This document shows, in pieces, positions 1 through 64,000 of a stretch of DNA of 64,000 nucleotides. Below the pieces are notes generated by a model. The model saw nothing but the letters and a program-made list of their open reading frames with translations. It did no database searches and was not told the DNA's origin. This DNA comes from Crambe crambe. Lineage: Eukaryota; Porifera; Demospongiae; Poecilosclerida; Crambeidae. The position numbers were made by a program, and so were the translations under genes. Location of the stretch: NCBI GenBank assembly GCA_963924555.1, contig OZ004593.1, positions 6,010,480 to 6,074,479 of the forward strand, given 5' to 3'. Numbering within the stretch: the stretch's first letter is position 1; each line of letters starts with the position of its first letter.

Positions 1-418
1 CTCTAACTACATTCATATTCAGAGAGTACATGTACATGTGGCTACTCACAGTTCATTTCTTTTTAAACTTTTTTGTGGTGACATACAGTACACACATCAC
101 ATCAAGCCCTAACTTCATACTACAGTCTATAGCAATAGTCACTATAACTACTAACTATAGTTAACATCTTAGGTTGGAGCACTAGGCTGAACTGAAGTGA
201 ACAGAAGTGAACACCGAGTGAACAATCTACCAGTTTAGTCAGCTAGCTCAGTCTGCGACAGTTTCTCAGTAGTGCTAGAATACTATAGGCTACTATCTGA
301 AGGCTCCAGAGAAATATTTCTACACAGATCCAGTCATCTAGTGAGTCCCAGCAAGATAATGTGCCTGTAGCCATGCATGTTCAATATGACATACTCTCTT
401 ATAGTTAACTACACGATC
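1..418 (+). promoter_or_regulatory. 5' flank and non-coding first exon of receptor locus L1
   Basis: This is the left-most copy of a leader of about 400 bp found before every class (a)/(b) gene that has the MDSFLLMF-type signal exon. It contains a probable non-coding exon that ends at a GTGAGT donor (341-346) and a short intron with an acceptor at 401-404. The start codon is at 419, so the 5' UTR is spliced. Similar leaders lie before 3239, 12477, 15284, 19978, 21368 and 27959. The true transcription start is not visible. Confidence 0.5.
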
Positions 419-1913
419 ATGGACTCTTTTCTGTTGATGTTTCATGTACTGCTAGCACTCACAGGAACATGCACTGGTAAGTGTTAGCCCAAGCATTATA
501 GCTAGTTAATGATAAACTTCATTATTATGCCAGGTGCCTTCTTCCCTCCTACTGCCTACACTCTGAATGGAGTGATGTCAGTGAATGGGTCAGATGCAAC
601 TGGAGGTTGTCCTCAGGCATGTGTGCAGACAATGTCAATCAATGCCTACTGTGACTGTACTGGGACAACTGGAGCAGAGACCATCACTGGAGTCATCATT
701 GATGGTGTGGTACCAACTCTAGACACAAGTCAGAGAGGGACCTGGACAACTCAACTGCTCACTGTGAGGGGCAATGCACAGAACATTAGAATAGGATTCC
801 GATTCCAGAATACAGTTATGCTACGTGAGGTGGAACTGTATCTGTACTATTGTCCTTTTTGGAACATTGGCGGATCTCCGATGGGAATGAACACTATCAA
901 TATATACAATATAATTCTATTCCCAACATTTATTGACTCCTTTGGAGATAGTGTTGGGAGTGTGACTCTAACCAGTGACATGGCTAACTGTGAGTCCCTC
1001 ACCAGGGTCTCAATTCCCTTATAAGGAGCCAGAAGCACACTCATTTACTTCATTGAATTCACAAATTCACAGCTGTTCATAGAGTGGCTCCACATTGCTG
1101 AGGTGAGATTCTCTGATGAACTCATTCCAACTCCTGGACCACTACCTGGTAAGATGAATGGAGTAACTAATAACTTATATCTCATTTCAGTGAACCATTC
1201 TCCACAGCACCTGGTATGAGTTCATCATCACTACAAGTTATAACTACCACCATCACCACTATTCTAACCCCTCAACCTACAGTTTCTCCTACACCCACTA
1301 ACAATATGCTTGATACCACCACATACAAAACCCTCACCTCCACCTCCCTCACTGACTCTACCATCACCATAGGTAACCAGTTGCCAGGTGCATTAATAGC
1401 TGCAGTGCTACATGACACAACATCTCTTCTTCTTTTTCCAAAGGTCATCATATACCCACTACTAGAAGTGAAGTGTGTCCTTCCTGTTCCAGCACTCCAG
1501 CCATTTCGTCAGCTGTCATTGCAGTCATTGTCACAGCTCTACTGGCCACAGTCATCTTTGTGGTGGTGCAGGTTGTCATTTGCAAGTGTCACCCAAAGTT
1601 CAGACCTGGAGAGACTGAGATGGGAGCCTCAGCAGGAGGAGAGGGGCAGGAGTATGAAGTGATAGATGGAGGTGTTGTAACTGAAGCAGGAATATCGGCA
1701 GGAGGGGAAGGGCAGGAGTATGAGCAGATGGATGGAGATGAAGGCGGTGCAACTGAGGCAGGTATTACAGCAAGAGGGGAGGGGCAGGAGTATGAGATGA
1801 TTGTGGGTGGATATGAGGGAGGTGTGGTTATGAGTGAACAAAGAGAGCAGTCGGGTAATCAAACCTTTGAACTTCAGCAAAATGAAGCATATGGTACTTA
1901 TTCATCATTATAA
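419..1913 (+). pseudogene. L1: kinase-less receptor with repeated-tyrosine tail, one premature stop
   Basis: Four exons can be traced. They are 419-476 (signal peptide), 534-1148 (ectodomain), 1191-1372 or 1208-1372 (Thr/Ser-rich stalk) and 1444-1913 (transmembrane segment and tail). All junctions are phase 1 and match intact L5. The ectodomain exon carries TAA at 1022-1024 where the other copies have CAA, a single C-to-T change, and this would truncate the protein before the membrane. Exon 3 also lacks 10 nt after its usual acceptor, but the next AG (1206-1207) restores the frame. The tail reads CPSC, a membrane segment [21 protein letters not shown], then YEVI, YEQM and YEMI in glycine/glutamate-rich repeats. 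Either the locus is a recently disabled gene or the stop is an allele or assembly error. Confidence 0.75.
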
Positions 1914-3238
1914 GACTTATATATTAACTTCCATTAGCCAGTGTGAACTTACGTAGATTCATGGTATTCTTATGTTCACATTATAACTCATTATCAAGTT
2001 ACTGCTTCTCCAATGTGTTTACATACACCTTAAGTTTATGTTCATGATAATCTACTCTACTACTTCATAGATCATTACTCTTACCTTCAGAGAATAACCA
2101 GGCAGGATAAGCTCATTCTTTTCTCCAAAGCTCCACTTTCTAGATTTTCTGTTCTGTCGTGTTGTTTTCTCACTCCCAATAACCACACAATAGCCAAATT
2201 CTCCTCTAGAATACTATAAACCACACATTATAATAAAATAACACAAATTTTGTTACAATTGTAATTGGGGTGAGTACTTATCTTGTTCGCAGACTAATTT
2301 TTCTTCCCATGCAAATTAGGGGTGCACACATTCCCCCCTCCCTTCCTCCATGCACCCCCCAAATTGCATGGGGAGAACAAAATTGGTCCGGAAACGAGAC
2401 TAGGAAATTGAATGCAGCAAACCCCACACTATATATATATTATGATTTGACTCCTATATAATTATATTCATTGGCAATTGTATCTGGTTGGGGCATGCAT
2501 CACATAACAGCAATGTTGATTGAGTGGCCAGGAGGGGGTATAAATACTTTGAGGGATGTGCATTTAATACAAACTGGCTCAAAGCAGAGAGGCATGGCTG
2601 CCCCAAAACTTTAGGCCTATAGCTAGTCTCATGCATTCATTTCACAAGTGTCAATAATTAAGTGATGCTAGCTAATTATGTTTACATAATAATAATGCAC
2701 AAAGTACACCACTGAGTAGCTAGTACAGTACACCATGCAGTAGCCTATGCCCTTATAATATTGCATGGTTTATGTATTTCACCATAACAACTCACTGCTA
2801 ACTACATTCATGTTGGGAAAGTTCATTTCCTTTTTTGTAAACAATGAAGTGGTGCTGGGCTGATACACACATCAAGCCCTAACTTTATACAGCAGTGAGT
2901 GTATAGCTTTAGTATAACAACTGACCTGCTGTTGATTGGAGAACTGGAGTGAACAGGAGTGAAACACTGAGTGACTGAGTTTTAGCCAGCTAGCTAGCTA
3001 AATTATAACTTAGCTAACTCAGTCTGCCTACTAGCTAGCTAGTTATAGCATTCTACACTTTTTCAGTACTACATTGCTAGCCAGCAAGAGAACAGGATAC
3101 TATCTAAAGGCTCCAGACATACGTACACGGATCCAGTCATCCTGTGAGTGTGAGTCCCTAGCCCATTATTAGTTTGCTAGTCGAAGCCATGCATGTTCAA
3201 TTTGACACGCCCTCCTTTTTACAGCTAACTGCACCATC
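1914..3238 (+). promoter_or_regulatory. Intergenic: L1 3' flank, TATA-like box, L2 leader
   Basis: No gene is seen. The 3' flank of L1 runs to about 2250 and is repeated after L5 (13992-14350) and in the remnant at 20221-20480. A clean TATAAATA lies at 2539-2546, in a block repeated at 14615-14622, about 700 bp before the L2 start codon. The leader from about 2780 onward ends in a non-coding exon with donor GTGAGT at 3144 and acceptor at 3221-3224. TATA use is inferred from sequence and spacing only. Confidence 0.4.
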
Positions 3239-4522
3239 ATGGATTCTTTTCTGTTGATGTTTCATATACTGCTAGTACTCACAGGAACATGCACTGGTAA
3301 GTGTTACATCAAGCATAACAGCTAGCTAATGGATCAACTTCATTATATGCCAGGTGCCTTCTTTTATCCTACTGCCTACACTCTGAATGGAGTGATGTCA
3401 GTGAATGGGTCAGATCCAACTGGAGGTTGTCCTCAGGCATGTGTACTGACAGTATCAATCAACACCTATTGTGACTGTGCTGGGACAGCTGGAGCAGGGA
3501 CCTTCACTGGAGTCATCATTGATGGTGTGGTACCAACTCTAGACACAAGTCAGAGAGGAACCTGGGCAACTCAACTGCTCACCATTAGGGGGAATTCACA
3601 GACATTTAGAATAGGATTCCAATTCCAGAATGCAGTTATGCTACGTGAGGTGGAACTGTATCTGTTCTACTGTCCTTCTTGGAACATTAGCGGATCTCCA
3701 GTTGGAACAAACACTATCAACATATACAATGCATTACTATTCCCAACATTTGTTGACTCTTTTGGTGGTAGTACTGGGAATGTGAATCTAACCAGTGACA
3801 TGGCTAACTGTGAGAACCTCATTAGTATCTCCATCCCTATACAAGGAACCAGAAACATACGATTTTACTTCATTGAATTCACAAATTCACAGTGGTTCAT
3901 AGAGTGGCTCCACATTGCTGAGGTGAGATTCTCTGATGAATTCATTCCAACTCCTGGACCACTACCTGGTAAGATGAATGGAGTAATAGCTTATGATTAT
4001 TATGTAATATCTTACTTCAGTGACATCAGTGCAACCATCCTCCACAGCACCTGGCATGAGTTTATCATCACTACAAGTTATAACTACCACAAGAACTACC
4101 ACTGCAACCATGGTTAATAACCAGTTGCCAATGGGTGGTATAATAGGACTGGTGGCTGCAATCATCGTCCTTTTACTACTCTTACTGATAGGGGGTGTGG
4201 TCGTCTTCTTATGCTATACATACTCACTACTAGAAGATCTCAGCTTGAGTGTCTCCCTCACTCCTGCCATCTTGTCAGCTGTTATCACAGCCTTATCACA
4301 GCTCTACTGGCCACAGTCATCTTTGTGGTGGTGCAGGTTGTCATCTGCAAGTGTCACCCAAAGTTCAGACCTGGAGGGACTAAGATAGCAGGAGGGGAGG
4401 GGCAAGAGTATGAGCAGATGGATGGAGGTGCTACTGAGACGGGAATATTGGTAGGAGAGGAGGGGCAGGAGTATGAGATGGTGGTGGGCGGATATGAGGG
4501 AGATGTGCATGGCCATGAGTGA
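3239..4522 (+). pseudogene. L2: chimeric receptor, kinase-type membrane segment fused to class (b) tail out of frame
   Basis: Exons are 3239-3296, 3354-3968 and a third from 4021. The signal and ectodomain exons are open. Exon 3 starts with the usual VTSVQPS stalk and runs into the membrane segment of the kinase class ([21 protein letters not shown], then VVVFLCYT). At about 4222 it joins the class (b) tail exon. The tail there is read in the wrong frame and ends at 4388. Homologous tail codons ([24 protein letters not shown]) continue in another frame to 4522. A 1-nt loss near 4292 also separates the two parts. Read straight through, the three exons give about 346 aa with a novel 50-residue tail, so a product is possible. 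I favour a recombination-born pseudogene. Confidence 0.6.
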
Positions 4523-5189
4523 CGACCATGGAGCAACGTACATCAAAGTTGGAGAACAAAGAGTACAGTCGGGCAAACACACCTTTGAACTTCATCAAAA
4601 TGAAACATATGGTACATGGTCATCATGATGAGACAACACTTTCAGTATACATCGATATAATCGTGATAATAAACCAACTCCCCATTGCAACTTTAGGTAC
4701 ATTATTGTTGTTATTTGTTGCCATGATCCAGTGTTTACATATGTTCCATTGTAAACTTTCATTTCTTCATATAATCAGATATACAGTTACATACAGTTCC
4801 TGGTAATTGAAAACAACTCAAGCGATAAGTACGTAAACTGTGTACTTCATTAGTGATCCAATCACTTTACTAGTGTAGCACAGTAAAGTTCAGAATGTAG
4901 TGCCTTGAGTCTGTAATTATTGACAGATCATAACTAAGATTGAAGATAGATGATAGCCATCTTGTGTGCCAAAAGGAAGGAGAAGGAAGTATGGTAAGTT
5001 CTATTCAACCTTTACATAGCTAGAAGACTGGATAAAATTAAGATGAGATGATATTATATAGACTGCTGTTAATGTTGTATGTGTGTCTCTCATCTTGATG
5101 TCACTATGGTACACTGGCAGAGGTTAGTACAGTATTACTTCTGATCTACATACGAAGTATCATTATTCACCTGTTAATGACATACCTAG
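4523..5189 (+). other. Intergenic before L3, possible decayed signal exon
   Basis: The first 100 bases continue the class (b) tail homology of L2. After that I see no gene. A hydrophobic stretch starting at ATG 5049 and leading to a GTTAGT donor at 5123 could be the decayed L3 signal-peptide exon, but it has an in-frame TGA and the wrong phase. The L3 ectodomain acceptor is at 5188-5189. Confidence 0.35.
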
Positions 5190-7766
5190 GTGCCTTTATT
5201 CATCCCACTGCTTACACACTGACTAATGTGACATCAATGAATGGGTCAGCTGTGAATGGGAGTTGTCCTTGTGTGGGGAGTGATGTATGTAATTGCACAA
5301 ATACAGCATTGAATATAACTGGAGTCCTTATAGATGGTGTAGTGCCAACTATAGACATTCCTCAAAGGAGAACCACCTGGGCAAGACAACTGCTCGCTGT
5401 AAGAGCAGCAAAACAGGATTATGTTATTGGGTTCAGGTTTGGGAGCAGATTTATACTTTCTGAGGTGGAACTCTATGTATTTCACTGTCCATCATGGGAT
5501 ATTGGAGCTGACACTATCAACATATACAATGCACTGAAATTCCCCAATTTCATTAAGCAGTTCAACAGTGCTGGGAATGTGACTCTGACTAGCAACATGG
5601 AGAACTGTGAGTCCCTCACTAGGGTATCCATTCCCTTACAAACAACAGTAAATACATCAAATTACTTCATTGAATTCACAAATTCAAATGGAAATGTACT
5701 ACAACTTTATATTGGTGAAGTAAGATTCTCTGATCAACTGATCCCAAATCCAGAAGAAATAAACACAACTACCACATAAACCATGGAAACTACAGGTTTG
5801 AATTAGTAACACATAACAACTTTATTACAATGATATTGCCTATTACAGCTGCCTCATATACTTCCCCTCCACCACCAACAGTTACTATCACTCCAACCAT
5901 AGTCACTCAGATGCATAATAATTCTCTCACCTCTCAAGCCACTTTATCACCACAACAGTTTTCGATCCCTGCCATACCAAATGGACTACAGACCACAGTT
6001 ACCACAAATATGAATACAGCCATTAACACCACATCCATGTCAACAAATAAACCACCCTTCCCTACTGTCATAGTTGGGGCTGTAGTGGGTGGCATTTTGG
6101 GACTCCTACTCCTAACATGTTTTGTGGTCGCTATAGGATGCTTGATAAAACGGAAAAAGAAATTTCGAACTGAGGTAGAAGAACTCCAGAATATGGTACT
6201 GAATAGAGCTGATGTCAAAATGGATGAAATTGATTCTCCAGTGAATACAACCTCACATAATAACTATAGTGGTATAGATTCTTCAATTCCTGACACTAGG
6301 ATGCTAAATGATAGCACTGAAACAGGAATGAAACTTGAAGAGTCCAATAAAGAGGAACTTGGTCAAGATAGCAATGAAGTGAAGAACGAAATTGAAGATG
6401 AAGAACAAGTTCACACTTACTCGACCATTACATGTAAAGATATTGAAGAGGTTTCCATCACTGCTGCATCCATCACTGATGCCAATTCACTTCAAGAACA
6501 CAGTAAACCCGATAAAGAACCATTTCTGCATGAGAATGAGCTCTATGCATATGCAGTGGTGAATAAATTAGCCAAAACAGTGAAAGAGAAGGGGACGTAT
6601 ACATTGGAAGGTTTGAGCAACCAAAGATGGAGATAGCAGAGATCATGGGAACTCTACCAATGAAAAGCTCACAGTGACTGCTCCACAGGCGAGTGGTGAA
6701 GAGCAAGAGGACGACTATGATACTATCTACAGTGAACCTATAGAGCCCTCCCTTTTCACTAATTTGGTGAAGGAAAGTAACAATGCTGCCACTGATGAGG
6801 CAATGGAGAGTGAAAGTGAAGTATGCTTCCATATACAACATGCCCGCCATTTCAGTGTCTAATTCTGTGAAGTTGCTGGAAATCAAACCTGAAAATATTC
6901 AAAAGATAAAAACACTGGGTACTGGGAATTTTGGTAAAGTGATTTTGGCTAATACAGTGGGTTTGAGCATGAAAGATTTGAAGATGAGTGACACGGATGA
7001 TGATAAGACAAAATCGATTCGTATGGTTGTAAAGCAGTTGAAGAAAAGTGCATTCACTTCAGGAAGAGAAGCTTTTGATAAAGAGTTGAAGTTCACCTCA
7101 CGTTTAAACCACCCGAACGTTATCCGAATTTTGGGGGCGTGCACTCTAGATGATCCTTTCATCATGATAGAATATATGGAGAAGGGAGACCTCAACGAGT
7201 ACCTGCTGAACTTTGACACCATCTCACCTGGGAATGGCTCCCCTGATGGTTTCACTATTAGCACAGGCACACTGACCAACATGTCAGCACAGATTGCCGC
7301 AGCTATGGCATATCTCTCCTCTCACAACTTTATCCATTGTGATCTTGCCACTCGTAACTGCCTTGTTGGGTCGAACCTTCAGATCGTAGTGGCAGATTTT
7401 GGACTGAGTCAAAGCCTCTACGAATCTCATTACTATGTGATCAAAGGTTACGCTGTCCTACCAGTCCGCTGGATGGCAAGGGAATGCTTTTATGGTACAT
7501 TTTCAGCAAAAACAGATGTCTGGGCATTTGGGGTGACCATGTGGGAAATCTTTACGCTGGCAAAGGACATTCCTTACGAAGACATGGATGAGAAATAAAT
7601 CGTTGTCGATGCCACAAAGAAGGATGGAAACAGGAAACTCCTGGAACAGCCAAAGAACTGTCCACAGGAAGCGTATGAAGTAATGCTAAAATGTTGGTCA
7701 AGTGATCCGAAACTTCGAGCAACTTTCAAAGAATTACACACTGCATTATCATCATTGGCACTCTAG
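5190..7766 (+). pseudogene. L3: decayed DDR-like receptor tyrosine kinase
   Basis: The ectodomain exon (from 5190) and a long membrane/kinase exon (from about 5848) are recognisable. The ectodomain has diverged most within the array. Lesions are TAA at 5777-5779 before the donor, a frameshift with TAG at 6634-6636, a second frameshift near 6825, and TAA at 7596-7598 within the kinase C-lobe (GAA in the relatives). The catalytic loop reads HCDLATRN (7335-7358) instead of HRDLATRN. The loop Cys would impair catalysis even without the stops. The glycine loop GTGNFGKV, the DFG and the LPVRWMARE motif remain. Four independent lesions make this a confident pseudogene. It is closest to L4, which follows it. 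Confidence 0.85.
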
Positions 7767-8377
7767 ACATTAATTATAATTACATAACATCAATAGGAAC
7801 AATACTTTAAACACTCTTCATTGAGCACTTTTACTGATTACAAATATCACCCAGCACCAATTAGTCAACATTTCATTATGAGTTTGTTTACATGTCATTA
7901 TTGGTTAGCTGTTATGTTGATCACTCTTCTTACATCAACCATTACTGTGTGTGTTAATATCATTATTGGTTAGCTGTTATGCTGATCACTCTTCTTAAAT
8001 CAACCATTACTGTGTGTGTTAACTTGCAGTAGAACTATCAAGAAACATCCAAGCATTCAATTGTCAAAAGTGCATGCTTATGGAAGTGTTCAAGTAATTA
8101 CAAAGGTGATAGCATAATTATGACTCAATAATGCTAGAACCTGCTAGAATAACAACACCACCATAATTATTGGTATAACTTTTGGGACTCATAACTTCAT
8201 TATCAGATATGACATAATTATTTTTCACGTGAATAAATGTTCCTTACTAGGATTTAAGTTGCTAGAATTGTATCAGCTCAAAAATTGACTGTACCAAACA
8301 TTACATAGAGACAAGAGAAAGGTAACTAAATTCGTAACCACGTAGCTTTCATCCTAATTCTTACAATTATAGCTTTA
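7767..8377. repeat. Intergenic with a 65-bp tandem duplication
   Basis: A 65-bp unit starting TCATTATTGGTTAGCTGTTA is present twice in direct order at 7895-7959 and 7960-8023, with only a few differences. The rest of the interval between L3 and L4 is AT-rich and shows no open frame or RNA gene that I can support. Confidence 0.7.
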
Positions 8378-11300
8378 ATGGAGAAAGTGTTGCTTTTCTG
8401 TTGGGTTCTAACAGCATTGTGTTGGAGAAGTAGTGGTGAGTACTTATAATCAGCTGGCTGTATATTCCCAATAATTATTGGTTATTATTGTACAGGCACT
8501 TTCTTCCCTCCTATTGCCTACACTCTGAATGGAGTGATGTCTGTGAATGGGTCAGATGCAACTGGAGGATGTCCTCATGCATGTGTACAGATAATGTCAA
8601 CCAACACCTATTGTGACTGTGCTGGGACAGCTGGAGCAGGGACCTTCACTGGAGTCATCATTGATGGTGTGGTACCAACTCTAGACACAAGTCAGAGAGG
8701 GACCTGGGCAACTCAACTGTTCACTGTGAGGGGCAATACACGGAACATTAGAATAGGATTCCAATTCCAGAATGCAGTTGTGCTGCGTGAGGTGGAACTG
8801 TATTTGTTCTACTGTCCTTCTTGGAACATTGGTGGATCTCCAGTTGGAACAACCACTATCAACATATACAATGCATTAGTATTCCCAACATTCATCGACT
8901 CTTTTGGTGGTAGTGTTGGGAGTGTGACTCTAACCAATGACATGGCTAACTGTGAGTCCCTCACCAGGGTCTCAATTCCCTTACAAGGAGCCAGAAGCAC
9001 ACTCTTTTACTTCATTGAATTCACAAATTCACAGCACTCCATGGAGTGGACCCACATTGCTGGAGTAAGATTCTCCGATGAGATTATAATTGTTATCCCA
9101 TCTCCTTCACCTTCTCCACAAAACATAATGGGAGCTTCTTCTGGTTCTACTTGTGAGCTCTTACATAATCATTACCCCCAATCATGTAATATTATTATGT
9201 AACTTATGCTATTTTAGCTGCTACATCAAGTTTATCTCAATTTCAAGATCATACGGCTCAAATAACAGTTCAGAGTACTACTACACAAATCACATCAACA
9301 TCTTTTACTCTAATGATCAGTAAGTAGATGACAACATCACAAGTTTCGTTTGATCCCACACCCACTTCAATAAACACACCCAAAGCCACAACCCCTGAAA
9401 TGGTGGTCATTGAGATTACAAATGATCCAATGAACTTGTCTCAAACTCCGATGGATTATGAAACCACTCCACCTCCAATAACAACCATCAAAAGTATGTC
9501 CCAAAGCAATGAAACCACTCCCTCTCCAATAAAAACCATAGAAAATACATCCCAAATCTATAAAACTACTCCCTCTCCAACAGCGACCATAGAGAGTACG
9601 TACCAAAGCTATGAAACTACTCCCTCTGCAACAATAACCATCGAAAGTACATTCCAAATGCATGATGTCACAGTGATTCCACAAATGTTACATATCAATG
9701 CCACACCTAGAGCTACTGTGATAAATGAACAAAGCACAATGCAAGAACAGATTACAACTGATTTCATGCTCACTCCAACAACAGCCATGTTAGTTAATCC
9801 TGAAATAACCTCTTCGATAAAAACTTTAATATCACCACAATCATTGCTGCACATAATACAAGTTTCAAAATCAGCATCCACTGAACTACCAACCATTGCT
9901 GCAGTACATACAGACACTACGACAAATGCTGGTTCAACAGGACCAAACCAGACTCCTCCCTCTTTTCCAGCACACATAGTCGGAGCATTGGTGGGGATAA
10001 TCATGGGCTTGCTTCTCATCCTTATTGCAGGTTGCATGGTTGCTATCTGCTGCATTGCGCGACAAAAGAAAAGCAATCAAATAGTTATTGTTGAGCAACT
10101 ATATGATGTAGCAATAGAAAAGACAGAGAATGAAGCATCACAACTCAATGCTAACTCAAATTCTCCATATCATACTGACAATATTTATTCCTCCATTCCC
10201 GAGATTTTGCAGCTCAGTGGTAGTTTCAAATCAGAATCAAAATTGGACGAACCAAATCCATTATTATCTGTCCCAAGAGAAACAAATATGGATCATCTCC
10301 ATTTTTCAGATGGAAAAGAAAGCCATGATTTTTTTCTCAGACAAAACTCTGGACAATGGCTGAATAGTCGACAAGGAGGAGGAGGTAGCAAAATGGAGAC
10401 GAGAAGTGACAAAGATGAACACTATGATAAAATATGCGACTGGAAGCAAGTCTTATTGAAGATACCTCTAAACCCACTTTACGATCAGTCCTCCATCATG
10501 GGAGAGACACAAGATGACCCTGATTACTACACCACAATGCAGAACATCATCCCTGATATTCAAGTAACATCCATTGATGACACTGAGGTCATTGAAGAGT
10601 ACGACAATACTAATAAGGAAGTGTCACAACCAGAGGAAACATTTTACTCAGAGGTAGAAATATTCAAAGATAACGCAACAAAAGAACTATCACTGAGTGC
10701 TCCAGGCAATGGAGATCCTATTTGTAATCCACCTGATGCGAAATTGATTGTGACCAATCAACAAGAGGATGAGGATGTGATCTACACTATGCCTGAAGAC
10801 AGTGATTGTGAAGACAGCATGGTGAGTGGTGATCATGCCATATGCTGCAGTGAGCCCATACAACCGTCACTCTTCACAAATCCTGTTCCACCTGCACCCA
10901 CCACTTGCCCAATAGGTGTCGATACCGATAAAAAGGAAGGACCTATTGGCAAGGAATCGATATATGCTCCTGTGTATACAGAACCCTCGTCATTGGGTAT
11001 CAATTCTCAAAAGATTCCTGAACTCACAGTTGAGAACTTTCACAAGATAAAGACTCTGGGTACTGGTAATTTTGGTAAAGTTCTTTTAGCGAATACAGTA
11101 GGTCTAAGCCCAAAGGATCTGAATATGAGTGATACAGATGACAATAAAACCAAAACTATGCGTGTTGCTGTGAAACAGTTGAAGCAAAATGCATTGCCTT
11201 CAGCGAAAGAAGCTTTCAATAAAGAACTGAGATTTATGTCGCGTTTGAATCACCCAAATGTCATCCGTGTGTTGGGGGCATGCATGAAAGAAGACTCACC

Positions 11301-11910
11301 TTTCATCATGATGGAATGGATGAAAAAAGGAGATCTAAACGAATACCTGTTGAATTTTGACACCATCCTGTCAGGGGATAGTCCTCCTGGTGACTTTGAT
11401 ATAAGCACAAGCACACTGACCAACATGTCAGCACAAATTGCCGCAGCTATGGCATATCTCTCCTCTCATAACTTCGTCCATCGTGATCTTGCCACTCGTA
11501 ACTGTCTTGTTGGATCAAACCTTCAGATCAAAGTGGCAGACTTTGGAATGAGTCGAAGCCTCTACGAATCTCATTACTACGTGATCAAAGGTCATGCTGT
11601 CTTGCCAGTCCGATGGATGGCAAGAGAGTGCTTTTATGGAAAGTTCTCAACCAAAACAGACGTTTGGGCATTTGGGGTGACTATGTGGGAGATCTTTACG
11701 CTGGCAAAAGATATTCCATATGAAGACATGGATGATAAAGAAATCGCTGCTGATATCACCAAGAAAAATGGCAGCCGCAAGCTCCTTGAAAAGCCTAAGA
11801 GTTGTCCTCAAGGGATGTACGAGATCATGCTCAAGTGTTGGGCGAATGATCCTGCAAGGAGAGCAACTTTCGAGGAATTACACAACATGTTATCATCATT
11901 AACACTCTAG
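8378..11910 (+). CDS. L4: DDR-like receptor tyrosine kinase with long mucin-like stalk
   Basis: The model is exons 8378-8435, 8496-9143 and 9344-11910, giving 1090 aa. Exon 1 encodes a signal peptide (MEKVLLFCWVLTALCW) unlike the MDSFLLMF type of its neighbours. Residues 20-235 are the ectodomain, followed by about 200 residues of Thr/Ser/Pro stalk. The membrane segment is near 446-470 (VGALVGIIMGLLLILIAG). A cytoplasmic region of about 330 residues carries many tyrosines. The kinase spans about 800-1085: GTGNFGKV, VAVKQL, HRDLATRN, DFGMSRS, YESHYY, LPVRWMARE. MSRLNHPNVIR, HRDLATRNCLVG and the CPQGMYE stretch are typical of discoidin domain receptors. The acceptor for exon 3 is uncertain: an earlier AG (9216-9217) would put TAG 9325-9327 in frame, whereas the AG at 9342-9343, with CTAATGA upstream, keeps the frame open. 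Confidence 0.8.
9450..9665 (+). repeat. About 60-nt tandem repeat coding the L4 stalk
   Basis: Four imperfect units of about 20 residues read ETTPPPITTI, ETTPSPIKTI, KTTPSPTATI and ETTPSATITI, each followed by a short Ser/Gln stretch. They lie in the predicted O-glycosylated stalk between the ectodomain and the membrane. The unit differs from the 30-nt repeat in L11 and L14. Confidence 0.7.
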
Positions 11911-12476
11911 ACAGTTTATATTGACACTCTAAAACTAATTTATCAATAGGATATGCATTATACATATTCTGTATTTTGTCATGATAAATATTTTTTACTG
12001 TATAACTAGTTAATGTTTGGATACATAAAGTATATGTGCCCTTAATATTATTGCTTGGGCTTAGCTAGCTATGTGTGTAAATTGTATTGTTAGTTTACCA
12101 TAACAATTCACTCTAACTACATTCATATTCAGAGAGTACATGTACATGTGGCTACTCACAATTCATTTCTTTTTGTAACTACTAACTACAATTAACATCT
12201 GAGGCTGGAGCACTAGGCTGAACAGAAGTGAACAGGAGTGAACACCGAGTGACTAATCTACCAGTTTAGTCAGCTAGCTCAGTCTGCTAACTTAAATAGT
12301 ATTCTACAGTTTCCAGTACTAGCTATACAGTGCTAGCTAGCAAGAGAACAGGCTACTATCTGAAGGCTCTTTCTACAGATCCAGTCATCTAGTGAGTCCC
12401 AGCAAGCTAAAATGTACTTGTACCCATGCATATTCAGTATGACACACCCTCTTTTTACAGCTAACTCTGCACCATC
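11911..12476 (+). promoter_or_regulatory. Intergenic and leader of L5
   Basis: The first 200 bases after L4 show nothing notable. From about 12110 the sequence matches the L1 leader almost base for base (both share ACATTCATATTCAGAGAGTA), with an internal deletion. The non-coding exon donor GTGAGT is at about 12391, and the acceptor ends shortly before the ATG at 12477. Confidence 0.5.
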
Positions 12477-13991
12477 ATGGATTCTTTTCTGTTGATGTTT
12501 CATGTACTGCTAGGACTCACAGGAACATGCACTGGTAAGTGTTACATCAAGCATAATAGCTATAGCTAATGGATTAACTTCATTATTATACCAGGTGCCT
12601 TCTTCCCTCCTACTGCCTACACTCTGAATGGAGTGATGTCAGTGAATGGGTCGGATGCAACTGGAGGTTGTCCTCAGGCATGTGTACAGACAATGTCAAC
12701 CAACACCTACTGTGACTGTGCTGGGACAGCTGGAGCAGGGACCTTCACTGGAGTCATCATTGATGGTGTGGTACCAACTCTAGACACTAGTCAGAGAGGA
12801 ACGTGGGCAACTCAACTGCTCACTGTGAGGGACAATACACAGAGAGTTAGAATAGGATTCCAATTCCAGAATGCAGTTGTGCTACGTGAGGTGGAACTGT
12901 ATCTGTTCTACTGTCTTTCTTGGAACATTGGTGGATCTCCAGTTGGAACAAACACTATCAACATATACAATGCAATACTATTCCCAACATTCGTCAACTC
13001 CTTTGGTGGTAGTGTTGGGAGTGTGACTCTAACCAGTAACATGATTAACTGTGAGTCCCTCATTAGGGTCTCAATTCCCTTACAAGGAGCCAGAAGCACA
13101 CTTAGATGTTTCATAGAATTCACAAATTCACAGCGGTTCATAGAGTGGCTCCACATTGCTGAGGTGAGATTCTCTGATGAACTCATTCCAACTCCTGGAC
13201 TACTACCTGGTAAGATGAATGGAGTTAATAGTCTCATTTCAGTAACATCAGTGCAGCCTTCCACAGGACCTGGCATGAGTTCATCATCGCTACAAGTTAT
13301 AACTACCACCATCACTACTACTCTAACCCCTCAACCTACAGTTTCTCCTACACCCACTAACAATATGCTTGACACCACCACCCTCACAACGATCACCTCC
13401 CCCATCATCACTACCACTTCCCTCACTGACTCTACCATCACCATAGGTAACCAGTTGCCAGGTGCATTAATAGGAGTGTTTAGCTGCAGTGCTGTATGAC
13501 ACGACATCTTTTCTTTTTCCTTAGGTCATATACCCACTACTAGAAGTGAAGTGTGTCCTTCCTGTTCCAGCACTCCTGCCATTTTGTCAGCTGTCATTAC
13601 AGCCTTCATCACAGCTCTACTGGCCACAGTCATCTTTGTGGTGGTGCAGGTTGTCATCTGCAAGTGCCATTCAAAGTTCAGACCTGGGGGGACTAAGATG
13701 GGAGCCTCAGCAGGAGGAGAGGGGCAGGAGTATGAAGTGATAGATGGAGGTGTTGTAACTGAAACAGGAATATTGGCAGGAGGGGAAGAGCAGGATTATG
13801 AGCAGATGGATGGAGATGAAGGCGGTGCAACTGAGGCAGGTATTACAGCAAGAGGGGAGGGGCAGGAGTATGAGATGATTGTGGGTAGACATGAGGGAGG
13901 TGTGGTTATGAGTGAAGAAAGAGAGCAGTTGGGTAATCAAACCTTTGAACTTCAGAAAAATGAAGCATATGGTACTTATTCATCATCATAA
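12477..13991 (+). CDS. L5: kinase-less receptor with repeated-tyrosine tail, intact
   Basis: Exons 12477-12534, 12595-13209, 13243-13446 and 13525-13991 join in phase 1 throughout and give 447 aa without a stop. Residues 1-19 are the signal peptide and 20-224 the ectodomain, including the YCDC and WNIGGSPVGTNTINIYNA motifs. Residues 225-292 form a Thr/Ser/Pro stalk. Exon 4 adds CPSCSST, a membrane segment at about 311-333 ([16 protein letters not shown]) and CKCHSKFRPGG. A tail of about 110 residues has three units of GGEGQEYE type containing YEVI, YEQM and YEMI and ends AYGTYSSS. YEQM fits the YxxM consensus for the PI3-kinase p85 SH2 domain, and YEVI and YEMI fit general SH2 sites. There is no catalytic domain. 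The ectodomain is nearly identical to those of the kinase genes on either side. Retaining intron 3 would give a truncated product ending at 13499. Confidence 0.85.
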
Positions 13992-15283
13992 GACTTATAT
14001 ATTAGCTAACTTCCATTAGCCAGAGTGAACTTAGATTCATGGCATACCATTACAATAATTCTTATGGTTATAAAAATCACATTGTATATCAAGTTACTGC
14101 TTCTCCAATGTGTTTATACATACACCTTAATTTTATGTTCGTAATAATGTAATTAATTCTACTCTTACTTCATAGAGAATAACCAGACAGGATATGCTCA
14201 TTCTTTACTCCAAAGCTCCACTTCCTGTTCTGTTGTGTTGTTTTCTCACTCCTAATAGCCACACAATAGCCAAATTCTCCTCTAGAATCATATAAACCAC
14301 ACATTATAACAAAATAACACAAATTTGTTACGATTGTAATAGGGGTGAGTACTTGTCTTGTTCGCAGACTAATTTTTTCTTCCCATGCAAATTAGGGGTG
14401 CCCCTCCCTTCCTCCGTGTGCCCCCCAAAAATTGCATGGGGAGAAAAAAATTGGTCTGGAAACAAGACTAGGCAATTGAGTGCAGCAAGCCCCACACTAG
14501 GGAGTTGACCGAAATATCAATATAAGGTGTTATGGTTTTGTGATTAATTTTGACTCCTATAATTATATTCATTGGCAATTGTATCTGGTTGGGGCATGCA
14601 GCACATCATGAGCGTATAAATACTTTGAGGGATGTGCATTTAATACAAACCAGCTCAAAACCAGAGAGGCATGGCTGCCCCAAAACTTTAGGCCTATAGT
14701 CTCACCCATTCATTTCACAAGTGTCAATAATCATTTCCTAGTGATGCTAGCTAATTATGTTTACATATGCTAACTGAATACACAAAGTACACCACTGAGT
14801 AGCAGTACCTAGTACACCAGTATATGCAGTAGTCTATGCCATTATAATATTATATGGTTTATGTGTACCATAACAACTCACTACTAACTACATTCATGTT
14901 GGGAAAGTTCATTTCCTTTTTTGTAAACAATGAAGTGGTGCTGGGCTGATACACACATCAAGCCCTAACTTTATAGCTACAGCAGTGAGTGTATAGCTTT
15001 AGTATAACAACTGACCTGCTGTTGATCGGAGAACTGGAGTGAACAGGAGTGAAACACTGAGTGACTGAGTTAAACTAGCTACGTAGCTAGAGGCTCAGTC
15101 TGCCTTCTAGCTAGTTATAGAATTGTACAGTTTTTCAGTACTGTATTGCTAACCAGCAAGAGAACAGGATCCAGAAAACATACACGGATCCAGTCGTCCT
15201 GTGAGTCCCTAGACTAGCTTATGTGCTCGAAGCCATGCATGTTCAGTTTGACACGCCCTCCTTTTACAGCTGACTGCACCATC
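13992..15283 (+). promoter_or_regulatory. Intergenic: L5 3' flank, TATA-like box, L6 leader
   Basis: This interval parallels 1914-3238 along its whole length, with small indels. TATAAATA is at 14615-14622, in the same sequence context as 2539-2546 and about 670 bp before the L6 start. The leader begins near 14880, and the acceptor of the leader intron is at about 15266-15269. No gene is seen. Confidence 0.4.
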
Positions 15284-18200
15284 ATGGATTCTTTCCTATT
15301 GATGTTTCATGTACTGCTAGCACTCACAGGAACATGCACTGGTAGGTATTAGTCCAAGCATAACAGCTAGCTAATGGATCAACTTCATTATATGCCAGGT
15401 GCCTTCTTCTATCCTACTGCATACACTCTGAATGAAGTGATGTCTGTGAATGGGTCAGATGCAACTGGAGGTTGTCCTCAGGCATGTGTACAGACAGTGT
15501 CCTATTGTGACTGCACTGGAACAGCTGGAGCAGGGACCTTCACTGGAGTCATCATTGATGATGTGGTACCAACTGTAGACACACATCAGAGAGGGACCTG
15601 GGCAACTCAACTGTTCACTGTGAGGGGCAATGCACAGAACATTAGAATAGGATTCCAATTCCAGAATACAGTTATGCTACGTGAGGTGGAACTGTATCTG
15701 TTCTACTGTCCTCCTTGGGGCATTGGTGGATCTCCTAATGGAATAGACACTATTATCAACATATATAATGCAATATCATTTCCAGTATTCGTCAACACCT
15801 TTGGTGGTAGTGTGGGGAGTGTGACTCTAACCAATGACATGGCTAACTGTGACGACCTCACTAGGGTCTCCATTCCCTTACAAGGAGACAGAAGCACACT
15901 CATTTACTTCATTGAATTCACAAATTCACAGCAGTCTATACATTGGATCCACATTGTTGAGGTGAGATTCTCTGATGAACTCATTCCAACTCCTGGACTA
16001 CTACCAGGTAAGATAAATAGAGTAGCTAATAGCATATTATTATTACTTCAGTGACATCAGTGCAACCATTCTCCACAGTGCCTGGTACGAGTTCATCATC
16101 ACTACAAGTTGTAACTAGCACAAGAACTACTACTACACCCCCTCAACCTACAGTTTCTCCTACACCCACTAACAGTATGCTTGATACCACCACCTTCACA
16201 ACCATAACCTCCTCCATCACTACTACCACAACCTCCTTCACTGATTCTACCATCACCATGGGTGGCCAGTTGCCAACCATGAGTAACCAGTTGCCAACCA
16301 TGGGTAACAACAGTACCATGGTTAATAACCAGTTGCCAATGGGTGGTATAATAGGAGGACTGGTGGCTGCAATTGTTGTCCTTTTACTGCTCTTACTGAT
16401 AGGGGGTGTGGTCATCTTTTTATGTTATACACAAAACAAGAGCAAAAGTTATCGTACCGAAGTCGAACAATTTCAAGGTGCAGTGTATGAAGGAAACAAC
16501 ACAGACTTGGCAGAACTCAGCACAAAGTTGGAGCCTACCAACATAACTACACACACTCACCATTACAAAAAAAACGAACTCGAAATGAAGATGAGAAGTC
16601 AGTCGTCACCTTCACACCTAGCTGGTCCCAATGTGCCTGATGGCAATAAAGTCACTTATTCCGAGCCAAACCAGAACAAGATGAACGGTCAACCACAGTT
16701 CATCGGTGAAAATGGTTACAGTGATATTGATATTCACGACAACGAAGCAAAACTGGAATCTATTTCTACCAAAGATGGGGAGGTGGATACAGAATATCTC
16801 ACCATTGGTGAGACCAAGAAGGAGAAAGAAACTGGTGAATTGGGGGAAAGGGGGAAAGAATTGGACTCCTCACTGAGACTAGAAACAAGATTGTATTCAA
16901 TCGTACAGAAGCAAAAAGCGCCACGTGTCCCAAAGAAAATACCTGAACTTTACAGAGATCTAAAAGCAGAGGTGGATGGCAATGAGGAGTACTATAGTGA
17001 GGTGGACGATACATTGAAGGAGAGCATAAGGATAGGGAAAGAGGGAAAGACTGCAATTCCTGAATCTGCCAAGTCTGATGCAGCACAGGAAGAGTCTCAG
17101 TATTACTCTGTTGTAAGTGATGCCAACGAGAAAAAAGTTCCCGAAATAATCATTGGAGAATACAGTGAAATGGAAAGAGAAGTAACAGAAGAAGAAGTTT
17201 ACTCTGAGATAAGAGAAAAATCAGCACCCAATATAAGTGGTCCAAAAATATTGCGCAATCCAGTCTTTGAAAATATGGATGCCAATCCTAATTACGAGTC
17301 ATCTACGGTCATGTTGTCGGGGGTACAAGATGGTGATGAGATCTATACCAATCCTGATGCTGACATGCAAGTGAGGCCGGAAGATAACTTGAACATCTAC
17401 AATACTGTTTACAATGAACCACTATCACCTTCCATGTTCAACAAACGCAAAGAGTTGGCTGAAATACATTCCACTAATACTGATCACAAAGAGAAAGAAC
17501 CAGAACCCAAAAATGAAGATGGAGACTCTGAAGACATGGAAGAAGAACTCATGTACGCTCCGATATACTCAGTTTCACCTCTGGAAAATGATTCCAGCAA
17601 AAAATTGTTGGAAGTCAAGTTGGAAAACCTTCACAAAATCAAAACTCTCGGTACGGGAAATTTTGGCAAAGTCATCTTGGCGAATACAGTGGATTTGAGT
17701 CCCAAGGATTTGAAGATGAGTGATACTGATGATGATAAGACAAAATCGACTCATGTTGCTGTGAAACAGTTGAAGTTAAGTGTATTGTCTTCAATAAAAG
17801 AAGCATTCGACAAAGAACTGAAATTCATGTCTCGTCTTAATCACCCGAACGTCATCCGAGTGTTGGGGGCATGTACCCAAGACACTAACACCCCTTTCAT
17901 CGTGATGGAGTATATGAAGAAAGGAGATCTCTATGAATACCTCTTGAATTTCGAAACTGTTTCACAGGGCAGCAATCCACCTACTGACCTCACCATAAGC
18001 ACGGGCACACTGACCAGTATGTCAGCACAAATCGCCAGTGCCATGAAATACCTCGCCTCTCGAAACTTCATCCATCGTGATCTCGCCATTTGCAACTGCC
18101 TGGTTGGGTCTGATCTGCAGATCAAGATAGCTGATTTTGGACTGAGTCGAAGCCTCTATGAATCTCATTACTATGTGATCAAAGGTCATGCTGTCCTACC

Positions 18201-18522
18201 AGTCCGCTGGATGGCAAGAGAGTGCTTTTACGGTAAATTTTCAGCAAAAACAGATGTCTGGGCATTTGGAGTGACCATGTGGGAGATCTTTACGCTGGCA
18301 AAGGACATTCCTTATGAAGACATGGACGATAAAGAAGTTATTGACGATGCTACCAAGAAAGACGGAAGTCGAAAACTGTTGCGAAAGCCAAAAGATTGCC
18401 CTCAGGGAGTTTACGATGTGATGCTTCAGTGTTGGAAAGAAGACCCAAAAGAGAGAGCAACTTTTGAAAAACTGCACTATGCCCTGTCATTGTTGACTGT
18501 GAATGTTGAGGAAACTTCATAG
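15284..18522 (+). CDS. L6: DDR-like receptor tyrosine kinase, intact
   Basis: Exons 15284-15341, 15399-16007 and 16052-18522 join in phase 1 and give 1045 aa. The signal peptide is MDSFLLMFHVLLALTGTCT. The ectodomain covers residues 20-222 and a Thr/Ser stalk runs to about 318. The membrane segment is about 321-347 (GGIIGGLVAAIVVLLLLLL). A juxtamembrane region of about 400 residues carries tyrosine motifs including YYSEV, YYSVV, VYSEI, IYTNP (a YxN, Grb2-like site), IYNTV and YNEP. The kinase spans about 750-1035 with GTGNFGKV, VAVKQL, HRDL near 896 and DFG near 916. The catalytic loop reads HRDLAICN where relatives have HRDLAIRN. Only about ten residues follow the kinase, so docking sites lie ahead of the kinase, as in DDRs. 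It probably signals from the plasma membrane; the ligand is unknown. Confidence 0.9.
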
Positions 18523-19640
18523 ATAGATAAGTTAGTATCATAATTATTTCATTTGTGAATGAGTTTGCACATCATAACAAATTACAACTGTTTTTCATAT
18601 TGGAATGTGTTGTTGTTTTTTTTTTTTTAATTATGTATTATAGCTATCATTACTCTTTGATGATTACGAGTTTATCTTGCCCTAGCCCTAAACATAATTA
18701 TCATGTTTGGAAAAAGATTTTCATATGGAGGACTCTCTAGAATGAAGCCCCAAAGTAACATTTATTAATTAAGCCAATACTCTTGGTGCATTATAGCAAT
18801 GATCCAAAGAACCATCCCTAGGAAGGTTTATCTTGAAATTGTTAGTTTTATCAAGCATTGCACAATATTTAGTAACCCAATAACTAGAGCAACTTTCAAA
18901 AATACACATGAAACATTGAGGATCAGAAATCTAAAACTCCAAACATCCTAATGTGTACATATGTACTGGAATATGTTTAGCAACAAATTCACTCCAGAGA
19001 AGAAGGCAAAGTGATGAAAAAGAAAAGAGTGCCAAGGTTTGTTTGTTTTTTTTACTGCTGTTGTTGTTCTTATTGTTGTTCTGATTGTTGTTGTTGTTAT
19101 TTGTTGTTTTGCATTTCAAGTAATAATTCATGTTTTGCTTGTCCCATGGCTAGCCATATTATTAGATAGCTCATACAAGTATCTCAGTTTCATTCCAATA
19201 GCTAGCAGTATATCTATAAATTTACTATTAACATCAAAATACAATTTAATAATGACTTGGCCCACAATGAATTATAGGGCTGATGTTGTCCACTACCTAT
19301 TATAATGATTGTCTTCTGTTTTTAGTTTCCCTGCAGCAACTGTTGACTATTGAGGGATAATTCTTAATGATAACATGATAGAATTATTAATCATCATTCC
19401 ATTACAGGCTGATAAGCATAACAGCTATCTCTAATTGCATCTGCTGGCCTGGAATGAATTAAAGCAGTGCGAGATTCAGTGAGTCAAAATTATAATAGAG
19501 TAGGTGAGCAGATTCATTGAAATTGTAACTGCTTGCATTTAAGCATTTGAGATAATTTATTGTTAAATATTTAATAATTAAATAATTATTATTTAATAAT
19601 TAATTGAGATAATTATTAAATAAGATCAGCTGATAGTATC
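18523..19640 (+). other. L6 3' flank and orphan class (c) leader
   Basis: After L6 the sequence matches the flanks of L8, L10 and L13. It includes a TTG/GTT-rich tract at about 19040-19112 and then the block that precedes class (c) genes, with donor GTGAGT at about 19489. The class (c) leader is cut off near 19620, where an AT-rich stretch joins a class (a)/(b) leader instead. No gene is seen. Confidence 0.5.
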
Positions 19641-19977
19641 AAGCCCCAACTTTATACAACAGTCTATAGCTATAGCATAACAACTGCATGACCTGCCGTT
19701 GGCTGAGAGCTAGGCTGAACAGGAGTGAAACACTGAGTGACTGATCTAAAGATAGTTTAGACAGCTCAGTCTGCTAGTTATATAGCATTCTACAGTTTTT
19801 CAGTACTAGCTAGCAAGAGAAAAGGCTGCTATCTAAGGCTCCAGAAAAATATAATGGATCCAGTCGTCCAGTGAGTCCCTAGGCCATTATTAGCTAGCTA
19901 TGTATTGCTGCTTTGTGCCCGAAGCCATGCATGTTCAGTTTGACACACCCTCTTATACACTATTAAACTGCACCATC

Positions 19978-20235
19978 ATGGAATCTTTTCCGTTTCATGT
20001 ACTGTTAGCACTCACAGGAACATGCACTGGTATAGCTAAGTGTTAGCCCAGCCAGCTAATGGATTAAAATATTTGTCAGATACCTTCTTGAATTCCATCC
20101 TGATGCCTACACTCTGAATGGAGTGATGTCAGTGAATGGATCAGATGCAAGCGGAGGTTGTCCTCAGGCATGTGTACAGACAATGTCAACCAACACCTAC
20201 TGTGACTGTGCTGGAATAACTCAAGTCCTGTTGTA
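19978..20235 (+). pseudogene. Remnant locus: signal exon and first part of ectodomain exon
   Basis: A leader from about 19640 is followed by ATG 19978 and a shortened signal exon (six codons of the usual exon are missing). The ectodomain fragment at about 20081-20220 ends after the YCDCAG motif. The sequence then jumps directly to the 3' flank of a class (b) gene, which begins at about 20221 and matches the 1981 region. One deletion therefore removed most of a receptor gene. Confidence 0.8.
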
Positions 20236-21367
20236 ACTTATTATCAAGTTGTTACTTCTCCAATACACTTTGATTTCATGTTCATATTAATTCAGGCAGC
20301 TAGCTGGCTAGATCATTATTCTTACCTTCAGAAAATAATCAGACTCCTTCTTCCTCCAAAGCTCTACTTCCTTGCTTTTCTGTTGTTTTCTCACTCTCAG
20401 TATAACCACACCATATAGGCTAGCCAAATTCTCCCCTAGGATAATTATTATAAATTATATGTGATTAAAAACAATAACAGTTGTTATAATTATGGCGAGT
20501 GCCAGTGAGCTCCACATGAGGGAGTTGACTGAACCATCAATATAATGAAGGGAAGACCTTGGTTTTGTGAATATTCATTGGCAATAGCATTTGGTTGGGA
20601 CATGCATCACATATTTCTAGGCAGTCATAACAATTGCTACTGTTTTTGATCGAGGGAGCCAAGGAGGGGGTTTGAATACTTGGAGGGACGTGCATTATAA
20701 ACACTCAAAGCAGAGAGGCATGGCTGCCCCAGCACTCAAACTTCCTCTAGGCCTAATAGCTTATTCGTGATCCTGTCTCACCCTTTCATTTCATAATAGC
20801 TAGTGATGATAATTAAGTCAATGTTTGTGACACAAAGTACACCAGTAGCCATATGCCCTTATAATATTGGGCTCATGTGTAAGTTGTACTGTTAGTATTT
20901 CACCATAACAACTCACTGTTAACTACATTCATATTGAGAAAGTATTCACAGTTCATTTCCTTTTTTGTAAACAATAAAGTCGGTAGCATACACACATCAA
21001 GCCCCAACTTTATACAACAGTCTATAGCTATAGCATAACAACTGTCAACTGACCTGCCGTTGGTTGGATCTGGAGAGCTGGGCTGAACAGGAGTGAAACA
21101 CTGGGTGACTGAAGTTCAGCCAACTAAATTATAACTCAGTCTGCCTACTAGGCTAACTACATAGCTATAGCATTCTACAGTTTCTCAGTACTGCATCGCT
21201 AGCTAGTAAGAAAACAGACTGCTACCTAAAGGCTCCAAAGAAATTATACACGGATCCAGTCGTCCAGTGAGTCCCTAGCCCATTATTAGCTATTGCTGCT
21301 ATGTGCCTGAAGCCATCCATGTTCAGTTTGACACGCCCTCCATTTACAGCTAACTAACTGCACCATC
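20236..21367 (+). promoter_or_regulatory. Class (b) 3' flank and L8 leader
   Basis: Homologous to 2000-3238 and 14080-15283. The TATA-like site of those copies is degenerate here (TTTGAATA near 20671). The leader from about 20910 has donor GTGAGT at about 21266 and an acceptor just before the ATG at 21368. No gene is seen. Confidence 0.4.
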
Positions 21368-24300
21368 ATGGATGCTTTTCTGCTGATGTTTCATGTACTG
21401 CTAGCACTCACAGGAACATGCACTGGTAAGTGTTAGTCCAAGTATGTGAATCAATGGATAAGCTTTATTATTATGCCAGGTGCTTTCTTCCATCCTACTG
21501 CCTACACTCTGAATGGAGTGATGTCAGTGAATGGGTCAGATCCAACTGGAGGTTGTCCTCACGCATGTGTACAGTCTAACTCTTATTGTGACTGTGCTGG
21601 GACAGCTGGAGTAGGGACCTTCACTGGAGTCATCATTGATGGTGTGGTACCAACACTAGACACAAGTCAGAGAGGGACCTGGGCAACTCAACTGTTTACT
21701 GTGAGGGGGAATTCACGGACATTTAGAATAGGATTTCAATTCCAGAATACAGTTATGCTACGTGGGGTGGAACTGTATCTGTTCTACTGTCCTTCTTGGA
21801 AAATTGGTGGATCTCCAGTTGGAACAAACACTATCAACATATACAATGCAATACTATTCCCAACATTTGTTGATTCCTTTGGTGGTAGTGTGGGGAGTGT
21901 GACTCTAACCAGTGACATGGCTAACTGTGAGTCACTCATTAGGGTCTCAATTCCCTTACAAGGGCACATGGCTGTACTCAATTACTTCATTGAATTCACT
22001 TCACAAGGGTCCTTTCAAGGGGTCCACATCGCTGAAGTGAGATTCTCCAATGAACTCATTCCAACTCCTGCTGGTAAGATAAATGAAGTAGCTAATGACT
22101 AATACATATTCGATTTTTATTTCAGCAACACCAGTGCAACCATCCTTCACAGCACCTGACACGAGTTTATTATCGCTACAATTTGTAACTAGCACTAAAA
22201 CTACCATCACCACTACTCTACCTACTGCAGTTTCTCCTATACCCACTAACAGTATGCTTGACACCACGACCCTCACAACCTCCATCACCACTACCACATC
22301 CCTCAATAACTCCACCCGTCCTATTGCCACACCCACCCTCAGCACTACCATGGGTAACCAGTTTCTGGGTGCCATAATAGGAGGACTGGTAGCTGCAATT
22401 GTCGTCCTCTTAATATTTTTACTGATAGGGGGTGTGGTCATCTTCTTATGCTTTACACAAAACAAGAGAAAAAGTTATCGTACCGAAGTGGAACAACTTC
22501 AAGGTGCAGTGTATGAAGGAAACAACACAAACTCAGCAGAACTCAGCACAAAGTTGGAGCCTACCAAGATAACCACACACAATCGCCATTACGAAAAAAC
22601 TGAACTCGAAATGAAGATGAGTAGTCAGTCATCACCTTCACACCTAGCTCGTCCCAATGTGCCTGATGGCAATAAAGTCACTTATTCCAAGCCAAACAAG
22701 AACAGGATGAACGGTCAACCACAGTTCATCGGTGAAAATGGTTACAGTGATATTGATATTCATGACGATGAAGCAAAACTAGAATCTATTTCCACCAAAG
22801 ACGGGGAGGTGGATGCCGAATATTTCACAATTGGTGAGACCAAGAAGGAGAAAGAAACTGGTGAATTGGGGGGGAGGGGGAAAGAATCGGATAGCAGTCC
22901 GAGACTAGAAACAAGATTGTATTCAGTCGTACAGAAGCAAGCACCACGTGTCCCAAAGAAAACACCTGAACTGTACAGAGACCTGAAAGCAGAGGTGAAT
23001 GGCAATGAGGAGTACTATAGTGAGGTGGACGATACATTGAAGGAGAGCATAAGGGTAGGAAAAGAGGGGAAAAGTCCAATTCCCAAATTCACCAAGTCTG
23101 ATGCAGCACAGGAAGAGTCTCAGTATTACTCTGTTGTGAGTGATGCCAACGAGAAAAAAGTTCCCGAAATATTCATTGGAGAATACAGCAAAATGGAAAG
23201 AGAAGAAACAGAAGAAGATGTTTACTCCGAGATAAGAGAAAAATCAGCCAGAGCACCCAATACAAGTGGTCCACAAATATTACGCAATCCAGTCTTTGAA
23301 AACATGGATGCCAATCCTAATTATGAGTCATCTACGGTCATGTTATCGGGGGTACAAAATGGTGATGAGATCTATACCAATCCTGATGCTGACATGCAAG
23401 TGAGGCCGGAAGATAGCTTGAACATCTACGATACTGTTTACAATGAGCCACTATCACCTTCCATGTTCAATAAACGCAAAGATTTGGCTGAAACATGTGA
23501 TCACAAGGAGAAAGAACCAGAACCTAAAGATGAAGACTCTGAAGACATGGATGAAGAACTTGTGTACGCTCCGATATACTCAGTCTCACCTCTGGAAAAT
23601 GATTCCAGCAAAAAATTGTTGGAGGTCAAGTCAGAAAACATTCACAAGATAAAAACTCTTGGTACAGGAAATTTCGGCAAAGTCATCTTGGCGAATACAG
23701 TGGATTTGAGTCCCAAGGATTTGAAGATGAGTGATACTGATGATGATAAGACGAAATCGACTCGCGTTGCTGTGAAACAGCTGAAGCTAAGTGTATCGTC
23801 TTCAATAAAAGAGGCATTTGACAAAGAACTGAAATTCATGTCTCGCCTTAATCACCCGAACGTCATCCGTGTGTTGGGGGCATGTACCCAAGACACTGAC
23901 ACCCCTTTCATCGTGATGGAGTATATGAAGAAAGGAGATCTCCATAGATACCTCTTGAACTTTGAAACTATATCGCAGGGTACCAATCCACCTACTGACC
24001 TCACCATAAGCACAGGCACTCTGACCAGTATGTCAGCACAAATCACCAGTGCCATGAAATACCTCGCCTCTCGAAACTTCATCCATCGTGATCTCGCCAT
24101 TCGCAACTGCCTGGTTGGGTCTGATCTGCAGATCAAGATAGCCGATTTTGGACTGAGTCGAAGCCTCTATGAATCTCATTACTACGTGATCAAAGGTCAT
24201 GCCGTCCTACCAGTCCGATGGATGGCAAGGGAGTGCTTTTACGGTAAATTTTCAGCAAAAACAGATGTCTGGGCATTTGGGGTGACCATGTGGGAGATTT

Positions 24301-24533
24301 TCACGCTGGCAAAGGACATCCCTTATGAAGACATGGATGATAAAGAAGTTATTGACGATGCTACCAAGAATGACGGAAGTCGAAAACTGTTGCAAAAGCC
24401 AAAAGATTGCCCTCAGGGAGTTTACGATGTGATGCTTCAGTGTTGGAAAGAAAACCCAAAAGAGCGAGCAACTTTTGAAAAACTGCACAATGCCCTGTCA
24501 TTGTTGTCTGAGAATGTTGAGGAAACTTATTAA
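21368..24533 (+). CDS. L8: DDR-like receptor tyrosine kinase, intact
   Basis: Exons 21368-21425, 21480-22073 and 22126-24533 give 1019 aa, with all junctions in phase 1. It has a signal peptide (MDAFLLMFHVLLALTG) and an ectodomain at residues 20-217 with two short deletions relative to L6 (it lacks the TMSTNT stretch before YCDC and the GPLPG end). The membrane segment is about 300-327 (LGAIIGGLVAAIVVLLIFLL). The juxtamembrane region is nearly the same as in L6, with YYSEV, YYSVV, VYSEI, IYTNP, IYDTV and YNEP. The kinase starts near 724, with GTGNFGKV, VAVKQL, HRDLAIRN, DFGLSRS, YESHYY and LPVRWMARE, and stops about ten residues before the C-terminus. All catalytic residues are present. The kinase exon is highly similar to that of L10. 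Confidence 0.9.
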
Positions 24534-25310
24534 TATTCAAGTAATTTCATAACTATTGTTTGTGAATGGGTTTGTTGCTATTTCACATCATAAAAAAATG
24601 CAATAATTGTTTTCACTACATTGGAATGTGTGTTTTGTTAAATTAGTATTATAGTATCATTACTATGTGTCCATTAAAAGTTTATCTTATAAAGAACAGT
24701 AAACATAATATTGTGTTTGGAAAAAAAGATTTTTCATGTATGGAGGAAAGCACTGAAATGAAAGCCAAAAGATTATAGAATAAAGCCCCAAAGTAACAAG
24801 AGAACCTTTTTTATTGGTTAAAGCAATGTGATTGAATAAGTCCCTTTATAGCTACTCTTGGTGCATTATAGCTACCACCTCACTGAAATGAAAGCTAAGA
24901 ACTTCCTAGCCCCAAAGTAACCCTGAGGAAAGGGTTTCTGTATAGCTACTGTTAAAGTTACCTAACTAGCAATTAACTCTCTTCCTGATACAGGAGAATA
25001 CACATACAGAGTTAATAATACTGCTTAGTTCCCCTTCCATCATGGAATAATAGATGGCAGCCAGAGATGGTACAAGGAAGTTCATAAACTGTTCTGGGAT
25101 GGTTTATCTTGAAATTGTTAGTTTTATCAAGCATTGCACAATACTTAGTAACCCAATAGCTAGAGCTACTTTCAAAACACACATGAAGCATTAATCTAAA
25201 ACTCTAAACATCCTAATGTGTGCATACGTACTGGAAAATGTCTAACAACAAGCTCCCACTTTAAACCTCCGGAGAAGAAGGCAAAGTGATGAGAAAGAAA
25301 AGACTGCTAT

Positions 25311-25345
<35 letters not shown>

Positions 25346-26049
25346 GCTGCTGCTGCTGCTGCTGTTGTTGTTGTAGTTTTTGTAGTTGTTTTGCATTTCA
25401 GGGAATTCATAATAATAGTTCATGTTTTGCTTGTCCCATAGCTATACCCATATAACTAGATTGCTCATACAAGTATTATACTTTCAGTTTCATTTATATC
25501 TGAGCCTCAATAGCTAGTAATTATGATTATAATCATTGTCTTGGGAAAAATAACAATAACCATAGCAGTATTATCTATAAATTTACTATTAACATCAGAT
25601 CACATTAATAATATTATAGGGCTGATGTTGTCCACTACCTAGTATAATGATTGTTTTCTGTTTTTAGTTTCCCTACAACAACTGTTGACTATTGAGGGAT
25701 AATTCTATGATAGAATTATTAATCATCATTCCACAAGCATAACAGCTATCTCTATATAATCGCATCTGCTGGCCTGGAATGAATTAAAGCAGTGAGTCGA
25801 AATTATAATAAAGTAGGTGAGCAGATTCATTGAAATTGCAACTGCTTGCATTTAACTCAGCTAGAGCATTTGAGATAATTATTATAGCTATATTCTGAAT
25901 TCTAAATTTGAAAGACGAGCTGATATCGTTAGATATCGATCTGATAATGGTTTTTAGCTGATCTTTCCATAAGAGAAAACAAAATAGACTTTACCTTGCA
26001 ATGTAATAATTATTTGCTTCCCTGCAGTTAATCTATTAGGCTGTGTACA
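24534..26049 (+). other. L8 3' flank and class (c)-type leader
   Basis: No gene is seen. The interval holds the common flank of the kinase genes, a trinucleotide tract at about 25311-25376 (GTT units followed by GCT units), and the conserved block that precedes class (c) genes, with donor GTGAGT near 25792 and acceptor CCTGCAG before about 26028. It leads into the remnant starting at 26050. Confidence 0.5.
25311..25376. repeat. GTT/GCT trinucleotide microsatellite
   Basis: A run of TTG units changes into TGC units and back. The same site in the paralogous flanks at about 19050, 31905, 42390 and 46370 carries tracts of different length, so this is a fast-changing marker of the duplicated unit. 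It is not in a coding exon. Confidence 0.8.
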
Positions 26050-27222
26050 ATGGATGGTGTTCTGTTCTTCTATCACTTCTAGTACTCATGGACAGTACCC
26101 ATGGACACATGCAATTGTAAGTGAATCTTCTTATAATTAGATAAACTTTCAAATTTACTCTTATCTCAAATGACCAGGTGCCTTCTTCCCTCCTACTGCC
26201 TAGGTCAGATGCATGTGTACAGACAATGTCAACAAACACCTACGTACTGTGACTGTGCTGGAGCAGGGACGCTCAGTCATCATTGAATTCTAGACACAAG
26301 TCAGAGAGGGACCTGGATAACTCAACTGCTCACTATGGGAGAGACTTCATGAATATTTAGAATAGGATTCCAATTCCAGAATCAAGTTATGCTACATGAG
26401 GTGGAACTGTATCTCTGCTTAGAATATTGGTGGATCTCCTAATGGAATGAACGTTATTATCAACATATACAATACAATACTATTCCCAGCATTCATTGAC
26501 TCCTTTGATGGTAGTGTGGGGAGTGTGACTCTAACCAGTGACACGGCTAACTGTGATAACCTCACCAGGGTCTCCATTCCTACACAAGGAGCCATAAAAC
26601 ACTTATTTACTTCATAGAATTCACAAATTCACAGCATATACAATGGATCTACATTCCAATGAACCCATTCCAACTCCTGTACCATTACCAGGTAAGATGA
26701 ATGATATAGCTAGTGCATAATTATATTATACAGATACAATAGTATCCTAAGTGTGAGATAACTACCTATTATCTCACGGAGTTATCTCATGTTGTACTGA
26801 GCATGATTTCCAAGGCAACTGATAGATTTATTTTGTCAGTAGAGGATAGTGGGTGCTAGGCTTATCTAAGTGCTTCGTGGTAATTACAGCTTTCTTTGTA
26901 TGCAGCTTCCTAGCCACTTACAAATCGACATCTATGGAGTAGCCTGTCTGCTATAAATAACCATAACAACTTACAGATGCTTATTTGTAAGTATATCAAG
27001 TATAGAATAAATCATTTAGCTATCACACTCGTCGTGGAATATGGAGTCATTTCACTCGTAGGCTGCATTTAAACACGGCCACCTTACTCGTGAAATAACT
27101 CGCCATATTCCACTTTGACTCAGCACCTGGCACGAGTTCAAGTTATCACCACTACTCAATCCCCTCAGCACCATCACTCCCCACACAACCACCACCTCCT
27201 CCATCACAACTCTCACTGACTA
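26050..27222 (+). pseudogene. Remnant of a class (c)-type receptor interrupted by an insertion
   Basis: ATG 26050 begins a broken MDGVLF-type signal exon (in-frame TAG after ten codons). Ectodomain pieces run from about 26178 to 26691 with many deletions, for example the NGVMSVNGSDATGG part is lost. A piece of stalk (APGTSS-like, then Thr/Ser-rich) is found at about 27121-27222. Sequence unrelated to the receptors separates the two parts (26735-27118). Confidence 0.75.
26735..27118. mobile_element. Non-autonomous element inserted in the receptor remnant
   Basis: It contains two hairpin-prone segments: GAGATAACT/AGTTATCTC near 26755-26789, and GTGGAATATGG near 27034 facing CCATATTCCAC near 27105-27115, with CACTCGT/CTCGTGA next to them. 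Its middle part (about 26841-26925) resembles, in reverse orientation, two stretches in the first intron of L17 (about 57166-57245 and 57310-57415). Shared inverted-repeat structure at dispersed sites suggests a MITE-like repeat. It has no coding capacity. Confidence 0.55.
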
Positions 27223-27958
27223 GTCATAACAATAGCTACTGTTTTCGATTGAGGGGGCTTTAAACACTTGGAAGGATGTGCATTATAAACTGGCTCAAAG
27301 CAGAGAGGCGTGGCTGCCCCATAGCCTCGAACCAAGCCTCTGTTTTCCTTTTTTGGGGGGAAAAAAAAAGGCTGGGTTTGAGGCTAGGCTCTCAAACTTC
27401 CTCTAGGCCTAATAGCTTATTCCTGTCTCACCCTTTCATTTCACAAGTGTTACTGCTAAGTCAATGTTTGTGCTGACTAAATACACAGAGTACATCATAG
27501 TGACTAGTCTATGCCCTTGATATTATTGTTTGGCTTATTATGTACATTGTACTGTTAGCATTTCACCATAACTACTCACTACTAACTAGCTACATTCATA
27601 TTGGGAAAGTATTGACTGAATGACCTTTTTTGTAAACAATAGCTAAAGTGGTGGATACATTAGTATAACAACTGACCTGCCGTTAATTGGAGAACTGGAC
27701 TTAACAGGAGTGAAATATTGAGTGACTGAAGTTCAGCCAGCTAAATTATAGCTCAGTGCTATAGCATTCTACAGTTTCTCAGTACTGCATGCATCGCTAG
27801 CTAGCAAGAGAACAGGCTGCTATCTAAAGGCTCTAGAGAAATACACGGATCCACCCGTCCAGTGAGTCCCTAGCTGGGCTAGCCTGTAGCTATGTACCCG
27901 AAGCCATGCATGTTCAGCATGACACGCCCTCCTTTTACAGCTACGTACCTGCACCATC
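27223..27958 (+). promoter_or_regulatory. L10 leader
   Basis: This resumes the class (a)/(b) leader block, with a degenerate version of the TATA-like site (TTTAAACA near 27250). The non-coding exon donor GTGAGT is at about 27861, and the acceptor TTTTACAG precedes the ATG at 27959. No gene is seen. Confidence 0.4.
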
Positions 27959-30900
27959 ATGGATGCTTTTCTGTTGATATTTCATGTACTGCTAGCACTC
28001 ACAGGAATATGCACTGGTAAGTGTTAGTCCAAGCATATAGCTAGCTAATAGCTAGCTAGTTAATGGAGTAACTTCATTATTATGCCAGGTGCCTTCTTCC
28101 ATCCTACTGCCTACACTCTAAATGGAGTGATGTCAGTGAATGGGTCAGATGCAACTGGAGATTGCCCTCAAGCATGTGTGCAGACAATGTCAACCAATAC
28201 CTACTGTGGCTGCGCTGGGACAGCTGGAGCAGGGACCTTCAATGGAAGCATCATTGATGGTGTGGTACCAACTCTAGACACAAGTCAGAGAGGGACCTGG
28301 GCAACTCAACTGTTCACAATTAGGGAGAATTCACAGAACATTAGAATAGGATTCCAACTCCAGAATACAGTTATGCTACGTGAGGTGGAACTGTATCTGT
28401 TCTACTGTCCTTCTTGGAACATTGGTGGATCTCCAGTTGGAATAAACACTATCAACATATACAATACATTACTATTCCCAGAGTTCATTGACTCCTTTGA
28501 AGGTAGTGTGGGGAGTGTGACTTTAACCTATAACATGGCTAACTGTGAGTCCCTCACCAGGGTCTCCATTTCTTTACAAGGAGCCAGAAACACACTCTTT
28601 TACTTCATTGAATTTACAAATTCACAGCGGTTCATAGAGTGGCTCCACATTGCTGAGGTGAGATTCTCTGATGAAACAACTACTTCTCCAATCATTGGTA
28701 AGCATAGCTACTAGCAACTATGAATCTTATAGTTCATACCTATTATAATGCAGTGCCAACTTATATAAGCTTGATTTCTTCTTCTACCATGGCCTTGCAA
28801 ACTGCAAGTAACAATTCTCTCTCACAAACTGAAACATTGATAACAAGACAGACATCTGCTATTACCACCCCTCATCATACAGCTTCTCCTACACCCACCA
28901 CCATCACCACGGGTAACCAGTTGGGTGCCATAGTAGGAGGACTGGTGGCAGCAATTGTCGTCCTCTTAATACTCTTACTAATTGGGGGTGTGGTCATCTT
29001 CTTATGCTTTACACAAAACAAGAGAAAAAGTTATCATACAGAAGTTGAGCAACTTCAAGGTGCAGTATATGAAGACTTGGCAGAACTCACCACAAAGTTG
29101 GAGCCTACCAAGATAACCACACACACTCACAATTATGAAAAAACTGAACTCGAAATGAAGATGAGAAGTCAGTCATCACCTTCACACCTAGCTCGTCCCA
29201 ACATGCCTGATGGCAATAAAGTCGCTTATTCCAAGCCAAACCAGAACAAGATGAATGGTCAACCACAGTTTATCGGTGAAAATGGTTACAGTGATATTGA
29301 TATTCACGACAATGAAGCAAAACTGGAATCTATTTCTACCAAAGACGGGGAGGTGGATGCCAAATATTTCACCATTGGTGAGACCAAGAAGGAGAAAGAA
29401 ACTGGTGAATCGGGGGGAAGGGGGAAAGAATTGGACTCCTCGTCCAGCTCTCCGAGACTAGGAAAAAGATTATATTCAGTTGTACAGAAGCAAGAAGCAC
29501 CACGTGTCCCAAAGAAAATGCCTGAACTGTGCGGAGACCCGAAAGCAGATGAAGATTACTATAGTGAGGTAGACGATACATTGAAGGAGAGCATAAGGAT
29601 AGAGAAAGAGGGAAAGAGTGCAATTCTTGAATCTGCCAAGTCTGATGCAGCACAGGAAGAGTCTCAGTATTACTCTGTTGTGAGTGATGCCAACGAGAAA
29701 AAAGTTTCCGAAATATTTATTGGAGAATGCAGTGAAACAGAAAGAGAAGGAACAGAAGAAGAAATTTACTCCGAGATAAGAGAAAAATCAGCCAGCGCAC
29801 CCAATACAAGTGGTCCACAAATATTACGCAATCCAGTCTTTGAAAACATGGATGCCAATCCTAATTACAAGTCATCTACGGTCATATTGTCGGGGGTACA
29901 ACATGGTGATGAAATCTATACCAATCCTGATGCTGACATGCAAGTGAGGCTGGAAGATAGCTTGAACGTCTACGATACTTACAATGAACCACTATCACCT
30001 TCCATGTTCAATAAATACGAAGAGTTGGCAGAAACACTTTCCACTAATACTGATCACAAAGAGAAAGAACCAGAACCCAAAAATGAAAATGAAGACTCTG
30101 AAGACATGGATGAAGAACTCGTATGTGCTCCGATATACTCAGTCTCACCTCTGGAAAATGATTCCAGCAAAAAATTGCTTGAGGTCAAGTCGGAAAACCT
30201 TCACAAGATCAAAACTCTCGGTACAGGAAATTTCGGCAAAGTCATCTTGGCGAATACAGTGGATTTGAGTCCCAAGGATTTGAAGATGAGTGATACTGAT
30301 GATGACAAGACAAAATCGACTCGCGTTGCTGTGAAACAGCTGAAGTTAAGTGTATCGTCTTCAATAAAAGAAGCATTCGACAAAGAACTGAAATTCATGT
30401 CTCGTCTTAATCACCCAAACGTCATTCGTGTGTTGGGGGCATGTACCCAAGACACTGACACCCCTTTCATTGTGATGGAGTATATGAAGAAAGGAGATCT
30501 CCATGAATACCTCTTGAACTTTGAAACTGTTTCACAGGGGAGCAATCCACCTACTGACCTCACCATAAGCATGGGCACACTGACTAATATGTCAGCACAA
30601 ATTGCCAGTGCCATGAAATACCTCACCTCTCGAAACTTCATCCATCGTGATCTCGCCATTCGCAACTGCCTGGTTGGGTCTGATCTCCAGATCAAGATAG
30701 CTGATTTCGGACTGAGTCGAAGCCTCTACGAGTCTCATTACTATGTGATCAAAGGTCATGCTGTCCTACCAGTCCGATGGATGGCAAGGGAGTGCTTTTA
30801 CGGTAAATTTTCAGCAAAAACAGATGTCTGGGCATTTGGAGTGACCATGTGGGAGATTTTTACGCTGGCAAAGGACGTTCCTTACGAAGACATGGACGAT

Positions 30901-31092
30901 AAAGAAGTTATTGAAGATGCTACCAAGAATGACGGAAGTCGAAAGCTATTGCAAGAGCCAAAAGATTGCCCTCAGGGAGTTTACGATGTGATGCTTCAGT
31001 GTTGGAAAGAAAACCCCAAAGAGAGAGCAACTTTTGAAAAATTGCACAATGCCCTGTCATTGTTGACTGTGAATGTTGAGGAAACTTCATAG
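27959..31092 (+). CDS. L10: DDR-like receptor tyrosine kinase, intact
   Basis: Exons 27959-28016, 28089-28697 and 28754-31092 give 1001 aa in phase 1. The signal peptide is MDAFLLIFHVLLALTG. The ectodomain spans residues 20-222. The end of exon 2 (TTTSPIIG) and the start of exon 3 (VPTYISLISSS) differ completely from the usual PTPGPLPG and VTSVQPS, while the membrane segment (about 281-307, GAIVGGLVAAIVVLLILLL) and everything after it match L8. Juxtamembrane sites include YYSEV, YYSVV, IYSEI, IYTNP and VYDTY. The kinase starts near 708 and has GTGNFGKV, VAVKQL, HRDLAIRN near 853, DFGLSRS and LPVRWMARE. The protein ends about ten residues after the kinase. Confidence 0.9.
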
Positions 31093-31905
31093 ATAGATAA
31101 GTTAGTATCATAATTATTCTGTTAGTGAATGTGTTTGTTGCTATTGCATATCATAACAAACTATTGTTTTCACTATTGGAATGTGTGTCATTGTTTTTTA
31201 TATCATATTATAATGCATTATAGCCATCATTACTCTTACAAGTTTATCTTACAAAGAACAGTAAACATATTGCGTTTGGAAAAAAAGATTTATCATGTAT
31301 GGAGGAAAGCACTGAAATGAAAGCCAAAAGATTATAAGAACGCTCTAGAATAAAGCCCCAAAGTAACAAGAGAACCTTTTTTATTGGTTAAGGCAATGTG
31401 ACAGAAGAAGTCCCTTTATACGTAGCTACTCTTTATAGCTACCACTTCACTGAAATGAAAGCCAAAATATTATAAGAACTTCCTAGCCCCAAAGTAACCC
31501 TGAGGAAGGGTCTCTTTATAGCTACTGTTAAAGCTACCTAACTAGCAATTAACTCTCTTCCTGATACAAGAGAATACACATACGTACGCAGTTAATAATA
31601 CTATGCTTAGTTCCCCCCTCCATAGATGGCAGATGATCCAAGGAAGTTTATGAACCTTCCTGGGAAGGTTTATCTTGAAATTGTTGGTTTTATAAAGCAT
31701 TGCACAATGTTTAGTAACCCAATAACTAGAGCTACTTTCAAAATACACATGAAGCATTGGGGATCAGAAATCTAAACTCCAAACATCCTAATGTGTACAC
31801 GTACAGGAAAATGTCTAATAACAAATTCCCACTTTAAACCTCTGGAGAAGAAGGCAAAGTGATGAAAAAGAAAAGAGTGCCAAGGTTATTTTTTTTATTT
31901 TTGCT

Positions 31906-31941
<36 letters not shown>

Positions 31942-32588
31942 ATTATTGTTGTTGTTGTTGTTGTTGTGGTTGTTGTTGTTTGCATTTCAGGGAATTTACA
32001 ATAATAATTCATCCCAAATTAGATTGCTCATACAAGTGTTTCAGTTTCATTTATCAATAGCTAGTAATTATAATTTTTATTGTCTTGGGAAAAATAGCTA
32101 TAAATTTACTATTAATATCAATACAATAAGATCACATTAATATTATAGGGCTGATGTTGTCCACTACCTATTAGCTGTGATTGTCTTCCGTTTTTAGTTT
32201 CCCTGCAGCAACTGTTAACTGTTGATGAATAATTCTTTTATTTCTTAATGATAACATAGTTAATCATCATTCCGCTACAGGTTAATAAGCCTAACAGCTA
32301 TCTCTAATCTTAATAGCTGGCCTGGAATGAATTATATGTAGCAATGTGAGATTCAGTGAGTCGAAATTGTAACTGCTTGCATTTAACATAGCTGGAGCAT
32401 TTGAATTCGTTATAGTTTTAACTTTCTCATTAGACAGATGATCTGATGATAGTTTTTATAAGGGTATTTTCCATACCAGAATTAGTTACTTCCATAGCTA
32501 GTGCAAAAGTGAAAGCAAATTAGACTTTAGCTTGCAGTGAAATAATTAGCTATTTGCTCTTTATTTCTTCCCTGCAGTTAATAGTACA
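31093..32588 (+). promoter_or_regulatory. L10 3' flank and L11 leader
   Basis: This holds the common kinase-gene flank, a (GTT)n tract at about 31905-31982, and the class (c) leader. The leader has a non-coding exon donor GTGAGT near 32356 and acceptor TTCCCTGCAG ending near 32577, just before ATG 32589. The leucine-rich and asparagine-free open frames across the tract are repeat artefacts. No gene is seen. Confidence 0.5.
31905..31982. repeat. (GTT)n microsatellite
   Basis: A nearly pure GTT run of about 78 bases lies in the flank that precedes a class (c) gene. It occupies the same position relative to flanking sequence (GTGCCAAGG before, TTGCATTTCAGGGAAT after) as the tracts near 19050, 25311 and 42390. 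Confidence 0.85.
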
Positions 32589-34378
32589 ATGGATGGTGTT
32601 CTGCTGATCACTGTTCTATCACTTCTAGTACTCATGGACACATGTAATTGTAAGTGAATTTTCTTAGATAAACTTTCAAATTTACTCTCTCAAATGACCA
32701 GGTGCCCTCTTCCCTCCTACTGCCTACACTCTGAGAGGAGTGATGTCAGTGAATGGGTCAGATGCAACTGGAGGTTGTCCTCAGGCATGTGTACGGTCTA
32801 ACTCAATGGATACTTATTGTGACTGTGCTGGGACAGCTGGAGCAGGGACCTTCAATGGAAGCATCATTGATGGTGTGGTACCAACTCTAGACACAAGTCA
32901 GAGAGGGACCTGGGCAACTCAACTGCTCACTGTGAGGGGCAATACACAGGACATTAGAATAGGATTTCGATTCCAGAATACAGTTATGCTACGTGAGGTG
33001 GAACTGTATCTGTTCTACTGTCCTTCTTGGAACATTGGTGCATCTCCAGTTGGAACAACCACTGTCAACATTTACAATGCATTTCTATTTCCATTATTCA
33101 TTGACTCCTTTGGAGGTAGTGCAGGGAGTGTGACCCTAACCAGTGACATGGCTGCCTGTGAGTCCCTCACCAGAGTCTCCATTCCCTTGCTAGGAGCTAG
33201 AAGCACACTTATTTACTTCATTGAAATTACAAATTCACAGCAGTCCATAGAGTGGCTCCACATTGCTGAGGTGAGATTCTCTGATGAATTCATTCCAACT
33301 CCTGGACCATTACCTGGTAAGATGAATGGAGTAGTTAATAGATTAGCTATAATATTAATATCTCATTTCAGTGACATCAGTGCAACCATCCTCCACAGTG
33401 CCTGGTACGAGTTCATCAGTACAAGTTATAACTAGCAGAAAAACTACCACCATCACCACTACTCTAACCCCTCAACCTACAGTTTCTCCTACACCCACTG
33501 ACAGTATGCTTGACACCATCACCTTCACATCCTCCTTCACATCCTCCATCACTACCACCTCCCTCACCATCACCACTTCCACCCTCGCCACCCCCACCAT
33601 CACCACCTCCACCCTCACCACCTCCATCACCGCCTCCACCCTCACCGCCCCCACCATCACCGCCTCCACCCTCACCACCCCCACCATCACCGCCTCCACC
33701 CTCACCACCCCCACCATCACAGCCTCCACCCTCACCACCCTTACCATCATTGCCTCCACCCTCACCACCCCCACCATCACTACCATCACCACCTCCACCC
33801 TCACCACCTCCACCATCACCACTACCTCCACCCTCATCACCTCCACCATGGGTAGCCAGTTACCTATAATCGGAGGACTGGGAGGTGCTGTGGTTGCCCT
33901 TTTCATACTCCTCCTGATTGGGTGCATAGTGTGTTTTGTGCAAAACAAGAGAAAGAATAATCGTGAAGTCAGACTTCGAAGTGGTCCAATGCGTGAGAAC
34001 AATACAATACCAAAAGAACCAAAGTTAGAATCATCCACCATGATAACACTACAAAATGTGAACTATGAAAAAGTGCTAGAATTCAGCATGAAACAGTCGG
34101 TAGCATATTCATCAGCTCCAAAGCTTCAGGTATTGCATGGAGATGAAACTATCTATTCCAACAGTGACAGAGATGGGGGAAAGAGGCATGCTCTTATTAT
34201 CAGTGAAACCAGATATGATTTTTACGATGATATTATTAACCAAGAAGAAAGCAACATTTACTCAACTATCTCTGAGGTCAAGAGGGAAAATGCATACGAA
34301 TTTGAAGATTCCTATAGTATGACCGAGAAAAGAGTTTCACAAAATATATACTCAGAAATTGAGTTGCTAAAAGATTAA
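32589..34378 (+). CDS. L11: class (c) kinase-less receptor with mucin-like repeat stalk
   Basis: Exons 32589-32649, 32702-33316 and 33372-34378 give 560 aa in phase 1. The signal peptide is MDGVLLITVLSLLVLMDTC, distinct from the MDSFLLMF type. The ectodomain (residues 21-225) is of the common kind. A stalk of about 160 residues is almost all Thr, Ser, Pro, Ile and Leu, with a ten-residue repeat. The membrane segment is about 389-414 (IIGGLGGAVVALFILLLIGC). The tail of about 145 residues has no kinase but has many tyrosines: IYSNS, YDFYDDII, IYSTI, YEFEDSYSM and IYSEI. These resemble the docking sites ahead of the kinase in L6 to L10, so the tail could recruit SH2 proteins if phosphorylated in trans. 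This is inference. Confidence 0.88.
33555..33850 (+). repeat. 30-bp coding minisatellite in the L11 stalk
   Basis: Units of about 30 nt (ten residues such as TASTLTTPTI) are repeated roughly nine times, with several 33620-33780 units almost identical. The repeat keeps the reading frame open in all three + strand frames, giving a proline/serine pattern in another frame. L14 has a longer array and L15 almost none. Confidence 0.85.
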
Positions 34379-34840
34379 AAGTAACTACATACTTCATAAA
34401 ACCATACATACGTCATTAACATTAAATTCACGATTTTCATGCATAAGTTTATCACACAACCATTATTATTATAATTATTATAATTCCACCTTAATACGTA
34501 GCTACTGTACAAGAAGAAGCTGTGTAAGCAGAGTTATGTCCATTCACCATTAGCAAATAGCTCTATGATAAAATTAACTAACAGCACACAATATTATTGT
34601 GATAGGGTTCTGGGGGAGAGGGATTCCATGCTGTAACTGCTTAAAATGTCAGTATATTATAGTAATCTATATTTTCATCAGTACATATTCTAGTAAATAT
34701 GTATTCTGTACTTTCATCAGTAAATCTCTGTATTCTCATCAGGTAAATCTTATTTTCATAGAGCTAGTTATAAGAATTAATACTAATTCATGAATTATTT
34801 ATGAAACAGTTCTTTATTGAAATTAATAGCTAGTAACCAT
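34379..34840. other. L11 3' flank
   Basis: No gene is seen. The sequence matches the regions after L14 (44967-45530) and L15 (48603-49060), including GATAGGGTTCTGGGGGAGAG near 34600, and leads without a break into the synthetase fragment. This shows that receptor and synthetase end were copied as one segment. Confidence 0.6.
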
Positions 34841-36140
34841 TATCACTCAGCTGCAGCCAAGTTCTTGAAACACTCTTCTCCAGCTCCAATATCTTTATTT
34901 GTGTCTCAAATCTCCACATAAACCTGCACACAGTTAAAAAACAACAACAATAAAACAGAACACATTAAAGATAGAGAATCCTAGGAATCAGTCCTAGACA
35001 TTTGCCAACTCAATCAGCTGAATACACACCTACAGAAAGCATGTCAGAGTGTCTACTCCACGATAAACTTATAGCTTTTGGCCATGAATTCCGTTATTCT
35101 ATTTTAGATTTGTATGGGGTCTTGATGTGGACACTTTGTATTGGTGTAGGAAAATGATTTGGTTTAGGAGACCCAAATATTGAAATGGCTAGTTGTGCTA
35201 TTTGCTTGCCAATTCATGAAGTAAAAGAGTTAGGGAGGCTCTGGCCCCTGTATCCCCCCCTCCCCCCTGTTCCTATGCCATGTGTTGAAACTAGACAAGG
35301 TATTCTGGTGCCCTTATACAATGAGAGTTTCAGAAAGTCCACAATCCACAGTTTTAGATACATTGATGAGTTTACCTTGCGCATGTACAGTACAGTGGGA
35401 CCTCCTAATAATGGACACACTTGACCTTTGTAGAGAGGTTGTCGTCTTTTTGAGGTTATTTTGTAATAAAGGTACTTTTAGATCGTCCTTTGTAGAGAGG
35501 TTCCTCTTTTGGAGGTTATTTTGTATAGAGTGTATTATAAAGGTACTTTTAGATCGTCCTTTGTAGAGAGGTTCCTCTTTTGGAGGTTATTTTGTATAGA
35601 GTGTATGATTATCCTTTATTGAGAGGTTTGTCCTCTTTCTGAGTGTCCTTTACTGCATGAGCTTGACGCGTTGATCCAGTGCCTCGTTATGGAAAGGAAG
35701 CTGTGCATTGTAAGAAAGACTATGACAGAACATGTCCAAACAGACATGAAATTTTGGTGTAGACCGTAAAAAATCTTGTTATTGTAAGCTCTGCTATGAT
35801 ATGTACTTCATATGTGTGTTCAGCACTAGTAGGGAATGCTTATGAATGATTATCACATGATTTCACGAGGAAAAAAACATGTACATACTGAACTAAATAA
35901 ACATAACAGGCACCAGGATTAGTAACTACAGCACTATGGGTTTAGAAACCATAGCATTATGCTTAGTAAACATAAATTTTGGGACCTTTTCAGGGTAGCC
36001 AGCCACTGAAACTGATTGGATGTCCTCTCCTGGCCTGCAGGGGAGAGCTTTTCCGAGAGGAACGGCATGAAGGGACTGATGAGTCACGAAGCAGTGTCCA
36101 GGCCCTTTAGAGGTGCAGTCAAAGAAGGACATAAAGGTCT
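34841..36140 (-). pseudogene. Degraded copy 1 of the valyl-tRNA synthetase 3' end
   Basis: Four blocks match the real gene downstream in the same order and strand. They are 34841-34932 (last exon, with deletions), about 35092-35382 (intron and the start of the next exon), about 35655-35700 (part of exon 50260-50371) and about 35980-36140 (exon 50937-51072, including [14 protein letters not shown] codons on the - strand). Intron sequence is included, so this is a DNA-level duplication and not a processed pseudogene. Deletions and frameshifts exclude function. Confidence 0.85.
35393..35653. mobile_element. CAGTGG-ended MITE-like element, copy a
   Basis: It begins CAGTGGGACCTCCTAATAAT and ends near AGTGTCCTTTA, the inverted counterpart. 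The interior has repeated TTTGTAGAGAGGTT units. Copies b (49763-49958) and c (63664-63821) share the ends and interior. CAGTG-type ends are typical of pogo/Tc1-like families; there is no transposase here. Confidence 0.6.
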
Positions 36141-36887
36141 CTGTTTTGCTTGTCCCATGTAGAGATTGCTCATGACACAAGCATTCTTCATTTATATCTG
36201 AGCCTCAATAGCTAGAATTAAAATCAGTATATAGCTATTTAATATCGTCTTGGGAAAAATAACTATAGCATGTAACTATAAAATCACTATTAACATCAAT
36301 ACAATAAGATCACATGAATAATAACTTGGGCCATCCAGCCACCAAATAGGGCTGATGTTGTCCACTAGCTATTCCATATCCCAAAATACTTAGCTAGTTA
36401 ATTTGACAACCATGAGGTCAGCTATCATAATAACTTAATAGATCATCTTCTTCCCTGAAGCAACTGTTGACTATCAAGTTGAGGGATAGGGTAGCTATTT
36501 TTACATGATAGCATTATTAATGATTACCACTATATTAAGCATTAGCTAGCTCTAGACCTTATCAGCTGGCCTGGAATGAACACTCATCTATATTATAGTG
36601 CTTTAATAACGAGATTCAGTGAGTCATATGAGCAGGTTTATTAGAAATTACTTTCACTTGAGCATTTGCTAAATTTCGTTTTAGCTAACTTTCTTGAAGA
36701 ATTGAATTCTGAATTTGAAATACGGTAGCTGTGTAAGTATGAATTGTATTAGGTGATGGTTTTTAGCTATAAGGGTCTTAATATATAATCCTCAGTTTGG
36801 AGTGCAAAGTGAAAGCAAAATAGACTTTTACCTTGCAATGAACTCTTTATTTCTTCCCTGCAGTTAATCAGTAATATTTTATGTACA
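36141..36887 (+). promoter_or_regulatory. L12 leader of class (c) type
   Basis: The sequence changes abruptly from synthetase copy to the block that precedes class (c) genes, with donor GTGAGT near 36618 and acceptor TTCCCTGCAG ending at 36863. This leader drives L12, whose last exon is of the kinase class. No gene is seen. Confidence 0.5.
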
Positions 36888-39800
36888 ATGGATGGTGTTC
36901 TACTGATCACTGTTCTTCTATCACTCCTAGTACTTGTGGGCACATGTAATTGTAAGTGAATCTTCTTACATGTATACCTTTCAAATTTACTCTTATCTCA
37001 AATGACCAGGTGCCTTCTTCCCTCCTACTGCCTACACTCTGAATGGAGTGATGTCAGTGAATGGGTCGGATGCAACTGGAGGTTGTCCTCAGGCATGTGT
37101 ACAGACAATGTCAACCAGCACCTACTGTGACTGTACTGGGACAGCTACACTAGGGACCTTCACTGGAGTCATCATTGATGGTGTGGTACCAACTCTAGAC
37201 ACAAGTCAGAGAGGGACCTGGGCAACTCAACTGTTCATAGTGAGGGGCAATGCACAGAACATTAGAATAGGATTCAGATTCCAGAATACAGTTATGCTGT
37301 GTGAAGTGGGGTATTGTTGGCTCTTCAGGTGGAACTAACACTATCAACATATACACTTCATTAGTATTCCCACAATTCGTTGACTCCTTTGGTGGTAGCG
37401 TGGGGAGTGTGACTCTAACCAGCGACATGGCTAACTGTGAGTCTCACCAGGGTCTCCATTCCCTTACAAGGAGCCAGAAGCACACTCATTTACTTTATTG
37501 AATTCACAAATTCACAGAGGTTCATAGAATGGATCCACATTGCTGAGGTGAGATTCTCTGATGAACTCATTCCAACTCCTGGATCACTACCTGGTAAGAT
37601 GAATGGAGTAACTAATACCTTATATTATTAATATCTCATTTCAGTGACATCAGTACAACCATCCTCCACAGTGCCCGGTACGAGTTCATTGTCACTGCAA
37701 GTTATAACTAGCACAAAGACTACCACCATCACCACTATTCTAACCCCTCTACTTACAGCTTCTCCTACACCCACTAACAGAATGCTTGACATCCTTGCTG
37801 ACTCTACCACCACCATGTTGCCAACCATTGATAACCAGTTGGGTGCCATTATAGGAGGACTGGTGGCAGCAATTTTCGTCCTCTTAATACTCTTGCTGAT
37901 TGGGGGTGTAGTCATCTTCTTATGCTATACACAAAACAAGAGAAAAAGTTATCATACAGAAGTGGAACAACTTCAAGGTGCAGTGTATAAAGGAAACCAA
38001 ACAGACTCGGCTGAACTCAGCACAAAGTTGGAGCCTATCATGATAACCACACACGCTCACCATTACGAAAAAATCGAACTCGAAATAAAGACGAGAAGTC
38101 AGTCGTCACCTTCACACCTAGCTCGTCCCAACGTGCCTGATGGCAATAAAGTCACTTATTCCAAGCCAAAACAGAATAGGATGAATGGTCAACCACAGTT
38201 CATCGGTGAAAATGGTTACAGTGATATTGATATTCACGACAACGAAGCAAAACTGGAATCTATTTCTACCAAAGATGGGGAGATGGATGCCGAATATTTC
38301 ACCATCGGTGAGACCAAGAAGGAGAAAGAAACTGGTGAATCGGGGGAAAGGGGGAAAGAATCGGACTCCTCATCCAGCTCTCCGAGACTAGGAAAAAGAA
38401 GTTGTACAGAAGCAAGAAGCACCACGTGTCCCAAAGAAAGTGCCTGAACTGTGCGGAGACCCGAAAGCAGATGAAGATTACTATAGTGAGGTAGACTATA
38501 CATTGAAGGAGAGCATAAGGATAGGGAAGGAGGGAAAGAGTGCAATTCTTGAATCTGCCAAGTCTGATGCAGCACAGGAAGAGTCTCAGTATTACTCTGT
38601 TGTGAGTGATGCCAACAAGAAAAAAGTTTCCGAAATATTTATCGGAGAATGCAGTGAAACAGAAAGAGAAGGAACAGAAGAAGAAATTTACTCCGAGATA
38701 AGAGAAAAATCAGCACCCAATACAAGTGGTCCACAAATATTACGCAATCCAGTCTTTGAAAACATGGATGCCAATCCTAATTACAAGTCATCTACGGTCA
38801 TATTGTCGGGGGTACAAGATGGTGATGAAATCTATACCAATCCTGATGCTGAGAATAATAAGCAGGGATCTACGATACTGTTTACAATGAACCACTATCA
38901 CCTTCCATGTTCAATAAATACGAAGAGTTGGCAGAAACACTTTCCACTAATACTGATCACAAAGAGAAAGAACCAGAACCAAAAAATGAAGACATGGATG
39001 AAGAACTCGTATGTGCTCCGATATACTCAGTCTCACCTCTGGAAAATGATTCCAGCAAAAAATTGCTTGAAGTCAAGTCGGAAAACCTTCACAAGATCAA
39101 AACTCTCGGTACGGGAAATTTTGGCAAAGTCATCTTGGCAAATACAGTGGATTTGAGTCCCAAGGATTTGAAGATGAGTGATACTGATGATGACAAGACA
39201 AAATCGACTCGCGTTGCTGTGAAACAGTTGAAGTTAAGTGTATCATCTTCAATAAAAGAAGCATTTGACAAAGAACTGAAATTCATGTCTCGTCTTAATC
39301 ACCCAAACGTCATCCGTGTGTTAGGGGCATGTACCCAAGACACTGACACCCCTTTCATCGTGATGGAGTATATGAAGAAAGGAGATCTCCACGAATACCT
39401 CTTGAACTTTGAAACTGTTTCACAGGGGAGCAATCCACCTACTGACCTCACCATAAGCATGGGCACACTGACAAGTATGTCATCACAAATCGCCAGTGCT
39501 ATGAAATACCTCGCCTCTCGAAACTTCATCCATCGTGATCTCGCCATTCGCAACTGCCTGGTTGGGTCTGATCTACAGATCAAGATAGCCGACTTCGGAC
39601 TGAGTCAAAGCCTCTATGAATCTCATTACTATGTGATCAAAGGTCATGCTGTCCTACCAGTCCGATGGATGGCAAGAGAGTGCTTTTATGGTAAATTTTC
39701 AGCAAAAACAGATGTCTGGGCATTTGGGGTGACCATGTGGGAGATTTTTACACTGGCAACAGACATCCCTTATGAAGAAATGGATGATAAAGAAGTTATT

Positions 39801-39980
39801 GAAGATGCTACCAAGAATGACGGAAGTCGAAAACTGTTGCGAAAGCCAAAAGATTGCCCTCAGGGAGTTTATGATGTGATGCTTCAGTGTTGGAAAGAAA
39901 ACCCAAAAGAGCGAGCAACTTTTGAAAAACTGTACAATTCCCTGTCATTGTTGACCGTGAATGTTGAGGAAACTTCATAG
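36888..39980 (+). pseudogene. L12: broken kinase receptor with class (c) front end
   Basis: The signal exon 36888-36951 (MDGVLLITVLLSLLVLVGTCN) and leader are of class (c), while exon 3 (from 37645) is of the kinase class: GAIIGGLVAAIFVLLILLL, juxtamembrane sites, kinase. Lesions are an internal deletion in exon 2 near 37312-37340 with loss of the LYLFYCPSW stretch, a 2-nt loss near 37443, an 8-nt loss near 38398 (LYSVV region) and a replaced block at about 38851-38875. The last 357 codons (38907-39980) are open and keep GTGNFGKV, VAVKQL, HRDLAIRN, DFGLSQS and LPVRWMARE, so decay is recent or the kinase part is still expressed from an internal start. I consider it a pseudogene. Confidence 0.8.
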
Positions 39981-40076
39981 ATAAGTTAGTATCGTAATTA
40001 TTCTGTTAGTGAATGGGTTTGTTGCTGTTGCACATTATAACAAACTACATTATTTTGTTGTTTTTTATATTGTAAC

Positions 40077-41720
40077 CTCCCTCACTGATCCTACCATCAC
40101 TATGGGTGGCCAGTTGCCAACCATGGGTAACAACAGTACCATGGCTAATAACTGGTTGCTAATGGGTCCAGGAGGTATAATAGGAGGACTGGTGGCTGCA
40201 ATTGTCATCCTTTTACTTCTCTTGCTGATAGGGGGTGTGGTCATCTTTTTATGCTATACACACACAAAACAATAAAAAAAGTTATCGTACAGAAGTGGAG
40301 CAACTTCACGACGGAAACAGCTCAGACTCGGCAGAACTCAGCACAAAGTTGGAGCCTACCAAGATAACCACAAACAATCGCCATTACGAAAAAACTGAAC
40401 TCAAAATGAAGATGAGAAGTCAGTCATCACCTTCAGCTCGTCCCAATGTGCCTGATGGCAATAAAGTCACTTATTCCAAGCCAAACAAGAACAGGATGAA
40501 CGGTCAACCACAGTTCATCGGTGAAAATGGTTACAGTGATATTGATATTCATGACGATGAAGCAAAACTGCAATCTATTTCCACCAAAGATGGGGGGGTG
40601 GATGCCGAATATTTCACAATTGGTGAGACCAAGAAGGAGAAAGAAACTGGTGAATTGGAGGGGAGGGGGAAAGAATCGGACTCCTCATTGAGACTAGAAA
40701 CAAGATTGTATTCAGTCGTACAGAAGCAAGAAGCACCACGTGTCCCAAAGAAAACGCCTGAACTGTACAGAGACCTGAAAGCAGAGGTGGATGGCAATGA
40801 GGAGTACTATAGTGAGGTGGATGATACGTTGAAGGAGAGCATAAGGATAGGGAAAGAGGGAAAGAGTGCAATTCCTGAATCCACCAAGTCCAGTGCAGCA
40901 CAGGAAGAGTCTCAGTATTACTCTGTTGTAAGTGATACCAAAGAGAAAAAAGTTCCCGAAATATTCATTGGAGAATACAGTGAAATGGAAAGAGAAGAAA
41001 CAGAAGAAGACATTTACTCGGAGATAAGAGAAAAATCAGCACCCAATACAGGTGGTCCACAAATATTACGCAATCCAGTCTTTGAAAACATGGATGCCAA
41101 TCCTAATTACGAGTCATCTACGGTCATGCTGTCAGGGGTGCAAAATGGTGGTGAGATCTATACCAATCCTGATGCTGATATGCAAGTGAGGTCGGAAGAT
41201 AGCTTGAACATCTACGATACTGTTTACGATGAACCACTATCAAAGATTTGGCTGAAACACGTGATTACAAGGAGAAGGAACCAGAATCCAAAGATGAAGA
41301 CTCTGAAGACATGGATGAAGAACTAGTGTATGCTCCAATATACTCAGTCTCACCTCTGGAAAATGATTCCAGCAAAAAATTGTTGGAGGTCAAGTCGGAA
41401 AACCTTCATAAGATTAAAACTCTTGGTACGGGAAATTTCGGCAAAGTCATCTTGGCGAATACAGTGGATTTGAGTCCCGAAGATTTGAAGATGAGTGATA
41501 CTGATGATGACAAGACAAAATCGACTCTCGTTGCTCTGTAACAGTTGAAGTTAAATGTATCATCTTCAATAAAAGAAGCATTCGACAAAGAACTGAAATT
41601 CATGTCTCGCCTTAATCACCCAAACGTCATCCGCGTGTTGGGGGCATGTACCCAGCAACTTTTGAAAAACTACACAATTCCCTGTCATTTTTGACTGAGA
41701 ATGTTGAGGAAACTTCATAG
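40077..41720 (+). pseudogene. L13: 5'-truncated kinase receptor fragment
   Basis: It begins abruptly within the stalk codons (TSLTDPTIT), about 100 bases after the end of L12, and has no signal or ectodomain exon. The membrane segment is followed by a 2-nt insertion near 40260, a deletion near 41241, and TAA at 41539-41541 that replaces the ATP-binding lysine codon of VAVK. A large deletion at about 41654 joins ACTQ directly to the last kinase helix (near FEKLHN) and removes the catalytic and activation loops. The closing codons VEETS and the stop at 41718-41720 remain. Confidence 0.9.
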
Positions 41721-43134
41721 ATAGATTAATGTTTAAGTTTTTTCATAACTATTTTGTTTGTTAATGGGTTTGTTGCTACTACATATCATAACAAACTATT
41801 GTTTTCACTATTGGAATGTGTGTCACTGGTATTATAGCTATCATTACTCTTACAAGTTTATCTTATAAAGAACAGTGAACATATTGTGTTTGGATTTTCA
41901 AAGATTATTTCTAGAATACAGCCCAAAAGTAACAACAGATTAATTAAGGCAATGTGATTGAAGAAGTTCCTTTTACTCTTGGTGCACCAAAGATTATAAG
42001 AACTTTCCTAGCCCCGAAGGAACTCTTTATAGTTAAATACCTAGCTAGCGATTAACTCTCTTCCTGATACGAAGAGAGAGTTTAAGAATACACATACATA
42101 CACAGTTAATAATACTATATTGCTTAGTTCCCCTTCCATTGATGGCAGAAGTTTATGAACCTTCTTGAAATTGGTAGTTTTATAAAGTATTGCACAATGT
42201 TTAGTAACCCAATAACTAGAGCTACTTTCAAAACACACATGAAGCATTGAGGATAAAACTCCAAACATCCTAATGTGCACATACGTACTGGAAAATGTCT
42301 AATAACAAATTCCCACTTTAAACCTCCGGAGAAGAAGGCAAAGTGATGAAAAAGAAGAGTGCCAAGGTTTTTTGTTTGTTTTTTTGTTTTTTGCTGTTGT
42401 TGTTCTTGTTCTTGTTGTTCTGTCTTTTTCTTGTCGTTGTTGTTTTGCATTTCAGGGAATTTACAATAATAATTCATCCCATATCTATCCAAATTAGATT
42501 GCTCATATTACAAGTGTTTCAGTTTCATTTATCAATAGCTAGTAATTATAATTCTTATTGTCTTGGGGGAAATAGCTAACCATAGCAGTATATCTATAAT
42601 ATTACTATTAACATTGATAATATAATAAGATCATATTAATATTGTAGGTCTGTAGTTGTCCACTAACTATTATGATTAATTGTCTTCTGTTTTAGTTTCC
42701 TTGCAGCAACTGTTGACTATTGAGGAAAACTCCTTTTATTTCTTAATGATAACATAGTTAATCATCATTCCACTTACAGGCTAATAAGCATAACAGCTAT
42801 CTCTAATCACATCTGCTGGCCTGGAATGAATTATAGCAGTGCGAGATTCAGTGAGTCAAAATTATAATAAAGTAAGTGAGAAATTGTAACTGGTTGCACT
42901 TAACTTAGCTGGAGCAACTTTCTCAAATCCTTGAATTTTGAATTTGAAAGATCAGCTGATATCATTAGATAGATAATTATCTGATGATAGTTTTTAGGTC
43001 TTTTCCATACCAGAATTACAAATTCTTAGTTACTTCTATAGTGCAAAGTGAAAGCAAAACAGACTTTACCTTGCAATGAAATAATTATTTGCTCTTTATT
43101 TCTTCCCTGCAGTTAATCTATTAAGCTGTGTACG
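41721..43134 (+). promoter_or_regulatory. L13 3' flank and L14 leader
   Basis: Homologous to 31093-32588, with a short TTG/TTC-rich tract at about 42360-42445, donor GTGAGT near 42853 and acceptor TTCCCTGCAG ending near 43112. No gene is seen. Confidence 0.5.
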
Positions 43135-44966
43135 ATGAATGGTGTTCTGCTGATCACTGTTGTCCTATCACTTCTAGTATTCATGGACACCTATAATTGT
43201 AAGTGAATCTACTCATAATTAATTAGATAACCTTACTCTCTCAAATGACCAGGTGCCTTCTTCCCTCCTACTGCCTACACTCTGAATGGAGTGATGTCTG
43301 TGAATGGGTCAGATGCAACTGGAGGTTGTCCTCACACATGTGTACAGTCTAACTCTTATTGTGACTGTGCTGGGACATTTGGAGCAGAGACCTTCACTGG
43401 AGTCATCATTGATGGTGTGGTACCAACTCTAGACACAAGTCAGAGAGGGACCTGGGCAACTCAACTACTCACTGTGAGGGGCAATACACAAAACATTAGA
43501 ATAGGATTCGAATTCCAGAATACAGTTATGCTATGTGAGGTGGAACTGTATCTGTTCTACTGTCCTTCTTGGAACATTGGTGGATCTCCAGTTGGAACAA
43601 ACACTATCAACATATACAATGCATTAGTATTCCCAACATTCGTCAACTCCTTTGGTGGTAGTGCAGGGAGTGTGACTTTAACCAGTAACATGATTAACTG
43701 CGAGTCCCTCATTAGGGTCTCAATTCCCTTACAAAGAGCCAGAAGCACACTCATTTACTTCGTTGAATTCACAAATTCACAGCAGTTCATACAATGGATC
43801 CACATTGTTGAGGTGAGATTCTCTGATGAACTCATTTCAATTCCTGGACCACTACCTGGTAAGATGAATGGAGTACGTAGCTAACTAATAGCTTATGTTA
43901 TTAATATCTCATTTCAGTGACATCAGTGCAACCACCTGGTACGAGTTCATCAGTACAAGTTACAAAAACTCCTCAACCTACAGTTTCTCCTACATCCACT
44001 AACAATATGCTTGACACCACCACCTTCATATCCACTACCAGCTCCTTCATCATCACCACTTCCACCCTCACTACCCCCATCATCACTACCTCCTCCCTCA
44101 CCACCCCCACCATCACCTCCACCCTCACCACCCCCACCATCACTACCTCCACCCCCACCACCTCTACCATCACTACCTCCACCCCCACCATCCCCAACAT
44201 CACCACCTCCACCCTCACCACCTCCACCCTCACCACCCCCACCATCACTACCTCCACCCTCATCACCTCCACCCTCACCACCCCCACCATCACTACCTCC
44301 ACCCTCACCACCTCTACCATCGCCACCTCCACCATCACCATCCCCACCATCACCGTCCCCATCATCACTACCATCATCACCTCCACCATCACCACCTCCA
44401 CCATCACTACCTCCACCCTCACTACCTCCACCATCACCACCCCCACCATCACTGCCTCCACCCTCACCAGCCCCACCATCACTACCTCCACCCTCACCAC
44501 CTCCACTATGGGTACCCAGTTACCTATAATCGGAGGATTGGGAGGTGCTGTGGTCGTCCTTTTCATACTCCTCCTGATTGGATGTGTAATTGGATATCGA
44601 AGTGGTGCAATGCGCAAGAACAATACAATACCAAAAGAACCGAAGTTAGAATCGTCCACCATGATAACACTGCAAAATGTGAACAACGAAGAAGCACTAG
44701 AAAGCAGCATGAAGCAGTCGGTAGCACACTCATCAGTCCCAAAGCTTCAGGTATTGCATGGTGATGAAACTATCTGTTCCAACAGGCATGCTCTTGTTAC
44801 CAGTGAAACCAGATATGATTTTTACGATGAAATTATTAACCAAGAAGAAGGCAACATTTACTCAGCTATCTCCGAGATCAAGAGGGAAGATGAATACGAA
44901 TTTGAAGATTCCTGTAATATGACCGAGAAAAGAGATATATACTCAGAAATTGAGTTGCTAAAGTAA
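43135..44966 (+). CDS. L14: class (c) kinase-less receptor with long mucin-like stalk
   Basis: Exons 43135-43198, 43253-43858 and 43918-44966 give 572 aa in phase 1. The signal peptide is MNGVLLITVVLSLLVFMDTY. The ectodomain (22-223) shares a long identical stretch with L15. The stalk of about 180 residues is built from ten-residue units such as TPTITTSTLT. The membrane segment is about 425-448 (IIGGLGGAVVVLFILLLIGC), but the FVQNKRK anchor seen in L11 is missing and the tail starts GYRSGAMRKNN. The tail of about 120 residues keeps YDFYDEII, IYSAI, YEFEDS and IYSEI, and has lost a few codons relative to L11. It has no kinase. Confidence 0.88.
44035..44508 (+). repeat. 30-bp coding minisatellite in the L14 stalk
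   Basis: About fifteen units of roughly 30 nt coding Thr/Ser/Pro/Ile/Leu decapeptides, longer than the array in L11. Some units carry variant ends (TPTIPN, TIPTITVPI). Other frames read as PPPSPPPPS and, on the opposite strand, valine/glutamate repeats; those frames are shadows. Confidence 0.85.
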
Positions 44967-45535
44967 CTACTTCATTAAAACCATACATATGTCATTAACA
45001 TAAACAGTCATTGATTCACAATTTTCATGTATAAGTTTATCACACAGTCAATTATATATTGTAATTCCACCTTAACAGCTACTGTACAAGAAGAAGCTGT
45101 GTAAGCAGAGTTATGTCCATTCACCATTAGCAAATAGCTCTATGATAAAATTAACTAACAGCACACAATAGTATTATGATAGGGTTCTGGGGGAGAGAAA
45201 TTCCATGCTGTAACTGCTTAAAATGTCAGTAATCAGTATATTCTAGTAATCTCATCAAGTAAATTTGTATTCTGTATTTTCATCAGTAAATCTCTGTATT
45301 CTCATCTAGATTTTCATAGAGATAGCTATAATAATACTAATTCAACAATGACATGAATTATTATAACTCTAATTTTTGATGATTTTCCAACTTTACGAGT
45401 GCCTGTTTAGCACTGAAACAAAAAACAGTAACATGAAATTATTGTCTGAGTTATCGCAAGATTTTTCTCATAAGCTCCAACCACAAGCAAGGACATGAGG
45501 TATGAGCTTGGTCTCCCTTCTCCACCCTGAAACAG
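44967..45535. other. L14 3' flank
   Basis: Matches the flanks after L11 and L15 in order. An insertion of about 100 bases near 45380-45530 is absent from the other two. No gene is seen. Confidence 0.5.
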
Positions 45536-46327
45536 TTCTTTAGAGCACTCAGCTGCAGCCAAGTTCTTGAAACCATCCAAGACTCTCTTGAAGTTCATCT
45601 TTATTTGCATATCAGAAACCTGCACATAGTTAAAAAAAACAACAAAAAAACAAAAACAAAACAGAACACATTAAAGATACAGAATCCTAGGAATTAGTCT
45701 TAGATATTTGCCGACTCAGCTGATTACACACCTACAGGAAGCAGGCATGTCAAAGTGTCTACTCCACATTGCTAACCCTTACAGCTTTTGGCCAGGAATA
45801 CCTTTTAGACATGAATTTTGGTCTGACAAGCAGTGTAGACCGTAAAAAGTCTTATTATTGTAAGCTGTGCTATGATATGTACTTCATATGTGTGTTCAGC
45901 ACAAGTAGGGAATGCTTATGAATGATTATGATCACATGATTTCACAAGAAAAAACAACAAACACACATGTAGCTACATTCTGAACTAAATAAGCATAACA
46001 GGCACCAGGATTAGTAACTACAGCTGCACTATGGGTTTAGTAACCATAGCATTATGCTTAGTAAACATAATTTTGGGATCTTTTCAGGGTAGCCAGCCAA
46101 TGAAACTAATTGGATGTCCTCTCGTGGCCTGTGGGGGAGACACTGGAAGAGCTCTCCAAGAGGAACGGCATGAAGGGACTGATGAGATGCAGGCAGGTAT
46201 ACCTTCAGAGATGCAGTCAAGGAAGGACATAAAGATCTCCATTCTGCACCAAAAACTGTAGGGTTGCTTATAAATTTATACCCATGTACTAAATTAGCAT
46301 TAACTGTCTTGGTACATGCTGACATGG
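45536..46327 (-). pseudogene. Degraded copy 2 of the valyl-tRNA synthetase 3' end
   Basis: It contains the last exon (about 45545-45620, with deletions) and exon 50937-51072 with its flanks (about 46075-46225). The match extends through the next intron to about 46327 (compare 51106-51425). Exons between these are deleted. At the point where the real gene has the hairpin element 51212-51405, this copy has none. Intron sequence shows a DNA-level duplication. Confidence 0.85.
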
Positions 46328-46361
46328 TTGAGAAAACGAGTTGTTTTTTTTGTTTTGCTTT

Positions 46362-46369
46362 TATTGCTT

Positions 46370-46402
<33 letters not shown>

Positions 46403-46451
46403 TTGTTGTTGTTGTTGTTGTTGGTGTTGTTGTTGTTGTTGTTGTTGTTGT
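46362..46451. repeat. (GTT)n microsatellite
   Basis: A GTT run of about 85 bases with few interruptions. Poly-leucine and poly-valine frames across it are artefacts. It marks the junction where synthetase copy 2 gives way to a class (c) leader. Confidence 0.85.
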
Positions 46452-47127
46452 TCAGAGAATGCACTAAAGTGGTTCATGTTTTTCTTGTCCCATGTAGCTA
46501 GTCATAGCTAAAAATAGAGATTGCTCATGATAGCTACAAGCATTTTCATTTATATCTGAGCCTCAGTATATCGTCTTGGGAAAAATAACCATAGCAGTAT
46601 ATCTATGTAACTATAAAATTACTATTAACATCAATCATCCATCCATCAAATAGGGCTGATGTTGTCCACTAGCTATTCCACATCCCAAAACACTTAACTA
46701 GTTAATATGACAACCATGAGGTCAACTATCATAATAACTTAATAGATCATCTTCTTCCAAGCAACTGTTGACTATCAAGTTGAGGGATAGGGTAGCTAGC
46801 TATGATAGCATTATTAATTATTACCACTATATAAGTTATTATAACTAGATCTTATCTGCTGGCCTGGAATGAACACTCATCTATCATAGCAGTACTTTAA
46901 TAACAAGATTCAGTGAGTCAAAGTTAGCAAGCAGATTCATTGAAAATATAACTATTTAGCTACATCCACTTGAGCATTTGAACTTTGTTTTAGCTATAAG
47001 TATGAATGATGGTTTTTAGCTACGTATAAGGGTCTTTTCCATACCAAAGTGAAAGCTAAATAGACTTTACCTTGCAATAAAATAATTATTTCTTTTATTT
47101 CTTCCCTGCAGTTAGCCTATTAGTATA
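46452..47127 (+). promoter_or_regulatory. L15 leader
   Basis: The block that precedes class (c) genes, very close to 36150-36887, with donor GTGAGT near 46914 and acceptor TTCCCTGCAG ending near 47111. No gene is seen. Confidence 0.5.
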
Positions 47128-48602
47128 ATGGATGGTGTTCTGCTGATCACTGTTGTTCTATCACTTCTAGTACTCATGGACATGTGTAATTGTAAGTGAA
47201 TCTTCAATTTACTCTTATCTCAAATGACCAGGTGCCTTCTTCTCTCCTACTGCCTACGCTCTGAATGGAGTGATGTCAGTGAATGGGTCAGATGCAACTG
47301 GAGGTTGTCCTCAGGCATGTATAGAGACAATATCAACCAACACCAACTGTGACTGTGCTATCAATGGAGTCATCATTGATGGTGTGGTACCAACTCTAGA
47401 CACAAGTCAGAGAGGGACCTGGGCAACTCAACTACTCACTGTGAGGGGCAATACACAAAACATTAGAATAGGATTCGAATTCCAGAATACAGTTATGCTA
47501 TGTGAGGTGGAACTGTATCTGTTCTACTGTCCTTCTTGGAACATTGGTAGATCTCCAGTTGGAACAAACACTATCAACATATACAATGCATTAACATTCC
47601 CAATATTTATCAACTCCTTTGGAGGTAGTGTGGGGAGTGTGGCTCTAACCAGTGACATGGCTAACTGTGAGTCCCTCACCAGAGTCTCCATTCCCTTACT
47701 ACTAGCAAGAAGAACACTCTTTTATTTTATTGAATTCACTAATTCACAGCGGTTCATACGTAGAGTGGCTCCACATTGCTGAGGTGAGATTCTCTGATGA
47801 ACTCATTCCAACTCCTGGATCACTACCTGGTAAGATGAATGGAGTAACTAATACCTTATATTATTAATATCACATTTCAGTGACATCAGTGCAACCATCC
47901 TCCACAGTGCCTGGTACGAGTTCATCATCAGTACAAGTTATAACTAGCATAAGAACTACCACCATCACCACTACTCTAATCCCTCAACCTACAGTGTCTC
48001 CTACACCCACTAACAGCATGCTTGATACCACCCCCCACATCACTACCACCTCCTTCACCACCACTTCCACCACCTCCACCATGGGTAGCCAGTTACCTAT
48101 AATCGGAGGATTGGGGGGTGCTGTGGTTGTCCTTTTCATACTCCTCCTGATTGGATGTGTAGTGTGTTTCGTGCAAAACAAGAGAAGGAATAATCATGAT
48201 GTTGGACTTCAAAGTGGTGCAATGTGCGAGAACAAAATAAGACCAAAAGAACTGGAGTTAGAATCGTCCACCATGATAACACTGCAAAATGTGAACTATG
48301 AAGAAGCACTAGAAATCAGCATGAAACAGTCAGTAGCATACTCATCAGTCCCAAAGCTTCAGGTATTACATGGCGATGACACTATCTGTTCCAACAGTGA
48401 CAGAGATGAGGAAAAGAGGCATGCTCTTGTCATCAGTGAAACCGAATATGATTTTTACGATGATATTATTAACCAAGAAGAAAACAACATTTACTCAGAG
48501 GTCAAGAGTGAAAATGCATACGAATTTGAAGATTCCTATAATATGACCGAGAAAAGAATTTCGCAAAATATATACTCAGAAATTGAGTTGCTAAAAGATT
48601 AA
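47128..48602 (+). pseudogene. L15: class (c) receptor with a 4-nt insertion in the ectodomain exon
   Basis: Exons 47128-47191, 47232-47829 and 47881-48602 have good splice sites. The signal peptide is MDGVLLITVVLSLLVLMDMC. An extra CGTA at about 47759-47762, not present in any other copy, shifts the frame and stops translation at 47780-47782, before the membrane segment. Exon 3 is open: a short stalk with only two or three repeat units, membrane segment IIGGLGGAVVVLFILLLIGC, and a tail with YDFYDDII, IYSEV, YEFEDSY and IYSEI. A single lesion suggests a very recent loss, a null allele or an assembly error. The truncated product would be a secreted ectodomain. Confidence 0.7.
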
Positions 48603-49073
48603 AAGGGATAAGTAGCTAACATATAACATCATCAAAACCATAATTATGTCAACAGTCATTTATTTTCATGATTCTCGATTTTCATGTGTAAGCTTATCAC
48701 ACAATCAATTACATATTGTAATTCCACCTTAATACTGTACAAGAAGAAGCTGTGAAAACAGAGTTACATCCATTCATCATTAACTATCTAACAGCTCTAT
48801 GACAGAATTAACTAACAGTACACAATATTATCGTGATAGGGTTCTGGGGGAGAGGGATTCCATGCTGTAACTGCTTAAAATGTTATTTTAATCAGTGTAT
48901 TAGTAATTATCACTGTATTCTCATCAGTATATTCTAGTAAATCTATGTGTTTTCATAGAGCTACAATTATAATATCAGGAAGATTTCTTGGTTATAAATA
49001 ATACTAATCCAACAATGATATGAATTATTATAAAACAGTTGGTAATCATTATTAATAGCTAACTTCATTACTA
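48603..49073. other. Interval between L15 and the convergent synthetase gene
   Basis: Only 471 bases separate the L15 stop from the synthetase stop codon (49074-49076) on the other strand, so the two genes converge. The sequence is the original of the flank copied at 34379-34840 and 44967-45535. No gene is seen. Confidence 0.6.
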
Positions 49074-52000
49074 TCACTCAGCTGCAGCCAAGTTCTTGAA
49101 ACCATCCAAGGCTCTCTTGAGGTTTCCTTTCTCCAGCTCCAACGTTTCAAGCTTCTCTTTATTCGCATCTCGAATCTCCACAGGGACCTGCATACAATTA
49201 AAATAACAGTACACATTAAAGATACAATCTCTTCTGGTAGCTATTCAATCCCATAGTCACTGTAGACAGGTTTAGTGGCTAAAAATAGTGGACCTCTTGA
49301 TGTGGACACTTTGCATTGACATAGGAAGATGATTCTGTTTAGGGGGCCCCAAATGGTTATTTGCTTGCTGATTCAGTTGTTTACATGAAAAAATTTAGGG
49401 GGCCCTGGCACCTGCCATTCCTACGCTAGTGTTTTGAGACTAGACAAGGTATACCAACGAGACACAAGACAGTGCACACTCCACAGTTTTAGCCATGATA
49501 CATCGATGAGTTCACCTTTTCTTCGTAGTTTTCGATGCTCATGCCCTTCTTGATCTTGGCAATCTGTCCGTCCAGTTTTTCAATCTTTTCATCCAGCCGC
49601 ACTATCTCCTTCTCCGCATCCACCAATCCACGCAGCATGAGGTGCACTTCACAGCTCGCCCCCACGGTTGTCATAGTGCAGCCACCAGGGACAGGTTCAG
49701 AGGTCAACATGTGGATCCTAGACAAAGGGTACAACCAATCTTATGGTTCATACTTGGTGGTGCAGTGGACCCTCCTAATAATGGACACACTTGGGACCCA
49801 GTTGTTGTTTTTTTTTGTTGTTTTTTTGTTGTTTTTTTGTCCTTTGTAGAGAGGTTGTCCTCTTTTGGAGTGCATTATACACACCTCTTTACAAAGGACA
49901 AAAAAACCTCTTATTGAGAGGTTTGTCCTCTTTCGGAGTGTCCTTTACTGGAGGTTCCAAGTAAACAAGACAGGAAACCTCTGGGTCAGTGGGTACAGTT
50001 GCTACATAATAATATATTATACGCTGTATATGTACCTAATACTGTAAACCCAGAAACATTAACAAGGACGATGATGAACAGACATAATTATGCTCATTGA
50101 AATAACCATATGCACTTACTTGCTACATTGACTCAGAGTAGTTGTGGCATCAATAAACTCTTTCAAAATATCTGCCGATTCAGCAGTCTTGCACACAAGA
50201 TACACTGAAATAAAAAATGGCTTAGGCTAAGTATCGTATTATTCTAATGGTGCGTATACCTTCAGGCCGTGCTTTGGGGGGCAAGTAGTCTTGCCACATG
50301 GAGCGAATGGTCCTGACCACTTCTTGCATGAGCTTGATGCGTTGATCCAGTGCCTCATTACGGAAAGGAAGCTGTGCATTATTAAGAAAGAACATGTCAG
50401 ACATAGAAATTTTGGTCTGATAAGAGCTTGATGTGTTGATCCAGCACCTTGTTATGGATGCATTGTAAGAAAGACTATGACAGAACATGTCCAGACAGAC
50501 ATTATTATCTAGAAATAGGTGGGAAAAAGTCCTGTTACTGTAAGCTCTGCTATGATTCATATGTATTTCATAATTAGCACTAATAGGGAATTCTTATGAA
50601 TGATTATCAAATGATTTCAGAGAAAAAACAACAAACTCACATGTACTTACAACACAAAACAAACATAACATCAGGGGATTCAGTAGCCATAGGATTATAA
50701 CATAACATCCAGGGGTTTGGCAACCATAGCCTTATAACATAACATCCGGGGGTTTAGCAACCATAGCCTTATAACATAACATCCGGGGGTTTGGCAACCA
50801 TAGCCTTATAACATAACATCCGGGGGTTTGGCAACCATAGCCTTATAACATAACATCCGGGGGTTTGGCAACCATAGCCTTATAACATAACATCCGGGGG
50901 TTTGGTAACCATAGTATTATAGTACCAATTTGGGACCTTTTCAGGGTAGCCAGCCACTGAAACTGATTGGATGTCCTCTCCTGGCCTGCGGGGGAGACGC
51001 TGGAAGAGCTCTTCTGAGAGGAACGGCATGAAGGGACTGATGAGACGCAGAGCAGTGTCCAGGCAGGTATACCTTCAGAGGTGCAGTCAAGGAAGAGAAC
51101 ATAAGAACATAAAGACCCTCTATTCTACAACCTCTCCACCAAAAAAGGAGGGTTTGTTTATCAAAAGTTTAAACTTATGTCCATGTTCTAACTTATGTAC
51201 CACATAAACTGAAGTCTATTTGCATTCACCTTGGCCCTTGATCATTCACTATAACTGCCATAACCTTCTAGATTGTTAACCAAATTTCAAATTGCAGACA
51301 CCAGCAGAGAGAGTGGATAATCAGCTCTCTGTTGATGCATTAAACTAGGAGAATAGAGAGAGTTATAGTGAATGATCAAGGGGCAAGGTGAATGCAAATA
51401 GACTTTGTCTTGGTACATGTTGACATAAACTATAACTGATCAAAAATGTCACTATAGATCTGCTAAGCTGGAGCAGTCATATACAATTCTATAGTATAAT
51501 ATAGGTGGTTTTTTCTAAATGATGCACACCTACTGGCTACTTGTATTTACAACCAGAGGATACAGTACATTACGTGAGACAGCCTTGGCCAGTTCATCTT
51601 CTCCATACACGATAGGCTTGAGGGACTCAAAGTACACATCACACAGCTCGTAGAGCCAGAAGTTATAGAGGGCTGTGGTGGCCACCGGGAAGTCGTAGTC
51701 TTGGAACCCTCTGTTAGTGTCCTGGACAGCCACAGACAGTCGACTCAAGATCCAGTTGTCCATCACTGTCTCCTTTCCACACACCTGTACCCATAGACAA
51801 CAAAATCCAACAATCATAAGGGGATCGAATGTGGGAAATTTTTTGGTGGGGAAAGCAATTTCTAATATGAATCTAATTAATGGAACATAATTATTGCTAA
51901 TCCATATTTTTAAAGGGGGGGGGAGGGCTAGGGCTAGCCCAATATTCAAAGCAGCTCTTTACATATAGCCATAATGACAATATCCAAGTTCAAAGCTCAC

Positions 52001-52530
52001 GTTCAAAGATTTGCTTTCCCCATAGTAGTAGGGAACTTAAATTTGCATAACTCAAACAAGGAATCGGTTGTGTTCCAAAATTGAACACAACATCTTAGAG
52101 AGTATAAGAATAACATAATTCACATAATTGCCCCCCCCCCCCCCTTAAAATATTGGTGTGCTCTAATTAGGAATAAATTCTTCATGGACTTTGCATAAAT
52201 TTATTTATCTGTATTATGATTCACACTTTCAAAAAAATGATGAAAAGTTTATCCCGAAATCTCCCACTCTACAGTACCTTATTGGTAGCATTAGGTTCGA
52301 AGTTGTCTCCAAGAGCGATGAAGGAGAACTTCATAGCATTCCATATCTTGTTGCAGAAGTGTCTGTAGCCGACCACCCTCTTCACGTCAAGGTTGATGTC
52401 ACGCCCCTGGGCTGTGTACGCACAAAGTGCAAAGCGCATGGCATCTGTTCCACACTCGGGAATCCCTTCAGGATAGTCAGCTTTCTGGTAGTATAGTGTA
52501 TACATTATGTATTTATTCAGAAAGTCAGCT

Positions 52531-52591
<61 letters not shown>

Positions 52592-55500
52592 GTAATGGTC
52601 TTATGTAGTGTGTGGATGTTTCACGTACCTGACCCTCCTTGGCTCTCTTGACCTCCTTAGGATCTAGATTGCTGTTGTCAAGACGACTCTGAAGACCCTG
52701 AGGGTAGTAGAATTGAATGAATCAACAAACGAACCTCTAAAAGCAGAGATCATGAAACCATGAACCATGGGAGACCAGGAAATGTATTCCTGGTTTTTAT
52801 TGACTCACCTCTAAAGTGATCCCCTGCACCACGTCCAGAGGATCGATGACATTCCCGAGGGACTTGCTCATTTTCCTGCCGTGAGCATCCCTGACCATAG
52901 CATGGAGGTACACCTCGGGAAAGGGAAGCTTTCCAAGAAGTTTCTGCCCGAAAAACACCATCCGAGCCACCCAAAAGAAGAGGATGTCGTGACCTGTCTC
53001 CAGCAGAGCATTTGGGTAAAATACCTCCAGGTCTTCAGTCTGCAGCAGATTTCATAATAATGCACAATGAAATCCTATGGCCATCTATTATTATCCCTGC
53101 TCTATAACCAATGCACCTTATTGGGCCACCCAAAGATAGAAAATGGGAAGAGGCCAGATGAGAACCATGTATCCAATACATCTTCATCTAAATAACAATA
53201 ATAACAACAATAACATGACATTGCAGCTTACATATGCATGCATGTACCTTGTTCAAGTTTAATCTTCTCTTTTGGGATGTTGAACTTCTTTGATGCTTTG
53301 TCCAGGGCCTCCTCTTCAGTGCGTCCACTCACCCAGAACTCACCTTCTTTAGGCTACAGAGGAGTGAATACAGAGTATGAAAAGAATAATTCTTTTTCCC
53401 CCCTTCATTTCCTTTGTGTTTTCTATTTTATCTTTAACAGTAACTTGGTAAGGGGTCTCCCAATTACGATGCTAGTGCTATATACAAAAGACATGATTTA
53501 TATATTATCAGGGTCCTACCCACAACTGGTCACCATCGACCACTCAAGCCACATATTTCGGACTCCAATAGTTTACCCTCTAGGTCTTAGTGTTTGTCAG
53601 CTCTTCGATAATCACGTTTTTAAATACTTTCTCCCGTGCCATAATCCCAAATGGTCAGCACACAGCTAAGCCTGCTAAACCTGCTAAGTACAATAGAGCT
53701 ACGGGTAACAAGAGTACAAAATAGAATGCTCAGAGGTCTCAGCTATAGTCACTATAAAAGTAGCATTGATTAAAACACTATACATTGAACTTGAATGGAG
53801 TTGATATACTGTTTCACATCACTCTGCCTCTGTTCACTGGCAGTCCTTATCCAGTCACAAGGTAAGACATAGGTCCAGCACTTGAAACGAGGCAGTAATA
53901 ATGTTATGGCACAAACATGGCTGAGGACTGCTACTCCTGTTGATCAATATACTATGTCACATCCACTTGCCAGTCACAAAGTATACATGAATACTGGTCC
54001 AGCACTGTAATAATGTTATGGCACACATAATTCCATAGCTGAGGAATAATTGTTATTATTATTGTTATTTCATGTTGCAGACTCAGTTCTTCCTGATGGC
54101 TATTCCATCACCATTGCTGAATCTCCATCCGTGAATGGATCATCTGTTCATGGAAGATGTTCATCGTCTTCCTGCTTGCAGCCAGCCACTAGCGTTCTCT
54201 TTGATGGGCACATCCCCACACTCACTGGACTAGATGGTGACATGTGGGCAAGTCAACTACTCACGTTACGCTCCACAAAACCTTTCCTGATAACCTTTAA
54301 CCTCGCCAGCCAGCAAGCCACCTGAGTGGGGCGTGGCAGCCGACAGGATCGCTCTCATCGGCATCACCCCTCCATCGTCAACCAATATGCATCTTGGATC
54401 CATTAGCACAATCCCGTCCTCCTGTGTCTCTTTAGTGAGGGTATGTGCTCCCCTTACTGCTTCCTTGCCAAGGCTAATACTTCGATGTGACGTGGCCTCA
54501 GGCTCTAACTGGGTACACCTTGCAGAGGTGACTCTTCACATAAGCAGTTCCTCCTGTCCACCTTCAGAGGTCCTCACTCCACCCACAACCCAACCTATGA
54601 CTCCACCCACAACTCAACCTATGACTCCACCCACAAATCTATTGTCCACAACAACCAGTTGAGTGCAGGCTCAGTGTAGCAAACCTTTCAATCATAATAG
54701 TGTCATAATTATGCATGTGCAGTAAGGGGTTAAGCAATCAGTAGGGATTCCTATATATGTCTGTGGTAGAAAATTTTTAAAACTTGTAATAATTACTAAA
54801 ATATGCACTTATTCAACACTTATTGCTAGCATAATTCACACTTATAACGTTTTCTCGAAGTCATAATGCTGATAGCATAAAGAACACTTTCTTGCTGGCT
54901 CCACCTCCAAGGCTATCCATTAATTCGATCCTGCCGGTGGATATAGATGGCATGTGCTAAATATTAATCACACGTTGAATTGATGATCCTTACCAGCTGA
55001 GGTTACAGACTAGGCAGGCTCATTACAGCAGGGCATTGAACTCAATGAAGCTCTAGTTATAGAATGAATAGGATAAAAAAAAAATGTATTGATTTTCACA
55101 TTTTGAGGAGCTCCACAGCAGAGATAAGCTCACAAGCTGACCAATTAATTTTAGAAAGAACTTCTTACAGTATGTGTACATAACACAGCTAAAGAAACCT
55201 TCATCTTCATTATGACTCATCTTCTGCCAGCTATGCAGTCAAGTTACATAAGCATTTCTTTCCTTTTTTCCCCCTCAGGATACACTTCAACCACAAGCTC
55301 CACTCAGTGCGAGACAACATGTCCTTCCTGTCCCAACACTACTTGTGTCTTGTCAATTGTCATTGCCATCATCCCAACAGCTCTACTGGCCACAGTCATC
55401 TTTGTGGTGGTGCAGGTTGTGATCTGCAAGTGCCATCCAAAGTTCAGACCTGGAGGGACTGAGATGGGAGCCTCAGCAGGAGGGGAGGGGCAGGAGCATG

Positions 55501-58500
55501 AAGTGATGGGTGGGGACGAGAAAGGCGTGGCAGGTGGGGAGCCCCGAGGGGAAACATGTGAACAGATGGAGATGACACAGGGGGAGTACGAACCGGTGAA
55601 TACAAACGTGGCCAACAGATACACAACAACCATTGAAGTCAAAGAAAACAAAGCTTACAGTGGCTCCACCAAAGTGATTTAACTCTCTGTTTCCAATAGT
55701 GGATATGACATGTTGATAAAGACAGTGATTCAGTGACATTATGACACTGATTAATGATAATAATCATTACTTTTGGGGATAAAGACTACGTAACTTCCAT
55801 TGTCAGTATATACGAAAACTAGTGTCACATTATCATTCCCACTAACACAATTCTATATCAAAACTTCATACACAGTGCACCTCATAATAATAATGATAAT
55901 ATTTTATTTTAGTAAGATAAATGCTTAGAGGATGTTATAAGCATTTGATTGGAGACCTACATAGTAGTATGTGGGGAGGTCCCTGCCTTGATTAGAGACC
56001 TACATAGTATGTGGGGTTGTCCCTGCCTTGATTGGAGGCCTACATGTACGTATGGGGGGGGGGGGGGGGGGGGGGCTCAGATGTGGATATATGATGTAAA
56101 AAATAGTAATAAATAATCCAGTGAAAATTGTCTTATTTGGAAATACAAACTCGATACTCATTTAATTATTAACCTCTACCCAACCAGGCCCTGGGTATGA
56201 CTTTACATCCTGCATGCTCTGCACTAGTGTGGCTGCACTCTCTCGTTTCTGTTGCTGCACCAACTGACTAGAAGAGTTGCAAGATGAAGAAGGCCGAGTC
56301 TCTGTCCACACTGTTCATACTATCACAGGTGTTAGTTGCAGTACAGTCTCAAGGTGAGAAGTCTTTTAGGGTAATAAACCGCTATCTTATAGAATTAGTT
56401 AATGCTAAGGATATATATTTTGGGATATAATAAACCTTGCTAATGCAGCCCTTCCACCAAGGACTAATGATATATATTCTAACAATATATATTATTACTA
56501 GGGCAATGTACAATATTTGAGTCACAGCGAGCAAGCAAGCAAGTATATCCTATAGGCTTGCTGATATATAGATTTTCGAGGCTCAAAGTTGAGCATGCGC
56601 ACTCAGCATTTTGCAAGATTCCATAAAAAAGCGATGTACAGAGGTTTGCACGGTTCTTGCACCTCATTGATATGGGAAGCGCCACGCGCATGCTCATTAT
56701 AATTCCATAGCAATGACTTCTTGTGAGCCTACTCGTTGCAGTGCTTACCGTGAGGACCTTCGTTGGCGAATTGTGTGGCAGACAGAAGCTCTTTACTATA
56801 CTAGTGAACCTTGTCCAGCTACACTATCACAAGAAGTCATCATTCTATATTATATCGCCATGGAATTTACACGCATGTGGTGGCGCTTTCCATCAATAAA
56901 GGTGCAAGAACCGTGCAAACCTCTGTAGAAATCAATCAAGCAATTACAATTGGAGCATGCGCATAAATGCACCCGCAGGGCGCTACTATTTTATTTTATT
57001 GCAGCGAGCGAGCTCAGCCAGCGAGCTGACTCTCAGGTCATGACTCATTGAAATTGTAAAATATATATATATATATATATATATATCTAGGTCTACACTC
57101 TTCTGTGCTGATAGCTATTCATTTATGCTTTCAACTCCTTAGAAGATTTTGATGCAAGTTTTAAATCTAAGTGGCAGGCAGCTGCATACATAGAAAACTG
57201 TAATGCTTACCTCAAAGCACTTAGATAAGCCTAGTGCCTACAAGCCGCTTAGATAAGCCTTGTGCCTGCTGCCCAAAAAGGCTGTAGAAATGTTGAGCTG
57301 ATAGTTCATTTATGCAGGCAGCTGCATGCATAGAAAGAAAGCACTTAGATATGTCTATATAGTGCCTACAATCCGCCTAGCCCTACTATCCACCATGCTA
57401 TAAACAAAGCGATGTAGAAATCAATCAAGCAATTACAACTGGAGCATGCGCATAAATGCACGCGAGGCATTTTGGAGTGTAGACCTAGATAAAATAATAT
57501 ATATTGTATATATTTAAAATTTCAATGAGTGCATGACCTGAGAGTCAGCTCGCTCGCTGCAATTAAATGAGGTTAACCCTGCAATTAGGACGCTATTGCT
57601 TCCATTGCAGAGAGTAAATTCCTCTAATTATTGCAAGTAGCCATTGATCCAATCAACACAAAAAAAACTGTACAGAAGTTTTAGAAATGGCTGATCCATT
57701 CTTTTGTTAATCTTTCTTCCCTATTTGTAGTTTATCCTGCCAACTACACCTTACCAACTGAGGTCGAATCGATCAATGGCTCATCATCCCCTACAGGGTG
57801 CAGACGAGCATCAGACAACGACCACATGTACTGCCTCCAAACCACCTCCGGTGTCCTCTTCGACGGGAACATCCCCACATTAACAGGACTGGATGGCAAT
57901 ACGTGGGCCAATCAACTGCTCACAATACATACAAGAAATCCTTCAATGAAAATGGTTTTTGATTTCAGCGATACGCCAGGTTACACTGGAATACAAAGAG
58001 TAGAAGTGGTAATATTCAACTGTCAGCGTTGGAACATATCAGTCAACAGAATCAGACTCCTTGGAGCAAGATCCACTACTACAAACACGATGGATATTAT
58101 CGGCATAACTAAAATCGATTCCAGTATCACATCCTGCAACTCACCCGTCAGGATCTGCATGCGTCACATATCGTCTCTGCCGGTGTTGACTCTGCAATTT
58201 GAACTCACTCCGGGGTCGAGCTGGGTGCATCTTGCAGAGGTATCCTTTTATGGAAGTGGTTCGACCTGCTCGTCTGCTGCTCCCACACACCACCAAACCA
58301 CTGAAGCTCCATTTGAGGAGATCAGAACTCATACAAGTAAGGACAACATCTGCTAGTGACCTGCCTGTTAAGAGTGGGAAGGCCCTTCCAAATAAAGACA
58401 GCACTTGCTAGACTCGGGCTAACTGCCCACAAGAACCAGGATAACTGAGGCCCTTCCACATGCCACAATTATACCATTCTCATTTTTATAAGTATATGCA

Positions 58501-61500
58501 TATATGAACATAGGTACTCCACTAGTTGATCGGATGACCACGCCCCCTAATACCCTCCTCAGAGACACGGACAAGAGTTCCTCCTGCACCATTTCCACTA
58601 TTATACCAGCATGTGCCATCACAGCCTTCCTCACAGCTCTACTGGCCACAGTCATCTTTGTGGTGGTGCAGGTCGTCATCTGCAAGTGCCACCCTAAACT
58701 GAAACGTGGAGGGGCGGAAATGGGAACCTCTGTTGGTACGGTATTACACGGAGAAGGACATTATGAAGTGGCAGAGGGCGAGGGCTGGACCAATGCTGTA
58801 GCTGTGGGAATCGAGGAGCCGGGGGCAAACGCAGAACATATCTACGCAGAACCCACACAAGAGAACATGACGAACCTCCAACTGAAGCAAAATGAAGCAT
58901 ATGCCACTATTAGATGATGCATTCATCTCCCACTAACACAACACGTACCAAAACTTTATACACAGTGCACCTCAGAACAATAATAATAATAATAATAATA
59001 CTATTCGAATAATATAATTAACTTATTAGTAAGCTTTGAATTGAAGCATACACCCCAACAGGTAGTTTAGAGCAACCTAATAATCAGGTTATTATAGCAT
59101 CATCAGAGGAAGGAAATGACATATCATATGCTATAAATTGTAATGACAGAATCGAAAGCACACACCCATCTTGAACCATCTTGAAAAATCGTAATTATTA
59201 TTGTCTTGTCAAATTATCTCTTTAAGAGTGTTGGAAACAATTAGCTTTTTTTTCTCTAATACTGACTTCACTTGTTATAATTGTTCCCTTATAAGGACAT
59301 TCAAACTGACCAATCACGTACATCCGTTCATAGACTGGTACCACCCATGTTCATGCTTAGCTAGTAGGTACTCAACACATGGTGACACTTTATCACAGTT
59401 GAGAAGTGAAGAGCAAAGAATCATAGAAGTGAAGTGATGAATCTAGCACTTTGTTTGGTTCTAGTAAGCAGTTTTGTATCACTGGGAAATGGAGAGACAC
59501 CAGCTAACAACCCAACTACAGGTACGTAAGTCTTCAATAATATTCTGTGGGAATAACGGACCTACTTTCACCTCAGGACACCCTTTCACAATTCCCAGTG
59601 GTAGCTATGTAATTGCTCAAGTTACAAATCAGTGCCACATTAATTAATGCAGAGTGTGTTATGGCCATCTTGACTTCAAGTGCCTTAATCCCACCTCAAT
59701 GGCCTTCCTCTCTGATGCTTTGCCTTTTATGGCCCCTCCACTTCCCTTCAATAATAAATAATACGGATGTACAAAATCTATCTTAATTTTTTTTCCAGTA
59801 CCACCACGAAACGGACTATATTTTGAGTTGATGGGGAGAGTTTATCTGAATGGCAGCTGTGTGGAGATCACAGATATTGGAAGAGATAGAAACACAGGTC
59901 TGGTCTGCATCACTACGAACGTGAACACTGACTGCTGCAGGTCCCAGCGCAAGGGTGAATGGTTGTACTTCGACGGAGATTCATTTGTGACAGCACACAG
60001 AAACAACTTTACTCGGAGTCGGAGATCTCAAAGAGTCATTTTGACACGAAGGGATAACTCCACCAGTCCAAGAGGTGTCTTTATCTGCAGAGTTCCTGAC
60101 ATGAGCAATCAGACTCATACTGCTACCATTTATATAACACACAGTAAGCAAGAGTGTCCAATGAAAATAGAATCTCGTGAATTAGCAATTTCCCTGGGAT
60201 GATTTCCCTCTGTCATGTATGCACACACTATCATCACAATCCCCAAGGCTACAGTGTCCGTGCCAGCTGTGATTTGCCCAAGCTCTCACTTGCAGTGTTT
60301 ATCCCTAGGTTCACCTCAAAGCACTACAACATCCCAGCCAGTGCTGACAACCACAAAGCTCTACACCACTTCCTATTCTCCAGAAACCATGGCAGATTAC
60401 GACGATGAAACCATAAACCTTGAAACCCCAGAACACACTATCATGCAATCTCCCATCACTCCATATTTAGACAATGAATATACACCTACTGCTCCCACTG
60501 TGTGTTTCACTAACACGTTAAAACACATCATTTCCACAGCAAAAACCGCCTACAGGCACACCAGCCATGCAACTAGTGGTACTGCACCTGTTGCTACTGA
60601 TGGAATCAGGACTTCATCTGTTACCATGCCGACAGTCATGGATTTGCCTAGTGATGGAATTGGGACTACATCCATTGCCAAGCCTAAAGTAGTCATGACT
60701 AGTGATGGAATCAGGACTACATCCGTTGCCAAGCCTACAGTAGTCATGGTTAGTGATGGAATTGGGACTATACCCTGGACTCCACAAGGTACTACTAACA
60801 CACTTCAGGGGATCATGGTTACAAAACTCATACCCAGATTACCCTCTTGGGGGCTTAACCTGGCCCTTAGGACCCCTAGCCCTAGCCATACTCCATAATA
60901 CGACATAGAGAACTTCCCGGTCAAATTTATCATGTCCTCAATTACCATTACTGTATTACTGCTTATTGCTTAGAACATTTATTTCAACTTCGTTTTGGAG
61001 GCATATCTGACTGCATGCAGTGGAGGGAAACTGAGGCAACCCTGAAGCTTGATGACATCACCGCTCAACTCACTCAAGGAATACACGCAATATGCAGCTG
61101 CCCGTTTACAACAGACAAAATATCACAGGCACAATTCCTATGTTTCGCAAACTCGCCCAATCAAGTCACTTACAGGGCCAAATTTATCGCCATGTCTCAA
61201 ACAGAAGGAAACATGGTGATCCAATGGATAGAGGAATGGGTTACATCCACTCCATCGGTACCAATACAAGGAATGCAACTGAGCATTGATGGTGCCTGCA
61301 GCGTGAAACTCAAAACTTTCAATGACGGAGAGTGCCAAGTTAAAAATGATATCAATTTGAGTGTTGCATTGGGGGCTGCATTGGGAAGCATTGTGGCCGT
61401 GACACTCCTACTCGCTACCTTTATCGTTGGAGTGGTCATCAAATGCAAGAAAGTTAAAAAGTAAGCAATTAAAAACCATCCCTGATTCAAGATTCGAGTT

Positions 61501-63954
61501 TTGCTGGTGATCAGTATATATTGAAACTGATAAAACAATTTATCAATAGTATTATTACACATAGGGGACTTTGGCAAGTGTGTGATTAAGTTACAGATCC
61601 CACACTATCTCACTATCTACAGAATCTGGTAAAGGGTGACCAATATAAAAGTGTAGACTTGGGTATATCACACACTTTAGGAGACAATCACACGATCCTA
61701 CAGAATCTGGTAAAGGGTGACCAATATAAAAGTGTATACTTGGAGATAATCTCATGATCCTACAGAATCTGGTAAAGGGTGACCAATATAAAAGTGTAGA
61801 CTTGGGTATATCACATGACAATAACACTTTAGGTAATATTTGGTAAAGGGTATCATTATGGTACAATTTTTTTTTCCACAGGAAAGTGCCTACAGAATTG
61901 AATGTACCGACCACACCTCTTCCTCCATTACCTCCAACCATCAACTTTGAGATCAACAGCAATGAACTGGCATCCCCTCCTCACTACGAAGACCTCAGCA
62001 AGTACTCCATGGATACTTACATCCAGATGCAGCCAGTGGAAGCTAACACGAGGGAGAAGGAAGAGGAAGACAAAAGGGGAGATGATGTTTCCACTAGGGA
62101 CACAACAATCGATGCTTCAACACGAAAAGAAGAGAAAATGGAAAAAGATAAGGTATACAAAGAAGAAGTTGTCGATAACTTCTTGTATGAACGTATTAAC
62201 TGATTCTGCTAAGATCCGATGGTTGTTGCTATACAACATAAAGGAGTGTGAAGACACATAATACATGCATACTAATTCCCTTCCTTTCAAACTTCAACAA
62301 CAACTCTCGTGTGGAACATCTCTAGAATCTAGACATAGTTCAATTTCTTGTTAGTCCTCCAAAACACTTCAAAATTACAGGCTCTTTTAGTTCTTAAAAC
62401 ATTACCACATCACAAGGATATAATTGCATTAATAGTGCATAAATATAGTGGGAAATAATTATTTGTTGGGTAAATTCCACAAAACCATAATTTTACCCCA
62501 GAAACATGTTATATAATAATAATTATGGAGCAGTGCATGTCTGAACAAATCTTGCCCATCATGACTGATCAGCCGAGCTACATATGAATCATGACTACTC
62601 TGAACTCACATCGCCCTTTGGACAAGAAGGGTCGGAGAAGGACACAAAGTAGGCGGGAATGCGATGGCCCCACCACAGTTGCCGAGAGATGCACCAATCC
62701 CGCGAGTTCTCCAGCCATCGGTACCACGTTATGTCGTGCATCTTGGGAATCAGTCTCAGCTCACCACTACGGACAGCCTTGGAGATGGGAGGGAACCAAA
62801 GACAATGAAATGGCTGGTGATACCTCCCCCTTCTCTTACCTCCATTGCATTTTTGGCCATCTCACGTGTGTCCACGTACCACTGAGGCTTGATCAATGGT
62901 TCCACTATGTCCTTGGAGCGACTGCACACTGGCACAACCATCTGGTGCTCCTTTGTCTCACGGTACAAACCTTTCTCCTTCAGGGCTTCAAGAACAGCAG
63001 TACGGGCATCAAATCTCTTCATGCCCTGAAGAAAAAAAGGGGAACAAAACAGTAAAATATGACTTCTGATTCTTCTCACTCACTCACTCACCTTAAATTG
63101 ATCACTGACAATGATGTCACCTTCATCGTTAATCATCTCCACAAAGGGCAGGGAGTGCCTCTTTCCACACTCATAATCGTTATGATCGTGGGCGGGGGTG
63201 ATCTTGACAGCCCCCGTCCCGAATTGCATGTCCACCATCTCATCCGCCACTATCACAAGCTCACGGTCACAGAAAGGATGCTGACACTTCTTGCCAACTA
63301 GATCCTACATGCACAAAAAAAAAGAAATGTTGAGATTAGCATAATTGCCCTAAGACGGTGGACACACTCACACGAGACACATGCATCCTACCTTGTATCT
63401 CTCATCATTTGGATGGACAGCAACGGCTGTATCTCCCAACATTGTCTCAATACGAGTAGTGGCCACGACGATCTCCTTATCCGTGCCCGTGATACGGTAG
63501 GCAAAGTACACCAGTACTCCAAACTCTATCTTCTTGTCGTAGCCAGGCACGCTGAGGAGAGTGCGACCAGGGAGTTCCACCTTATCCACCTATGTATGTA
63601 TGATGCACCAAGATTAAAGTCAGCTTTGCTGCGTCAACATCCCAAATATACTCGGTAATAAAACAACCTCCAAAGAATGGACACACTTGGGACCCAGCCA
63701 TTTGTCCTTTATAGAGAGGTTGTCCTATAGAGAGGTTGTCCTATAAAGTGTACGTTTAGATTGTCCGTTGTTGAGAGGTCTGTCCTCTTTCAGAGTGTCC
63801 TCTATTGGAGGGTCCACTGTAATGTAATATGTACCTCAATATCAGAGATGGCCGACTTGAGTCTAGTGGACCAGTTCACCAAACGGTTGCTACGGTATAT
63901 GGTTCCTTCCTCATGTAGCCTGATGAAGCACTCCTTCACAGCATTGGACAGTTT
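49074..63954 (-). CDS. VARS1: Valyl-tRNA synthetase, C-terminal 812 residues (gene continues beyond the window)
   Basis: This enzyme charges tRNA-Val and edits mischarged threonine. There are sixteen exons on the - strand, in coding order: 63835-63954, 63392-63589, 63092-63304, 62840-63025, 62610-62777, 53248-53353, 53117-53187, 52809-53039, 52629-52697, 52278-52484, 51564-51784, 50937-51072, 50260-50371, 50120-50204, 49516-49717, 49074-49187. All junctions are GT-AG and phases agree throughout (2439 nt). Landmarks are [10 protein letters not shown], the editing domain with [54 protein letters not shown], the KMSKS signature (52809-53039), the anticodon-binding domain ([16 protein letters not shown]) and a C-terminal coiled coil. 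Motifs match the animal cytosolic enzyme. The N-terminal part, including HIGH, lies to the right of the window. The fifth listed intron (53354-62609) is 9.26 kb and holds L16-L18; the others are mostly under 1.2 kb. Confidence 0.95.
49763..49958. mobile_element. CAGTGG-ended MITE-like element, copy b
   Basis: It starts CAGTGGACCCTCCTAATAAT and ends TCCTTTACTGGAGGTTCC, which is close to the reverse complement of the start. The interior has GAGAGGTTGTCCTC motifs. It lies in a synthetase intron. A T-rich run (49803-49840) has expanded inside it. Confidence 0.65.
50664..50922. repeat. 37-bp minisatellite, seven copies, in a synthetase intron
   Basis: Units start CATAACATCCGGGGGTTTGG at 50664, 50701, 50738, 50775, 50812, 50849 and 50886. 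Inner units are almost identical and the outer ones have diverged. There are no spacers, so it is a plain tandem array. The paralogous copies at 35.9 and 46.0 kb have a single unit-like stretch. Confidence 0.9.
51212..51405. mobile_element. Hairpin MITE in a synthetase intron
   Basis: A left arm of about 45 bases at 51212-51256 (starts AAGTCTATTTGCATTCACC) is the near-perfect reverse complement of 51361-51405. The middle of about 100 bases has no coding capacity. The paralogous intron copy near 46290-46305 lacks the element and appears as an empty site. Confidence 0.8.
52534..52589. repeat. (CT)n microsatellite
   Basis: An uninterrupted TC run of 56 bases in a synthetase intron, about 50 bases from the exon at 52278-52484. 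On the transcribed strand it reads (GA)n. Confidence 0.95.
53795..55682 (+). pseudogene. L16: kinase-less receptor inside the synthetase intron, ectodomain broken
   Basis: Exon 53795-53861 encodes a signal peptide ([20 protein letters not shown]). Exon 2 runs from 54081 to about 54657 and exon 3 from 55279 to 55682, with phase-1 borders. The ectodomain is a distant relative of the array type and closest to L17 ([27 protein letters not shown]). It lacks about 18 residues found in L17 (the VEVVIFNCQ part). A frameshift at the same place gives a stop at 54323-54325. Exon 3 is open and repeats the class (b) plan: [36 protein letters not shown], then EQMEM, YEPV and YTTTI. Three copies of TTQPMTPP sit in the stalk. 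I cannot exclude a missed splice event around 54320, hence moderate confidence. Confidence 0.6.
55683..56283. repeat. L16 3' flank with short tandem repeat and poly-G
   Basis: A unit of about 40-43 bases beginning GATTGGAGACCTACATAG occurs about three times from 55948. The last copy runs into 22 G residues (56054-56075). No gene is seen before the L17 start. Poly-G of this length is prone to assembly error. Confidence 0.7.
56284..58917 (+). CDS. L17: kinase-less receptor, intact, nested in the synthetase intron
   Basis: Exons 56284-56353, 57731-58336 and 58514-58917 give 359 aa in phase 1. The signal peptide is [22 protein letters not shown]. The ectodomain (residues 24-225) follows the array plan in divergent form: [65 protein letters not shown]. 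The membrane segment is about 256-281 ([16 protein letters not shown]) and is followed by [11 protein letters not shown]. Its DNA is nearly identical to the class (b) exons 40-57 kb away. The tail of about 75 residues has YEVA, IYAEP and AYATI; YAEP and YATI are possible SH2 sites. No kinase. Transcribed opposite to the synthetase that contains it. Confidence 0.85.
56518..57560. mobile_element. Nested inverted-repeat elements in the first intron of L17
   Basis: At least two inverted pairs are present. 56630-56692 (GCGATGTACAGAGGTTTGCA) faces 56872-56927. 57001-57105 (GCAGCGAGCGAGCTCAG, then TCTCAGGTCATG and CTAGGTCTACACTC) faces 57474-57560. GTAGAAATCAATCAAGCAAT occurs directly at 56926 and 57415. 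A (TA)n run is at 57061-57086. Two interior stretches (57166-57245, 57310-57415) resemble the insertion at 26.8 kb. The pattern fits MITEs inserted into one another. An open frame at 56713-56928 lies within the element and is not supported as a gene. Confidence 0.65.
58918..59436. other. Interval between L17 and L18
   Basis: No gene is seen. There is an (AAT)n run at about 58980-59000. The region just before L18 is presumably its promoter, but I see no clear core element. Confidence 0.4.
59437..62203 (+). CDS. L18: Ig-like single-pass receptor with YIQM tail, nested in the synthetase intron
   Basis: Exons 59437-59521, 59799-60143, 60309-60788, 60974-61460 and 61882-62203 give 572 aa; phases agree (1, 1, 1, 2). 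The signal peptide is [19 protein letters not shown]. Exon 2 (29-143) looks like an Ig-type domain: paired cysteines, [28 protein letters not shown]. Exon 3 (144-303) is a Thr/Ser/Pro stalk with a 17-residue repeat ([17 protein letters not shown] type). Exon 4 has a Cys-containing membrane-proximal domain and a membrane segment near 434-457 ([19 protein letters not shown]). The tail of about 110 residues has HYEDL, YSMD and YIQM, a YxxM site that fits PI3-kinase p85 binding. It is not homologous to the L1-L17 ectodomain. The exon 3/4 borders are the least certain. Confidence 0.75.
60590..60770 (+). repeat. 51-nt coding repeat in the L18 stalk
   Basis: Three to four units of 17 residues with the pattern DGIxTTSxAKPxVVM. 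The units differ by a few substitutions and indels and are in frame, lengthening the stalk between the Ig-like and membrane-proximal domains. Confidence 0.8.
61607..61850. repeat. Minisatellite in intron 4 of L18
   Basis: A core that starts CTACAGAATCTGGTAAAGGG and continues GTGACCAATATAAAAGTGTA occurs three times (about 61617, 61698, 61760), with a partial fourth near 61838, separated by variable filler containing GGGTATATCACA. No coding role. Confidence 0.85.
62204..62609. other. L18 3' flank within the synthetase intron
   Basis: AT-rich and without a gene. The synthetase exon 62610-62777 follows on the other strand; its donor (GTGAGT on the - strand) is at 62604-62609. Confidence 0.5.
63664..63821. 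mobile_element. CAGTGG-ended MITE-like element, copy c
   Basis: It is in reverse relation to copies a and b at its well-preserved end: AGTGTCCTCTATTGGAGGGTCCACTG at about 63796-63821 mirrors the CAGTGGACCCTCC start. The left end is degraded (AACCTCCAAAGAATGGACAC). The interior holds repeated ATAGAGAGGTTGTCCT. It lies in a synthetase intron. Confidence 0.6.
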
Positions 63955-64000
63955 CTACACATAACAAGTTGACAAGTTCTGACTCTTTTTAGTTTGTGCT

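Follow-up and report, generated by a model that had tools for sequence, protein, structure and literature searches.

Which kind of receptor family occupies the DNA of the sponge Crambe crambe presented here, and why does it combine similar ectodomains with different intracellular tails? A sequence-only reading of bases 1-48602 of the window (the whole 64,000-nucleotide stretch analysed) had described a tandem array of at least 15 loci and remnants, about half of them broken, with one ectodomain on alternative tails. Our count in the same bases gave 15 loci or remnants, of which seven had open predicted frames and eight were broken or remnant, and ectodomain copies were indeed found in tandem with both kinase and kinase-less tails. 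A receptor array of ~0.65 Mb (C16:5.42-6.07 Mb; genome 143 Mb) ends distally with the window and runs on upstream of it for about 0.6 Mb. Ectodomain searches returned at least 150 matches, a lower bound, and chance is excluded because the profile E-values of non-self copies go down to 1e-113. The tandem multi-tail array, known from one assembly, was thus confirmed as real and as larger than first described.

All loci lie on the + strand and are named here by the starts of their ectodomain exons, twelve of which are long copies. Seven were open by frame reading. Locus 12591 (12477..13991; predicted exons 12477-12534, 12595-13209, 13243-13446 and 13525-13991; 447 codons by hand sum) bears tail b. 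Kinase type a1 was found in loci 15395 (15284..18522; predicted exons 15284-15341, 15399-16007 and 16052-18522; kinase loop HRDLAICN), 21476 (21368..24533; predicted exons 21368-21425, 21480-22073 and 22126-24533) and 28085 (27959..31092; predicted exons 27959-28016, 28089-28697 and 28754-31092). Locus 8495, of kinase type a3 (8378..11910), has a signal exon of the MEKV type (8378-8435), an ectodomain from 8496 and a frame for stalk, transmembrane segment (TM), tail and kinase at 9328-11910, with an uncertain exon 2-3 splice. The kinase-less tail c is carried by loci 32698 (32589..34378; predicted exons 32589-32649, 32702-33316 and 33372-34378) and 43249 (43135..44966; predicted exons 43135-43198, 43253-43858 and 43918-44966), both with a repetitive stalk, which is long in 43249.

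Among the broken copies, locus 530 (tail b, 419..1913) has a signal exon at 419-476, an in-frame TAA in its ectodomain, a stalk and a TM and tail b frame at 1416-1913, and in locus 3350 (3239..4522) a signal exon and an open ectodomain exon lead into an a1/b hybrid, with an a1-like TM followed by out-of-frame b-tail sequence. Locus 5189 (5189..7763), of kinase type a2 and with a second-subfamily ectodomain, has a frame break, a stop and a change of HRD to HCD. Exon-2 lengths derived from splice sites marked two more as broken: 584 nt in locus 37006 (kinase type a1, 36888..39980), whose MDGV-type signal exon is elsewhere found with tail c, and a frameshifted 598 nt in locus 47228 (tail c, 47128..48602), whose tail frame is open. 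The remaining three of the 15 are ectodomain fragments at 20093..20215 and 26174..26635, the latter broken, and an a1-type remnant at 40075..41655 with the stalk/juxtamembrane and N-terminal kinase parts, in which no ectodomain was found. Assembly errors could be behind some of the frame breaks. Beyond base 48602 lie two distant b-type loci, both with a b-related TM and tail: one at 54294..55682 with a partial ectodomain-like frame, the other at 57685..58917 with an ectodomain exon 31% identical to that of 12591.

Instead of the three signalling outputs proposed earlier, we found six tail types: kinase tails a1, a2 and a3, which differ from each other in stalk, TM and juxtamembrane part, kinase-less tails b and c, and tail d on contig 12. 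Class c and the juxtamembrane region of a1 are related, with an identity of 37-39%, and no kinase remnant was detected downstream of the class c stops at E 1e-4. Tail d was rejected as a form of b, the C16 search having given a single weak match (E 1.7e-4) with stops. The YxxM that had been taken to define the short b tail is present there as one among several YxxPhi motifs, and such motifs exceeded shuffles (p<0.05) in 14 of the 19 tails tested. ITAM-like motifs did so in all three c tails (p 0.025-0.043), these copies being related to each other. ITIM rose above shuffles in just one a1 tail (p 0.038) of the 19, and as a general tail motif it was unsupported. Activating Ig-type receptors have a charged TM residue for their adaptor; the b TM, read by eye, contains no D, E, K or R. 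On contig 5, 27 SH2 exon matches were located within 54 kb.

To which known receptors is the family related? Among PDB sequences the best kinase match was DDR1, which is a receptor for collagen, and the best 11 matches were all DDR1 or DDR2 (E 1.5e-72 to 7.3e-68), followed by an EGFR entry at 2.7e-60. The ectodomain had no usable match by sequence or profile in Pfam or in PDB, and F5/8 type C gave no Pfam match in 37 of 37 members. Its predicted fold, from a moderate model (pLDDT 74.7), matched the DS-like domain of human DDR1 best (TM score 0.55/0.63, rmsd 6.1), with DDR1 at ranks 1 and 2; carbohydrate-binding modules of CBM32 held ranks 3, 5 and 9, and APC10, Eph and SUN domains were also present. 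An Ig fold was found neither by Pfam nor in the fold list. As modelled, the ectodomain is predicted to be of discoidin-type fold. Bacterial and archaeal genomes gave no usable ectodomain match either; six stretches fitted a pattern and none was confirmed. Each gene has one ectodomain exon, of phase 1-1, followed by a short stalk. DDR1 and DDR2 have two ectodomains, DS plus DS-like. They are closest to the array by kinase sequence and by ectodomain fold, whereas the array has a single ectodomain of DS-like fold, at 14-15% identity and with no F5/8C profile match, and kinase-less relatives in tandem. Where the ectodomain exons had been described as often nearly identical, identity to 12591 is 79-87% in the main subfamily, but locus 5189 stands at 56-61% and represents a second subfamily; there is therefore not one single ectodomain.

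The relation between ectodomains and tails was examined in trees and pairwise comparisons. The kinase tree followed class (support 65/92 for a1, 100/99 for a2, 100/100 for a3) with 3 changes, which is the minimum, whereas the exon-2 tree was largely not arranged by tail class (12 changes against 6), its tail labels nevertheless being clustered beyond random (12 changes versus a shuffled mean of 16.6), mainly d and a3. In all eight a1-a3 pairs ectodomain pS was 0.17-0.22 and kinase pS 0.61-0.66, and within the main subfamily ectodomain pS was 0.144 for same-tail pairs (n=37) and 0.171 for different-tail pairs (n=153). A quartet of two b+a2 pairs gave 42 sites grouping by pair, none by tail class and 4 otherwise. 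Exchange between loci, in line with the earlier reading, was supported by the Sawyer test: its statistic lay 10.7 sd over the permutation mean, and none of the 500 permutations was as high. Class b as one ectodomain clade was rejected by the AU test, partly because b spans two subfamilies, and for class c rejection was borderline (p-AU 0.054).

The homology across classes can take in the 5' flank, which b and a3 loci have in common at 94-96% over 250 bp including the signal exon, and b and a1 loci at 82% over 1.64 kb; it stops near the exon 2 end, where the stalks differ. Exchange was detected in the b tail as well as in the ectodomain. The b TM core had a pS of 0.215 between arrays with an ectodomain pS of 0.651. 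Sequence comparison shows the kinase, b, c and contig-12 d tails to bear closely similar ectodomains, and the ectodomain exon, in several cases with the signal exon and 5' flank, to have been exchanged or converted across tail classes. The data support homogenisation of the ectodomains across tail classes, borderline for class c alone, together with an old origin of the kinase classes.

Neighbouring b+kinase pairs are a recurring unit in the array. In the block C16:5.787-5.870 Mb none of the known tails turned up. For six pairs, the partner profiles matched as well as any pairing (4 of 720 were as low), and in the larger pair lineage partners were no closer to each other than to other members. 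By sequence these neighbours have a common ectodomain lineage, and the common 5' flanks suggest that members may be co-expressed.

We consider it rather probable that these receptors serve recognition and that ectodomain exchange maintains them as paired or multi-output sets, in a DDR-like tandem birth-and-death family. A DDR-like receptor lineage would have expanded into such a family, and its receptors, with their different, older tails, would have retained a single diverged discoidin-like (DS-like) ectodomain in common. Members seeing the same ligand class, a conspecific or microbial surface, would be co-expressed; kinase members would phosphorylate themselves and kinase-less partners, the YxxPhi tails may be read by SH2 proteins, and the response would be set by which outputs are engaged.

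Neutral concerted evolution could also have mixed the parts through duplication, unequal crossing-over and gene conversion, with most loci being decaying copies and no paired function. The eight broken or remnant loci, the exchange in ectodomain and b tail alike, and an exon 2 with relaxed pN/pS and a homogenised middle part fit it. The dN/dS along exon 2, proposed earlier as a check on recognition, averages 0.57 over 190 pairs. This speaks partly against recognition, since the earlier reading had named purifying selection across exon 2 among the signs that would refute it. Two 21-codon windows exceed 1 (1.66 and 1.21, with few synonymous differences there). With that mean, positive selection was not found for exon 2 as a whole; nor was ectodomain variation concentrated in predicted loops (p 0.34). 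We nevertheless regard the neutral account as unlikely, given the strong constraint on the kinase domains (pN/pS 0.12, dN/dS 0.09), catalytic motifs complete in nine of 11 kinase loci (window plus 30 kb upstream), the constraint on the three c tails (pN/pS 0.46) and the excess of YxxPhi in 14 of 19 tails.

The same paired architecture could instead serve as sensors of microbial or food glycans with no self/non-self role, a rather unlikely candidate whose odds overlap with those of the recognition reading because glycan sensing is a sub-case of it. The CBM32 modules in the fold list point that way, as do immune receptors whose expression in a sponge is specific to the individual (PMC8242945), but the fold is common to many non-glycan binders such as the APC10, Eph and SUN domains. 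The DDR1-like kinase and DS-like fold would also suit an expanded DDR branch that senses matrix such as collagen and whose kinase-less members act as decoys, with no role as recognition receptors; this appears quite improbable, since a matrix ligand would hardly call for at least 150 ectodomain matches with tail exchange, and Pfam detected F5/8 type C in none of the 37 members.

Joining one kind of sensing part to various signalling tails is best known from the paired immune receptors of mammals. KIR and Hydractinia Alr likewise form tandem arrays with alternative tails and pseudogenes, but they are of Ig-type fold and have no receptor kinase. In primates, Siglec-11/Siglec-16 and CD300A/CD300C are described as undergoing gene conversion of the ectodomain between members with opposite tails (PMC5701461, PMC12447643), and there it also keeps ectodomains similar on different tails, with relaxed converted exons and lost members; theirs are Ig or Ig-like, kinase-less two-gene systems, whereas the array is discoidin-like and kinase-bearing with six tail types. 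Eph receptors are receptor tyrosine kinases with a ligand-binding domain of galactose-binding (discoidin-like) fold, expanded in sponges (PMC6485061), but Eph domains rank below DDR1 in our fold list and no cysteine-rich/fibronectin layout was noticed in the array. Expanded or immune-linked receptor kinases are described in sponges, with an Ig-like ectodomain in the Geodia cydonium RTK and a receptor-kinase-rich transcriptome in H. panicea, and the portions of these accounts available describe no multi-tail array (PMC12018476, PMC8242945). We found no account of such an array in open-licence PMC papers; an earlier description in other literature or supplements is possible.

Little is known of the receptors by which early-branching animals tell self from non-self or recognise microbes. 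The array offers definite candidates: their fold is predicted, the pairing of b with an adjacent kinase can be tested, and the exchange of exon 2 supplies a genomic mechanism which resembles, on a different fold, the upkeep of mammalian paired immune receptors. It is a tentative possibility that this early-branching animal recognises self/non-self or microbes with paired receptors that contain kinases and are not of Ig type. Interchangeable discoidin-like ectodomains would then feed at least six outputs, kinase members would trans-phosphorylate kinase-less partners in mixed clusters, and the contig-5 SH2 genes, as a co-expanded array, would provide the readers. If true, paired-receptor logic would have an independent origin here, in which the receptor itself carries the kinase, and the array, derived from a DDR-like ancestor, would be the kinase-based equivalent of the paired-receptor complexes of mammals.

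Two ectodomain searches of the Crambe crambe assembly (143.1 Mb, 119 contigs) gave at least 151 and at least 150 matches, both of them lower bounds (each search scored 150 of the 177 candidates from the first look), with several genes represented by more than one piece. Among the matches listed, five clusters were evident, on contig 16 (OZ004593.1, which holds the window at 6010480-6074479) at 5.43-6.07 and 2.94-3.00 Mb, contig 21 at 0.88-0.95 Mb, contig 12 at 1.25-1.29 Mb and contig 13 at 2.88-2.90 Mb. For the 84 ectodomain entries listed at 5.38-6.07 Mb of contig 16, the nearest downstream partner was a b tail (short, with YxxPhi motifs) in 42 cases, a kinase in 19 and a kinase-less c tail in three, and for 20 no tail was found downstream. 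Outside the window, contig 16 (5787204-5870420) contains a series of ectodomain exons within frames of ~490-560 codons; the downstream search for known tails was empty for nearly all of them, and they are perhaps joined to an additional tail type. We also noticed an isolated b tail on contig 9 (6963916-6964296, outside the window), in two pieces of 80% and 84% identity, with no adjoining ectodomain among the ectodomain matches listed. Past the array, the window holds an exon of an unrelated gene encoding the anticodon-binding domain of a tRNA ligase (PF08264; 51530-51958, minus strand). The frames 59762-60202, 60203-60898 and 60886-61464, directly 3' of the final b-type locus, are open and had no matches in a Pfam search; the last terminates in a TM-like stretch and may encode another membrane protein.

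The exon boundaries, predicted from splice-site sequence, gave as the usual gene order a signal exon that ends in phase 1, then the ectodomain exon (exon 2, ~615 nt, phase 1-1) and, after a short intron (at locus 12591, 33 nt), stalk, TM and tail, which are predicted to share a single exon in the a1 and c classes; the b TM and tail would lie on their own exon. A DDR-like kinase is common to the classes a1, a2 and a3, and stalk, TM and juxtamembrane region are class-specific. Of 11 kinase loci in the window and the adjoining upstream 30 kb, nine had the full set of G-loop, lysine, HRD and DFG motifs; one of these is truncated by the end of the stretch. Tail c is 37-39% identical to the a1 juxtamembrane region, without the kinase, and all three c tails contain YD[DE]I-x8-YS.[IV] (shuffle p 0.025-0.043 each, the copies not being independent). 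Of 19 tails, 14 had more YxxPhi motifs than their shuffled versions (p<0.05); the two a3 and three c tails did not reach this level (p 0.07-0.13). Tail b is partnered by ectodomains of the main, second and distant subfamilies, and a further tail, d, had 25 of its 26 matches on contig 12; most of the ectodomains joined to it share 80-87% identity with the 12591 ectodomain. The Thr-rich stalks of two class c genes are encoded by 15-nt tandem repeats (33556-33849, 20 copies; 44051-44506, 31 copies) and differ greatly in length.

The sequence-only reading had described shared ectodomains with alternative tails, and our comparisons bear this out. The kinase tree sorted by class with the minimum possible changes, with a1 support of just 65/92, whereas the exon-2 tree (26 copies) had 12 tail changes versus 6, its labels still being less mixed than random ones (mean 16.6). 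In all eight a1-a3 locus pairs, ectodomain pS was 0.17-0.22 against 0.61-0.66 for the kinase, and in the main subfamily (190 pairs) ectodomain pS was 0.144 for the same tail and 0.171 for different tails. Sawyer's statistic (225 gapless polymorphic sites) lay 10.7 sd over the mean of 500 site permutations, a value that clustered highly variable sites could inflate. Homology between b and a3 genes (two of eight locus comparisons) spans from the 5' flank to ~30 nt short of the exon 2 end; between a contig 16 b gene and a contig 12 d gene it comprises exon 2 only (605 bp, 91%), and in one b/a1 and one c/a1 comparison it extends into the stalk as well. Between arrays with an ectodomain pS of 0.651, the b TM core had a pS of 0.215. 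Tails are exchanged as well as ectodomains. Signal-exon types are likewise not confined to one tail class: MDSF/MDAF occurs in b and a1 genes, MEKV in one b gene (7506, upstream of the window) and both a3 genes, and MDGV/MNGV in c genes and one broken a1. Three b genes (530, 12591 and 7506, the last upstream) retain in the stalk frame, 5' of the b exon, a stretch resembling the beginning of the a1 TM, and at locus 3350 out-of-frame b sequence follows an a1-like TM; we infer that these remnants are scars of tail replacement.

Genes with b tails and genes with kinases alternate in the second subfamily, their ectodomains lying 1.6-2.0 kb apart. DNA-level comparison of two such pairs gave 42 informative sites grouping by pair, none by tail class and four by neither. 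For six pairs, the partner-to-partner identity profiles (two query ectodomains, both belonging to the twelve genes) were as good as under any pairing, the true one being among the 4 of 720 pairings as low; one pair's second gene had no kinase match and two of the 12 ectodomain matches were partial. Members of the larger pair lineage were 84-88% identical to one query and its own partner 87%; since partners were no closer than others, exchange there is either older than the last duplications or spans pairs.

A possible sponge paired-receptor complex for self/non-self or microbial recognition had also been proposed, with exon 2 dN/dS as a check; the values (0.57 in the main subfamily, 0.39-0.59 for ten pairs in the second) did not show overall positive selection. 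The a1 kinase had a pN/pS of 0.12 (six pairs), the a1 juxtamembrane region 0.33, the a1 stalk and TM 0.60 and the c TM and tail 0.46. One a2 pair had a dN/dS of 0.09 in the kinase and 0.64 from stalk to juxtamembrane region, and b tails 0.29-0.48 in nine of ten pairs and 1.10 in the remaining one. Selection on the family is thus purifying to relaxed, in agreement with the relaxed constraint that one report describes for the converted exons of Siglec-11/16 (PMC5701461).

The ectodomain was modelled from an alignment of 37 family members as a beta sandwich (mean pLDDT 74.7, pTM 0.77; under 50 at residues 20-30 and 44-54). Human DDR1 took the first two ranks in a fold search of the PDB, the top one being the DS-like domain on its own (E 3.5e-6, TM 0.55/0.63). 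CBM32 modules, APC10/DOC, Eph ligand-binding and SUN domains ranked below them. Because the DDR1 matches had 14-15% identity and an rmsd of ~6, the assignment to a fold class is more secure than the particular relationship to DDR1. The kinase, independently of this fold, best matched DDR1/DDR2 among PDB sequences. As to the age of DDRs, one paper states that orthologues are present in sponges and ctenophores (PMC6485061), another, of the species it covered, identified DDR in human and fly only (PMC5395295), and a third puts the origin of the kinase family in Bilateria (PMC8662651).

SH2 exons gave at least 135 matches in the genome, 35 of them on contig 5, where the stretch 1468041-1522148 (outside the window) has 27 in 54 kb, with at least seven couples 188-215 bp apart; it is possibly a co-expanded set of phosphotyrosine readers. 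On contig 12, a p85 inter-SH2 match ~1 kb from an SH2 exon was weak (31.3 bits, 31.7 with neighbours) and had two internal stops. Weak matches of this kind close to SH2 exons lie at 1644646-1646071 and 1808915-1811833 of contig 12, outside the window, and further SH2 exons at 1.75-1.84 Mb. That the SH2 genes and the p85-like match read the receptor tails is our conjecture.

These comparisons demonstrate the multi-tail array and the exchange of ectodomains. The array displays the genomic hallmarks of paired receptors; its ectodomain does not have the Ig fold of KIR, Siglec and Alr receptors, and neither the sequence profile nor the two-domain arrangement of DDRs was found. It was therefore assigned to neither family. 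From its sequence, the best-supported reading, which we consider moderately probable, is that the array functions like a paired-receptor system.
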